Shown here one piece after another: positions 1 to 64,000 of a stretch of DNA of 64,000 nt. The first letter of the stretch is position 1, and each line of letters opens with the position of its first letter. The DNA is taken from contig JABYQQ010000006.1 in NCBI GenBank assembly GCA_022605405.1, positions 2,418,001-2,482,000 on the forward strand, read 5' to 3'. The notes below the pieces were generated by a model that did not search any database, was not told the DNA's origin, and saw only the letters and a program-made list of their open reading frames with translations. The DNA comes from Earliella scabrosa (taxonomy: Eukaryota; Basidiomycota; Agaricomycetes; Polyporales; Polyporaceae). The position numbers and the translations under genes were made by a program.

Positions 1-275
1 CTGATCGCGCAGATCAAGGTGAGCGCCGAGGGGTTTGAGGGCGCGCACGTAATGATGACTCACTGGGGGGTGTAGGAACCCGATGGGTCGACGGACGGAG
101 TGGACAAGTTCCCAGGTAAGGCTCGCCGCGGTTCGCTCAGGGAGGGTGCGGACATCCGTGCTTGCGAATGCGGATGCGGCGGTCTGTCTTCGCGAGAGAA
201 AGCCCGCAGGACAGCATTCGAACGAGGCTGCCCTCGTGAGCAGAGAGACACTCACCGACGATGTATAGCGGATCC
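1..275 (+). pseudogene. Broken partial copy of the SDS23-like CBS-domain gene
   Basis: The first bases match the end of exon 6, intron 6, the 40-nt exon 7 and part of intron 7 of the intact gene at 11.4-13.5 kb. Positions 1-18 correspond to the exon end, 19-75 to the intron, and 76-115 to exon 7, which keeps its frame and its length; a GT donor follows at 116. The start of exon 8 is recognisable only as tgtatagcg at 262-270, without an AG acceptor, and homology is then lost. The window edge cuts the left side, so more of the copy may lie outside. It reads as a truncated duplicate, not a working gene. Confidence 0.75.
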
Positions 276-3200
276 GGGAGTCGTCTGCCTCCGATGAGCA
301 TGGTGTCCGAGTCGGACGGCGGCGAGCATGCTGATGAGCGAGCGGAGATAGGTGCCTGCGAGAAGGGAAGTCGAGGAGAGGGGCAAGGAGAGAGTCGAAG
401 AGAGGCTGAACTGGCGGGAGACGTGGCCGGGCGGTGCGCGGCTAGGGTAAGCGACAGAGACGAAGGCGCAAGATCTCCCGGATCGATCATTTGCCTTAGG
501 GCACTCTGAGGGAGCTATAGGGAGTACGAGGGACTATAGTAAGTACGAAGAGCACTGGGCACTCTGAAGGAGCTATAGTGAGTACGGACGTGTCTTCTGC
601 ACTCTGAGGGGGGTGCAACTCTGTCTCCTGTATGGTATGCCCTAAGAATTGCATGCACGGCCGAGAGACAGCGTGGACGACCAAGTCAGCCGTCGGGAGA
701 GCCTCATAGACACGTCCATACCGGTCTGTGTGGAGGAGACGAGCCGTTCGAGACTGTGGTTATGAAGTGCCTTGACTTGAGGAGCCTGCAGCGGCGTCGG
801 ACTTGAATGCAGCGGGTAATTTGTATTGTAGAGCTTCAAATAGTGATGGGAGAACGACGATATACAATAAACCAGGCTCTACACGCGAGTGAACAGGTAC
901 GAGTAAGTCTGCTAGAGCCAAGTACTATGTAAGCGAAATCCGACGTTCCGAGTCTCCGGTACCGCGAGCGCCTATGACGCCATTGCCGGTTCTCCCCCAC
1001 CGACGCGTCTTGTCTCCTGCCACAATCTCGCTGGCGACACTCTACACTCGCGCACACTCGCTACCTGGCTACCGGCATACACCCCCGACGCTGTCCGACG
1101 CTTGAGACCCGGCGACACGCCGACGCACTGCGAGCTTGAGCGGGAACAGGTCTGTTGGTGGGATGTCAGCGACGGGATGACACGGCGAGAGGTGCACGGA
1201 CGCACAGCAGACTTAGGTGGGTCTTCGACATCCCTCCCCACAAGAACGACAGTCCGGTTGGGTTTTCGACCGTGCGTACTCGGGACTGGCATTCACTTGA
1301 CGTGCGACGACATCCAGTGCCCAGGAGATGGTCCCGTGATCTGCGTGGACAGAGCGACGCACCTGCAGACACCAACAGCGAGAACATGCGGTACCCAAGG
1401 TGAGTCTCTGCAAGACTCTTCGCGCTTCTGAGGTAGACTTGGGACGGCTGCGCGGAAGCGCTGCGCATGGACGGTCGACCCCTCGCCTGTGCATGCTACT
1501 GCAGCCGCGGGCTGCGTGCTGGGTCCGAGTCAGTGCATGCGACAAGGACGGAGCGTGAAGGTAAGTCCACCCACCATGCGTAAGAATCCGGTACGTACAT
1601 CCAATGGCGAGAACCGGTCGCAGTCATCCCAGACGATGCCGGGTGATGACGCGAGGGTCCCGGGATGAGAGCTGAGTAGGACTCTGCCGCTTCAACGCCC
1701 GCAAGCGAACCGAGTCGTCCGGGGGCCTGTGTGTAGTCGTCCGGGAGTGCGATCGCCGCTCTGGGGCACCCATGCGAGTGCATGCGAGCGTGGGGGTCTG
1801 GGAGGGTCCAACAATGCACGCAAGAGTCGCACTCTCGCGTGTTCCGGGAGCCTGTGTGATACCGTTCAAGGGGGACCGCTGTGTGCTGCGTGTGCACGGC
1901 GATCTGTCAACTGGGAGCATATCTTGAGTACTGAACCTTGAGATGCAGATATGTGTGGCGTACTCACGTTGTATGCCGGATCCTACCTGACGCTTGACTT
2001 GATGAGCTGGTCAGCGAGGTGCGGGTTGTTGGGAATCGTCCAGACCGGCCGGGACGCAGCCATGCGCACACAATCTAGCAGAGTCTTGTGATGCGTGTGG
2101 CGGTCTTGCGAGGTACGTCCGAGAGATGACGGTGCGCGGTGCGCGAGGTGAGTACAAGAGCACGGTTGTTCCATGCTGTGGACATCGTTGCACAGCTATG
2201 CGGTCGGGGGTGCGCACCCAGGCGTCTGGGAGCAGAGACCGGTCGTGCAGAGTGTGCTGAGCACAACGTCCGGGAGCCCAGTTTCTCGGGAGGTTTCCAG
2301 GATGCAGACGCCAGCGGGATGGAGAGATCGTGCGAGGTACCGCCGCAAGGCGAGGAGTGATACTCACTAGAACTAACCAGCACGACCGCGGCAGCCTGTT
2401 AAGCCGTCGCAGCCGCTGCTGCAGATGACGACCAGATCACGGCGTCCGGGAGATGTCGACGGTCTGCACGGGAGGAAAGAATACCTGCTCGAGAACCTCT
2501 GGAGCGGTGCATATGCACTACCTCCTGGACGTCCTTCCATGCGCGCATACGTAGCTCATACATGTTGCCTGCAGAGTCTTGTTACCACGCTGCGCTGGCA
2601 TGCAGTGCGTTGCGACTGTTGCAAGGGCGCACAGTACCTGTAGATACAGGATTAACCCCATAACAGGAAAGTGTCAAATATACTCATTCACTCACAAGGT
2701 TGTGGGTTAAAACGTCGGCAACAAGGCAGGCAAGCAAGGAAGCAGGACCGGAAGGCGCAATGACCGTTGCAGGTTTTGGACATCGAGGCGGAAGACAAGG
2801 AGGGAGGATTGGAGTACAATGCCTGGAATTTGCACTACAGACAGTGCGCATAGACGTACCTTCACACCCGGCAAGCAACCTGACCACGTCTGTGAAGGGT
2901 TGCTTACCGAACTGCAGTCCAGATCATTAGCGGCTATTCATCCGTTCCCAGTTGGATCTCAGGGTCGCGTTCTTGACGAGAGATGCATGCTGGGATAGCG
3001 AAGTGTGCGGCAGGAATTCCGTTGTCCACTTCTGTGTTCTTGCATGCGTCCATCCTCAATGTGTGTCGCACATGTTCTAGTACTTCTTCCGCTGTGCGCA
3101 CACAATATGAGATCCAATTGATGAGGATCGTTTGAAAGAATCACGTCTCGAGCCGAGAGACGCTTAGGGTGAATTGATCCGTCAATTAACCTTTGCACAC

Positions 3201-3314
3201 AAGAGTCGATAATTGGATGAGTATGACTAACGATACCAAGAGATTACGTGCGTGTAGAATATGGAACGAGCATGCAGTTATCATAGACACAAGCAGGTAT
3301 AGAAATATGTCTGG
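276..3314. other. Intergenic, no supported gene
   Basis: No reading frame here shows domain-like sequence or a consistent exon chain. Around 500-620 a short unit containing gcactctga...ggagctatag...agtacg recurs two to three times, suggesting degraded repeat DNA. Nothing else was recognised. Confidence 0.5.
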
Positions 3315-4167
3315 TCAATCCCACTCTACGATGGGGTCATACGGGTCCTCCATGCCGCGCGGAGGGCCGTCCAACTCCTCAGGAACCTCCTTCGCGCTCT
3401 TCGGCCCATCCCGCTTGTAGCGGCGGCAAGCACGGCGCCCAATGTTGCGGTTCTCAAAGCGTGGAGCGGGAGGAACGGGCGCCGCGCCAGGACACACAAT
3501 CCGCTTGCCAAACCTCCGCACTGCGCGCAGTTCATCAGCCGTAGCGTCCGCAAAATAGATCTTGCCAGACTCGAGAAGCTTGAGAAGCTGCTCGAGCTGC
3601 CAAGTCTTGATCCTCTTGTCGCTGAGATTGACGAACGGGATTGCCGTCGACCACCCGCGAAGAACCTTGGGCTCAGCACGGTCGATGAACGTGTCGTAGA
3701 ACCCGTCGACGGTGTACTCCATCTTCGCCGTAGGGTTCTTGAGCTCGGAAGCTGCAGGGAAAAGATAAGACGTGCGAAGCAGAAGTCCTGTTGCAGAGAT
3801 ACATACCAGCCAAGCGGTTCAGACCACGACGGATCTTGCCCCGTGTGTCGCTGTGAGCGGTCGCGTAAAGCTGGTCCTCGCGCTCGTCGGTCCGGGCTAT
3901 CGGCAGAGATGGAAGCGCATTCTTCGACAACACCGCATCCGGGACGAACTGGAGCTTCCCTCGACGGACCTCCGTGTAGGTAATATGCAGAGGAGATGGC
4001 AAGAGCTGACCGCGACGGTGGGGCTGCGCGAGAGCATGACGAGGGGAGTGAGCGGGGTGGGAGCATGCTTTCGTGGTGGTCTGCGCCGCAGACTGCGTGT
4101 GCTCGGGACCGAGGTTTAGCGGAGTGACATTGGGTCGACGAAGATGGGACAGGCGAGTGGACACCAT
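3315..4167 (-). CDS. Conserved-looking hypothetical protein, two exons
   Basis: Exon 1 is 4167-3807 and exon 2 is 3751-3315, separated by a 55-nt intron with a GTATGT donor and a CCCTGCAG acceptor. The phases fit (1 to 1), giving 265 residues. The N-terminal third is Ser/Thr/His/Pro-rich and may be disordered or a targeting segment. The second exon looks folded: a tryptophan-containing segment (RGWSTAIPFVNLSDKRIKTW), a leucine-rich helix (QLEQLLKLLESG), then a basic region and an acidic C-terminus. I do not recognise the family. The exon fit, the frame without stops and the non-random composition support a real gene. It stands alone in a gene-poor stretch. Confidence 0.65.
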
Positions 4168-7100
4168 GGCGTGCAGCGTGCAGCTCGTCGTCGTGCATGT
4201 CGCCCTATTTTATAACTCGAGGATCTGCTATTCCTCGCCGGTCTGTCACGTCTACTCGACGACTTCACCGCCCTTCGCTTGAGATTCCTGCAAAACATCG
4301 CGGTCAATTATCGTTTCATTCTGGCGATGTTCGCGACCGTGCCCCGGTTGTCCTAACTGCTAAGAAGCCAGAAGCTGGTCATAAGATCTCGCAAGCGTAC
4401 GTCGCAGAAATCGGAAGACTATCAAGATTGTCGCGTCCTTTGTCAGCGCAAGCCGGTCATCTCCTCGCAGGTAGCTCTGTGTGGACTACGAGCACGTTCT
4501 GCTTGACAGAGCGCCAGGGAGTCAATGGTGCACATGTACGCAAGAACAACAAGCTCCGACAGCTCTGCGTTCATCGAGCCATCCAAGATACAGACTACAG
4601 TATGCAATTTCCGGTGCACCCACAACTCTCATTCATGAAGTCGGGCAGTGGGAACAATAGTCGCCCTTTCTCGGGACACATCCAATCTCGCCAGAATCAT
4701 GGTAGCGAGCGGACCGAGTCCGGGTGTTCTAGAATCCTGCTAGGGTCTAGTCAATGTCCGGCCTGAGCTCGGAGGATGCTCCTGGCCAACGCATGTCACT
4801 GTCTGCTCCAGCAGAACAGTGAGCAGGATGCATTCTGAGCGGCAGCCGACCAGTCGCGCTCGAAGAGCTGACCTGTGTGACAGTCACGGTGGTCTGCTCA
4901 GCAAGCATAGCAAAGCAAAGCAAAGGGCCAGACCACGGTCGAGATTCGAGAAACTCGGCTGTCTGGCGTCCCAAGCAACCACCACAACGCTGCGTTTGCG
5001 CACTGCGATGCGCACAAGCAGTACGCAATCCCGGCACACACATTAAGGGTTCTCGCACCGCCCGCGAAGCGGATAGACGCATCTGTAATCCAGCTCGAAT
5101 CTCCGCGTAGTGTGAGCAATGTTTCAGGCTGCATAAGCGAACCTGACGTATTGTGCTTTCGCACAGAGTTTGGTACCACCGCAGCTCAGCCCGCCGTGCA
5201 GGAACCCGGCGGGGTTGTCCCGCAGTGCTCGTGCACTGCTCCCAGACTCTCTTTACAGCATTGGAAAGGACAGTCTACGGGCTATCACCTTCGATGGGAT
5301 GCGCGGCCGACAATGCGGGGACGAGTGACGAGGAGCGGACGGCTCGACTGTGCCGCGATATTCGCGTACGCACTGCGGAGCGCGATATCAAGCAGGCACC
5401 CGTCTAACATGCGGGTCCACTTGGAATATATTGGGATGACGTTCATGCAGTCTGCGCGCGCACGCGAATGGACTCGGATGCATAGCGGATAAACACGGAC
5501 TGCAAGATATCTGATACCGTTGCGCGATGACGCACAGAGGTCTGGTTGGGTCCTTACAGCTGCTACAGCTGCTGAATGTGTCGCACTTGCGACTCTGCAG
5601 GTCCTATGTACTGCAGCTCGTTACCGGGACACATGTGTTGCAGCCCTGAGCCGTCCACTCCCATGCGCAAGTCCCCTCGTCCGCTCGTGTGTTCAGTCCC
5701 GGACAGTCGTGCATCGTCCGGGACGTGCACCTGAATCGGTCTCGAATCTCTCGTGTCCGTCCTACGCGTAACGCAGAGGCGATCCGAAAGACGGGCCCGA
5801 GAGGATGGGATTCATGAGCGGGCGGAGAGTCGGGAGGATAGATCTTAAGCGTGCGGAGAGTCGACTTGACGGACGTTCGCTCCGCACGCCGCCCAATTTC
5901 GCTTCGCAACTCGTCCGCCAGCAGACGAAGATGCGGTGTGAAATATCCCTCGTACATCCGTCCTCGGATCCGGATCCACGAGAAATGAGAATGGGCATGA
6001 AACGAGGTGCTCACCGAATGACGCACAAGTCCTACGTCTGCGCACTCGCGCCGATCGTTTCAGGGCTCACGCTCGCTCGGGAGTCGGGACCGTGTGCAAG
6101 CGCAGGACTTGGGAGCAGGTCGTCCGTCAGTAGGGTATAGCATTATCGTACACAACGCAGAGTCGTCCGTACGTTGCTGAGGCCCGCTGAATTGACAAAG
6201 GGTGAGGCATACAACTGCAGACGTGCAGAGACGTCGAACTCGACGCCGACTTGCGGACGCCTGCGCGCGCACACGCGGTGACATCCCATGTTCGCCTCGC
6301 CAAATGTCCTGTCCCGAGCGTGCGCACGTACGGTTCGGTTCGTTCCAGCCGTGCGACGCTCGGCGCATCGCGTTCCATCCCTGCGGAAGAGGTCCTGGAC
6401 GTCATTCGGATGGGCCCGCCAGTTCAGCACGAGAATCGCACCCGAGTCTGCAGCCGTCCGTCTCCCGCCTCATCTCATTCCGCGCGAGACGTTCCGCCAC
6501 TCCGAGCCTGGACTGTACGCTCGCATCGGCGGAGTTTCTGGCGTGTCGTTCGGATGAAGTCGCCAGCCAAGCCCGCCCGAGTATTGAGTGGCTGCGTGCT
6601 TGAGCCTCGGTATTGCGCCCGCGCGAGCAGCCATGCTCGCGTCTGCACTTGTCCATGTCCAGCCCAGATCGTGCTGCAACGCCGCACGCTCTCGGGCTGT
6701 CGAAACTCGGGACTCGAAGCTCACGAAGGGGCTGGGGCACGGCTTGCGTCTTGGGTCATCGCGGAACCGTGCGCAGGCGGAGGGCAGTCGGACAACTCGT
6801 CGCAGCGCCGTCTGTATGTCGAGGTTTGAATTGAGGATGGGTATCGAGTGTCGACGGGACATGCATACAGGTCAACTGAAGCACAGCGTCCCGGCATCCC
6901 GTCGTTTCCCAGTCACCGTCCCGAGCTCTCGATGCCTCCTCGCCGCCTTCAAGTTCTGCTCCGAGTCGCGCAGGACCGCTCCCGCACGGCTTCGACTCGA
7001 GGGTCCGAGTCGATTCGTGCACTGCGCTCGCCAACATCGCGGATGCGCGGACATCTCGTCCTCGTCTTCGTCCCGGGCTGACTAGTGACTCCCAGCGAGC

Positions 7101-9555
7101 TCATGCACACACGCTCAGCGTCGTCGGCCGCGTCGGAGCGTCAGCGCGTCCCAATTGCCCGCACTTGCCAACCGTCCCGTGCAGGTCCTCGATCCATGCA
7201 AGAACGCATCACGCGCGGGCGTGCGGAGCCGTCGACCGCGCGGCGTCGCCGAGCGCGTCCCATGCTCGTGAGTCGTCTCGCCAAACGTCCCGACCCTTTG
7301 CTCCGATCGTGCGAGGTGCGCACGGTCGGCACTGGCTGTGCACGTCCGTCCCATGCGACAGAGCCGCAGGACGTCATTCGGATGAGCGGACGAGAGCGGA
7401 CGAGCGCAGCCCGAGCGGCGAGGACAGTCGTAGTCGTTTTGAAAATTGAGGTCCGTGCATGTCCGCCTCTCGCCTCCCGTGCCTAGCGAGGATGTTTCGC
7501 CGCTCTACGTCTGGGCACAGCGCTCGCATGTGCGGTCTTGCTTGCGTTTGGATTCTGAAGCGGCGGACGTCATTCGGACGAGCTCGCCCGCCGCCCGAGT
7601 GTGAGTTCATGGCCGTCCAACTGGCGTCCGTGCTTGCGTCTCCTGCCGCTCCGAGTCCTCAGGCCAGACTGTGCAGCGATGTCGACCGCTCCCGAGCACG
7701 TCCAAGCTCGAGATACAGCGGGGGACATCACGTCCCGCCCGGCTTCGCAGAGCGTAGCAGCCGCACTCGTGTTCGTGCGTACAAGACCGCGAAGGGAGCT
7801 CGAGCCTCGAGTGCCGAGGCCCGAGTGAGCGCGGACGTGCAGCCCGATATTGAGCGTGTGCACGCGGAGCGGAAGAACCGTCGAGGCGAGCCTACTGCAT
7901 AGTGAGCGGGGTTAGCGCAGAACGCGTCCCGCATGCAATCCAGGCTGAAACGCACCGAGGCACGAAGCGAGACGCGCCGGAGGGCAATTGACGGAGCGCG
8001 GTCGGTGCAGCCGAAATGAGGGTGCGGGTAACCGGTGTGGTTCGCATCAGCGGGGTGGTCCGTGCGCAGGCGGAGGGTGTATATGTCTAAGATGCACGGG
8101 TGACGGAGGGCGGATGCTCTGTCTTTCGTGAGCGAGTCTCCGTCCGCGTACGCATGCTCCCGTCTCTTCTCGTCCCCGTGTCGCGCTGTCTTCTGGCCCG
8201 TCCGTGTGGCGATCGTCCGCGGACGCGATCGCTGTTCGCCGGCCCCGTCGAGGCGATGCAGGTGAGTTGTGCGTGTTGTGGGATACACCGCCCGCGACGA
8301 TGCTGATTTCGTCGTGCAGGGCGTCGAGTACGCACAGCCGGGGCTATGACCGGCCTCCCATTGGTCTGGTAGAGGCATCGGGGTGTCCTAGCATGAGCGT
8401 GAGTGCTAGTGCTGGCAGATCGAGGATGCACGCCTACGTTCGCAGTGCATTTGACGTCCCGGACAGAGTGGGCAGCTCGCTCTTCGGGCTCCTGCGAATG
8501 CGGTGAGTGCCAGATTCGTGGGATGCGAGAACTGGACGCGTGCTTACGGTGGACAAACAGCGCTCTTTCCGCTTCCAGCGAGTTCCAGCCGGTCGTGAGC
8601 CTTCCAGCCCCTCTTTGTGTGTCGTGTCTTGATCCCGCGTTAGTGCGGGGACGCCGTAGATCGTCGCGTCCGCTCGCGCCCCTCGCGTCCCATCGCATGC
8701 CAGAGCAAACATGCAGGTGAGTAGAATTTCTCCCTAGCTAGCGCCATCTGCAGCGAGTTGACGCTGCGTGTTGCAGACGACGTGCGCAAGGTCCTGAGCA
8801 CGACGGGTTCCCGAGGAGACAGGTGCGGGTCTAGGAGAAGGCGCGCGTCGCGGAGAGCTTGTGAGTACTTGTGAGCGCGACATTGGGAAGGGCACTGACC
8901 TGGAGGAGTGCAGGATAGCGTTGTCCGAGGTGCGCCGGGCGATTTGAACGAGATGCGCTGCAGGCGACGAACACGGCGGTCGACGGACGAAGCGGATGGG
9001 ACGACGTCAGTGCCGGCCCGCGGGCGCTCCGTGTACTGTGAGTACGCGTCGCTGTCTGCAGAGGGAGGGGAACGTACCAGACGAATGCGTTGCGAATGCG
9101 CACCTCTGCGTGAGCAAGAGGACTGCGCATGCGATGCGGCGGATGCGCGCGCAAAGCGACGGGTGGCCGACAAAGCGGGACGGAGGAAGACGCAGACAGG
9201 GGAAGGGCAGCCTGCGAGGGAGGCGGGACGGCGCAGGAGGGGCGACAGAGGAGGTGCAGCAGAGCGGACAGCTTGCAGAGGACGCAGCGGGCATGTACAC
9301 AGGCAGGGGCGGGCTCGAGAGATGGAGCAGCGGGCTGTATGCGGAGGCTGGGCGCTGTATGCGTGTCGAACGGAAGGGAGATGGCGCATGGCCGCAGACG
9401 AGGCATCGTGGGTGGAGCAGGGCCGTGTGCAGTGCAGTTGCAGGCGAGAGAGAGCGTCGAGCGCAGCTCTAGCACGGCACTCGAGAGGCGACGTCGACGT
9501 CGCCCGCACCAGCCTCCGACTCAGCGAGGGCGTCGCGTCGCAGATCGTCGACGCG
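4168..9555. other. Gene-poor region with degraded repeats
   Basis: No convincing gene. Between about 6.0 and 8.1 kb nearly every frame on both strands is open because stop-containing words are rare, so long open frames mean little here. A 14-base word, ggacgtcattcgga, occurs at 6397, 7369 and 7565, with a near copy close to 6548. The word cgtgcgcaggcggaggg occurs near 6770 and again near 8061. This suggests a decayed repeat cluster. Confidence 0.5.
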
Positions 9556-9657
9556 AAGCCTCATAAACGCTCCTGTCTCTTCCTCGCACCTTATCACAAT
9601 TCCAACTCTCTTTCCCCGTCCACCATCTCCCGCTCTCCCACGCTCTCCCCGCGCGCA
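9556..9657 (+). promoter_or_regulatory. Core promoter and pyrimidine-rich leader of the perilipin-like gene
   Basis: A TATA-like cctcataaacg near 9560 is followed by about 80 nt of strongly pyrimidine-rich sequence ending at gcgcgcaATGG. Such CT-rich leaders are common in well-expressed filamentous fungal genes. No transcript start can be proven from sequence. Confidence 0.4.
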
Positions 9658-10825
9658 ATGGCCACGCAGACGCAGACCGAGCAGCCCGCCCAGAGCACGC
9701 CAGAGTTCACCATCTTCTCCCGCGTCGGCTCCATCCCCCTCGTCGCGGAGTCCCTCAGCACCATCAACAGCACCCTCCTCAGCAACACCTACACCCATTC
9801 GCCGTACCTGACCGCCGCGGAGCTCTCGAAGAAGGCCCTCACCTACACCGAGCCAATCCAGAAGCGTCTCGCACCCATCCTCACCCGCGCCGACGACCTC
9901 GCCAACAAGGGCCTCGACGCCGTCGAGGCGCGTCTTCCCTACCCGTTCCACGCGACGTCGCAGGACGTGATCAAGGACCTCAAGGGTCGCAGCGACGCGG
10001 CCAAGGACGTCGCGACGAAGACCATCGACGAGAAGGTCCGGACGCCAGCGTTGAACGTCGCGCAGGGGATTGACCAGGTACGTACTCACACGCATCCCGC
10101 TTCCTAACTTCAAATTTTCCACGTGAACACTGATGACGTCGTCTGCAGAGGTTCGCGCCTATCGTCGACTACTTCGCGGTCGCCGTCAAGCAGCTCCAGC
10201 CGAACGGCACCGCCGATAAGCCCTCCGAAGCCCCGGAGGCAAAGTACCAGTACCAGCGCGCATACTACCTCTCCAAGGAGCTCCGCGACCAGATCCTCAC
10301 CTACTCGACCGAGCAAGTCAACCAGATCAAGACCCAGAACGTCGTCATCCAGCGGGCGTCCGCAACCGCCCAGTCTCTCTCCGACCTCGCCTCCACGAGC
10401 TACGGCGCGGCCCAATCTCGGGTACACGCCCTCAGCGACACCATGCTCTCTGAGCTCCACAAGGTCCAGGTAAGTCTCGGCCCGGCGTGAGATTGCTCGT
10501 CAAGTTCTCACCGCATTGTTTCCAGGCCTCGACCGCCGCGCTCCCCGGCACCCTCCAGTCCGCTTTCCAGGACATCTCGGTCAACCTGACGTCGACGATT
10601 AACGATCTGTCCGGCATCATGAAGTCGCCCGACCCGCTCCCCGAGAAGGCGACCAAGGTGCGCGAGACGGTGCAGGAGCGTGTCCAGCCCATCCTCGACA
10701 CCGCCTCCGCGCGCGTGCAGGAGATCCTCGCCGCGCTCAAGGCGCGTGTTTCAGAGGAGAAGCCGACCCAGAGCGCAACCACTACGAACGGCGTCACGAC
10801 TGTGAACGGCAATGGGCACGCATAA
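9658..10825 (+). CDS. Perilipin-like lipid-droplet protein
   Basis: Three exons, 9658-10077, 10149-10469 and 10526-10825, all joined in phase 0, give 346 residues. The protein is rich in Ala, Thr, Lys and Ser and made of amphipathic repeats: an N-terminal FTIFSRVGSIPLVAESL-type segment, then SKKALTYTEPIQKRL and NKGLDAVEARLPYPF. That order and composition match fungal perilipins, which coat lipid droplets and limit lipolysis. There is no signal peptide or long membrane segment. ATG 9658 is chosen because it follows the pyrimidine-rich leader and starts the conserved part; the same frame stays open upstream to 8908, but that stretch is Arg-rich and unlike a protein. Introns are 71 and 56 nt. 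Confidence 0.8.
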
Positions 10826-11374
10826 GCAGGGCCTCGTCAGCTGTTCCTTGTCCTTTCCCCCGTCCTCCACTCCACCTCGTTCCCTCGTCCTCCGCCGCCC
10901 GATGATAGACCATGTTACCCTAGTTTTCTCCGCTGTTCGTTCTCAAAAGCCATAGACAGTCGTTCGTTACCGTAGACCATCTGTATATTAGTCACGTCTG
11001 TATTCCTTTACGTGGGCATGTTGGACGTTTACTAGTATGTATACCTTCTCCCGCCGTCTTGAGAGTGCCGAGGGACCCAGGCGATCGGGAGCAGTCCGTC
11101 GAGTACGAGACGGTGACGTCACGATCAGGTGAATCTTATCTTATCTCTGCGCTCTTTTACGTTTCTCTGCCACCCGCGAATGGCACCGACGGGGCTCTCC
11201 TCCTCGCCTCGCCTCGCATGTAAACCCCTCGCGCCTGCCTGCTGTTCACTCTATCCTCTCTTTTCTTCTCCTCGCGACACAGATACGTTTGCGCACCAAT
11301 ACGGCCAGGGACGCGTCGGAGCCAAGGACAAAGAACGCCTCACGTCGGGCTAGGCCTCACGGAGCATAAACACG
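10826..11374. other. Intergenic between perilipin-like and SDS23-like genes
   Basis: AT-richer 3' flank of the perilipin-like gene followed by the upstream region of the next gene on the same strand. No further feature was recognised. Confidence 0.5.
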
Positions 11375-13525
11375 ATGTCGATGAGGAAGAGACTCTCGGT
11401 GTCGAGCACGCGCAGCGAGTCCCCTCTCGTGACGGCACCGAACGCGGACTCGGAGGAGTGGGTCTCCGCGTGGAAGGGCGTGCTCGCAAAGGGTGAGTGA
11501 TCTCGCTGTGTCTTTCTCCTCCGGCGACAAGAGGCGTCATCGCTTTCCGGCCTGAAAGACGGTCGGACATGTAGGGGCGGAGCGAGTCCTGACCAGGGAT
11601 GGAGTTGGACTGGCTCGGCTCCATGGGTGGTCTTGATGATGAACCGGACAGCTCAGGCTGGACAGTTACATGCGGCTGCAGGCGATCCTTCTGGATGACT
11701 CGCAGTCGCGGATTGAGGTGACCCGAATGGTGGACTGAAGCTGAGGGCCATCTTCAGGTCGTCTTACATTGACGGTTTCTTGGCTCAACTCTGGCACTAT
11801 GTTACAGATATTGTCGACTCGCCGGTCGTTGCTGTCGATGCGGAGGCGACTGTGGAGGATGCATGCGAAGTGAGTACTCTTAGTGTTTTTTAGGAGTTTG
11901 TGTGATGAGATTCTATTGGGTGCTGGGCACACATAGCTGCTTCTCTCGAAGGACCTCGTATGTCTTGCGGTCAGGACCCCCACGGACCGCTCGCCACAAC
12001 CTTCGCCTTTTATCGGACTGTTTGATGTAGGTGACTGCGTACGACATTTACCTGCTCTCCGCTTATGTACCTCCTGCAGTTCGCGGACGTGAATGCGTTC
12101 CTTACCCTCGCTGCGACGCGACACAGGATAACTACGGATGAGCTGCGCGAGAAGCCACGCGTGCAGGAGATTCTGAACGCAGCGAAGGAGGGCAAGGTAC
12201 CCGTGTACCTCGTCAGCAGTAAGTCCTCCGTATGCTCCTGCGTGTGATCACAAGGTGCAACTCGTTGGCTCACAGACCTGTCGGAGAAGAACCCGCTAGA
12301 GGTGTTGCCGCACGACGCGACTCTCATATCCCTCCTGACTATCTTTGCCCGCGGCGCTCATCGAGGTCAGTCGTGCTGTTATGACCGGGACCGCGACGCA
12401 TGACCGCTCTGGCAGTACTCATCCAAGCTCCCCCTTCCTCGGACCCAACGCCCTCCTACCTGGGACTCGTCTCGGACCGCTCCCTCCTCTCCTGGTTCAC
12501 GACATACGCCCAGCGCACGCCGTCCCTACTCCGCTTCCTCTCCGTCCCGCTCAGCTCGCTCGCGCTCCCGTCGCTCTACCTGTACACGTCGGTCGTCGCA
12601 AGCAAGGCGAGCAGCAGCGTGCTGGACGCAATGCGGCTCATGAGCGACGAGGGTGTGAGCGCCGTCGCGGTTGTTGACGACGAGACGGGCGGGGTGCTGA
12701 GCGCGGTGAGCGTGACGGACGTCGGGAAGATCGTCGTGCCCGCGCAGAGCAATCAGATCTTGGGCACGCCGCTCCAGCAGCTGATCGCGCAGATCAAGGT
12801 GAGCGCCGGAAGGTGCACGTAATAATGACTTACTGGCTTACTGGGGTGTGCAGGAAGCCGATGGGTCGACGGACGGGGTGGACAAGTTCCCAGGTAGGGC
12901 TTGCCATATGACGCGGACGTTCGCTCGGGTAGGGTGCTGACGTCCGTGCTTGTGATTGCGATGGTGGCGCCCGCAGTGTATAGCGTCACGCCGAACAACA
13001 CGCTCTTCTACACGATGCAGAAGCTGCTCGCGAGTAAGGTGTCTGGTTCCCCTCGGTCGTCCGGCATATGCTCATGTGCACTATTTGGCCCCAGCGAATG
13101 CCCACCGTGTGTTCGTCACGGAAGAGACCTCGATCACGGGCTCCCCGACAGGCTTCACCTCTGCCACGCCCAACAACCTGTGTGGCATCGTGTCCGTCGT
13201 GGATGGTAAGCCCGTTAACCCACCTGCCTCACATTTCACCTTTTGACTACCATATGGTTCTTCAGTCCTTTCCCTCTTCGCGCGCATCGCGAACATCCCG
13301 GACGTCGATCCAACGCGCATGCAGCGCCACCGCCGCGCGTCCTCGACGTCGACGTCCTCGTCAGAGGGCCCGCGGTCGCCGCCACGCTCGTCCGGCGACA
13401 TTGGGCGCTCCCGCTCGAGCAGCAGGACGAGCGTGCAGCGGCGCGTGGGGTCGGTTGGGAGCTTCGACGGTTTCCAGGCGTCGCGGTGGGCGGAGCGGGT
13501 GCCGATCCCCGCTGAGCACGAATGA
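11375..13525 (+). CDS. SDS23: SDS23/Moc1-like protein with CBS domains
   Basis: Ten exons join in phase: 11375-11492, 11808-11869, 11937-12026, 12080-12218, 12276-12365, 12416-12798, 12854-12893, 12977-13033, 13095-13205 and 13266-13525, giving 449 residues. CBS-type patterns recur: DIVDSPVVAVDAEATVEDAC near residue 40, GLFDFADVNAFL, then DAMRLMSDEGVSAVAVVDD and GVLSAVSVTD, and a last CBS pair ending GIVSVVDVLSLFARI. The C-terminus is a Ser/Arg-rich tail. Sds23/Moc1 proteins carry CBS domains, act on PP2A-type phosphatases and affect nutrient and mating responses in yeasts. Length and domain order fit, but another CBS-domain family is possible. Intron 1 (315 nt) is far longer than the others. 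A broken partial copy lies at the left edge of the window. Confidence 0.72.
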
Positions 13526-14373
13526 GACTCGACAAGGGAGAGGGTTCGAGGCCTCACGAAGAACTGGGATGAACGACACTAAGGAGCGGACGCGAAGGCC
13601 AATGCCTATCAGCGTCGTAATGATGCTTTTATGTAAGACATGCAGACCGAGAGGCTGGGGGAAGAGCGGATAATGTGTATGGAACATTGGAAGGTAGAAC
13701 GCACTGCACTGTATATGTAAGTATTACCACCCATCATGGCTATGCGCCCCCTGCTGGGCTCGGATCGCAACGCAACGTATGTATCTATGGATGTACCTGT
13801 ACCTGTTCCAACACGTGTATATTGTTCGTGCGTCTTGGGTGCGGATTTTGGTGTGCGTCGGGATAACATTTGGTGATTCATGGAGGAGGGTAGTCGACCT
13901 GAAGAGTGACGGCCGTCATGTTGAGCATGGTCCTTGCTGGCATGGCAGGCTTCCGATTGTACAGGCTGCAAGGTATTCCTGCTGACAGGTTTAATATGAG
14001 CGTAAGGGAGGAGCTAGTACTCTAAGACACGAAGCTTCCAACTTGGGAAGCAACGTAGACTATATAACGTTCCGTAGTAAGGTCGGGCGCTTCAAGCCAG
14101 ATCTAGTCGGCCTCGAACGCCGATGAAAGCTTCACCGGTCACCATGTGCTCAGTTTGAAGCCCACTGCAGGCGATCCACTCGTGCTCGAGGCCTCTCATG
14201 CTCTGTATCGTGGGCCGTGCGGCCGCACACAAACTCTCCTCATGACGGGTCTATTCGCGCCGACTCGGACTCGGAGCGGCAGTGGTCACTTTTGAGTTAC
14301 GGGGGCAATTCGAGCCTCAAGGCCTCAACGTTCAACTTGGCTTTGCTATCGATACACCGCTCTTGTTATCACC
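13526..14373. other. Intergenic between SDS23-like and HET genes
   Basis: No gene seen. The last 100 bases are the presumed promoter of the HET-domain gene, ending atcaccATG. Confidence 0.5.
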
Positions 14374-17300
14374 ATGAGCGACGATGCCGACACTAGCCAT
14401 CCGCGAATTGACTCCGATAGCACCTGGTAGGTGACGCTCGATTTCCTCAGGTCACGGAGACGTCTGGAACCTCGTTAACGTTAACATTCTAGCGAGACTC
14501 AGAGGGCTTCGGATATATGTGGTGGTTGCTGGAAAGGTGTCATTGCCAATCAACTAGGGCTCTTACAAGTTCCCGTCAAGTCTGATGAGCAGTTGTCTGC
14601 TACAGACTGGGAACCGCTGATGGGTGGGTATGTATACAAGGTGTCTCAGGAAGAGATCGAGCACAATGCCAAGCAGGGATGCCGTTGGTGCGACCTTATG
14701 TGCCGATGGGGATCCTCGAGCATGCGCAAGCCGTCAGTGACCAAGTCAGAAAACATCGTGGAGATCAGAGTTGGCTACTCCGATCATGCAAAGACCTGCC
14801 TTCGAGTCACTGTGAATGACTCAGAGGATTTGCTGGTTTGGTTATGTGTACACAACGGAAGGTGCGCATACTTACGGGACTCGTTCTATCGAAATCCCCC
14901 ATCGCTCATCACTCGATGCTAGATGATCCTGCAGCCGCGTATGTGCCCAGCAGAAGCCTCTCCTGCGATGTGGGCTCAGAGCGTGCCCTGGAACTCTCGA
15001 AGGGCCTATTTCTTGATTGCACTTCGAATCACACCGGATGTCCACCCCTTTCAGCAGTGACTTCAATACTTAGGATAATCGTGGCACAGTAACTAAAGGA
15101 CTTTAGAGATCATCTTGCCCAGTAACGGTGGGCGTCTCGTGGGCTACAAATAATCCGAGGAGCTGATGCAGGATCAGCGCGGGATACAGGATAATCCTGA
15201 GGTGAGCCCAGGATTAACTCTGCAGCACCCGGTTGATCGCGAGCATAATCGCGCACTTCATCGCGAGGATTAAGGCGGCCAAGCGCCTGAGCACGAAAAA
15301 CGCTTGCAACAACACCGATTCGAACACCAGGCGTTACGGAGACAAGACCGTACAAGGTGTCCACCACCTGCGCCACCGGACCTTGCTTGTACAACCCCGT
15401 AGCCGGTCTATGTCCCTTTGCCTTCCCCACGGACTTAGCACACAAAGCTCTGCGTCGTCCTTGCTCTCTGTTCCTGTACCATACAAGGAGATGTTGCTCA
15501 TCTCTTATGGGAAAGAACTGTATGTTACCGGGACATATTGCAGCCCATTCAAGATCCCATCCGAGAGTCAAGGACTACCTATGGAGCTAGTGTAATTTTG
15601 TTCAGTGGTTAAGTCTGCAATGGTGGTCTAGAATTTCATCGAGGGTTCACACTTCGGCCAAAGATACACAACTTGAACTTGTACAGTAGGACAAGTAATT
15701 TCAGATATTCGCCCCTCTGCCGGTGCTCCAGCAGCTACATGCTGTCACAACACAGAGCTGGAGGACAACAAGTACGAAGTCGTGGGGAAGGCAAAGGGAC
15801 ATAGACCGGCTACGGGGTTGTACAAGCAAGATCCGGTGGCGCAGGTGGTGGACACCTTGTACGGTCTTGTCTCCGTAACGCCTGGTGTTCGAATCGGTGT
15901 TGTTGCAAGCGTTTTTCGTGCTCAGGCGCTTGGCCGCCTTAATCCTCGCGATGAAGTGCGCGATTATGCTCGCGATCAACCGGGTGCTGCAGAGTTAATC
16001 CTGGGCTCACCTCAGGATTATCCTGTATCCCGCGCTGATCCTGCATCAGCTCCTCGGATTATTTGTAGCCCACGAGACGCCCACCGTTACTGGGCAAGAT
16101 GATCTCTAAAGTCCTTTAGTTACTGTGTCACGATTATCCTAAGTATTGAAACTGGTGCTTTCAGAGCCCTACTCTACTCTCCCTACACGCGTAATCGACT
16201 GCAGCGACCCCGCTAAGCCACGACTTTGGGCAACCAACAGCACGCGCGCACACTATATCGCCCTAAGCTATGTATGGGGTGAAGCACAAAAGCACAAGAC
16301 AATCACTAGCAACGTCGATTCATACATGCGCTCAATCGACATCGATATCCTCCCTCAGACGATCGTGGATGGTATTCAAGTCACGCACAGCCTGGGAATG
16401 CAATACCTCTGGATCGACTCCCTGTGCATCATCCAGGACTCAGAAGAAGACAAGGTCCACGAACTCGCACGCATGCGCAACGTCTACGCTGACGCGTATC
16501 TGACCATCATCGCCGCGAGCGCCACCCGGGTGAGCGAAGGCTTTCTGAAGCCTCGTACAGATACGCTCGGCAAGGCCGCCATCCAGCTCCCCTTCGTCCC
16601 CCCTAAGACGGATGCCACCTCCTCAGGGCGTGAGTCTGGGTCGATCTTCCTTTCATCGTGGTTGATCACGGGGCCCAAGTACGACCCTGGGCGAGAACCG
16701 GTTCATACGCGCGGGTGGTGTATGCAGGAATACTTCCTCTCGCCGCGCAAGCTCATCTTCGCGTCACATACCCTTCAATACAGCTGCTTCTCCCGGGGCA
16801 CACGCAACATTGGGGCCGCGGACAACCCATGGTGGATCTCCTCTGCGCGCGATCCCACCCCTTACCGGAAGCTCCCCATACTAGCACCCTCGCCCTCAAA
16901 CACATTTTACCTTTCGCTGGCGGAGCGGGAGCAGGTCGAGACGGTGCGCAAGGCGTGGAAGGCAACCATTGAAAACTACACCAAACGCGGCGTGTCTGTT
17001 CCGAGCGACAAGCTCGTCGCGATCTCCGCGCTCGCAGAAGAGTTCTCGCGTACCATCCAGTCGCGCTACCTCGCCGGGCTCTGGGCTCGCACCCTCCTAC
17101 CGGACCTGCTCTGGTCGAAAGAGCACGCGGCGCACTTTGCACCCAGGCCGCAATCCTATCGCGCGCCGTCGTGGTCTTGGGCCGCCCTCGACGGGTCCAT
17201 CAATAGCGGAAACGCGTACTTCCTCAGCGAGCGCGAGGCGGTCGTCGCAGAGGTCGTCGCGTGCGAGACGGTGCTCAAGCATCCGGAGCTCCCTTTTGGT

Positions 17301-17753
17301 GAGGTCACTGGTGGTACGCTCGTCCTCCGCGCGCGCGTCGCTATCGACTGTGTCGTGCTGCCGCACTGGGCGGTGTACCGCTTCCGCGAGTGGTGCGATG
17401 GAGACGAGTCGTTGGTCTCCGAGGCCCAACGGCGCGCTGCGAATCGGGAGCCACTCATCGACGACGCGACGCGACGCAGGATGGACGAGATCGGGGTGTG
17501 CCGCCTTGACAGCGACGACGACGGGATTAGGAGCGGGGTTAAGCTCGTCTCCGTCGTCCCTCTGTACGCGCGCTGGGAGTCGGATCCGGATGCCCACCGG
17601 GTCGTGCAAGGCCTCGTCTTGGAACGCTTGGACGCTACGTCGGAGCAGCTGGACGTACGAGAGAAATATCGGAGGATAGGCTTCTTTGAGGGCTCGAAGC
17701 ACGTCGACGAGTGGTTGGATGGGACTCCAGAGATCGAGGTCGAGATTGTATGA
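14374..17753 (+). pseudogene. HET-domain (heterokaryon-incompatibility type) gene interrupted by an element
   Basis: Exons are 14374-14426, 14493-14845, 14923-15054, then after an inserted element 16165-17753. Removing 15055-16164 (element plus one target-site copy) restores one frame of about 708 residues. The N-terminus has CGGCW...GCRWC-type cysteine pairs, as in many basidiomycete HET proteins. The HET domain follows the break: YIALSYVWGE, then LWIDSLCIIQDSEEDK, then a conserved RGWCMQEYFLSPR. HET proteins in ascomycetes control self/non-self recognition and cell death; in basidiomycetes the role is less clear. An internal ATG at 16146, partly inside the element, could start a 535-residue protein that keeps the HET core. 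The exon 2 donor (14846, GTGTAC) is my choice for phase; GTGCGC at 14861 does not fit. Confidence 0.75.
15055..16157. mobile_element. 1.1-kb foldback-type non-autonomous element with ~375-bp inverted arms
   Basis: The left arm (about 15055-15431) and right arm (about 15781-16157) are inverted copies with only about two mismatches apart from the outermost bases. A spacer of about 350 bp separates them and shows no gene. The 7-base direct repeat ctttcag flanks the element at 15048-15054 and 16158-16164, as expected of a target-site duplication. It sits inside an exon of the HET gene. The left end starts CAGTG, which resembles hAT ends, but hAT duplications are usually 8 bp, so the superfamily is uncertain. 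Open frames in the two arms are the same sequence in mirror image and are not genes. Confidence 0.85.
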
Positions 17754-18175
17754 CTCCGAAGGCTATGTGCTGTTGGAATTTCCAGGCGTTGATGGAAGTC
17801 AGGGTAGGGAAAGTCCGTGTTCATTGAGATCGTGAGCGTCGTACTGTACGTTCATACACTAAGATACATTCGGAGAGCGATATAGCCATGGAGAGCGTGA
17901 GGACATTAGAGCCGTGACAACATGATAGATCATAGCGTGCGGGACAGGAAAGCAAAACAACATCAGACAAGGACGCAGATCACTGCATCTTACCAAGAAA
18001 AGACAGAGGGAGAGGGTATCGGCCATCGAATACACAGCGATTGCAAGCCAGTTGCAACGCAGTCAAGAAAACGGTATGCGCGTGCATATGCCATCTACCA
18101 TGGCACTCGCACTTTTGCATCATCATCACACAGCGCAAGGTAGTGGCGGCTCGTGCGCCCTTCGCAGCCCGCCAC
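17754..18175. other. Intergenic between convergent HET and DUF6699 genes
   Basis: Shared 3' flank of two convergent genes; no other feature was recognised. Confidence 0.5.
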
Positions 18176-21100
18176 CTACCTCCGCACGGGCACAAACTCG
18201 ACCCGCTGCCGCGCCGTCGTGCCCAAGTTGAGCTGGAACGTCCCGTCGGCGTTGTGGGACACCCACAAGCCCCAGAACATACACCGCTCGCCGAGGCAGT
18301 CCACGCGGCGCATGCCCTGCTTCCACTCGACCTCAGCGAGCCCCGGGTGCTCCCTGCACCTCGCCGTGAACGCGCGCGTCATCTCCGCCCACGCCGCGGG
18401 CACGTCGCGCTCGAGCACCCGCGCCTCGTCCTGCGTCAACGGCCGCTGGAAAAAGTCGTAGATCGCCTGCACGATGTCCCCGAAGAGCACGCGCCCACCA
18501 CTATTGGTTTTGTCGACGACGATCGGGCCCCAGTAGTTGAGCCCGCCGAGGATGGTCGCGCTCGTGACGATCTGCACGGTGGGCACCGGCGGGTGCGTCG
18601 CGACGGCGCCGAACTGGTCGCGCGCGCTGACGACGACTTCGCGCGGAGCGATGCGCCGCGCGAGCGTCGGGGGCAGGCGCAGGTCCCAGATCAGCCAGGG
18701 GAGATTTGGGTTGCCGGGGTTGGGCATGAGGTACGGGCAGATTATGGGCGTGGCTCCGAATGGCGAGATCGCTTGACTGCCGCCGTATGGGCTCCGTGTG
18801 CTCCTCACGGAGCCGGTGCGGGGCGTTGGCAGTTGGGGGGGCCCAGTTGGTCTTGGGAAATATGGGACGGAGACGTTGATCCTGTTTCCCAGGGCGTCCA
18901 TGAATTGGGTGACGCCGATGATGGGAGTGACTCCCGGGGGTGGCCATGCATATGGCTCGTAACTACTTGTAGCTGCGCCGGCGCCATAGCGCGCTGCAGC
19001 TTCAGCATCGAATTGCGATGCTGGAAGGGGGTAGCCTTGAGGTTGTACCTGTGGCTGCGCCTGTACAGGGGCAGCCTGCGGCCAGATCACACCTGGATAG
19101 TGGAAGGGAATAGGGTAGACTACGGGTTGGATCACAGCGGGCCCAACACGGGGAGCCTCTGCGGGAGGTGACGACGGCGGCCTCGATGGAGGCGGGGTGG
19201 GAATCTCTGCCCCATCGCTGGGGTACGTACCATCTGGGATGACTGGAACATCGTCAACCTGTTCGCGACGTCGATGGCGCCTTGGGAGTGGTGGGATAAC
19301 GGGAGGCGGAGACTAGTGATGCGCACCGCATTAGTATCGCGTGCCGTTCAAGATGAGACTAACACCTACATCGTCCGGAGGCGTTGGTCTCCGACGGTGA
19401 CGTGCAGGAGGCTCGTTGTCTGATCAGTGTAAGTCAATATACGGCGATTGGTACTTCAACCCGGGTCGATGCAAAACGGTATTTCGCGTACGCACCTGCC
19501 TGCGCGCCTCCAGACCGCCGGGAGCGGTTAGTCGACCGCGACGCATTCGCGACCCGGTTCGGGTGCTCCAGAGGCCGCGGCAGTCCCGCGCTTGCATACG
19601 CGTTCGCGTTCGCAGCGGCGACAGCGTTCCATTGCTGCCAAGTGTTGAAGTAGTATTGGCGGAACCAGGGGCAGTCCGGATGATGGGCTTCAGGGCGGCA
19701 CTGAACGTGGTATGGACAAACCTGGGGCGGCGCAGGAGCAGGAGCTTGCGGGGGCGCAGGCGTGGCGTGGCGGCGGGGAGCAGGCGTGGCGTGGCGTCGG
19801 GGAGCAGGCGTGGCGTGGCGGCGGGGAGCAGAGGCTGATTGTGCTGGCTGTGCTGCTCGCGCCGCAGGTTCGTTGGCAAAGCCGCTTTGCCATTCGTTGA
19901 TCTGCTGTCGGAGGATGCAGTCTTCGTGGTGATCGTTCGGCCCACGACAGAGAGGGTTGAATTCGCACGGGGGCGCATTCGCAGGCGCTAGACGGTGGGT
20001 GCCATTCGCCATCAAAACCAAGATCGGAGGTACGATATCGATCGGGACAGGACGTACCTCCTTCCTCTTCAGCTTCAGAGACGGCGGTCTCCGAGCTATC
20101 CGTCGACGGCGACGCGGCCTGGCTCCGATCGCCTGCAGGCAAAATCCCCGCGTGCGCATCTTGCTCGGCTACCCAGTCCCAGTAACTTTGCCAGATCGGA
20201 CATGGGGGGCGATGCTGAGGATGACGACAAGCAGGGTTCCACATACAACGTGTCTGTGGGTCTGCAGGCTCCTCCTGAGCGGGCGCGGCTGGAGTAGGCG
20301 CAGGCTGAGTGGGTGCAGGCTGAGTGGGCGCAGGTTGGGCGGAGGAAGCGGCGGGAGCGGGAGCGCCGCGTCTCGGCGGCGAGTTGTACCACGCGTTCTG
20401 CGCTGCAGCAGGGCGGTAATTTGGGTCTTGATATTGTGGCCACTCGCCCTCCGTCCGACGCTGGGCTTCCGCGGGTGGGGTCGGTATCGAGCGCGATGGC
20501 CGAGCATGTTCGCGCTCGCGAGATCGGGCATTAGCGCCTGAGGTGGGTTGTGCAGGGAGTGGGGGATCTGTAGCACACGGAAACGTGCCCCGTAAGCAGC
20601 CCAGCAGGAGACGTACTGGTCGACAATAGCGGCGCGCACCCTGTCTGATAGGCCGGCCGTTGGCATCCCGCGGCATTGGCGGCGCGCGCGCTCGTGGTGG
20701 CGGCGGGATGACGGGCGCGGGCGAGTCTGTGGGTCGGGGAGCGGGTCGTGCGAGTAGTGGATGGTCCACTCTTGGTGGTCGTAGTGCTGCGAGCGCAGTT
20801 GTCCAATCGGGACGATCTGAAGGAGGTGCTGAACTACGCACCTGAGGCTAATCTCGGTCCTCCAGCTTGGCCGTAGGCGCGGTGTCGAGGCTCGAAGACG
20901 GGATCTTGAGCTCCCCATGTCTGTGGCCGGTAGAGGTTGACGTTGAGCATCGGGGCATTCGCAGCAGGAGCTGGAAGTGGAGCTTGTGGAGGACGTACAG
21001 CTGAGGGGGCGGGAGGAGTCGTGCCTGGAGTTGCAACAGGGTTTTGTGCAGACGGGTCTCGCCGTTCTCGCCGTTCAGTCCGATCGCGCGTGGTCGCGCT

Positions 21101-21659
21101 CGTGTTGGCAGTCTGAACTGGTGCCGCATTGGCGTCATTTGTTCTAGGGTAAGAACCCGTAGGAGGTGCCCTCGCCCTGGCTTGCGGGACTTGAGGCGCC
21201 TGAGCACTTTGTGTGCCATCGATCGGCGTGGCGGCATCGTGGGATGCAGTGTCTGGGAAGGCGTGAGCCCCGGAAGTCGGAGTGGCACCTGTTGCTGTCT
21301 GTTGTGGGGGTGGCACCACACCGGTGGGCGACCGAGGCACGTCGATGTGAGCGGTAGAGACAGCTTGAGGGTGTGGCGAGTCGCCGAAGTACCAGTACTG
21401 AGTAATTTGGATGTGATTTGGGCGCCGGAGGTGTCTCGAGCCATGCTCAGGTGATGGAGTGGGGAGGGGGTTCACGACTTCGCTGAATGCGATAAGATCG
21501 AGTTATCAGCGAGAGCGCGCGAGTTCGGAACGAGAGTGCTTGCACATACCGGTCAGTCTGGTACCCGTATCTTGGGGCCGGAGACTCGACGGCGTGGCGA
21601 GGGGGACGGTTCGGAGGGGGCGGCTCGGAGGCAATCTGACAGAAGACTGGGCGGTCCAT
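18176..21659 (-). CDS. DUF6699-type protein with long Pro-rich N-terminal region
   Basis: Supported exons: 21659-21550, 21482 to about 20834, a middle part ending 20058, 19987-19496, 19419-19370 and 19312-18176. The C-terminal ~200 residues have the DUF6699 look (LPWLIWDLRLPP, LNYWGPIVVDKTN, GGRVLFGDIVQAIYDFF, CMFWGLWVSHNADG); its function is unknown. The N-terminal part is Pro/Ala/Arg-rich and carries three spaced C-x5-C-x4/5-H-x3-C motifs, each followed by an aromatic helix. The join around 20834-20500 is unresolved: two frames look protein-like there, and the only splice that keeps phase would be a 25-nt intron. The true start may lie upstream of the Met at 21659, since the frame stays open. 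Confidence is high for the C-terminal exon and moderate for the rest. Confidence 0.65.
19759..19830. repeat. 24-bp coding tandem repeat, three units
   Basis: Three near-identical 24-bp units inside the DUF6699 gene encode a repeated RRHATPAP octapeptide on the minus strand. A second coding repeat of about 15 bp times three (QPAPT) lies near 20299-20343. Both add length to the disordered linker between Cys/His motifs. Confidence 0.75.
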
Positions 21660-22501
21660 ACCGGTGTGCCAGTTGACACGACGAGTCGTGGGTGAAAAAG
21701 CGGGTTGGAGACATCCTCGATGGCGCGCGTTCTAATGTAGGTCCTCCAAGCACGGAGAGCTAGCAAACTGTTGTGTTGTGGGTCCAGAGACGGGCGTTCG
21801 AGTTACCAAACCGAGATCCTTGCAGTGTCCTGGATGGCGTTGTGCCCGTTTCTAGGACTGCTTTGAGCCAGCTCGAGAAGACTTGGAGCACAAAAAGCGG
21901 AACAATTGCGAGCAACGGATCTCTATACCGAGGTGGACGACGGGGATGACCATCATGGCGGGAGACAACAACGAGCGCGAGAAACAACGCCGCCTAGTGA
22001 CAACGGGCGTCTCCTCGGCAACCAGAATTGCCGCTTTGGCTCGCTTTGGACGACTTGGGCCCCGAGCTTCGCGGAAGCATATCGCACCGTTGTTGTGAAA
22101 TCCCAAGTCATCTATCCACCATCCGAACTTCATTTCGACCTGAGCAGGAGCTCGCCGTAACTTCTCGGAGTACGGCTCGTTGTGGTACAGCGCGGACGCC
22201 CGAGGCTTGCAAGCGCCACCGTGGCTCAGAAGTCCCTACTACATATGACATGGTTGGCGCACTTGCGGCATACACATGCTCTAACTCATGTTCGTGTGTT
22301 GTCGCTGATGAGTCGCTAGAGCGCCGCAGCTCGGTCCGAAACACAGCATCCAAAAACCCTACATCCACCGCGGCGCGAAGCTCCCAGTGAGTACGCGGTT
22401 GGAGAGGGACTCACGGAGGTTCGACGCAGGACAAGTAGAGGAGACACGCAATCCACCGAACCAGATTTTATAGCCGTGAACATAGGCGCAAGACGGGTGA
22501 A
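21660..22501. other. Intergenic or unrecognised 5' exons of the DUF6699 gene
   Basis: Open minus-strand frames such as 21987-21760 have no recognisable content and could not be joined in phase. The right edge (about 22.5 kb) is the inferred inversion breakpoint of the split VPS39-type gene. Confidence 0.4.
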
Positions 22502-24014
22502 TCATATCGCAGGAATGTCAGGAACGGCTCCCAGATCGTCTGCAGCACTTGCGGTAGTTGGCTGCGGTGGGGCAGCCTTCCTGAGGAGGCGCTGCGGTAC
22601 TATGCGCAGCTTCTCGGACCGCTGCGTCGAGGGGATGAAGAAGCCGTTGAGGCAAGAGATGAGTGCCTTCCTGTCTTCTGCGAGCGGCGATGGAGCGTCC
22701 GGAGGGGCGGGGACAACCTGGACGATGCCCTGAGTCTCGATGCTGTGGATCTCGATCGTCCCGTTTGGCAGGAGGGTCGTCACATAGGGATAGTCGAGAG
22801 CTGCGCAGCGACGACCGTGGAGAACAATCAGCGGGAGGATGGAAGACACACACACAATGGCAGATGCGTTTATAACGTTTGAACCACACTCACATACGGC
22901 TTCCGGATGGCTCGGCCACTCAAGGGTGCCTCGAACGGGGTCGCCATCTCCGGTGATGAAGACACCGATGGTGCTCGCGCCGGTCCAAGAGAGGATGAGG
23001 AACTCGTGCTCGCTGATGACCGTAATCGATGGCTTGATAGCGACCGACGTGTCCGGGGCCTGCGAGATCGGGAGCATCGGGAAGAGCGACGCCGCGGAGA
23101 GATCGATCATGTTGTAATATTCCTTGTCTGCGACGCAGAGGTACTTTCCTGTACGCCGCCCGAGGACTCCACCTGATGGGAGGGGGACTTCCTGTCTCGG
23201 CCACGTAGAGTCAGAACAAGAGGTCATGAGGGCCAGGGACAGAACGAACCTTCTGGTAGTAGAGCCGCTCGCGCAGACTGTAGAGCATGATCGCGCTGCG
23301 CTTGATGACGCAGAACTCGATTGGCTCGACGGGAACCGGGATGTCGGTCATGTATTGGGGTGGCCGCTTGAGGTGCTGCTCGTCCACCGCGAAGGTGACG
23401 ACGTTTCGGATGGGCTTGATGAGGTTGAGAGGCACCATGTCAAGGGTGGGAAGCGTGTAGAAGTGAATTTGATGATCTGAATGTGCGCGAGGTGAATGCA
23501 TGCCTGTCGCATGCGTTCGTCATAGGGGCGTACCCGAGAGGACGAGTGCTCGAGAAATGCTCGGGGCTAGGACGATTTCATCCACCGGCTTGTCGTTAGG
23601 CACGGATTGTCTTGACAGCAGAGTGTATGTCTCTGGCTGGCAACACGTTCAACCGCAGTTATGACGACATAGCAGTGCTACTTACTGATTCAGTGTGGCT
23701 GGCCTGTAAGGCAAAGCGCAGGAGTTCGCCATTCGAACATCCAACGTAGATCTCAGAGCCTAAGCAAAAAACGGTATGTACTATGTTAGCAAATTTCCAG
23801 CCGCTATTTGAGGCAGAACGCACCGATTGCCTGGGCACAGCGTATCTGCACCGGATGCCCAGCAGCGCCTACAGGTCGCGGGCTGGATCAGAATGGAGCA
23901 GGCCGATGCAAGGCAAAGCTTGTACCTACGGCTCAGGCCGTCTACAACTCCGGAAAGCAGCGGCTGTAGCTGGTATGGTGGTACATCGACTGGTTTCTTA
24001 GGAGCGTATGTCAT
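22502..24014 (-). CDS. VPS39/VPS3-family protein, N-terminal half (CNH domain), split from its C-terminal half
   Basis: Seven exons join in phase: 24014-23930, 23868-23824, 23759-23686, 23636-23534, 23476-23250, 23191-22894 and 22800-22502, giving 376 residues. The sequence is a citron-homology (CNH) domain of the Vam6/Vps39-TGFBRAP1/Vps3 type: IGSEIYVGCSNGELLRFAL, DEIVLAPSISRALVLS, FCVIKRSAIMLYSLRE, GKYLCVADKEYYNMIDL, FLILSWTGASTIGVF and LDYPYVTTLLPNGTIEIHS. These proteins work in CORVET/HOPS tethering at endosomes and vacuoles. The frame stops at 22502 shortly after the CNH domain, where relatives continue into a long helical C-terminal part. That part lies on the opposite strand at 24.4-27.2 kb. 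Alone this half would lack the tethering helices. Confidence 0.8.
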
Positions 24015-24367
24015 GGCTAGAGAACACGTCCGTGCGCGTGCGTAGATGATCGAGTGTCTTGTGCACTACCGGTATCGAGAGCGTCTGAATAAGAATGAGC
24101 ACAAATTCAATCACGAGTGGAGCAGGAGCTACAGAGCTGAAGCACCTTTCCAACCTTGGAGTGGAGCGCAGTATGTTGTGGTTGGATAGCAAGTCCGAGA
24201 TGGGCGCCTACACGTGTGAACCCGGCGTAGTTGACTAGACGCCGGCATAATGACCTCCGCCTCGAGGACTTGTCCCGGCCCTCGTCATCCGACTCCTCGT
24301 CGGCAAGCTCTCCCTCTCCTTCTCCGTCGACTGCGTTGCTGAGCTAGGTGTCTCTTATGTGACCGTG
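24015..24367. other. Region between the two divergent VPS39-type halves
   Basis: Positions 24252-24344 hold an open plus-strand stretch reading as a Ser/Asp/Pro-rich linker (SSSDSSSASSPSPSPS). It lies just upstream of the C-terminal half and ends in a stop at 24345. It is probably a leftover linker exon of the original gene. The left breakpoint of the inversion would lie just before it, near 24.23 kb. Confidence 0.5.
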
Positions 24368-27219
24368 ATGGCGACCTTGCAGTACCCAAACTTTCCTCGC
24401 GCAAACGTTCTGGTCTATGGCTCGAACACCGTCCAGGCACTTCTACCTTCTACCCTCATCTCGCAGGCCGACGCTCTCCTGCTAGCGCATAGGCTCGAGG
24501 ATGTAGCGGACCTCGCGGAGCAGCAGCGGAAAAGACTTCAGTCTACGCTTAACGTCGAGAGGCACGACGTAAGTACGTGTTGTGTGTACATTCCCTCGGT
24601 CACTGACTTGCTTCTGCTAGATCGACGAACTGCGCTACGTCAACCAGCGACTAGGCTTCCAGTGCTTCATCGAGACACGCTTTGAGGATGCTGGGAACCG
24701 CTTGTTCGAAGGCGAGCTCGACCCGCGCGTCCTCGTCAGTTACTACCCGGAGCTGCGCGGAGAGCTGTTCAGCGAGGACGACACCGTCGACGTCATGGCT
24801 GGTGTGGCCGAGCATATGCCGCAGGAGGACTCCGTCGACGACATCAGTGAGTTCCCGCATATCCCTCGCCTTCGTTTAGGATAGCCTTTGTGCCATAACC
24901 TTCAACCGTCCCTCCTTGTCCCACTGCACACCTCGGCTCTCCCTCTGCTTCGCGCCTCAGGTGCTGCCGCGTTCCCTTCTTTGTCTTCTGCCCGCCCACC
25001 CATTCACCCCCTATTGACTTGTCGTGCTTCTCTCCCCCGGACGCCTGCCATCTCCCGTCGGGACTGATGTAGTTGCGCAAAACCTAGTCAGGAACTACTC
25101 CCCACATCTCTCCCCCAACACGCGCGAGGCTCCCGCCACGGTCGAGCTGCGTAACATCCTCGGCATGACCGCTCGCGACATGCTCGAGTCGTACCTGCGC
25201 AAGTGGAGGAGGAAGCTTGCGGTGGAGGGCGCGGCACCGCATGCACAGGCAATGCGGATGGTGCGTGTCTTATGCGGCTCGGAGAGCATGGTCGAGCGAC
25301 TGACGGCGCATCAGGTGGTGGATACGGTGCTCGCGAAACTGCACGTCGCGACCGGGAAGCTGCCAGACCTGTCTGCGCTCATCGACCAACCTAATGCGGT
25401 CGTTGTTCCTGAGATCGAACCGGAACTCGTCAAGACACGCAACATTGGCGTGCTGTGCAAGCTGTATCAACAACACGGCGACAACGACAAGCTCTTGAAC
25501 GCGTGGTCAAAGCTTGTGGACGGAGAGTGGACCGACTCTCGAGTTCAAGATCCCTTGACTCGAATATTTGACCTGTTAAATGGGAAGAAAGACCGGCCGC
25601 TGATCCAGCGATGGGTACCATGGTTGGTGAAGAAGGATTCAGATCGTGCTTTGAAGGTCCGTGAACAGCACGCATATTGTTCAACACCGGGCTCACTCCC
25701 CTGTAGCTCCTACTATCCACCATGCCCACAAAGCGGAAAGCCGAAGACGACCGCGTCCTCCTGCAACAGATACGCGAAGCGAGTCCTGCTGCCGGCGCGC
25801 AGCTCTTGGAACACCTAGTCGTCCAACGACGAAGTAATGTACGTTTCAGAAGCATTTGAGCATCGTCATTTATCAATGCACCACTCAGGACCCAGAGCTG
25901 CACAATGAACTTGCGTCCGCATACGCTGACCAGCTACTATCATGTCTTGCCGACGAGTCAACATCAAAGCTCTGGCGGGCGAAAGGTGAATAATCTTCTC
26001 GTCTGCAGCACCATTGCCTGGGACACATCTCACATTGCCTCAGCGTCGTCATACTCGTCTGGCCGCTCGGAATCCTCATTCGTCTCCTACTTCGCGTCAA
26101 CGACACCCGAGTCCGAGCCAAAACGCATCCGGCTAAAAACCGTGCTGTTTCTGCAGGGGTCGACGCTGTATGACCCCACGGCCGTGCGCACACTCCTCTC
26201 CCCACATGCCAAAATCCTCCGACTAGAGCTTGCCATCCTCGAGGGAAAGGTTCGTTGTGTTGATGGTTCATACCGCGGCCCCAGTCATGCCTAACTGCCC
26301 TAACACAGCTTGGCAACCACCGCTCAGCCCTCTCCATCCTCGTACACGACATGAACGACTCGACTTCCGCCGAGGCGTACTGCACGCTCGGTGGCGAGGT
26401 CGTGCCCGCGAAGACGGCACAGCAAATCGGCGAGCGCTCGGGGCTGCAGCCCTGGGCCGCACTGGTCACTCCGCTCGCCGCACCGGGCAAGCAGCCCAAG
26501 CCGGGCGCAGCACCGATGAAGCGACAGAAGACCGTGGACGACGACGTGAAGAAGGACCTGGTGATGATCCTGCTGGAGGTGTACATGAGCGGCGGGTGCG
26601 TGCACTTTCTCGTACCGCGTCGCAGCTGGGCTGACTGAACAGCGCAACCTCGTACAGGGAGAGCACCGCAGACCGTACCGCGCAGCTGCTCAACTCGCAG
26701 GCCATGAACCTCGACGTCGTCGACGTGCGTTCATCCTTCTTCTCCCTTCCTTCCACTCACACCCGTAGCTTACCTGTATCCTACCAGGTCATCTCGATGA
26801 TCCCGCCCGAGTGGCCGCTCCGCATCCTCTCGACGTTCGTCACGCGCTCGCTCCGACGCACCCTGCACGCGCACCACGAAGGCCAGATCGTCAAGGCGAT
26901 CAGCGCGGGCCAGAACCTCGCCGTCGCGGAGCAGACGTGGGCCGTCATCCGCGACCAGGGCGCGATCGTCGAGGAGCCTGTCACCGACGACGAGGAAGGT
27001 TTGGATGGAGGGGAGAAGCTCGGGCTCGAGCTGGGGGAGCGCGTGCAGGGCGAGCCCGCGTCGTTCAACGAGAAGGTCGGCCTGCAGGTGCGCTTTGCGC
27101 ACCCCGGGCAGGACGGCGAGGGCGTCGTGGATATCAACGTCGCCCCCGAGTCCGAGGTGGACCAGGAACGGTGGTTGGAGTCACATCGCGGAGGGGAGGG
27201 ATATGACGTTGGGACATGA
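24368..27219 (+). CDS. VPS39/VPS3-family protein, C-terminal half, split from its CNH half
   Basis: Nine exons join in phase: 24368-24568, 24621-24846, 25088-25656, 25707-25838, 25889-25985, 26044-26249, 26309-26595, 26658-26724 and 26788-27219, giving 738 residues. It begins with what is normally the end of the CNH domain (NVLVYGSNTVQALLPSTLISQADALL). It then shows the helical-repeat region (DELRYVNQRLGFQCF, NIGVLCKLYQQHGDNDKLL, PLIQRWVPWLVKKDSDRAL) and a C-terminal zone (LVHDMNDSTSAEAYC, DVISMIPPEWPLRILSTFVTRSLRR). Added to the 376-residue N-terminal half it makes about 1,114 residues, close to family length. The start ATG 24368 is simply the first in frame. Intron 2 is long (241 nt). The missing N-terminal half lies inverted immediately upstream. 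Confidence 0.82.
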
Positions 27220-27451
27220 TAGTAGAGATGCGCGTGGGTGTAGACGGTCGGGTTTTCCTCGTGTATCTTGGCCAGTTGGATGGTACTGTATTAATGCTAT
27301 ACGATACATAGTTTGTGCTCTGCACTGCTCCTGTCCGGGTTGAACGGACCCGCCCCACGCACTATGCTACAACAGATTCCAGGTCCTAGATCTCCTTCCA
27401 CACCCCGGTCTCCCGCATCGCCTCAGCGCACCCCACATACATGAACCAGCC

Positions 27452-29621
27452 CTATTGCGCCTGCACCTCAGAGTCACCATCAGCCCCTTGCGCCTGTACG
27501 ACCGCCTCCGCAGCCGCAAGCGCGATCCCAAAGTCCCTCAACAGCGCCTCACGATCCTCGAGCCCGACGCTGACGCGCACGAGGCCCTCCTCGACGCCGT
27601 ACCCCGCCGCCCACGCGAGCTCGGCGTAGTGCGCGAGAATCGTGTACGGGCACGCGAGCGTGAAGTTCGTGCCCAGGCTCGGGCCCTTGGCGCAGGGAAG
27701 CGCGTCGAAGAACGCGCGCGAGGCGGCCGCGGACGCGAACGTGAGCGAGAACAGGCCGCCGTGCCCGCCCGCGGGGGTGCCGTCTGGTTTGCGCACCCGA
27801 CACCGGTCGTAGTTCTCGGGGGTTTGCCATTTGGGGTAGTACACCTCTTTGATCGCCGGGTGGGGAGGGGGAGAGGAAGAGACGACGGAGCGGGAGCGGA
27901 GGAACTCGCAGACGGCGAGGGTGTTGGCGTCGATGGCTTCGATGCGCCGGCGGAAGTCGCGCGAGTTGCGCTCCATGTAGATCGCGTCTTCGTCAAAGTA
28001 GGAGTCTTCGTAGTTTGCAGCCATGTACGCCTTCAGCGCCGCGTAGTGTCTGCCCTTGGGATTGAGCACGAGACTGTGGGGTACCCGTTAGCATGTGCAC
28101 GACGCGGGAGCAAGAGAAGGGGGCAGACGAGGAGGCAAAGGGGAGGGAGTGTGCAGAACAGGTGTAAAGACAACACGTACCTTCCGCCCATGACGTTCGC
28201 GTCGCCGCTGAAAATCTTGCTAAGACTGCTGACGACGATGTCCGCGTACGGCAGGACCTCGACGTTCACGAAGTTGCCGATCGTCTCGTCCACCACGATG
28301 AGGAAGTCGTACTTGTCCGCGAGCGCGCGCAGCCGCGGAAGGTTCGCGGAGCGCAGGAGCGGATTCGAGGGAAACTCGGTGAAGAGCGCGAGTGCAGGCG
28401 GTGTGGAGATCTGCGACTCCCGCTGTAGGATGCGCTCCAGCTCGTCGATGTCCTCGTCGAGCCCCTTCCCGAGGAAGTGACACCCAGGGCCCCACTTCTC
28501 GAGGCACTTAAGCGTGTCTGTGTACGGGAAGCTGCACGATCCTGTGAGGACGGCGCTCGGCAAGATGGGTTACTCAGGATGAAACGTACCCGAAGCATAT
28601 GCTCTTCGCCGGCGGAAGAGCCCCCAGAGCCAGCTGGTGTGCGCTCCAAATCGCCGCCATGCCGGTAGAGTACAGGAAGACGTCGTCCTCCGTGACACCC
28701 TCGACTCCTCGGGTGCTAGGTCCCAGCTCGGCCTCATGCCCACCGGCGGTGGACCAATCGCTAGGCGTATCCCGGACGAGCACACCAGCGATGCGACGAC
28801 GCATGGCACGCTTCGCCGCCGCCGCCGACTCGAGGGGCATGTTCCGACCATAACGCTCTTCGAGATAATTCAAGTGATCCTTGCTGAAGGGCTCCGCCGA
28901 CACCTCTGAGATGGCGCTACTGAAACGCGTGTGCTGCGCTACTGGAGAGGTGGGCGGACTCTTCCCGAAGCCCTTCGCGGAGTAATGGCGGTTGCCAGGC
29001 TTGACTGGAGGACGGCCAGGAGAGACCACGGGGGATTTGGGGCTCGCGGAATCTTCCCCGAGCATGGCTAGGCAGCGTTCCGCGAGGCGGGAGGAGATGC
29101 AGATGCCGGTGTGCTGCCAGAACTGCTTCGCGAGGGGGAAGGAATCCCTGGGGAACAGCACGATATGCAGCTCGACGCACGGTGTTGCCGCGTCGTCCTC
29201 TTCCGGGCAGATGGTGAACTGCACAAGACGTACTGGCACAGGGGACCCTGCCTTTGTCGAGCGGTCCAGCATGAAGGCTCGGCACTTCTCCGCAATTTTG
29301 CGCGTCGGGCAGAGCAGACAGGCTTCGTCTTGTACCCCGAACTTCTGCTCGCATATCCTGGCAAGCTGGTCGTGCCCACGTGTGTGGGTGAGCGGACAGA
29401 GGATGATCGGATGGCATGCTCACCTTTTGGATGCTCAGATGGATGAAGAAACGAGGATAACCTGATATCATCGCGTCCGTCACCCGCTTCGCCCCTTCCT
29501 CATACTCTACGTTATCCCTCCATGTTGGTAGCGAGACAGAGATCGCGTGGGCAGTGAAAGCAGGCACCGGCATGCCCAACGTCTCCGCTTGACTGCTCTG
29601 CATGAGGGTAAGTGTGCTCAT
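27452..29621 (-). CDS. STR2: Cystathionine gamma-synthase (copy 1)
   Basis: Four exons join in phase: 29621-29424, 29365-28590, 28531-28181 and 28073-27452, giving 648 residues. It belongs to the Cys/Met-metabolism PLP enzymes. The N-terminal extension has [17 protein letters not shown] and [13 protein letters not shown], the fungal cystathionine gamma-synthase pattern. The PLP core has [42 protein letters not shown] and the Schiff-base lysine in [16 protein letters not shown]. The substrate loop NSRDFRRRI and the C-terminal [11 protein letters not shown] follow. The expected reaction joins cysteine to an activated homoserine, making cystathionine for methionine synthesis in the cytosol. All catalytic features seem intact, so this is probably the working copy. 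A GATA-like cluster (cttatcttatctt) lies upstream near 29810. Confidence 0.9.
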
Positions 29622-29986
29622 CGTAACCGGCTTTACCTGAGGAGGGTAGGCAAAGCTCTTTTGGGGCCGCCTGTGATGATAGAGACGAAACGGGTGAAGG
29701 AGGGGCGGCGAGGGTCGTGGACGGTGCTCGAGTCAAAGTCAGCATCGTCGTGCAACTTTTGAAACAAGCGGAAGCCGGGCCGCCGGCCGCCGTCCTCAAA
29801 TTCGTCCTTATCTTATCTTTCCGGCACCGGCTACCACGAATCGTGTCCCGTCCAATCAAACCACTCGCGCTCGAAGGACTTCAAGTAACCCCCGAGCACT
29901 CGTTGCATGGGCTCGCAGACGTGGGATGCAAGCGTGGACTTGAAAGGTCGGCATTATAATATCACAACAGTCACCACAGTGCAGAG
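29622..29986. other. Intergenic upstream of cystathionine gamma-synthase copy 1
   Basis: Contains the presumed promoter of copy 1 on the minus strand and the 3' end of the DUF3669 gene. Overlapping GATA-type motifs occur near 29808-29822; their relevance is unknown. Confidence 0.45.
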
Positions 29987-31008
29987 CTACGATACAAGGG
30001 TCATTTTTGCTGCGAAATGAGACTCGAGAGCCTGGAGGAAGAGGGCGGCGCGTTCACGGAGTGCCTCCGGGCAGGACTGGGTATACGCCTCCTTGAAGAT
30101 CCTGTAGAGCGATTCCTCCGGTACCGGACGAGGAAAGTACGGGTCGTTTGCGAAGAACGCGTCGACGAGCTCCATCACGTCGCCAGTTTGCGGGTCGAAT
30201 GGACGCACCTATAGTCAAGCAACAGGTGCTTCGTTCCGAGTCGTCGTTCAAGCTCGTAGGGCAAAATGGCACGTACCTGATTGTAGTCTATAACGTACAG
30301 CCGCACTGTGAACGCACGCAGAGAGCCGGCCATCACGAACTCGACGTCCCTAGCGTCGTATCCCGCGACCCAGTGAATCCGCGACAGCGTTTCGCCCATA
30401 CCCTCCACCACCTCTTCGATCGCATCAAGGGCATCCGGACACTCCTGTTGCAGCGAAGCGTACCGTGCGACATCGAGGGGGAAGTTGCAAGGGCTGACAA
30501 ACGCCGATGGCCGCAGTTCCCTGCCAAAGTACAGACGACACATCAGAGGGATGGGCAAGTGTTTACCCTTCTCGTTGTAGAACTTCGAGCGTATTGCATG
30601 ACCAATATTCGTTGGGAGGGGTGCGGCCCGGTCCATGACATAACACGCCCTCGAGGGTAGATCTGCGAAAGAGGCAGGGTCGAATGGGCGATTAGGAACC
30701 CGTCGCTGCCGCGTGCCGCGAGTATGAGGCGGCGGTGGGTAGAAGTCGACCGTTTGCGTCTGCGGGTTGTAGAAGGCATGCGCGCGAGGGATGGTGAAGA
30801 TGGATGTGTCCGAACTGCACTTCGCGTGTATGCGGTGGAGGGCATGAAACTCTGCTTCAATATCTGGTGCGTTCTCCTCTACATGGATCACCTTGGCGAC
30901 AATCGCACGACCGGGGAACGAGTACACCGTTGCAAAGCTGCCAGACCCAAGGCGAGTCGGAGTGGTCGGCTCCTGACTTGGATCCTGCGGAAAAGCATCC
31001 ACCGGCAC
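29987..31008 (-). CDS. DUF3669-type kinase-like protein
   Basis: Exon B is 30208-29987 and exon A runs from 30277 to about 31008, separated by a 68-nt intron in phase 0. The sequence has a kinase-like start (RLGSGSFATVYSF, AIVAKVIHVEE) and then the DUF3669 pattern: YNEKGKHLPIPLMCRLYFGRE, NFPLDVARYASL, MGETLSRIHWVAGYDARDVEFVMAG and VIDYNQVRPFD. It ends with the typical DAFFANDPYFPRPVPEESLYRIFKEAY. The function is unknown; kinase-fold derivation is a family inference. The start is unresolved: the frame enters at an AG acceptor (ctgactcag) near 31008 and has no ATG nearby, so a short 5' exon is missing. The visible part codes for about 317 residues. Confidence 0.75.
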
Positions 31009-32257
31009 TGAGTCAGTTACAATTCATACAGCACGTGTCACACCGATGTACCATGCACTGCAGCATGAACCCCGCAAGCAGAAGGCGAGAACAGGTGAGT
31101 TTTGATGAACTTAAAGAAGCAAAACAAAGTGAAGCGTACCACTGTCCTTGGCCCGTGCGTGGGAAGGTTTCAGTGTCGGTCCAAATAAGGCAACTCCCGG
31201 CGCTTCCCAACTCTCTCTCCCTGACACTCTTCTCTACCACTGTACTTGGTCACCCTCATTTTCTCACTGATCATTGCTGGTACGCGGATGCGAACGACGA
31301 CTGAGCAACTTACGCGTCGTCGTCCAGCAAGCGTCGTCGTCCAGTAATCGTTTCTTCCAGCCGTGGACCGCGCACTGCGCCCACGTCTATGCAGATCAAA
31401 ACTCGAGCGGGTCGTGCGCACGGACTCGCTCGGTTGTCGAATACGAACTGGGGCGCTGTCAGGCTCTGTGAGCGATGAGAACAAAGAGCCCACCGTTGAG
31501 CGGTGTTGCTGAGGCGTCCAGACGTAACGTTGAGTCAAATTCAAGATCCGCAATGACATTGTCGACTCCATTTGATGTCATACTACTTATTTCGTGCACC
31601 AACGTCACGATAACAACATACAAAGGCACAGCACAAGGTTTGGAGCAGCTTATCCCTCGCTCAGAACATCTTTTCCCCTATGACACATTACAGACACTCC
31701 CTGGAGCTCACTCATCGTCTGGGGCCAGGACCCGAGTACGTGACATTGCGCTATCAAGGTTATGTCTGCAACCTGACCAGACAGATGCAAGTGTCATTCA
31801 CGATTGACGGGCGGATCAGATCTTGAATGCGCTTGGCACATCCACCCATTAAAGACCATACAGCCAGCAGCTCGCTCTGCGATCGGTGAGTGATATATAT
31901 AAGATACCTGAGGAAGCAGATAGACTGCTCAAACCGACTGTGGTCACCGAGACTGCGCCTTATTTTGCCCCGCGCTGTCACCAGTAACGACGGTGGCGTG
32001 TGCGCGCGTGCTCGCATTGCTACCTACCGGTCTATTGGTCTCCCGGACGTTGCGAGAGCTCCTGATAGAATTGGTCGTACTCTCAAGTTAAGACTTTCTG
32101 ATGTCGATAACCATCCTTTCCCTCAGGTCGTAGATAAGCGGCTCCCCTTGAACAATATAGAGTTTGCATCCCGCTCCCCCGAAGTACGTCTTACCGTCTA
32201 GATAGCCAGCTCCCTGCACGGATACTTGGAGGTCGGTTTGGCGTCCCCTCTGCAGCT
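31009..32257. other. Intergenic, with a fragment of a membrane-protein paralogue
   Basis: Between the DUF3669 gene and the multi-spanning membrane protein. Apart from the fragment listed separately at about 31260-31450, nothing was recognised. The first 100 bases or so may contain the missing first exon of the DUF3669 gene. Confidence 0.45.
31260..31450 (+). pseudogene. 3' fragment of a paralogue of the 32.3-33.8 kb membrane protein
   Basis: ctgatcattgctggtacgcg here matches the last membrane segment of the downstream gene (near 33600). The stretch around 31395-31430 matches its C-terminal tail (actcgagcagg...gtgcgcacgga). Intervening sequence differs by indels and no full frame remains. It looks like a leftover from a tandem duplication. 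Confidence 0.55.
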
Positions 32258-33840
32258 ATGCCGGCGGACATTCCCTTGGTCAACTCGGAGCTGGTCGGAC
32301 TTTGGTTCGAGCTCCTTGCGACAGGTATGTCTCTGTCGTACCTGCGACCCATTTGTGTCGCATGTTCTTGCCATGCGTGGATTCGCTTCGCCTGACAATA
32401 TCCTGGCAGGTGTATACTATGTATACTTTCCTCAATGCATGTCTATACTCTGGAGAAAGAGGCGGAGCAATAACCTCTCCATATGGCTGCCCGGAGTTTG
32501 TCTCCTCATGTTCTTCATCGTGACCGGCGTACGTCTCTTCGCTCTTCCCTGGCAAACCCTTTTCCTAAGACGCACGCAAGACGCACGTCCCTATATATAT
32601 GATTCTCTCACTCCTCGGAATGTGCGCATGTGATCTCAGGTGCTCATCAACCGAATGATACGAGCATATCACGCATTCGGGCTGTCCGGCTCCATGGGAG
32701 AAATCCCTCCGAACCCTACCGCCTTCTATACGAATTCAGCAGCACCGGAGTCGCTCATCAACAACTCCATGACGGTCGCCCTCGCTATCATCTCGGATGT
32801 AATAATAGTGAGTGTCCTCGCTGCGGTCAATCCTCACGCATTCTGAGTTCAAGTGGACAGGTGTACCGGACCTACATCGTATGGAACTCCAATCTGTGGG
32901 TGATCGTGGTACCCATTGTACTCCTGTGTGCGGATATAGGCACGTATGATCCGACGCTCGAGCTGCTTTTTGAACAGACACTCGGGCTGACGAATGAATG
33001 GTAGTTTATGGTATTTGGGCGACGTGGACTCTCGCACAAACGGCCGTTGGAGACTCCCCCATCGTCATGGAAGTCACAGTGCGCGCTAGGATCTTCTTCA
33101 TCTTCACATTCTGCATCAACATGCTTTGCGCCGGTGCGTACATTCCGTCTATTCATTTACTGGGTTGAAATCCGAGTTTGACTGTCATGATTAACAACTA
33201 ATGGGGATCGGTGCGCGCAGGTCTCATATGCTTCAGGATTAGGCGCATCAGCAAGACAAGCTCCCTGTGGACCTCCAGTGACAGAATTACGAGGCGTGTC
33301 TTCGAGGTAGTGACCGAGTCGGGTACGTCGGCTTCAAGGGACGGACACTGCATCCGTCATGCTATAGCGACTCGCTGACCGTTCATCAGCTGCGCTCTAC
33401 TGTGGTCATCTTTTGGCACTCATCGTGTGCGACGCGGTCGGTTCCAACGTCTTCTTTCTCTTACTGGATCCTGTACGTGTACCATTCTCCACCTCAGACT
33501 CCACCTTAACAGTACTCATGCATCTCTGACTTACACCCATTCTTTATATCGACTCTCCGCCACGCAGCTTCCTCCAGTGACAGCCTTAGTATTTTCTCTG
33601 CTCATTGTCGGTACGCGGACGGGAACTGCGACAATGCAAGCTACATCGGCGACGCGCTCGGTTACTGACCGATCGTGGATACGGACGACCGGGGGTGGCT
33701 CATCGCGATTCGCATCCTCTCCCGCGCATGGTGTGGAGATCACACTCGAGCAGGTTGTGCGCACGGACACCGATAGGCTCCCGATGCACACGGAGCTGTC
33801 GTCGACGTTCGGCGAGCAGAGTAAGGTGCCAGAGTTCTGA
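32258..33840 (+). CDS. Multi-spanning membrane protein of a basidiomycete-specific type
   Basis: Eight exons join in phase: 32258-32324, 32410-32528, 32640-32807, 32861-32939, 33005-33133, 33221-33322, 33390-33472 and 33568-33840, giving 339 residues. About seven hydrophobic segments can be seen (LVGLWFELLATGVYYVYF, IWLPGVCLLMFFIVTGV, MTVALAIISDVIIVY, LWVIVVPIVLLCADI, IFFIFTFCINMLCAGLICF, HLLALIVCDAVGSNVFFLLL, VTALVFSLLIVG). A hydrophilic C-terminal tail follows. The RTYIVWN motif after the third segment is typical of a large group of uncharacterised mushroom membrane proteins. Intron 4 appears to be GC-AG (32940-33004), because only that choice gives an uninterrupted helix. No function can be assigned. 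Confidence 0.72.
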
Positions 33841-34040
33841 GGGCTACTAGCAGTTGCGCTAGCCCGTCACGCGTTGGGCGGAAGCGTGAGTGGGATGCAT
33901 GTGTATGATTATTGATAGTGTTCTATATATCGGTTCCACTTGGCAAGAACTTATCACGGAGGTGATAGCAATGCGCTCTGAGGTTCGGATGATAGCTCTA
34001 GTGAGCGATGATGTTGGTCACCGGTCAAGAGTGGACACGC

Positions 34041-34553
34041 CTATGTCGAGACCGCCCTCTCGTCCTCAGCTCGCACGACCTTCTCCTTAACCTCCACGGC
34101 CCTCCCTGCCCACAACGTCTCCCTCTCCTCTAGCCTCACGTTGAACCTAACAATACTCTCCTTGACGCCCCACCCTGCCGCCCGGGGCGTCTCCCAATAG
34201 TGCGCGAAGATCGTGTACGGGCACGCGAGCGTGAAGTTCGTGCCTTCGCGTCCAGGCTCGGGCCCTTGGCGCACAGGAGCACGTCGTAGAACTCGTGCTC
34301 GGCCGCAGTTGAGACGAACGTGAGCGCGAGCAGCTCGCCGTGGTTGCCGGAGGGGCGCCGGCAGCGGTCGTAGTTCGAGGGCTGGCCCATTCGGGGTAGA
34401 ATATGTCCTTGATTGCGAGTGAAGGAGTGGCGAACGGGGCGGATGAGGATGAAGTGAACGGGGTGAATGGGGTGGACGGGAGCGGGAGGAACTCGCAGTT
34501 GGCGTCTATACCCGCGATGTGCGCGCGGGAGTCGCGAGAGTTACGTTCCATCC
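34041..34553 (-). pseudogene. Truncated cystathionine gamma-synthase copy (last exon only)
   Basis: On the minus strand the sequence starts at the MERNSRD codon of the last exon and runs to the C-terminus, with at least two frame changes (near AIKDIFYPEW and near CAKGPSL). It resembles copy 2 at 37.2 kb more than copy 1 (AAGWGV, RETL, GRAVE). All PLP-binding exons are missing. It ends abruptly at about 34,553, where sequence homologous to the upstream flank of the gene at 41.3 kb begins. It therefore cannot encode an enzyme. Confidence 0.85.
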
Positions 34554-34744
34554 CCCCCGGACCATCACCATCTCGAGCTACCCGCCCCTCCTCACCGTCA
34601 TCACCCCGGTCTTTGTACCTCTTCAGAATTGGATCTCAAGGCTACGCATAGCCTGAACGAACTCCCAGTCCGCGCGTCGCGGCACCGACGCCTTGACGAC
34701 CCCTCACGACTCTGCTCACACCGTGACGACGCCCAAGGCCCACG

Positions 34745-35290
34745 ATGTCCCTCACCATGCACGCGCCGCGCCGCAAGACTTGCCAGGCCCTCCTTCCCAA
34801 TGGTGTGACACCCTGCAGCGTGAGCTTCCGCGGCCGGGGCCGGTACTTCTTCGCGCACCTCGACGAGTGCACGCAGCTCTCGGGCGTGCACAAGGACGCC
34901 GCCGCACGCGCGGACCGCCGACGGCGCACCGGCGAGCTCTCAGTGCGCCAGGTCAGTGCGCTCGCGGCGGGGGAGAGAGAGATAATCATATTTTACAGTG
35001 GCATGAGGCCGGTACGGCCGAAGTTGCCACTGCTACTAAAACTGCTACCTAATGTACTCAAATATGACGGTGTAATGTACACGTACGAGTCGTGGTGATG
35101 TGGGGATGAGCTATGGATACATTGGGTGGCTCGCGGCGGGCACGAGCGTTGGCGCGGGAGAGGGGCGGCGGTGTTGGCTTACCAGGGCTGCTCGAGGACG
35201 AGGAGCAGACGCGGGCGGCGCTGCTTGCGCGCTTCCTGGCGGAGAGTGAGTGCTTGCCTCTCTTCGTCGGAAGGTGCTCTGGCGTGCGTA
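34745..35290 (+). pseudogene. Broken single-module Cys/His-coil family gene (copy of the 41.3-kb gene)
   Basis: Upstream flank and first ~225 coding bases closely match the gene at 41311, but the third motif cysteine is replaced by Phe (YFFAH). After SALAAG a 157-bp insertion (34972-35128), flanked by 12-base direct repeats gctcgcggcggg, introduces stops. Homology resumes at 35141 (lineage of LLEDEEQTRAALLARF) and is lost after about 35,290, before the membrane-anchor exon. It is a decayed duplicate. Confidence 0.8.
34972..35128. mobile_element. 157-bp insertion with hairpin, flanked by 12-bp direct repeats
   Basis: The insertion is AT-richer than its surroundings and absent from the paralogue at 41.3 kb. 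The repeats at 34960-34971 and 35129-35140 are identical, like a target-site duplication. Inside, 34996-35032 can fold into a hairpin (cagtggca and tgccactg around ggccggtacggcc). No long terminal inverted repeats were seen, so its class is unknown. Confidence 0.65.
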
Positions 35291-35386
35291 GCTTACGGGT
35301 TTGGCGTGTGCCGGGAACTTGCGAACCCCTCGTGTGAAATTTGAAATCGGATATGTGAGGTCGGATATGAACGAAAGAAGCCTGTC

Positions 35387-36397
35387 ATGGAACCACGTGC
35401 AGATGGCACTTGGACTTTGTCCGGCCAGTATCCTTCTCCCTCTCCCCTTCCCTCTCTATCTCTCCTCGTAGTAGCGGTCAACGAGGACAATATGCTTCAA
35501 CAGAGTCTCTTTACAGTGTCTGGCCCTTCTCCGAGGGAGAACGACCCAGTTGTCTCCATCCGGCTCTCAGAGTTACTTACTCAGTATGTGCTCCCCCACA
35601 CCTACCAAGTTCCTACATGTTCTTGAGCTCAATAATCTTTCATTGACTGTAGAGCTAGTATCTCAACCCCAAAAATCTGCTCTACTAGCAGCTGCTAGGA
35701 ATGATTCTTCTACCACTATCCTCAACCACAAACACTTGGATATTGAGGGTGGACGGGTCGGAAGCACTCCGATACAGCACACTAGGCAGGTGAAGGTTGC
35801 GGTGAGTAGCAGAAGTTGAGTCTTCTCCCAGTCATAACTCATGTCCATCCAAGTGTAAACGCTGCCATGATGCCAAACGACCCTGCAAAGGCGGTCGTCC
35901 TTGCAAGAGATGCTTGTACCATGGGGTAGAGGCCGCTTGCGTTGACCACGTCCGCCAGAAACGGTCTCAGAAAGCAAGGGCTCGGAACGCGGGACAAGCC
36001 ATGGACTCCTCTCAATTGAGTCAGCCTGCATCTTCCGAGATAGTGTCTACCGCCCACGGTCTCGGTGGTCCTCAACAGATGGGTACGAGTGAATACCCGG
36101 TGACTGCGATCGGACTGGGTCACGATGGGCCGACTCCGGCTATACAAGGTAATACACATATACTCCCTTCACGCATTGCCGGCTCATATTGACAATATAT
36201 ACCTAGGCCTATCTTCTGGCTACTACAATTACAACATGAACGACATCTTCCTCCCCGCTTATGGCATGGAGTACAGGCTGGACAACCTGAACGCCGGCGC
36301 CTGGAACGAGAACTTGCCAGGCCCCAGCGGGCAGAACTCGAGTGGCAACTTCATGCCTGGGAGCTCCGGCGGAAATTACTATAGCGGCTATCTCTGA
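35387..36397 (+). CDS. Zn2Cys6 (Gal4-type) transcription regulator
   Basis: Clear exons are 35387-35427, a second exon from about 35472 with uncertain end, an exon ending 35801, then 35854-36148 and 36207-36397. The cluster CKRCHDAKRPCKGGRPCKRC plus a sixth cysteine eight residues later fits C-x2-C-x6-C-x5-C-x2-C-x8-C, the fungal binuclear zinc finger that binds DNA in the nucleus. It is split by an intron just before its first cysteine (phase 0). A basic stretch follows (VRQKRSQKARAR), then a Ser/Gln-rich and Asn/Gly/Tyr-rich tail. Unusually, the finger lies in the second half of the protein. The joins between 35517 and 35660 could not be settled because two frames look plausible. Targets are unknown. 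Confidence 0.68.
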
Positions 36398-37239
36398 GTA
36401 CCCTCTATATTCACTCTCCGCGAGAGCTACGTACCACGTCCTCACTAGATATGATCCATGAAATTCTGCTCTCGTGCTCTCGGTCGGTCTAAACATCTCC
36501 ATGTTGCTGTCTTCTGACTCTGGCTGCTCTCTACTTATGTATTCACCTCGCTACTGTCTGTGAAACCAATGTACTCTGTTAATACACCCTCGTCTACAAT
36601 GATTCCTCCGTTCTTGCGCTCAAGGGATTAGTGAGCGTCTACTCCAACGCGACGCGGGTAAGGATCACGAGACCGTGGTTGGCGGATGACGTCACGCGTG
36701 CGGTTTTATTATTTACTCCAAGGGGAGTACATGAGGCGAATACATGACGATCTGTATTCCTCCACGACCAGCGGCGTACACGCTCAGGTGAGCCGCGGGT
36801 CGGTTCCGATATCTGGGAATTCGCGGTGGTCAGATAGTTTCCGACCGGCGCTTCCATACTGGAGCGTTGTGCCCCAGTCATCGAACAGTTATCGGGCAAA
36901 CCGATATTGGAGGGATGTCTAAGCGCCGGCTGCTAAATATCTGCTTGATACCCAGCGCCGCCCCGGCAGATAACTTCCGACCAGATACCCAGGGCGCCCG
37001 GTGCACAGCTGGGCGTGTAAGCCAGCGCGGGCGTCGGTATGTACTAAGTATAAAATATTAGTCGCGGCTCCGGGCTCCGTACCCAACGTCCACGCGCTCG
37101 CATCGGGAAGCGTAACCTGGCAACTCACTCGTGCGTTGAGTGAACTGAGGGATAGCATCTCGAGCAGGGACTGCTGTATACCCTTCCATGCGATACAGGG
37201 TCTAAACACCACGAACGAGGATTCCCCAACCCCCTACAC
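36398..37239. other. Intergenic between the Zn2Cys6 gene and cystathionine gamma-synthase copy 2
   Basis: Contains the MITE-like element listed at 36777-37019; nothing else was recognised. Confidence 0.5.
36777..37019. mobile_element. MITE-like element, copy 1 (~243 bp)
   Basis: It begins TACACGCTCAGGTG and ends CAGCTGGGCGTGTA, so the ends are inverted repeats. Internal parts share cagataacttccgaccagata and its inverse. A second copy of similar length lies at 57235-57475. No coding capacity. A clear target-site duplication was not established. Confidence 0.7.
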
Positions 37240-39383
37240 TCACTCCGCCCTCAATCTCTCCCCCTCCATCTCACCCCGCACGACCTCCTCCGCAGCCTCC
37301 ACCGCCCTCCCCACCCACCTCATCAACGTCTCCCTATCCTCCAGCCCCACACTAATCCTAACAATACCCTCCTCGACGCCCCACCCCGCCGCCCAAGGCA
37401 GCTCCCAATAGTGCGCGAGGATCGTGTACGGGCACGCGAGCGTAAAGTTCGTGCCGAGGCTCGGGCCCTTGGCGCACGGGAGCGCGTCGTAAAACGCGCG
37501 CGATGCCGCCATGGAGACGAACGTGAGCGTGAGCAGCCCGCCGTAGCCCCCGCCGGCGCGCCGGCACCTGTCGTAGTTCTCGGGCGTGATCCATTTGGGG
37601 TAGAATATGTCCTTGATCGCGAGCGGGGGAGTGGCGGGCGCGGTGGACGGGGGCGGGGCGAAGGCGAGGGAGCGCGAGCGGAGGAACTCGCAGACGGCGA
37701 GCGCGTTGGCGTCGATGCGGGCGATGCGCGCGCGGAAGTCGCGAGAGTTGCGCTCCATGTGGATCGCGTCTTCATCAAAGTAGGTGTCTTCGAAGATCGC
37801 GGACAGACGGGCTTTCATGCTGGCATAGTGTCGGCCGTCCGGATTCAACACGAGGCTGCAGACAGCGAGGATTAGCCACACGACGAGATCTTTAGCGTTC
37901 GACGAAGGCAAAGCGGTCCCGAGACGCACCTTCCGCCCATAACGTTCGCCTTTCCGCTGAAGATCTTGCTCAGGCTGGTCACGATGACGTCAACATGCGG
38001 GAGGACGTCGACGTTCGCAAAGTTCCCGATCGTCTCGTCCACGATGATCGGGAAGCCGTATTTGTCCGCGAGCTCTCGCAGTCGAAGAAGGTCAGGAGAG
38101 CGCAACCGCGGGTTCGACGGGAACTCGGTGAAAAGCGCCGAGATGGGCGGGACGGATGGATCTTGTCCAGCACCTCGTTCCAGGACGGACACCAACTCGG
38201 CGAAGTCTTGCTCGTCTCCGCTGCCGTAGAAGTGACAGCCCGGGCCCCACTTCTCCAGAATCTTGACGGTGTCGCAATACGGAAATCTGTGTGCCAGCGC
38301 GTCGGATGGATCAGTACAGCAACATTGACACGGACGAGAACACGTACCCAAAGCATACACTCTTCATTGGCGGGCCGACGCCAAGGATCATCTGATGAGC
38401 GTGCCAGATGGCCGCCATACCACCGGGGAAGAGGAACACATCGCCCTCCTCGACGCGCCGACCGCCTCGTGTGCTCTTTCCTGTAGCACCCTCGGCTCCG
38501 TTTGACACAGAACAGGAAACAGGAGCATCTTGGGAAACCAGCTCCGCTATCCTGCGGCGGATCGTCCGCTTTGCATCCGCGGCTGATTCTAGGAGACCGT
38601 TCTCACCCGGCCGCTCCTCGACGTAATCACAAACAGTATGCGTCGTTGCGGACGATTCTGCAGCAGAATTGCCTTTCTGAGGAACTGCGGGTGCACAAGA
38701 GGGCAAACGACATACTGGAGGGATGTTTGGCGTCCAGGCCGTTCTCATGCGTGCCATGAGGCGAGAAAGAGGAAATGGCGCCGACCTGATATTTGCTCGT
38801 AGAGGTCTCCTCTCCGAGCAGGATCAGGCAGAGGTCTGCGCGGCGGGAGGAGATCCCGAGCCCGGTGTGCATCCAAAACTCCTTCGCGAGCGGTTCCGCG
38901 TCCAGAGGGTAGAAAACGACGTATAGTACCACGGCGGAAGTGGCCCCGTCTTCGGAAGGAGGGCGAATGGTGAAGTCCACGAGACGTACCGAGACCGGGG
39001 ATCCAGCTCGGGTGGAGTGATCGACTAAGAACGCACCGCAGTGCTCTGCAAGCTTGCGAGACGGGCAGAGGAGGGCTCGCTCGTCGCCTACCCCGAACCT
39101 TTGCTCACATATACTAGCAAGCTACATCACGCCGACGATGAGCGTATTTAATGCAGAAATTGGCCTGGACGATGACTAGACACACCTTCCGGACATTCAA
39201 TGGAATGACGAAGCGGGGGTATCCAGAGACCATCGCGTCGATGACCCGCTTCTCACCGGTCATGTAGCCCACGGTGTCCTTCCATGTTGGCAGGGATACG
39301 GAGAGGCAGTGCGGGGTGACTGGAGGCACTGACGAGCCTAACGGACCCTCCTGGCAGTCTTGGACCAGTGTCGTCGTTCCCAT
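37240..39383 (-). CDS. STR2: Cystathionine gamma-synthase (copy 2, possibly frameshifted)
   Basis: Four exons mirror copy 1: 39383-39186, 39121-38348, 38286-37930 and 37855-37240; the first exon has exactly the same length as in copy 1. The PLP core is complete ([56 protein letters not shown]), including the Schiff-base lysine. In exon 2, however, the frame breaks in the variable linker around 38.64-38.73 kb. Removing a 31-nt GT..AG segment restores it and gives 637 residues; otherwise it is a frameshift. Thirty-one nt is very short for an intron, so pseudogene status is open. It diverges from copy 1 throughout, so the duplication is not recent. Confidence 0.75.
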
Positions 39384-41310
39384 GGCTGTGAGAGTAACGA
39401 GAGGTGGAGAGGAGCTGGCGAGGGAGGAATGAGGCGGGGGGACGCATGCTTAGCTTAAGAGCGGAAGCAGAAGAGAGCGAGGAGGACGGGCAAGTCGCCA
39501 TTCAGGGTCAGTGGAGCGCAAAACTCGGCTACAAGCGCCGAACAAGGTTATGCGTGGCATTGTATGCACCTGTCAGCGTCAGCCGGAGAGTCAGACCCTT
39601 GATGCCAGGACGCGGACGTTGTGCATGTTGGCTGCCTATTGCATCCACCGCGCCAAGGCGAGGAATGCTGAACTTCGCGACTAGACTCGAGCCCCAGGTC
39701 GTCTGTTGAGATCGCCCAGACACGTTCGGAGCAATATGGGCATGCGTGTCAGAAGCGGACTTCCCAGACTATTAGTATCGCGCAGGGACGTCGACGAGGT
39801 GCGAACGGAGAGCGTAGAAGGTCTGACGGACGCTGAGCGGACAACGGATAGGATTATCCGCATGCCGCTTGCGGTCACACGTCTGAGGGTACAGCCGGGA
39901 TCGGTCCCATAGCGGCGATACAGCAGCATCGCTACTTGAGGACCAAGGGAGTTTCGGATCAAGCCATGGCGAAATGACATACGATACCTTCGAATTCAGG
40001 AACTTGACCACGAATTTGCTAGATGAATGACAGAACGTCTACGAAGGGGACTCAAGCGGGGAATTGTGGACTTACGCAAGGAATTGTGGACCCACGCGAG
40101 GAATTTTGGACCTTAGTAGATAGTTGACGAACTGCGGCCACTAGTTCGTCCCTGTCCCTCTTGACTACGATTGCCTGGTTCTTGACCCGTTGAAAGTCGG
40201 GCCGCATCAGCAATCCCCCTTTCTCTAAGATCACCGGTCCCTGAGCTCACCGTCGTCCCATCGCTGCTTCACAGCACAGGTGGGTATCGTAGTGTTGACG
40301 CCATGGTCCAGCGCAGCAGCGAGATGTAACAAGCGGCGAGTCTCGTTCTTCCTCATTCTTCACGCTCTTGCCGCTCCATTTCCTCCCTCCACCTGGTCTC
40401 GCTTGATTCTCCCTAACACGCGCAAGAGCTGTGTCCCACAGTGTCGTCTTCCTCGTCCTCATCTTCGACACTATCTTGAACACACAGTTTGGCGTGAGGT
40501 GTGCTGCATGACAGGCAAAACGAAGCACGCACTTTTCCTCGTCCTCCCAACGCCCTCCTTCTCTACTCTGGAGTGGTGCAGCACCTGTCTGCGCTTATCG
40601 ATCCCTCGTCCGGTCTCTCTTTTGCTACAGCACTCTTACTACCAACACAGGGCGTGCCCTCCGGAGTCCGCCTTTCGACCTCGGGTCGCGCTTGGTCACA
40701 ACTTATCCTTGGCTTGAGCTAGGCCCACATCGGTATGTGTGTTGTGAACATAGGCTGAGTCGCAGGATGATCAAGAAAGCAGATAGGTGCAGGCGACAAC
40801 TAAGAGCATCTGCCAAGGCCCAAAGGCCCGGAGTGGGAGAGTGTGAAGTTGTGAACATACACGGTGTGCTCTGCTCTCTATACCTCAAGCGCCCGCGGGC
40901 TTTATACCGAAGTCCGCGCAGCCGAGGACGCGTGTGCGAGAGTGCGACAATGTATTACGCAGCTCAGCTTCAGTCCCAAAGGCGTTCTGTCAGAGAACAT
41001 AACGTGTGCACGTCCACGAGCAAGTCCACCTGAGATCCTTATCCGCTTCGGTCCACAGATACCGGCGCCACGCTCAGCAAACTCACCCCCGCCCTCCTTT
41101 CTTCTCGACCACCACCATCTCGAGCCACCCGCCCCTCCTCACCCTGCGGGGCTCCCCCGTCTCTCCGCTCCTCGTACCTCTTAAGACTCGGATCCCAAGG
41201 CCAAGGCTTCGCACAGCCTGAACGAACCCCCAGCCCGCGCGTCGCGGCAACGACGCCTTCACGACCCCTCACGACTCTGCTCAAGCCTCACACGACGCCC
41301 AAGGCCCACG
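39384..41310. other. Intergenic, no gene seen
   Basis: A 20-bp unit (gcaaggaattgtggacccac) is repeated about three times in tandem near 40056-40115. The stretch 41.10-41.31 kb matches the upstream flank of the broken gene at 34.7 kb. No coding exon was recognised. Confidence 0.5.
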
Positions 41311-42022
41311 ATGTCCCCCACCATGCACGCGCCGCGCCGCAAGACCTGCCAGGCCCTCCTCTTGGACGGCGCGACGCCCTGCAGCGCGAGCTTCCGCGGC
41401 TGGGGCCGGTATTGCCTCGCGCACCTCGACGAGTGCGCGCAGCTCTCGGGCGTGCACAAGGACGCCGCCGCACGCGCGGACCGCGCCCGGCGCACCGGCG
41501 AGCTCTCCGAGCGCCAGGTCCGTGCCCTCGCGGCGGGCACGAACGTCGGCGCGGTCGAGAGGGCGGCGGAGAAGGTGCTGGCTTACCAGAGGCTGCTCGA
41601 GGACGAGGAGCGGGCGCGGGCGGCGCTGCTCGCGCGCTTCCCGGCGGAAAGTGAGTGCTCTCTTTCTTTGTCCTGGTCGGGTGCTCTGGTGTGCATGCGG
41701 TGTGACGGTGTTGACGGGACTGGTGTGTGCTGGCACAGGGGACGGGAGGCTCGAGATGCGCATGAGGCTGGTCGAGGAGAGGAAGGCGGGGTGCGCTGCG
41801 CTGCTCGCGCAGCTGCAGCAGCTCAGGGAGGAGGTTGTTGCGGGTGCTCAGCAGCGGCGCGATCGGCATAGGCCTGGAGATTCTCCGACCCAAGGCGACT
41901 CGGAGAGGCAGCCTCTCGTCTCCCGGCCGCGGCCTTCTCGGGCGCAGAGCGTAAGGTGGTGGTTCGTGCTTGTTGTCTTCCTGGTTGTTGTACTGGTGCG
42001 TACCAGTGCCGTTGTTCTGTGA
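41311..42022 (+). CDS. Single-module Cys/His-coil family protein with C-terminal membrane anchor
   Basis: Two exons, 41311-41650 and 41739-42022, joined in phase 1, give 207 residues. The N-terminus has the family motif C-x10-C-x10-C-x2-H (TCQALL...TPC...RYCLAH), which could bind one zinc ion. A charged helical stretch rich in Ala, Arg and Glu follows, ending LLARFPAE where relatives have HxxFF. Exon 2 continues the helix and ends in a hydrophobic segment, WWFVLVVFLVVVLV, just before the C-terminus, so it could be tail-anchored with the motif in the cytosol. No known family was recognised. A broken duplicate lies at 34.7 kb. The start is supported because the homology to that copy includes the ATG and flank. 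Confidence 0.75.
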
Positions 42023-42379
42023 AGGGAGCTGCGTACTGACGAAGTACTCTATCTGATAGCTGATTTCTGTGTCCATATTGGTCCTCATCTTGGACCGTCT
42101 TGATGTTCGCTTGTGACGTGTAAGTCCTATCCCCGCTACTCTAGCGTATTAACCCTCCTCAAAAACCATAGGTCAATACCTCCACATATTCCTCATCCAA
42201 TTTCCTCGGTCCCTTGTCGTATACCATTGGACTCGCTCAACTCGGACTGGTCGTACCTTCAGTCTCCATCACAGCACGCACACCACTCATCCTGTACCAA
42301 CACTGTCATCGTCACCACTACCGCTTTGCTGCTCTCCATACACCGGTTCGCACTCTTCACCTCATGCTGTACCATGTAC

Positions 42380-42795
42380 GCATAGCACCGCATGTATTAA
42401 CACCTGTTCTACGTTCGTCCGCCTTCGCGCGATGAACACGGCTCCAGTTGGCAGAGGTGACGTGACTACCGCCCCTTAACGGACAAGCTAACCTCTCATA
42501 GGAGTACTGTCGCTCTCTGGGACCACGACGCGACAGCTCGCCCGATCTTAATGTTTCTGATGCCAACATCGACTCCGTATCAGATACTACTACGCACCTT
42601 CCAATCAGCCTTCGCATGTGGTCCAGCCGGCGACCCTTCCATCTCGTCCACCCGCATTCGAACCCGGACATCGTGGAGTGTACGATAAATACTATCGAAC
42701 TGAAACACGACGTGATCCGCACATGAAGAGCCTCGTCGCCGCCAGTACAGAGATTGTGAGACGCATTATGAGATGCCGCGACCGCCGATGCTAAC
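42380..42795 (+). pseudogene. 3' remnant of a tandem unit related to 45.1-45.6 and 48.0-48.2 kb
   Basis: Stretches such as gtgatccgcacatgaagagcctcgt and the run up to the stop of the next gene match 45.1-45.66 kb, at the same position relative to the neighbouring minus-strand gene. It is what is left of an additional copy of the duplicated unit. No frame is intact. Confidence 0.5.
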
Positions 42796-44179
42796 CTATT
42801 TGACCTCCAGTCGAGCAAAATAAACCACTAGTTGAAAGCATCCAACGATCGTCGCGCATCCGACCATCACCATCGACCACTTTGAGAGTTGCAACCACTC
42901 GCACGAGAGGAACGCAAATCCCTGTGGGACATCGGTCAGTCTCATTTCTCAGGTCGTCCAGTTATCGATCCCTGGATCACGTACTAGAAGCGTCACCACA
43001 GCCGCTAGAGCCTCGTAGAAGTGTGCTCTGAAGGACCGCCTCGCTGTATCCAGCTTCGCTTCGAGGTCATGCACGCGACGCTGGTGCTCATGTGCGGCTG
43101 CCAGGAAGGGTTCAAGCGCATGAGCAGATGTTTCTCGCGATCAATCAGCAGGGGATGCCACCGACCCGAACACCGGAACTGCTGCTGATGCTGCTCCTCC
43201 AGTCGCAGGTTGGCGCCGATCGCCGAGGAATATATCCACCACTTGACCATGATGATCGGTCCCGGGACTCCAAGGGTTAGATGCGTCCGTACGGCGTCCC
43301 AGCTCTTCAATGCGGACGACTCGGCTGACCGCAGTCCGATCAAGGACGACCGATGTGCCGCTTTGTGTGAGTGGCAGAATCGCCCGTCTTCAAGGGGATG
43401 TGGGCAGAAGGTGACTTCGCATTGTGTCGAGCCGTGGACGAAGCCAGTGGAAGCACAACCCCTGCCACAGCATAGCGAACGTGATGAGTACTGATGTACA
43501 GCCTTGGCCCTCCTCCGCTCACCTGGATTCCCGTGCATCATCCGAGTCCGAAATCGTGTCTGGGTCCCCTCCGCGCCTACGATCTTCTTGATCTCGCTCG
43601 TCGGCTGAGGCAGCTGGCTCTTCGCCAGGAGTCGGCTCGTCTGGACGCATTTCGAGCGTGCTCTGTCTCTCCCGGAGGTACCGTAGACGCGTCAACGCGA
43701 CACCTCGCTGCTCTATGAAGTCCTCTCGATTTATTAGGGCCACCTCGTCTGGTGGTGGGTCCCGCCCGTCGGCTGCTCGTCCAGAAGTTAACCCCTCCTC
43801 AGTACGAATATATCCACTGAACAAAATGACAGAGCTCACGTGGCCATCGGATGCGGTTTTCAGGAAACTGCCAGCTATACCGGTCCTTGGCCGTCATTGC
43901 GCGATCCAGATACTCAACGTACGTCTCCACCATCTGTATTTCCTTCTCGAGCTGAATACTGGGCCGTGACCGGGAGCGCGTCTCCGAAGGTTTCCACAGT
44001 CGAGACAATGAATTGCCCAAGTTCCCAGCATTCTGGATGACCTCCAGGTATTCGATAAATCCCCGGCCACATGCCTCTTCGTGTGCGGGACAGAGACTCC
44101 ACCGCCAAAGTCCGATCTGAGGGCACCGTCTACCGTCTGTCGGATCTCCGGATAGGCGGGCAGTGCATTGACGCGCCAT
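42796..44179 (-). CDS. Two-module Cys/His-coil family membrane protein
   Basis: Five exons join in phase: 44179-43840, 43775-43523, 43461-43166, 43097-42985 and 42921-42796, giving 375 residues. Module 1 has C-x13-C-x10-C-x2-H (QCTARL...RRC...SLCPAH), then a helical segment with YVEYLDRAM. A linker with GVALTRLRYLRERQ follows. Module 2 has a shortened form (QCEVTFC...RFCHSHKAAHR) and a helical segment ending EEQHQQQF. The last two exons encode a helix and two hydrophobic segments (FYEALAAVVTLLGFAFLSCEW and MVMVGCATIVGCFQLVVYF). Intron phases are 1, 2, 1, 0, identical to its relatives. Its closest relative is the next gene to the right (45.7-47.1 kb). Function unknown; zinc binding is inferred from the residue pattern. 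Confidence 0.75.
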
Positions 44180-44551
44180 GGTGGAATGTAAAGGCAGTCG
44201 TAAGACAAGGAACAGAGGAGGGGATACGCTGAGTGACCACATGGTACGTCGTCGGTTATAAACGACTGTCATGGTCCCGCCTCACACCACGTTGTGTAGG
44301 AGAAACCTCGCGTATTCGAGGCACATTATCAGCGTGCGTGAGTGTACTCAGGCTCCGTCTCGTCAGGCTGTGCCAGCTCATCTCAGGTGTCCAACAGCCT
44401 CATGAATGGCTTGCTGCATACTCGCAGTAGCCTCGTGGTCTGCGCTTCCCTCGATGTATGCTGCGGTAGTCGCCGTCCGCAGAGGTCATTCTTCGTCTTC
44501 CAGCGCTCAGCCATGCAAACTTTGCCATGAGCTTCACCTAGCCGGGGCACT
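44180..44551. other. Divergent promoter region, duplicated at 47.1-47.4 kb
   Basis: Separates the minus-strand gene from the plus-strand remnant. It shares gtgtaggagaaacct and flanking words with the equivalent region at 47.08-47.40 kb, so the whole unit was duplicated. Confidence 0.5.
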
Positions 44552-45190
44552 ATGCTCGATCATCCACTAAGACCTCCTTTGTATTCTCTCATCGCGGATT
44601 GCGGACATCATGATGCGGCGAAGCGCTCCTCTAGGACCTCACCACTCCACATACGCTGGAATGTCCGCGAGGTTCTGTGCCGCGCACGCAGGCGAGTACA
44701 AGATCATGACCGCGGTACACAGAAGGATGTCTCCAAAAGGAAGGAAGCGAGCCGTACTCACCGCAATCGAGAAGGATCGACGGAGCGTGGTTCACGACAC
44801 TATGACCATGCACTGCTTCGGACCTGTATGGGCCGGGGTGAGCACTCATGATCCAGTTCACCCGAGGCCTTTCCGTCTGCTGGGCTCCCTCACCTGGGCC
44901 CACTGGTCGTGCTCTTCATCTCCGTAAGAACATGACACGTCTTGAGCCGCCACGATCGCTGTCATGCTTTCTATGTACCTGTCGCTCTGGCGCTGGCACT
45001 GTTGGGGGTGGTGCTGCAGCTGCAGCACCATTGACGCATAGAACCGTATGTCACAACAACTGTCCAACGTTAACGTTCATCTGGTCGTGTGTTCCTTGCA
45101 CGAATCGACGCGGCTCCAGTGCGCACTGGGGAAGATGTGATTCATTCCCCGTGAACTGACAAGCCAACACTTCACAGGAATCATTGATCA
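44552..45190 (+). pseudogene. Decayed plus-strand Cys/His-coil family gene
   Basis: It retains RFCAAHAGEYK, the C-x2-H-x3-EY part of the family motif, but the first two cysteines are lost, apparently through a small deletion. Frames shift before the hydrophobic 3' part (near 44900-45020). It matches the remnant at 47.4-48.1 kb in order and orientation. It probably encodes nothing now. Confidence 0.5.
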
Positions 45191-45657
45191 TGACTCTCCA
45201 TCACGACACCTCTGCGGGGAAAAGAAGCAGAGGACTTGTTGAAAGTGGCATGTACCGTCGATGATCTATTGTTCCGTTCCAGGACTTCGTCAAGGCCCCG
45301 CGGTATCGTGAGCGGCTGACCAACTATGCACAACGTCGCAGAGTGATCCTACATAATTATCGTTGATAGTGTCTCTCTAGATCTCGCCCGGCTAGACCTT
45401 AGAGCAACTGATGACTTCTCGTTCTTGCTGGTGTTGCTGCACCGATAATGTAATACATTGCAGGGTCGCCTCCCCCATAGTCATGATGCTGCCGCCCACC
45501 CGGGTTCCGCCAGAGGAGATTGTGACATAAATATTGTCGAACTGGACCACGCCGTGATCCGCACATGAAGAGCCTCGTCGCCGCCCGTCCAGATGCGAGC
45601 CTGACGAGAGAATGTGAGCCTGACGTATTATGAGATGTCGTGACTGTCGATGCTAAC

Positions 45658-47081
45658 CTAGTTCACCTCCAGTCGTGCATAATCAAGTACTACTCGAAAG
45701 CACCCAATGATGATGATGCACCCGCCCATCATCGTCAACCACCTTGGGACTCGCACCCACTCGCACAAGAGGAGCACAATTGCCTGTGGTATATCGGTCA
45801 GTCTCGTGCTACTTGTCCAATGGAGATTCACGATCCCCGGATAACGTACCATTAGCGTCACCACAACTGGTACAACTGCGTAGAATTGTGTGCTGAGTCG
45901 CTGAACTGCCCAAGCTTGCATGATCTTGATATCATCTACGCAGCGTTTGTACTCATCTTCGGCTGCCAGGATGCGTTCTCGTGAGCAGACGTGAGTGCGA
46001 AGTTGTAGCGTGAGGTGTGACCTACCCATGCACTTAAACTGCTGCTGATGCTCCTCCTCTAGCCGTAGCTTGGTGCCGAGCGCCGAGGAATACATCCAAC
46101 ACTTGACCATGATGATGGGCTCTGGGGCTTTCAGCATCATCAAGGTCCACACATCACCCCAGCTCTTCAAAGCGGACATATCGGCTGACTGAAGTTCGAT
46201 CAAGGACGTCCGGTGTGCCGCCTTGTGGGAATGGCAGAATCGCTCATCTTCAAGCGGAAGTGGGCAGCAGGTGACCTCGCAGTATGTTGAGCCGTGGATA
46301 TGGTGAGTCAAAGCACAGCCTCTGCAGTATAGCGTGTACAGTGAGTACTGATGTACAAACTTGACCCTCATTTGCCTCGGCATACCTGGACTCCATCATA
46401 CCCCGTACATCAAGGTCCGAAGCCGTGTCTGGGTTCCTTCTGAGGCTATGATGTTCTTTATATTGCTCGTGAGCAGACGCAGACGGGATGGTGTGAGTAT
46501 GCTTACCAGTGGAAGCTGCCTCCTGGACAGGGATTCGCTCGTTTGCAGGAATCGGCGCCTCGGCGGGCGTTCGCTCCACAACTGTCGGAGTCTCGAATGT
46601 TGTCCGTCCCTCCCGAAGGAACCGTAGGAAATTCAAAGCATTATCCCTCCGTTGTCTGATGCGGGAGAGAAGTGACGGGTTCCTCCCGTCCGCTATTTGT
46701 TCATGCCCTAAGTACACCCTGCTCAGTGCGATCATACATAGTAACTGAACATTGACAGCGCTCACCCTCTGCGAAAAATTGCCAGCTCAGCTGCTCTCGG
46801 GCTCTCACGGCGCGATCCAAACACTCGACGTACGCCTCCATCATCTCAATATCTCTCTCGAGCAGGTCAGTGCTGTTCCCAAATGGTTCCCTTCGCCACA
46901 GCTCAGTAATAAAGTTAGCTATGAGTTTAGCCTCCTGCAAGGCCCGTATGTGTTCGGTAATCAGATGCGAGCATGCGTCCCTGTGGGTGGCGCAGAAGAA
47001 GGTTCCTTCAGGTCTGACTCGAGCGCAACGTCTCTCGTCTCCCGGGCTTCCAGAGAGGCGAGCAGTGCATCGCCGCGCCAT
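45658..47081 (-). CDS. Two-module Cys/His-coil family membrane protein
   Basis: Five exons join in phase: 47081-46766, 46707-46386, 46321-46026, 45977-45850 and 45783-45658, giving 395 residues. Module 1 is RCTARL...RRC...FFCATH (C-x13-C-x10-C-x2-H). The linker holds ADGRNPSLLSRIRQRRDNALNFLRFL. Module 2 has YCEVTCC...RFCHSHKAAHR. The C-terminal part has two hydrophobic segments (FYAVVPVVVTLMAIVLLLCEW and MMGGCIIIIGCFRVVLDY). Exons 3 and 5 have exactly the same lengths (296 and 126 nt) as in the paralogue at 42.8-44.2 kb, and intron phases are identical. The linker differs most between the two copies. Membrane location and zinc binding are inferred from sequence only. Confidence 0.77.
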
Positions 47082-47388
47082 TGTAAGAAGTGACGCGGGT
47101 GAAAGAAGCGAGGAGAGGAAGGGATACGGTGGGATAACCCCCACAAGGTACATCGTCGATTATATACCACCATCCGGATTCACAACACGCTCGCTGTGTA
47201 GGAGAAACCTTGCACACCAGAGACATGCACCCTACGTATGTACGTGTCATCTCCGTCTCATTGCATGCCTATCCCATCTCAAGGGCCCTGCAGCACCATG
47301 AACGACTTGAAGTAGGCTCGCACCCTCCGCATTCTTCGATATATGCTGCGGTAGTCACCCGCAGAGAACCATTTCGCGTTTTTCAGTT

Positions 47389-48060
47389 ATGCAACGTTCG
47401 CCAATAGCCCCGCAGAGGAACTCATGGGAGCACGGTGCGGTGTGCACCACGCAACATCCCCTGGCGGCGCGACCGCCATCATATATGTGCTCAACCACCA
47501 GTCCCTCCACTACCGTCCACGGGCCCGTTCCGAGTCTGATTTCAAGGAGTCAGACGCCGCATTGCCTCAAGAGTGCGCATTGCAGACATGCAAAGCCCTC
47601 CTCCAGGACCTCACGACTCCGACCTGTAAAGCTTACACATCGCGCAGGTCGGCGAGGATCTGCGCCGCGCAAGCAAGCGGGTACCAAGCCCGCGCGCCCT
47701 ACCACGGCACATCAAGAATCGTTCAACACGAGAGCTTCGCGAAGCCTGGCTCAAGACACTGCGACCATGGACTGTCCCGGACGGCGACTAGAGAGGGCGA
47801 TAAACCGATTGGGGTGGGCAGTCATCATCCAATTCACCTTGAACTTCCTTTCGGGATGGTGTTAACTGGCCCTCCTGGCTTCAGATTGGTCATGCTCTCC
47901 ATCATTGCACTCATACGCCTCGTGCCACCATCGTCACCGATCGGTTACTCTCTACGGACCTGTCGCTCTGCGCGGCAGCAGCTGCAGCACCATGTACGCA
48001 GTCTCAGAGCCGCACGTATTGGCAACACCTGATCAGCGTTCATCTGGTTGTGTATCCCTT
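47389..48060 (+). pseudogene. Plus-strand Cys/His-coil family remnant, open frame but altered motif
   Basis: A frame open at 47424-48032 contains TCKALLQDLTTPTC...RICAAQ, i.e. the family motif with the final His replaced by Gln. The helical stretch usually following is missing, and a hydrophobic part (FRLVMLSIIALIRLV) comes later. It is homologous in position to 44.55-45.19 kb. It could still be expressed, but motif loss and missing helix suggest decay. Confidence 0.4.
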
Positions 48061-48497
48061 GCGCAATGGAAGCCCGAGCTTCAGTGAACGGAGAAGATGT
48101 GACGAGTAGTCGCTCGCGGTCAGGAATGGATAAGCTAGCTTTTTACAGGAATCGTGACCTTCCATTACGCCTGGCATGCGAGACGAGAATCCGACCACCA
48201 GAAAGGCTTCTCGCGACACCTCTGAGCCTGCGGCGCGACGATTCACTCGGCGTGGCTGGCCTACAGTCTGTCCAATATGCTGAAGAAGGCGGACGGGCAA
48301 ATATGGCAATTGCATTTCCAGAACCTCATCTTCTTTGGGCGCCTAGCAGCGCACATACCACACCGTCGCACGAGAGCAACTCCGTGGATGTCCGGCGTCC
48401 TGCGAGCCTCTGGGATTTTTGCTTCTTCACTCCTGTCAGCGGTAGTGAGAAAACGTAAGACAGCGTGGTATCTTGCACCAGGCGACGCTCACCTCTC

Positions 48498-49793
48498 CTA
48501 CTTGCGCCTAGGTCCTTCGTACATCTGCACGCCTTGCACCGAATGCCACCCCAAGGCTGCCGCCGCTCCGAACAACAGGCTCCGCCCCCACGAGTACCCA
48601 AAGTACGCGCTCGCGCCGGACACCACCACTCCCTGCGTACACCGGATGACGCTCGTTACAGGTCGTGCACGGGACTGAAGGGCTCACCAGGACGAACGGG
48701 AGTTTGCCAGTGCTAGAACGTGCGGCTCGCTCCTTCGCGATGACTTGGTCGACAATTCCAGCCATTTGCTTGCGCATATCTGCCAGCTCGTCCAGGTCGA
48801 ATGCGGGGTGCGCTGTGGATTCGCGGCACAGTAGTCAACCAAAATGACAATCCAGCACAAGTCTGGAGCGACATACCTGTCTTTCCAAACTGCTGCTGGA
48901 GCCTATCTTCTAGCTCAAAGATGATGTCCACTATCGCGTCGTACTTGTTGACGGCCGCAATCGCGTCCTTTCGCGAGAGTTGGCCGCCCTCGTAGCGTTC
49001 CATTTTCGCCATCATATCCGCGCACGCGCTCGCAGCTTCCACCGACAGTGCCTCAACCAGTTTCACCAACGCGCGACGCTCCTCTTCGTGATCGAGACAG
49101 AACCTCTGCCCTCGGCGGGTGGGGACCAGGCACGGCCGGTCTTGCCCTGCAGGCCGGGCTTGGCAGGGGGACAGGGCATTCGCGCCTCCTGCATCCCTGG
49201 GTCTGCGTACGGCGAGGTTACGGAGCTTGAGATACGGAGCATGCGAGAGAGTGACCGCACCGTTTGGTCTCCTCCTTTCCGCTCCGCTCTTGTTCCGGCT
49301 GGGTCGCCTGTCTTCCTCGCTCTTCGGCAAGCTTCAGGAGATGGTTCTTCCTCCGTTCCAGACTGCCCGTGAATCGCAGGGCCTGGGTCTTCTTGTCCTT
49401 CAGGATCATCAGGCACATCTGCGTGGGGCAGTGCTCTGCAAGCGATGAGGACACGCGAGATTGGCCTCGTACAAAAGGGAGCATACCGTTAACCACGAAG
49501 GTCCTCTCAAGCTCTTCCATCAACTGTATCGCCTTCTCCAGGCATGCGACATACGTTCCGACGATTTTTGCCTTCGCGCTGAGCTCCTCGGCGGCGTGGC
49601 ATGACTCCACGTCCATGGTCTGGATGATAGCATCGAGTGCGCGTGCATCCTTTGTGGCCTTCTCATATGCGTCCAATTTGTTAAGATACTCGAGATGGTG
49701 TTCTTCGCACCAGCCGTCACCGTCTAAGCATCCGGTACTGCAGCGCCGGAGTTTGCCGTCGTCGCCAGGTACCTGAGCTTGACACCGAGCCAT
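48498..49793 (-). CDS. Two-module Cys/His-coil family membrane protein
   Basis: Five exons join in phase: 49793-49487, 49435-49261, 49202-48877, 48812-48688 and 48632-48498, giving 355 residues. Module 1 is RCQAQV...RRC...GWCEEHHLEYLNKLDAYEK, then a helix ending ELERTF. The linker has SLERRKNHLLKLAEERG. Module 2 is PCQARPAGQDRPC...RFCLDHEEERR with a helix ending EDRLQQQF. The last exon gives a Gly/Ala-rich hydrophobic stretch with YFGYSWGRSLLFGAAAALGW, a block shared with the genes at 50.5 and 52.1 kb. Intron phases are 1, 2, 1, 0. Start at MARCQAQ is chosen because the motif begins there in relatives; an upstream in-frame Met at 49925 is possible. Confidence 0.77.
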
Positions 49794-50523
49794 GTTGGTG
49801 CGGAGAGTGGACTCGAGAACGTGCAAGACTAGACGAGGAGGTATCTTAGAGGAACGGAGAGAAGGAGTAGGGGAATGGTGGGACGAACCCTTCACCTTTT
49901 CATTGGCCGCAGCGTACCGTCTCAATAAAGTTTGCGGTGACAGCCAATGGTCTAACGAGCAAACGAGGTATTGGGACTACCACAGTGACCGTACCAGGGC
50001 GATAGCAGAGGCCTGTAATTGCCCATTTTCTACCAACAAAGTCGAGACTATGGGCCTTATTACTTACTGACGTACCTCGGATTATGGACGAAGTACAGTA
50101 CTCGGCACAGGCAAGCGTAGGAGTTATTAGCCTCGGTTCCAGACGGTCTTGTGGCTCTCCTGCAGCTTCGCGCCGGCTCTGCGACTGAAAGGATTAATAG
50201 GAGGGATTAATTCCTCATAAGCGAAAGTCTTGGGTGATCTTACGGACGTCGGAGAGGAGGAGGACTTACTCGTGGCCAATGGACGGGGCGCCCTGTACGA
50301 TTCACTCACTCAGACGCGCGGTGGTCGAACCGACAGCAAATGATCATTGCCGAGCAACAATGGTCATCATGATAGTACATGCCATCCTGATCCTTGGATA
50401 TCCTCCGAATTAATGAGAATTTACAATGTACGTCTTCCGTGTCCTCCTTGCCAGCCGATAGGTGAAAGTTCGCCAGCACTAGATGTATGCAAAGTTACGG
50501 TATCCTGTACGTTCACTTGATGA
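49794..50523. other. Intergenic, no gene seen
   Basis: Promoter side of the gene to the left and 3' side of the gene to the right. Nothing further was recognised. Confidence 0.5.
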
Positions 50524-51871
50524 TCACGCCCGTTCACCTCGAGCTGAACGCCACCCAAACATCGCCAACGCTCCGAACAGCACACTTCGGCCCCAAGGAA
50601 TACCAAAGTACGCGCCCACGCCCGAAGCGGCCAGTCCCTGCAAAGACATCGTTCACAGAATGTTCCACTGCAAAATTTTGAGACTAGACGGCACGCACCA
50701 GAGCAAACTCGAGCACAGAATCTCCCACTTTCTCTTCGGCCCTCACTTGATCCAGCGATTTCATGACATTTGTTTGCATCCTCTTCAGCTCCACCATCCG
50801 TACCGCATGTCCTTCAGCTGCGGATTGTGAGCCCACTGACATCGCCCTCAGGATGCAAGAGGTGCACACTTACGAGCGCAGCTGAAGCGCCGCTCGTGCG
50901 TTTCTTCCAGCTGGATGAGCAGGGCCACAGCGGCAGCGTACTCGTTGAGGAGCGCAAGGGCAGCATCGGCGGACAGGCCGCCCGATTTGTACCGTTCCAC
51001 GGCGCTGGCCACAGCGCCCCCCGCTCTCGCGACGGCCTGTTCTGTGGAACCGATCTCCGCCTTCAACGCGCGATGTTCGTTGCCGTGCACGTAGCAGAAT
51101 CGCTGTCCTTTGGGGACAGCAACGACACAAATCGCTTGAGCGCCATGCGCGTGCCGAGCCTGGCAATGGTACGTCGCCACTGTGGCCTTCGCAGCTTCTG
51201 CGCGGGCGTAGTGATCTCTGAGTCTATGCGCAGCGACGTTGGTTGACGTGCTACTATTCATGGACGGACGGTCCTTACCTATCTTTCTGCGCTTTCTGGA
51301 TCCTCTCGAGCTCCTGTTCTTTCTTCAGAGCTGCTTGAACTTGAAGAAGTTTGCGCTGTTCTTCAACGAGGTGCGTCTTCCTGTCGTTCAGTCGGCGCAG
51401 AAACGCACGTGCGTCCTCCCTCTTTGACCTCAAGCGATCCAGGTACTTTTGATGAGGCTCGTCCGCTGCCGACCCGACACAGGTCATGACAGAGTGGACG
51501 TATCAAGACGCGCCAGGTGCCATTCGCAACGAGCCTGGAACAGGGGACGTACGTTGCGCAAAGAAGATCGCATGGTGCTCTTCCCTTCGTTGTATCGCCG
51601 TCTCCAGGCGCGCGACATACGTTTCCACAACTCTCGCATTTCCGCTCAGGTCCTCGACGACACGGCACGCGTCGACGTCCATCGTCTGCAACTCGGTGAA
51701 CACGATATCGAGCGCTTCGGCTTCGTTGGTGACTTTCTTGTATGCGTCCGTCGCCTGGACATACTCCTCCCAGTGGTTGTGGCAGTAGGTGTGCGCTTGA
51801 TGCGGAAACCTGCGCTTGCAACGCTTGCGTCGTCCGTCGTCGCTGGTTATTCGAGCGTGACACTGAGGCAT
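50524..51871 (-). CDS. Two-module Cys/His-coil family membrane protein
   Basis: Five exons join in phase: 51871-51553, 51465-51279, 51217-50874, 50817-50699 and 50637-50524, giving 360 residues. Module 1 is QCHARI...KRC...TYCHNHWEEYVQATDAYKK, helix ending RREEHHAIFF. The linker is a strong coiled coil (DRLRSKREDARAFLRRLNDRKTHLVEEQ, then QVQAALKKEQELERIQKAQ). Module 2 is HCQARHAHGAQAIC...RFCYVHGNEHR, helix ending EETHERRF. The last exon has YFGIPWGRSVLFGALAMFGW. Intron phases are 1, 2, 1, 0. It is one of the clearest members because both cysteine/histidine sets and both helices are complete. Function unknown. Confidence 0.78.
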
Positions 51872-52146
51872 GCCAGAGTAAGGATGAGGTAGGCAGCGAG
51901 CTGGAGGACGCGCAGAACGAGGCCGCTAGCGGGAAGCTGACGTTGGACTTCGGACATCGTCTGAGAGACGTGATAAGGTTTGCAGTGACAGATGGTCTCG
52001 TGGGCCACGGTGAATATCCTCAAGTCAACCTTCATTCGCGTGCCGAGCGCCGCTACCCCTGCTCACCAATCTCTAGTCGCTCCGCATATGTACAGGACGT
52101 CGACTTCTGCCATGTACTCGATTCACGGGCCAGCGTATTGGCACCC

Positions 52147-53036
52147 TCATTTCCCCAGTCTCCTACATGCGCGCAACCCGAACATGGCCAACGCTCCCAG
52201 TAGCAGACTACGACCCCAAGGCATCCCGCAGCATGCGCCCATACCGGACACCGAAACTCCCTGTAAGGCGCAGTTATTTGCTGATTCCTTTGCTAGATAA
52301 GTTCAATCAACTTACAAGAAGGACCTCGGTGATCAAATCGAGGCCTTTTCCTCGGCCACGACGCCATCTAGGGCTTTCGCCACTTGCGCTCGCAGGCCCT
52401 TCAAATTGGCCATGTGGGAAGCGCGTTCTTCATCTAGTACAGCGTGATGAGTACACGCAGCGGAGAGTTATATAGATATATATGACGCTCAGCAGTATGC
52501 TCACCTTCAGACCACCCGAATCGTCGCTGATTCGTCTCTTCCAGCTGTATCACCGTATCCACCCTTGCTGCATAGCTCTCCAGAGTCGCAATCGCTTCCG
52601 TACCCAGGATAGCGCCCCACGTGTGGCGGGTCAGAGCCATCAACATCCCCGGGCACGCGTTCTTCATTGCCTGTTCCGCCTCCCTGGTCTTTGCCAGCAA
52701 CACGCGACGCTCGTTGACGTGAACGGGACAGAAGCGCTGGGCTTTGGGGACTGCGACGAGGCACGGTTCGGGCTCGTCATGCGTCGGACGGACCTGACAA
52801 CGGTGCATGATCTTCTCGGCTTCCGAAACGTTGTTAAGCCTAGATGAGTAGCATACATGAGGTCACCGACCGGCCTACGTGCGAGAGACCACAACCGGAC
52901 TGTACCTTGTCTTCTCTTCCTCTGCCCGATGAGTCGGCTGGCTCCTCCGCTCTTCGCACCAGCGGTCTGAGGATCCGGTACTGCTGCGCCGGAGTTTGCC
53001 GTCGTCGCCGAGTATCTGAGCTTGACACGGCCCCAT
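52147..53036 (-). pseudogene. Shortened and frameshifted Cys/His-coil family gene
   Basis: Exons 53036-52906, 52839-52505, 52433-52316 and 52260-52147. The first exon keeps CQAQILGDDGKLRR but has lost the second cysteine and the C-x2-H, and it jumps from there directly to the end of the linker, as if module 1's helix and an intron were deleted. Module 2 is complete (RCQVRP...PC...RFCPVHVNERR, ending EETNQRRF). Exon 52433-52316 is one base shorter than its counterpart and hits a stop; skipping one base restores the frame to the conserved WGRSLLLGALAMFG end. The last exon is exactly as long (114 nt) as in the neighbour. Confidence 0.65.
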
Positions 53037-53667
53037 GTTGGTGCAGAGAGTGAACTTGAGAACGTGCAAGAGCAGACGAGGAGGTAGCTGAGAGAAACGG
53101 CGAGAAGGGGTAGGAGAGATTCGAGGACGAGGTCCTCATCTTTTTATCGGCCGCAGCTTACCGTCCTAATAGAGTTCGCGGTGACAGTCAATCGTCTAGT
53201 GAGCAAATGAGGTAATGGGGCTTCCAAAACGAGCGTAGTGCAACGGCATATGTCTGCAATTGCGCACCTTCGACCAACGGAGTCGAGAGTATGGGCTCTC
53301 AATATTCGCTGACGCACCCCTTATGATGGACCAAGTAGCACATGAAAGCGCAGATGTCATAGTACGCATTTGTTGCACACACGGCGTCCGTCAGCACTGC
53401 ACCGGCCCGGAAGGGACCGATTCCAACTTCGCAAGGTCAATCCAATTGAGTGGAGAGGGTAACGGTATCGTACATTGCCTTCTTTCTATCAGAGGAAGGA
53501 GATCGCTCAGTGTCCAGAATATTTTGTACGGATTGTATGCGCTCACCTCAACTTCGACGTACAACCACCGCCAGACTTCGCATCCAAGAAATGCCCCCCA
53601 ACTTCACGTGCTTACTCTAATTTCCGCATGATGTTGCGGTATGCCAAGCTCTCTCTGTATGTGAATG
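53037..53667. other. Intergenic, no gene seen
   Basis: No membrane-anchor exon for the gene to the right could be found here, although relatives have one at this place. Confidence 0.45.
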
Positions 53668-54908
53668 TCACTGCGCTTCGGACCAGGCAAGGACCTTCGA
53701 ATAATCGAGGAATCTCCCCATGTGCGCGCGCATGCCCTTCAGCTCCTCGACGCACGACGCATACCCTTTGTCTAGAAAACACGATGCGTCAGCTTACGCA
53801 TCATCGAGAATGAAGGCGACGGACGCTCGCCTGAACACCCGAACCGACATCGGTGCTTCTCTTCCAGCTCGAGCAAGACGTCCAGACTGGCGACATACTG
53901 CACCAAACTCGCGCCGACCGCGTCCTTGGCCGGCTCGTCCCCTGACTTGTACCTCCTTGCAACAGCGGCCAGGGCGGACCAGGACTCGGCGGATGTCGCC
54001 TGCGCTGTGTCGATCCGCGCCATCAACGCGTCGTGCTCCCAGCTGTGAACGTCACAGAAGGGATGGGCCTCCGCGGGTGCGAGAACTGGAGCAAGACACC
54101 GTTCCGAGTCCTCATCAAGTTCGTCGTAGGAAAGCAGGGCTTCACAGTAGCGACTCGGAGCGACGATGGCTTCCTCAGCATACGGAGCGAAGCTGGCAAT
54201 CTCAGCTTGAAGACGGATGATCTCCATGTCTCTGGATCCGAGTGAGATCAACTTCGATCGCGAGGAAACCGGATAGCCCGGATAGAACGACCGTACCTCG
54301 ATTCCTGCTCTTCGAGCTCCCACTGACAAAGTTCCTCCAAATCTTGATCAAGAAGTTCGTCATAATCCCTCGTGGCGCGCCCGCCGCACATCACTCCCAC
54401 CATCCGCACCATCCTCGCATCGAGCCTGCTCAGGAACGCCACAGCGCTCTCCTTCCTCCCTTTCAGCTTGTTCACGTAAGCATGATGGCCAGGATCTCCT
54501 GTCGCACGCAATCATTCAATCAACGAGGGATATGCATCACGAGATCCGAACGCACGTACTCGTAGCGAAGAACATCTGGTTGTGTTCCTCTCTCCCTCGT
54601 ATCGCCTCGTCCAGACGCACCACGTACTGTTCCACCAGCCTCGCAGCAGCCCCGATCTTCTTGACATCGTAGCACGCCTCCACGGCCATGTACTCCACTT
54701 CGTCGAAAATGAGGGCGAGCACCTCGGCTTGCATGGACACCCTCTTGTACGCACTGTACCTCTGCGTGTACTCCTCGCGATGCTGCGGGCACCAGTGTTG
54801 CCGCTTGGCCGCGAGGATCCCATCACACTGCACGAGTTCCCCGTTCTCGTCGGTCGTGCGAGCTTCACATCGATAGGACGTCAGTATGGAGGCGGGTAGA
54901 AGCGACAT
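53668..54908 (-). CDS. Two-module Cys/His-coil family protein lacking a membrane anchor
   Basis: Four exons join in phase: 54908-54560, 54498-54297, 54231-53825 and 53771-53668, giving 353 residues. Module 1 is RCEARTTDENGELVQC...HWCPQHREEYTQRYSAYKR, helix ending REEHNQMFF. The linker helix reads KLKGRKESAVAFLSRLDARM. Module 2 is YCEALL...ERC...PFCDVHSWEHD, helix ending EEKHRCRF. The last exon has VEELKGMRAHMGRFLDY, matching the pre-anchor helix of relatives, and then stops. The usual phase-0 intron and hydrophobic exon are absent. Either the anchor was lost or the last exon lies further left and was missed. Confidence 0.7.
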
Positions 54909-55049
54909 GGGCGGCGAGTTCGGAGGCGCGAGAACCGATGCTGAGGTGGTCAGGAAGGGAGATTACATATCAACGTCCAGCGGGTGCTGGGAGTTTGCTG
55001 CGCAAGCTGGAGAACGTGGCTCGAGACCCTTGATCCTTGCAGGGTGCAG

Positions 55050-55110
55050 ATTGTAAGCACCTTGGTACACATTCTGCCAGACTCTGGCAGACTCTGGCAG
55101 ACTGTCTACC
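55050..55110. repeat. Left member of an inverted repeat pair with ctctggcaga tandem units
   Basis: agcaccttggtacacattctgccagact plus two further ctctggcaga units. The reverse complement of 57.095-57.15 kb reads agcaccatgttacattgtctgccagact with the same tandem units, so the two sites form an inverted pair about 2 kb apart. Confidence 0.6.
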
Positions 55111-55559
55111 CGAACCGGCGCTTCCTTTCCTCCGTCATTCTCCGACTCCCAGCGCTTGCATGCTTAACTTTCCCTCGCAACGTCACCGCACCGCCTGGTC
55201 TACGCGATCCCGTCTGTGCCTATCCCTGTTATTTGCCCTGTTAATGCCAGGCTCATGCCCTACAAGCTATATATTGGACCTGATCTTGTAAGTGATTTCA
55301 AGCCTGCTTCCCTTCCGTACTATCCCTTACCGGACTGTAGTACATGTACAACTCGAATATGCTTTCCGTAGTACTTACTACTGCCTTGACCAATGCACTT
55401 ATTCATTGCGGGAATGCTTCCTCAGCGCCAGGTATGGCTCTCTCACAGTAAGTGTACAAGAGCAGTTCAGATTCTGCAGAGATCGACGACTGATATATTC
55501 AGATACTGAGCCGAGTCATCTTCACATGCCCATAAGTCTTGTCTCCTTGCTGTGAAGAC

Positions 55560-56750
55560 TCTGCATACTCACGGTACTGAGAAATGCGAAGCCTTTGCTT
55601 AGTATGTTAAGTCTTCGCTATAGTCCTAATGCACTTCACTCCTACCCCTACAGCCTTCACTCACTACAGCGAAGCCATCACCGGTTATTATCCTTTCTAG
55701 TGAAGCCTTCATAGGTCATGGCAAGTGTTCGCTCTCATCGGTACACCCTTCATGATTTACGGTGAAGTGTTCCGTCATGCCCAGGAATGTCTATGAAGGC
55801 TTCGCAATTGGATGCACAGGGTTCTGTTACACATCTCTGGATGTCATTGGTTTACACTTTTTGATGAAGCCTTCGCGTATTTGGCCTTTGCATAGATATG
55901 TGAAGGCTCTGCATAATCTGTGAAGCTGTCTTAGTGGTTGAAACATTCTAGCTTTGCTCAGTCAGGTTACTGGCTGCCAGTGTCAAACACGGTGACCTCG
56001 AGCCAAATCTCACCGTGTCTGTCTCCTTCACTCACTTGTTATGGACTTGATACAATAGCCGCCAGGTATCATGCAGTGTGTCCATCGGTGCACCACAGCC
56101 CACATAAGTATCTCGGCATCTCTCAGCCGCCTCACCTCCCATTGAACTTCTACTCAACGGGCGGCTACTCGTTATCCATAACCACACTTTTAACTTCATC
56201 TGAGCTCCTTGAATTCTCAGCCCTGCATCGTCTACTATCTTGCATCCCCTAGTATGATCGATTCAAGTCTGAGTTTTAAAGTGGATGACCAGTGCGAAGC
56301 CATCGCGCGATGCACAATTTCACGGAAACATGCGAAGCGCACTGAGGAAGGCTTCACATATTTATGTGAACATAACGACGACTTCACACAAACATGTGAA
56401 GCCATCGCATTGCCTGTCATGAGTTCGCAAACCGACGCGAACCTATCGCACTGTAGCAGCGATGCTTTGCATACATGTGTGAAGCCTTCGCACCTCCCAT
56501 TTAGACTTCGCGAACTGAATTGAACCCGTCGCACACGGGCGTCAAGCCTTCACGAAAACATGCGAAGGCATTGTATAACCTGCCATGGCTTTGCAAACGA
56601 GCGCGAATATATTGCACACTCCTCACATGGCTTCGCAAGCTCATGCGAAGCCATCTGGGACTCTGCGGAAGTGTCTGCAGAAAGACACTTTACTTCAAAG
56701 GGGCTTGCGAAGGCAGCTCAAGGACATGCAAAGTGAAGTCAATAAATAGT
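55560..56750. repeat. Cluster of short palindromic words (gaagccttc, gcgaagc, catgcgaagcc)
   Basis: Variants of (g/t)cgaagcc, aaggcttcgc and acatgtgaagcc recur at irregular spacing more than a dozen times on both strands, for example near 55590, 55700, 55786, 55865, 56300, 56400, 56480, 56560, 56640 and 56705. Many pairs are close inverted copies and could form small hairpins (near 56625-56655, for instance). No reading frame explains the pattern. Confidence 0.65.
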
Positions 56751-57094
56751 GCAGGCTTCGACATGGAGCTCAAAATGAACTTGCATACTACGTAAGGTCC
56801 CATGGTGCGGTTCCCTTTCAACTCCCATGGACAACTTCTTATCTCCTCAGCCTTAGTTGCCCTTCGACGTCGGCGCACAAAGCCAGGACCGTTGGGCAGC
56901 CCCCTTCGACTTCTCTGTTAGTTAATTCGTGAATCCGGTCGCCGTAGGTGAATATTGACCGGAGATGTAAGTAGAGTCAAAGTGCACAGTCGGTAAGTAA
57001 CTTCAATGCAACATGATATTAGCGTGCCTACCAACGCGCCATCAATGCCCGATCAATAACTGGCGCCAATCAAGGATAGCCGACTGGTCACGTG

Positions 57095-57150
57095 GTAGTC
57101 TGGCAGAGTCTGGCAGAGTCTGGCAGACAATGTAACATGGTGCTGATGGT
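57095..57150. repeat. Right member of the inverted repeat pair
   Basis: Three tandem copies of tctggcagag followed by acaatgtaacatggtgct, inverted relative to 55.05-55.11 kb. Confidence 0.6.
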
Positions 57151-57234
57151 CTCGCAGGGTGGATGTGATTGATTTTACGTCGGCAAGTGGTCTGACGGAC
57201 GTACGGGGAATTGTAATTGCCGTTTTCGTCCACG

Positions 57235-57475
57235 TACACGCCCAGGTGTGCACCGGGCGCCCTAGATATTTGGTCGGAAGTTATCCGTCCGGGCGGCGCT
57301 GGGTATCGGACGGTATCTGGCGGCCGGCGCCTAGTCATCTAGCCCATATCGGTTTGTCCAACATCTGTTCGATGTCTCGCCCAAGACCCTCCAGTATTGA
57401 AGCGCCGGTCAGAACCCTCCTACAGATAACTTCCGACCAGATATCCCATGCTCCCGGCGCTCACCTGAGCGTGTA
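57235..57475. mobile_element. MITE-like element, copy 2 (~241 bp)
   Basis: Begins TACACGCCCAGGTG and ends CACCTGAGCGTGTA, so the ends are inverted repeats. Inside it shares ggtcggaagttatc and gataacttccgacc with the element at 36777-37019. It lies between the repeat-rich zone and the family gene at 57.6 kb. Confidence 0.72.
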
Positions 57476-57643
57476 GGGGCGGCATGAAGCGAATGGTCCG
57501 TACACCTGAGATATCGTACAAAAACTGTGGTACAGTGCGGCCGAGTGAGGGGAAATGCAGCTGGAAACCGCTACTAGAGGAGCGTGCCTCCCGCGGTCGA
57601 GAAATAATGCGCGAGCCTCCTGAGTCTACAACAGGCATTGACC

Positions 57644-59102
57644 TCATCCCTGCCGCTTCGTTCGCTGGCTCGCACGATATGTTACATACCCAAGTGCGCC
57701 GAGTACTGCTGCAGTGCCCTGAGAATACCATTATTAGGGTCTCTCGATTTCGTGGTGCACAACATCAACTCACCAGGATCAGTCCAAATGTACCCATCCG
57801 ATCGCTTGGCGCAGCCGTCTGAGTCCTGGTACCCGAGGGGCCTGCTTTTCCGCGGCTTGTCCACGGTTCTGCATCGTCTCTCTCCCTGGCGCGCGCGAGT
57901 TCTTCCTGTTGGCTGCGAAGCGCCCTCCGCCTCGCCTCCGCCTCGTCGCGTTGCGTCTGTTCAGCTTCCTCGCGCCGCCTTTGCTCGGCTTCCTCGCGTC
58001 GCCTCTGCGTAGCCTCGTCGCGCTCACGAGCAAGACGCTCCCTCTTTTCCGCTGCTTTGCGAGTGGTGAGTACATCGGAGTGTCGACGCTGGAGCTCCCC
58101 CAGACTTCGGTCGTCGAAGACGCCTTCATCTATGCGCAACATCAGTAGAGAAACCGGGGAGTAAGTGGCCCTTACTCACAATTCCTGGGAAACAGCTTGC
58201 GAACTTTCGTCACAACTTCGATCCGCTCATCTATCCATACGATGTACTGGCGCACTGCTTGCATGTCTTGCTCTAGCAACGGGTGAGGATGATTGTGGCG
58301 TAGCAACCACAGCAGTTTGTTCTTGCAACGGTCGACGAGCATTTGCAGACCTTCAAGCTTCTCCGCTGCGCGCTCTTCTCTGGTGACGAGCTCCACATAA
58401 TCCCGGGCATGGCTAGAACACAGGCCAGAGACGTCTTCATCTCTGTCTTCGTCGTCGTAAACGATGATGTCGCAGCGGCGAAGAGGGCCATTCGTCGAAT
58501 CGCGTAGCGCCCTACATTGCGTGCCGGCACGTCGAGTCGGCCGGGAACTGAAGGTTGCTAGATAGCTAGGCGGAGGCGTCGGGGGGCACAGTGGCTCTGT
58601 CATGTTACCGCAGCTGCTGTACTTGGCCCGAGTGGCGTGCAGGTCGTCGAGACGCGCCCGCGCCTCCCTGCGTTCTTCTTTGCGATGCGCGAGCCACTTG
58701 TCGTGTCCGTAGTCGCCTACAACACAGATCCATTCACATCGTTGCCACGTAGCAAGGTCAGATCCACTCACTTTCTCCGAAGAAAAGTGTGTGATGCTCC
58801 GTGCGCCCCTCGATCTCTTTATCCAGCGCATCGATCTGCGCCTGAGTCTCCCCTACCATCTTGTCGAGCTGCGCAATGAGTATCGCGTTGGAGTCCTCGG
58901 CTTGGGCCGCAAGATGGTCGGCCTGCGTCGAGCTTCGCTTGTACCTGCCGGTCTGCTGCGCGTACTGTCTCCGGTGCTTCAGGCAGAGTGTCGGATTGTT
59001 GGTGTATGCGCGTTCGGAGCAGCGACGGCGCCCACCATGGAGTCCGAACTCGCACTGGGTGTACGTCTGGGTCGGCTCGTCGGAGTCTGACTCGTTGATC
59101 AT
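57644..59102 (-). CDS. Two-module Cys/His-coil family protein with long coiled coil and membrane anchor
   Basis: Four exons join in phase: 59102-58772, 58716-58180, 58129-57774 and 57718-57644, giving 432 residues. Module 1 is QCEFGLHGGRRRC...TLCLKHRRQYAQQTGRYKR, helix ending RTEHHTLFF. Linker and module 2 are in one exon, unlike relatives: QCRALRDSTNGPLRRC...GLCSSHARDYVEL, helix ending VTKVRKLF. A highly charged coiled coil follows with repeated QRRREEAEQ units. The end is a hydrophobic segment, GTFGLILGTAAVLGALGYV, and a basic tail. It is the longest member. An upstream in-frame Met at 59183 could add 27 residues. Confidence 0.76.
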
Positions 59103-61449
59103 GGCGGGAGGAAGGGCAGGTCTAGGGAGGAGACCGGTGAGACGAGGAGGACCGTCGAGGACGAGAGCAGTGAGACCAGTCAAGGCGTCGCGAGGGTGCG
59201 GGGTCTGGGCATCCCTTGCGTCCGATATGGTTCACCAACTGCCATTTGTCTGACATCCCGCGATGGGCCGCCGCCCAGTCGGGGTAGCGCCCCGTGCGCT
59301 GCTCCCGCTCCCACGACGCCCGAAACGTTTCGCGACATGCGCAAGACACATTGGAGCAACGCGACGTATGCAGAGAGACGGAGACGGTGGAGAGCGCCTG
59401 GACAGCAGCCTGAGACCCGGGCTAAGCAGATGAAGGCATTCTCAGATATGGCGCAGGCGAAGGCGAGGGTATCGAAGCAGCGAACAGCGAGAGACCAGAT
59501 CTGATGGACTAATCAGGCAGGATGGACGAAGAGTGTCCTCTTCGCGGGGACCAGAATTACCACGAGCTTCGTATGAACAGGGAACCGTTCAGCTACAGCT
59601 TGATAGCATGTCCGTAATAGTCCGCCTGCATAGTCATAGACGGTAGCTTCTGTGGACGGTCTCGATTCACGCCTGAGGATGATATTTCAGGTAATCAGAA
59701 GAGTCGGACGCGACCAGAATGAGAAACGCCTGACCATCGAGGCCCCATCACTACAACCGGCGAGCGTGAACGTTCAATGGAGCTGGCAGGGAACAGCTCT
59801 TCGCGAGAATTTGCGTTGCTTTCTCACGTCGCATTTTCGTGGGGAGAGACCATAGGTCTCCCATCTGTGAAGACACACATGAACCATCAGCCAGAAGTCA
59901 ATGACAAGAGTGCCATGCCTGTACGGACGCACCTGATCGACCACGAACAAGGTCGATACATGGATTGTCATACACGATATTGGACGTCACACTTGTAGTC
60001 GGACCGTTGAAACCAACCTGAGATGGCACAAACGCACCACTCCGCGCTGGCACACCGTCTGCGGGTCCCCCAAGCACTTCCCGGCCTCCCTCTTCAGATG
60101 CCACCTGCACACATCCCGGCTTCTTGCACCCGCTGATCATGCACAGTCCATCGAGGCTCTTCCATCACCTCCGGATACCGAACTCGAGCGTGTCGACGAC
60201 CGGCAGGCCGCAGCACATCCACAGCCACTCCTGCTCTCCGCCAGTGTGCATCGCGAGGCATCGCTTGAGGTCGGTACGTCCTCCGAGCGAACGGTGGCCG
60301 TGTCAAGAGGGCGTTAGGTGAATACTTCGTCCCCCACAGAGAACTCGCCGAACAGGCTCATCTAGAGACTCGCATGTAAGTGCTCTGCAAAGTACCACGC
60401 GAGACTCGTTGATCAGCATACGCACGAGCTGTCCCCAAGCCCCTCCCCTCCTCCTCCAGTTCCGTCGACATCCAGTGTAGCACATCGCCTCTTCAGACGC
60501 GGCGTCGCAATTCGTGCCATCATTATGGTGCTTGTCAGGCGTCAAGACGTCGGTAGACCAGTACGACAAACGGTAGTAGTTGAGTCGCCTTCGCGTCAGG
60601 GTAATACGGTGGGTTGCAGAGTGCTGGGATGGATGATCCTGGGAGGCAGAGACCGCAATGCGGGGAGCTGGGCAAAAAGATATCTTGTGTACAGAGCATG
60701 GTAGTGATAGTTTGTATACCAGACAACACACAGCAGACGTGTCTCAAATCTCGAGACTCGAGGTGATGAGGAGAGGACAGAGCAGACTGAGCAGTACTGC
60801 GCACAGGGGCATCTCAACAAGCGAATGATGATCGTCTCACGACCCTCTCAGATCTCGCTCTAGATCACTCTCGGCTTCTCGGCAGCTGTGCGGGCGGCCC
60901 GGTCCGGACGTGCCCACCGCTGAAAAGCATCCTCGAGCTCTGTATCTGAAAGTGGTGGTTTCGTTGGGACTACGCTCATGTTTCCCGAATAATTGTTGCA
61001 GGTGCGTGAGGCAGATTCCAATAAGCTACGACACGCACGACTTGGGCATCATCGTGCTCACCGTAGACGCTGCATGGACGTCCTTACTCCGACGGCGCAG
61101 TTGACTTACAGGCTTGCAGTCTAGACGGTCCGGACAGATCGGACAGGCTTAAATCTATCTCTGAACGCAACGCTTACTCCTGCATGTAGCACAGAGGTCA
61201 TATCCAACTCCACAGCATCGATGTCTACCGACCGCCGCGGCGACTTCCGCTACGCTTGGTCCGATGTGGCCTCTTAACTTGCAATTGTGAACCTCATCCT
61301 CGTGTCTAGCTCGTGTCTTTCATAGCAATAACCACCCCATGAGCAATACACACGGACACCTCGTGTGGACCGTTCGCATCTCTGAAGTACCTCAACTAAC
61401 CCAGACCACCACCGTCATTCTCTTAACTGTCCATTTACCACCGACTCTC
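59103..61449. other. Intergenic between divergent family genes
   Basis: 2.3 kb without a convincing gene; open frames here do not join and show no domain-like content. Confidence 0.5.
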
Positions 61450-62400
61450 ATGTCATTTCTGACCCCTCAAGGTTCCCCTTCGTCCTCCGAGCACCATGAT
61501 CGCATAGCACGAACATGCGGGGCGTTGCTCGTCGACGAGACAACCCCTTGCAATGCAATCCTACACAACGAATCTGCCCGGTTCTGCCATAACCATGGAA
61601 GAGAGTATCGGGAGCTCACCGCGGCATACAAGCAGCTGTCAAGGGATGCAGAACTTTTGGGTGACCAAGCACGGCTGTCCTCAACGGAGATTCGCGCAAT
61701 GCACGATATTCCGAGCATCGCTGCGGCAATCAGCCTCGCCGAGAGATGGCGGGACGCTCTTGCAAAGGAGATACGAGGGCGCGAGACGCATCACAGACGG
61801 TTCTTTCGTACACGTACGTTCGCGCCAGTCGAATAATCCACAAACTGGAACATTGACGAGAGGCTGAGGGGAGCAGCAAACGTGGGCCACGAGGTTTGGC
61901 TCGCAACCCTGAGAAGGAGGCACGGAAAGTCGGAGGCGCTCCTCCTTGAGCTGACGGATCGTAAAGACGCATGCAGAAGAAGGCAGGAGGCGCAACGTCG
62001 CGCTGCTGCAATGGTACGCCAGAGGCAACCGTTCCGTGGACATCCTGAGTGGATCCCTCTCGATCGTCTCCACGATCCACCGGAGGTGCGGATGATCCAA
62101 TCCACATTTACATGGCTTGCTCAATTTCGACGCAGGGACGGGTCTGGCGAGAAGACGATCCTCGCGGGATGGAGGCGAGAGGTCCTGATATGCTAGCAGT
62201 GTTTTTTGTGAGTAGTTTTGATTGAAGATGACCGCGTTGCTGCTGATCGTGTTCTCGCATTGCAGGCCGTGCTTTTCTTGTGGTTCATTGTCTCGGTAGT
62301 GTCCCGGGGCGAACCGATGGATGTGGCTAGGCAGAGACGGCAATTATTGCAACATGCTGGAGGACGTGTTGGTGCCAGAAACGCCGAGTTCATTGGATGA
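61450..62400 (+). CDS. Single-module Cys/His-coil family protein with membrane anchor
   Basis: Four exons join in phase: 61450-61813, 61877-62085, 62136-62207 and 62266-62400, giving 259 residues. The motif is TCGALLVDETTPC...RFCHNHGREYRELTAAYKQ (C-x10-C-x11-C-x2-H), helix ending RGRETHHRRFF. A second helical stretch (EVWLATLRRRHGKSEALLLEL) follows, then MLAVFFAVLFLWFIVSVV, split by a phase-0 intron as in other members, and a basic tail. Without the 50-nt intron 62086-62135 the frame would stop at 62196, before the anchor; the intron has a proper donor, branch-like ctcaat and CGCAG acceptor. Its closest relative is the gene at 62.7 kb. Confidence 0.75.
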
Positions 62401-62671
62401 TCAATCGCGTCTCCGGGACCTGCGATGTGTATAGTAGTGGGGATCCTATTTATGGGCATGTATGATCGAGCTTCTTGCGAGTATGTCGGCTCCCGTTAGG
62501 CCTGGATTCTCCGCTCTCCACTAGGACGACAGCCCAGTGAGCAAGACAGAAGCGTCGATGTCACCGTCCAGTTCTATAAACCCCACCGGCTTCGGCTACT
62601 CGTCCCCATGGGACGCCTCGCCCCCTCTCCTTGAACTCCTCGCCCTCGTCCATTGCCCGTGAGCAGGAGCC

Positions 62672-63886
62672 ATGTCCCTTCCCTCGCCCCCGTCCTCCCC
62701 AATCAGCACGACCCAGAAGCTCTGCGAGGCGCTGCTCGTCGACGAGGAGACCCGCTGTCCCACCCGCATTCCGCTCCGGGTTGCGGGGAGGTACTGCAGC
62801 ACGCACGGGCGGGAGTACAAGGAGCTCACCAGGGCGTACAAGGAGGTGTCCGAGCGCGTCGTCGCCCTCAAGAAGCGTGCGTGCCTCTCCAGGAAGGACG
62901 TCCGCGCGATTCAAGACGTCGTCGGGATCGAGAGCGCCCTGGCGGATGTCGCGACCTGGCGTGACGCGATCGCGGAGGAGATCGCGGGGAGGATGGTGCA
63001 GCATCGCCGCTTCTTCTTGGAGAGTAAGTCGTTTCTTTTGCTGTTCGGGAAGCTGTAGTTGAGGGGCGGAGGGTGAGCAGAAGACGAGGGCCACGAGCGG
63101 TGGCTTGCAAGTCTGGCTCAGAACCAAGCGAGGGCCGAGCAACTGATGAAGGATCTGCACCTCCGGAAGACCGCGATCGCGCGCGAGGAAGATCGACGTA
63201 GCGTCATCGCCGCATACCGGCTTGAACGCGAAGCATTGCACGCCGCAGACGAACGACGAAGACTTGCGAATGCGCACTACGCGGGGTGTGAGTCAACGAC
63301 TGCGACCACGATCCTCACCAACGCTCGCATGCCCCATGGATCGGTCCCCTCTCTGTCTGAAGCGTGGCGCGTCGCCTATAGCACGCGGACGCTCCCAACG
63401 AACGCACGATACGCAGCCTATGCCGAGCCAGCTGAGCGGGATGGCGCCCGGGCAACGCAGCCAGGGCGCTCGATGCCGGCGCGCGGTGGTTCACCCTTCA
63501 CGACGCTCCAAAGCACGACTATCGTTCCTACTTCGGCATCCATACCTGCATCCGGTAGGTTTCGAGCACAAGAACATATTGAAACCACGGGGAGGGCTGC
63601 GAGCGTCACTGCTTTTGGGGCATATGTGAACGCGCCTCGCTCTCGTGGAGCCTTCGACGGCCAGCAACAGTCGTTCGCGGCGGAGTCTGGCGGCACGCCA
63701 GAGTGTGGACCGAATCTGTACGAAGTGTTGGTGGTAAGCGCTGCGGCTTTGTACGGGAGATGCTCCTCAGTCGCTTACCGCTTCGTGTATGCCTAGGTAT
63801 TCGCGCTTTTGGTACTCGCAGTGCAGTGGGTGACTGGCAAACTAGGTGAGCGTGCATGCTTTCAGGTCGGAGACACCCGTCGTTGA
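62672..63886 (+). CDS. Single-module Cys/His-coil family protein with membrane anchor
   Basis: Three exons join in phase: 62672-63023, 63081-63733 and 63797-63886, giving 364 residues. The motif is LCEALLVDEETRC...RYCSTHGREYKELTRAYKE (C-x10-C-x12-C-x2-H), helix ending MVQHRRFF. Exon 2 begins with a helical stretch (HERWLASLAQNQARAEQLMKDL), then a long Ser/Thr/Ala-rich region that may be disordered. A hydrophobic segment split by a phase-0 intron ends the protein (YEVLVVFALLVLAVQWVTG), followed by a short tail. The long open exon 2 could hide an additional intron. Tandem to its paralogue at 61.5 kb in the same orientation. Confidence 0.75.
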
Positions 63887-64000
63887 CTGTCCGGACAGCT
63901 TGGCCATCGGATCCCAACCCTCTTCTCTCTATCGTTTTCTGTCTCCTCGAGGATTAGGCTTGCTTCGGATGGAAGGAAGGAACGACTGCTATGAACGTGT

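Follow-up and report, generated by a model that had tools for sequence, protein, structure and literature searches.

What are the roughly two dozen related genes, a few of them broken, that lie together on a single stretch of chromosome in the wood-decay fungus Earliella scabrosa (Polyporaceae), and what could they do? A preliminary description of the window (the whole 64,000-nt stretch of DNA analysed) reported a cluster of genes sharing a Cys/His motif and helices. The pattern C-x8-16-C-x8-18-[FYWLH]-C-x2-H, used to detect this module, gives 19 matches in the window, representing 16 distinct sites all located between 41.3 and 62.8 kb, versus a mean of 1.4 and a maximum of 5 in 30 second-order Markov resamplings. 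Outside the window, 14 of 1,935 ORFs match at E<1e-3 a profile built from the 16 window modules only; upstream of 34 kb, none of the 561 ORFs does. Once iterated, the profile recovers 33 modules at E<1e-5 in 2,982 ORFs, with no match at E<0.01 in reversed control ORFs and none in the shuffled set. Resampling and control ORFs thus show the cluster to be real. Copies are present over the extent first proposed (34745..63886), but the family runs on past 63.9 kb to ~2,574,611 on contig C6, covering ~122 kb in total. In the rest of the 51.7-Mb genome, five family probes found nothing outside the locus below E 0.05 among the best-scoring candidates. The array ends ~80 kb from the contig end; as regards a subtelomeric position, the telomere repeat is absent from the last 1.8 kb of the contig.

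Nine complete spliced models were obtained between 41.3 and 63.9 kb (Table 1). Six of them (G44, G47, G49, G51, G54 and G59) contain two modules, and both counts agree with the preliminary description. A phase-1 intron follows all nine first modules and all six second modules. In five of the six two-module genes the second module has a phase-2 intron before it, and in seven of the nine models the hydrophobic end is preceded by a phase-0 intron. This agreement is partly by construction, because splice sites were chosen by eye and in part by analogy among copies. From exon 3 onwards, every residue of the GenBank model P0001 (C8Q76DRAFT_424208) is the same as in G51, an agreement that covers introns 3 and 4. 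Its start falls within modelled intron 2, and therefore the first module of G51 is missing from the GenBank model. Non-consensus donors occur in G61 (GTCCTG), G54 (GTCCGT) and G44 (GTCGGT), and the first donor of G44 is displaced.

Table 1. Members and remnants of the array within the window
Feature	Position	Strand	Characteristics
Broken G41-type copy	34745..35290	+	Third Cys replaced (F-x2-H), insertion in module exon; ligand set C-C-F-H
G41	41311..42022 (exons 41311-41650 and 41739-42022)	+	Single-module gene with coil, E-R-Q-P-L-V and terminal hydrophobic helix; type present in most other species
G44	42796..44179	-	Two modules, five exons, two terminal hydrophobic stretches
Decayed module-like piece, weak	44571..44930	+	ORF, iE 0.078, judged by eye
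G47	45658..47081	-	Two modules, five exons, two terminal hydrophobic stretches; G44 paralogue
Decayed module-like piece, weak	47355..48032	+	ORF judged by eye, without significant match to the profile
G49	48498..49793	-	Two modules, five exons, Gly-rich hydrophobic end
G51	50524..51871	-	Two modules, five exons, Gly-rich weakly hydrophobic end
Broken two-module copy	52160..53040	-	First module gone; second module and G49/G51-like tail left
G54	53668..54908	-	Two modules, four exons; hydrophobic tail absent
G59	57644..59102	-	Two modules, four exons, terminal hydrophobic helix
G61	61450..62400	+	One module, weak hydrophobic stretch near end; last splice uncertain
G62	62672..63886	+	One module, coil, long linker, hydrophobic helix

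The putative metal ligands C, C and C-x2-H are among the most conserved columns of the 33 array modules (H in 33/33, C in 28/28, 32/33 and 31/32). They are followed by an F (27/28), and every remaining column is conserved at 73% or less. The only two ligand substitutions lie in broken copies, at 34.8 and 146.1 kb. In the G41 type, a basic run (APRRK or APRKK) occurs ahead of the first Cys. AlphaFold2 confidently predicts a zinc-motif cap over three helices, then a disordered linker and, at the end, a hydrophobic helix. In the protein modelled, P0015 of Lentinus tigrinus (32-row alignment), block-mean pLDDT is 90-98 over residues 11-190, helices span residues 41-68, 81-112 and 118-186, the linker ahead of the anchor has low confidence and the last helix occupies residues 257-274 of 275. 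Structure prediction had been proposed as a check in the preliminary description, and the model displays a Cys/His motif capping the helical module as well as a hydrophobic C-terminal helix. In treble clefs, two ligands are contributed by a knuckle and two by the start of a helix, with a hairpin between. In the P0015 model, helix 41-68 begins around C40 and H43 and has single bridge residues ahead of it. The ‘probable treble clef’ DUF2116 gives a weak Pfam match in one of 32 members (E 0.011, among the 25 of 46 families listed).

Most copies were initially said to add a hydrophobic end. Such ends are clear (17-residue hydropathy of at least 1.6) in six of the nine models, but weaker in G51 (1.52) and G61 (1.41) and absent from G54, where a peak of 1.59 sits within the module. 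Tail-anchored proteins have a single hydrophobic helix near the C-terminus and no other. By hydropathy, such an end is clear in G41, G62, G59, G49, M65, P0014 and P0015, whereas G44 and G47 end in two hydrophobic stretches. Before the anchor, proteins of the G41 type contain E-x-x-P-L-[LV], with E, P and L invariant in all 15 aligned sequences, a count that leaves out P0007 and fragments; the motif is present also in P0007 and in fragment P0036, both outside this 15-row alignment. Most of the 15 have an Arg-rich sequence before the helix. Acidic-dileucine cargo signals of AP complexes have the form [DE]xxxL[LI] and lie in the cytosolic part of the cargo. As far as sequence form goes, 13 of the 15 proteins contain the strict version, while G41 and P0006 end in V. 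E-x-x-P-L-[LV] is a candidate sorting signal resembling the acidic-dileucine (AP-3 type) signal. Among the closest known systems are tail-anchored SNAREs routed by AP-3 (yeast Vam3 and Vti1), Vam3 being described as a dileucine cargo that recruits AP-3 (PMC8591511). SNARE proteins carry their SNARE motif beside the anchor; the sole SNARE-related Pfam match is the V-SNARE N-terminus, in one of 16 members (E 0.25), and most of these 16 rows stop before the anchor.

The relatives found for the array family belong to one fungal order. Named homologues come from Polyporales only, all of them hypothetical or uncharacterised, and the G41 type occurs in nine other named species (both within the best 8,000 candidates per protein search); homologues of G62 are P0015 of L. 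tigrinus and P0014 of Ganoderma sinense. Two scans of viruses and prokaryotes with the G41-type alignment, a query that reaches no further than close relatives, gave none. In Pfam-A nothing lies above curated cut-offs, the best E values being 0.11, 0.0013 and 0.0032 in overlapping sets of 10, 16 and 32 members (the last from the 25 of 46 weak families listed), and NCBIfam gives nothing above cut-off for seven window ORFs (best E 0.0079). Kinship to DUF5763 (PF19067), a likeness pointed out in the preliminary description, is not supported: the best match, in one of 16 members, has E 0.55 and does not reach the cut-off of 26.3 bits, the family is not among the matches of 10 window ORFs even when E may rise to 1, and its four weak matches in the genome all fall short of the cut-off and lie outside the array. 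DUF5763 has, as the preliminary description puts it, a short C...C...C-x2-H motif like that of the array family, but its model of 39 positions spans neither bundle nor anchor. Searched by sequence, the PDB returns as best match a phage ejection protein (E 0.0051), which aligns along a helical stretch and is regarded as a chance hit, and nothing under 0.16 with a second profile; PDB structures matched by VIA-align are common helical bundles. Among viral structures, one match (E 7.5e-4) is to Klosneuvirus KNV1, with a TM score of 0.40 and 26 Å rmsd. No paper on the family was found by title, abstract or member names in open-licence PubMed Central, and no mention of DUF5763 turned up there. With no Pfam, NCBIfam or PDB-sequence relative in profile searches, the family, which is real, seems undescribed, as originally supposed.

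Comparison of copies indicates that array genes duplicate, decay and exchange halves. The second modules of the paralogues G44 and G47 are 70% identical (dN/dS 0.31), and the N-terminal half of G59 is common to the chimera M65, outside the window. The broken copy at 34.8 kb is 84% and 82% identical to G41 in two pieces of DNA. It and the copy at 52.8 kb are the clear cases among the approximately five broken copies announced at the outset, while pieces at ~44.6 and 47.5 kb were recognised by eye only. In the tree, one clade (100/98) unites the second modules of five of the six two-module genes with that of the broken copy at 52.8 kb. A single origin of all second modules was dropped, the second module of G59 being placed elsewhere on a very long branch. 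Ten paralogue pairs have dN/dS values of 0.16-0.59 and dS values of 0.18-1.33; therefore no positive selection is shown. The family, presented as tandem and rapidly diverging, is indeed tandem and divergent, but without this mark of positive selection. Of the 21 environmental or unnamed proteins compared, nine environmental ones were regarded as these very genes from E. scabrosa-like sources; they show 87-98% identity (at least 89% in eight). Ten others, at 49-69% identity, were assigned to other species, and the grouping does not include P0037, which aligns at 89% over just 28 residues, or P0036, which has no match. Thus there is no sign of hypervariable alleles in this sample, which is biased towards similar sequences. 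Allorecognition (het) loci are marked by alleles of high divergence and by rejection when strains with different alleles meet.

The best reading, to which we give a probability of about 0.5, is that the array encodes tail-anchored endomembrane adaptors under birth-and-death evolution. From sequence or prediction, a metal-binding C, C, C-x2-H motif caps a three-helix bundle with a long last helix, followed by a disordered linker and, in most members, by a terminal hydrophobic helix. This C-terminal helix would be inserted post-translationally, so that the zinc-capped bundle would face the cytosol and bind a partner there. The widespread G41 type may get to the endosome or vacuole via its acidic-dileucine-like E-x-x-P-L-[LV]. 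The founders of the array would be a small number of types that other Polyporales also have (G41 and G62-like). From these the array was presumably assembled at a single locus as genes duplicated in tandem, combined two modules, swapped heads and tails with neighbours and decayed. Retention of the metal site while bundle sequences diverge would be expected if copies bind different cytosolic partners.

Several broken copies, the few types in other species (from protein searches) and dN/dS below 1 yet not very low are also compatible with a lineage-specific expansion without common new role, in which copies of an accessory gene of the vacuole or endosome arise and are lost neutrally or in response to dosage. 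This alternative is possible but doubtful, since ligands and exon structure are intact in nearly all array copies and the copies are old, as judged from dS, so that selection would be needed to keep them open. The C-x2-H zinc motif and the basic run of the G41 type could instead evoke membrane-tethered regulators, with a head that binds nucleic acid or protein once released from the membrane. Such a function is improbable: no DNA-binding zinc family matches at E<0.001 in Pfam (for the 32-member set, among the 25 of 46 families listed), and the zinc motif is continuous with the helical bundle in the AlphaFold2 model. Remains of a transposable element family are disfavoured as very improbable. 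Hints in that direction are PNMA (E 0.11 in one of 10 members) and the CxC6 cluster of KDZ transposases (PF18721), a Cys-rich stretch that aligns to the zinc motif in three of 32 members, but at E 0.043 or worse (25 of 46 families listed) and with 14.5 bits for P0015 against a cut-off of 27.5. All are far above E 0.001. In addition, copies were found at one locus only (best-scoring genome candidates), as multi-exon genes of common structure, and no transposase domain occurs in the 65 scanned of 116 ORFs.

A locus that serves to recognise non-self or to defend the cell from within (allorecognition, mycovirus or rival sensing), with anchored bundles as variable receptors and HET proteins as executioners, would agree with a tandem array at a single locus, with copy birth and death and with head/tail exchange. 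HET genes lie at one side of the array, where the preliminary description mentioned one (16143-17750 of the window), and in a gap of the array (C6:2516011). Their proximity is not significant: because HET matches number 136 genome-wide, two in the 184 kb examined are unremarkable (~0.5 expected; chance of two or more ~0.09, ignoring HET clustering), and linkage to HET was rejected as evidence. Lineage-specific Neurospora genes that have few known domains or none are reported to cluster with HET genes (PMC10684091). Like the array, these clusters are lineage-restricted, without known domains and near HET genes; as that source presents them, they comprise many genes in clusters near telomeres, whereas Earliella has one homologous family at one locus, on a contig whose end shows no telomere repeat. 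The 65 scanned of 116 ORFs of at least 170 aa encode no NLR or known death domain besides HET. Such a locus is unlikely, and the recognition or defence role first suggested stays conjecture, given the HET statistics, the dN/dS range and the high identity of the nine environmental copies. Slightly less likely still is a Polyporales-specific form of intracellular recognition, in which anchored zinc-capped receptors would multiply at one locus, pair and swap heads onto shared tails, supplying changing vacuolar or endosomal sensors for non-self partners, viruses or rival molecules.

Collectively, the locus reveals a coherent family with a well-predicted fold that is absent from the libraries searched, found only in one wood-decay order and expanded at a single locus. 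The sorting-signal-like motif of the widespread G41 type makes its cellular site readily testable. An array that varies among strains would be a candidate for basidiomycete non-self recognition; an array that does not would offer a clean example of how an adaptor family evolves by birth and death.

The C6 contig of Earliella scabrosa encodes a protein family that is real and apparently undescribed, as the preliminary description held from its Cys/His motif. In the window, a regular expression for C...C...C-x2-H gives 19 matches at 16 distinct sites, all at 41.3–62.8 kb; 30 resampled sequences average 1.4 matches, with no more than 5 in any of them. The profile built from these sites finds 14 held-out ORFs outside the window, and the iterated family profile has no match at E<0.01 among reversed or shuffled ORFs. 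Ligand columns of 33 aligned modules are occupied by H in 33/33 and by C in 28/28, 32/33 and 31/32; next comes a column with F in 27/28, and every remaining column is at most 73% conserved. Both ligand substitutions sit in broken copies (34.8 and 146.1 kb); the first-ligand column is gapped in five of the 33 rows, four of which have a Cys close by.

The source genome comprises 51.7 Mb in 48 contigs, and the window spans C6:2,418,001-2,482,000. Nine complete spliced models, assembled by hand and numbered by kb position, agree with the earlier count of at least nine apparently complete genes, six with two modules (G44, G47, G49, G51, G54 and G59); donors are non-consensus in G61, G54 and G44. 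In 9/9 first and 6/6 second modules the closing F is followed, after a few residues, by a phase-1 intron (the first donor of G44 being displaced), a phase-2 intron precedes the second module in five of six genes but is missing from G59, and the final hydrophobic exon begins in phase 0 in 7/9 models; this agreement is partly built in, because sites were picked partly by analogy between copies. Independent support comes from GenBank C8Q76DRAFT_424208, which is identical to G51 from exon 3 through the end; it begins within intron 2, and thus lacks the first module.

The limits first proposed for the cluster (34745..63886) are too narrow. Five family probes run against the whole genome place copies from C6:2,452,745 to 2,574,611 and have no match elsewhere with E at or below 0.05. 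Profile search at E<1e-5 detects 33 modules in 184 kb, 17 within the window and 16 beyond, or 27 copies, broken ones included, once six second modules are set aside. The array is interrupted at ~66–116 kb by genes of other kinds, including one HMG-box ORF and one HET ORF, and its far part holds duplicated segments of ~78–94% DNA identity. In the chimeric gene M65, the head is 70% identical in protein to G59 and the tail 48% to G62, and neither part has a better match in the comparison set; heads and tails have therefore been exchanged. Ratios of dN/dS are 0.16–0.59 across ten paralogue pairs, which is protein-coding constraint with no sign of positive selection. The tandem arrangement and the divergence described earlier both stand, but no positive selection is shown.

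Family genes and neighbouring features (window coordinates unless a handle of a stretch beyond the window, L, or contig C6 is named)
Feature	Location	Strand	Remarks
Perilipin-family match in ORF	8899-10104	+	E 8.6e-10; 38.7 bits, cut-off 33
HET-domain ORF	16143-17750	+	E 5e-28; upstream of array
Repeated stretch, first copy	34065-34551		77.5% DNA identity to second copy; adjoins G41-type copy
ORF with Cys-rich run	35806-36192	+	Zn2Cys6-cluster-like by eye
Repeated stretch, second copy	37270-37758		Adjoins G41-type copy; within ORF matching Cys/Met-metabolism PLP enzyme
M65, chimeric family gene	L033; 65402-66605 = C6:2,483,402-2,484,605		Head G59-like, tail G62-like; by eye, apparent relic of G59 second module at joint
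HMG-box ORF	L034:7339-8799	-	E 9.4e-12; in array gap
HET-domain ORF	L036:3831-4931	+	E 2.1e-14; in array gap
Single-frame family ORF	L040:7559-9487	+	643 aa, module at start; other members multi-exon

Three protein searches retrieve homologues, uniformly annotated hypothetical or uncharacterised, from Lentinus brumalis, L. tigrinus, Cerioporus squamosus, Daedaleopsis nitida, Fomes fomentarius, Ganoderma adspersum, G. leucocontextum, G. sinense, Dichomitus squalens and Epithele typhae, and from environmental contigs. With one species checked per genus, all the named species belong to Polyporales, Epithele in Epitheliaceae and the other genera in Polyporaceae. The G41 type (one module, coil and hydrophobic helix) occurs in 9/10 named species, the exception being G. 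sinense, where a different type is retrieved, and forms a supported clade (97/97) in a module tree of 41 rows displayed with a midpoint root. G62 groups with P0015 of L. tigrinus (94/79), a species that also carries a G41-type protein (P0027), and G61 joins next (81/85). P0014 of G. sinense, 41% identical to G62 across 97% of the query, forms its own group with two environmental proteins (93/94), whose position lacks resolution. Records of P0013 (G41 type) and P0020 (P0014-like) both give five contigs and a longest contig of 17,529 bases. The shared figures suggest, short of proof, that both types lie side by side in a Ganoderma-like genome. Second modules of G44, G47, G49, G51 and G54 form one clade with the broken 52.8-kb copy (100/98); that of G59 is placed apart from them, on a long branch, which may mean two origins of two-module genes or an artefact of the branch.

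The membrane anchor earlier ascribed to most members is predicted, as is the fold; the hydrophobic C-terminal end is clear in six of nine models, but weak in two and absent in one. An AlphaFold2 model of P0015 compared with BFVD retrieves an uncharacterised protein of Klosneuvirus KNV1 (A0A1V0SKC9; E 7.5e-4, probability 1.00, TM 0.40, rmsd 26 A). Ahead of the anchor, G41-type proteins carry E-x-x-P-L-[LV]; all 15/15 aligned proteins share its E, P and L, in a linker otherwise far more variable. To judge from its residues, the motif resembles acidic-dileucine signals; in yeast, the dileucine cargo Vam3 recruits AP-3 (PMC8591511). No similar motif lies directly ahead of the anchor in the remaining window genes; a vacuolar or endosomal destination is therefore proposed for the G41 type only.

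A defence role for the array, based on the pattern of the locus, is conjecture. The HET neighbour from which it was partly drawn is real, but has little weight given 136 HET matches genome-wide; dN/dS below 1 also speaks against a defence role, as do nine environmental copies that are 87–98% identical. The word zinc is absent from the main text of a review on regulated cell death in fungi (PMC12881547). The best-supported explanation is that the proteins would be zinc-capped helical adaptors on an endomembrane, facing the cytosol and presumably binding partners there, in a family probably expanded by birth and death. Its fold class is ordinary; what is unusual is the module-exchanging expansion at a single locus.
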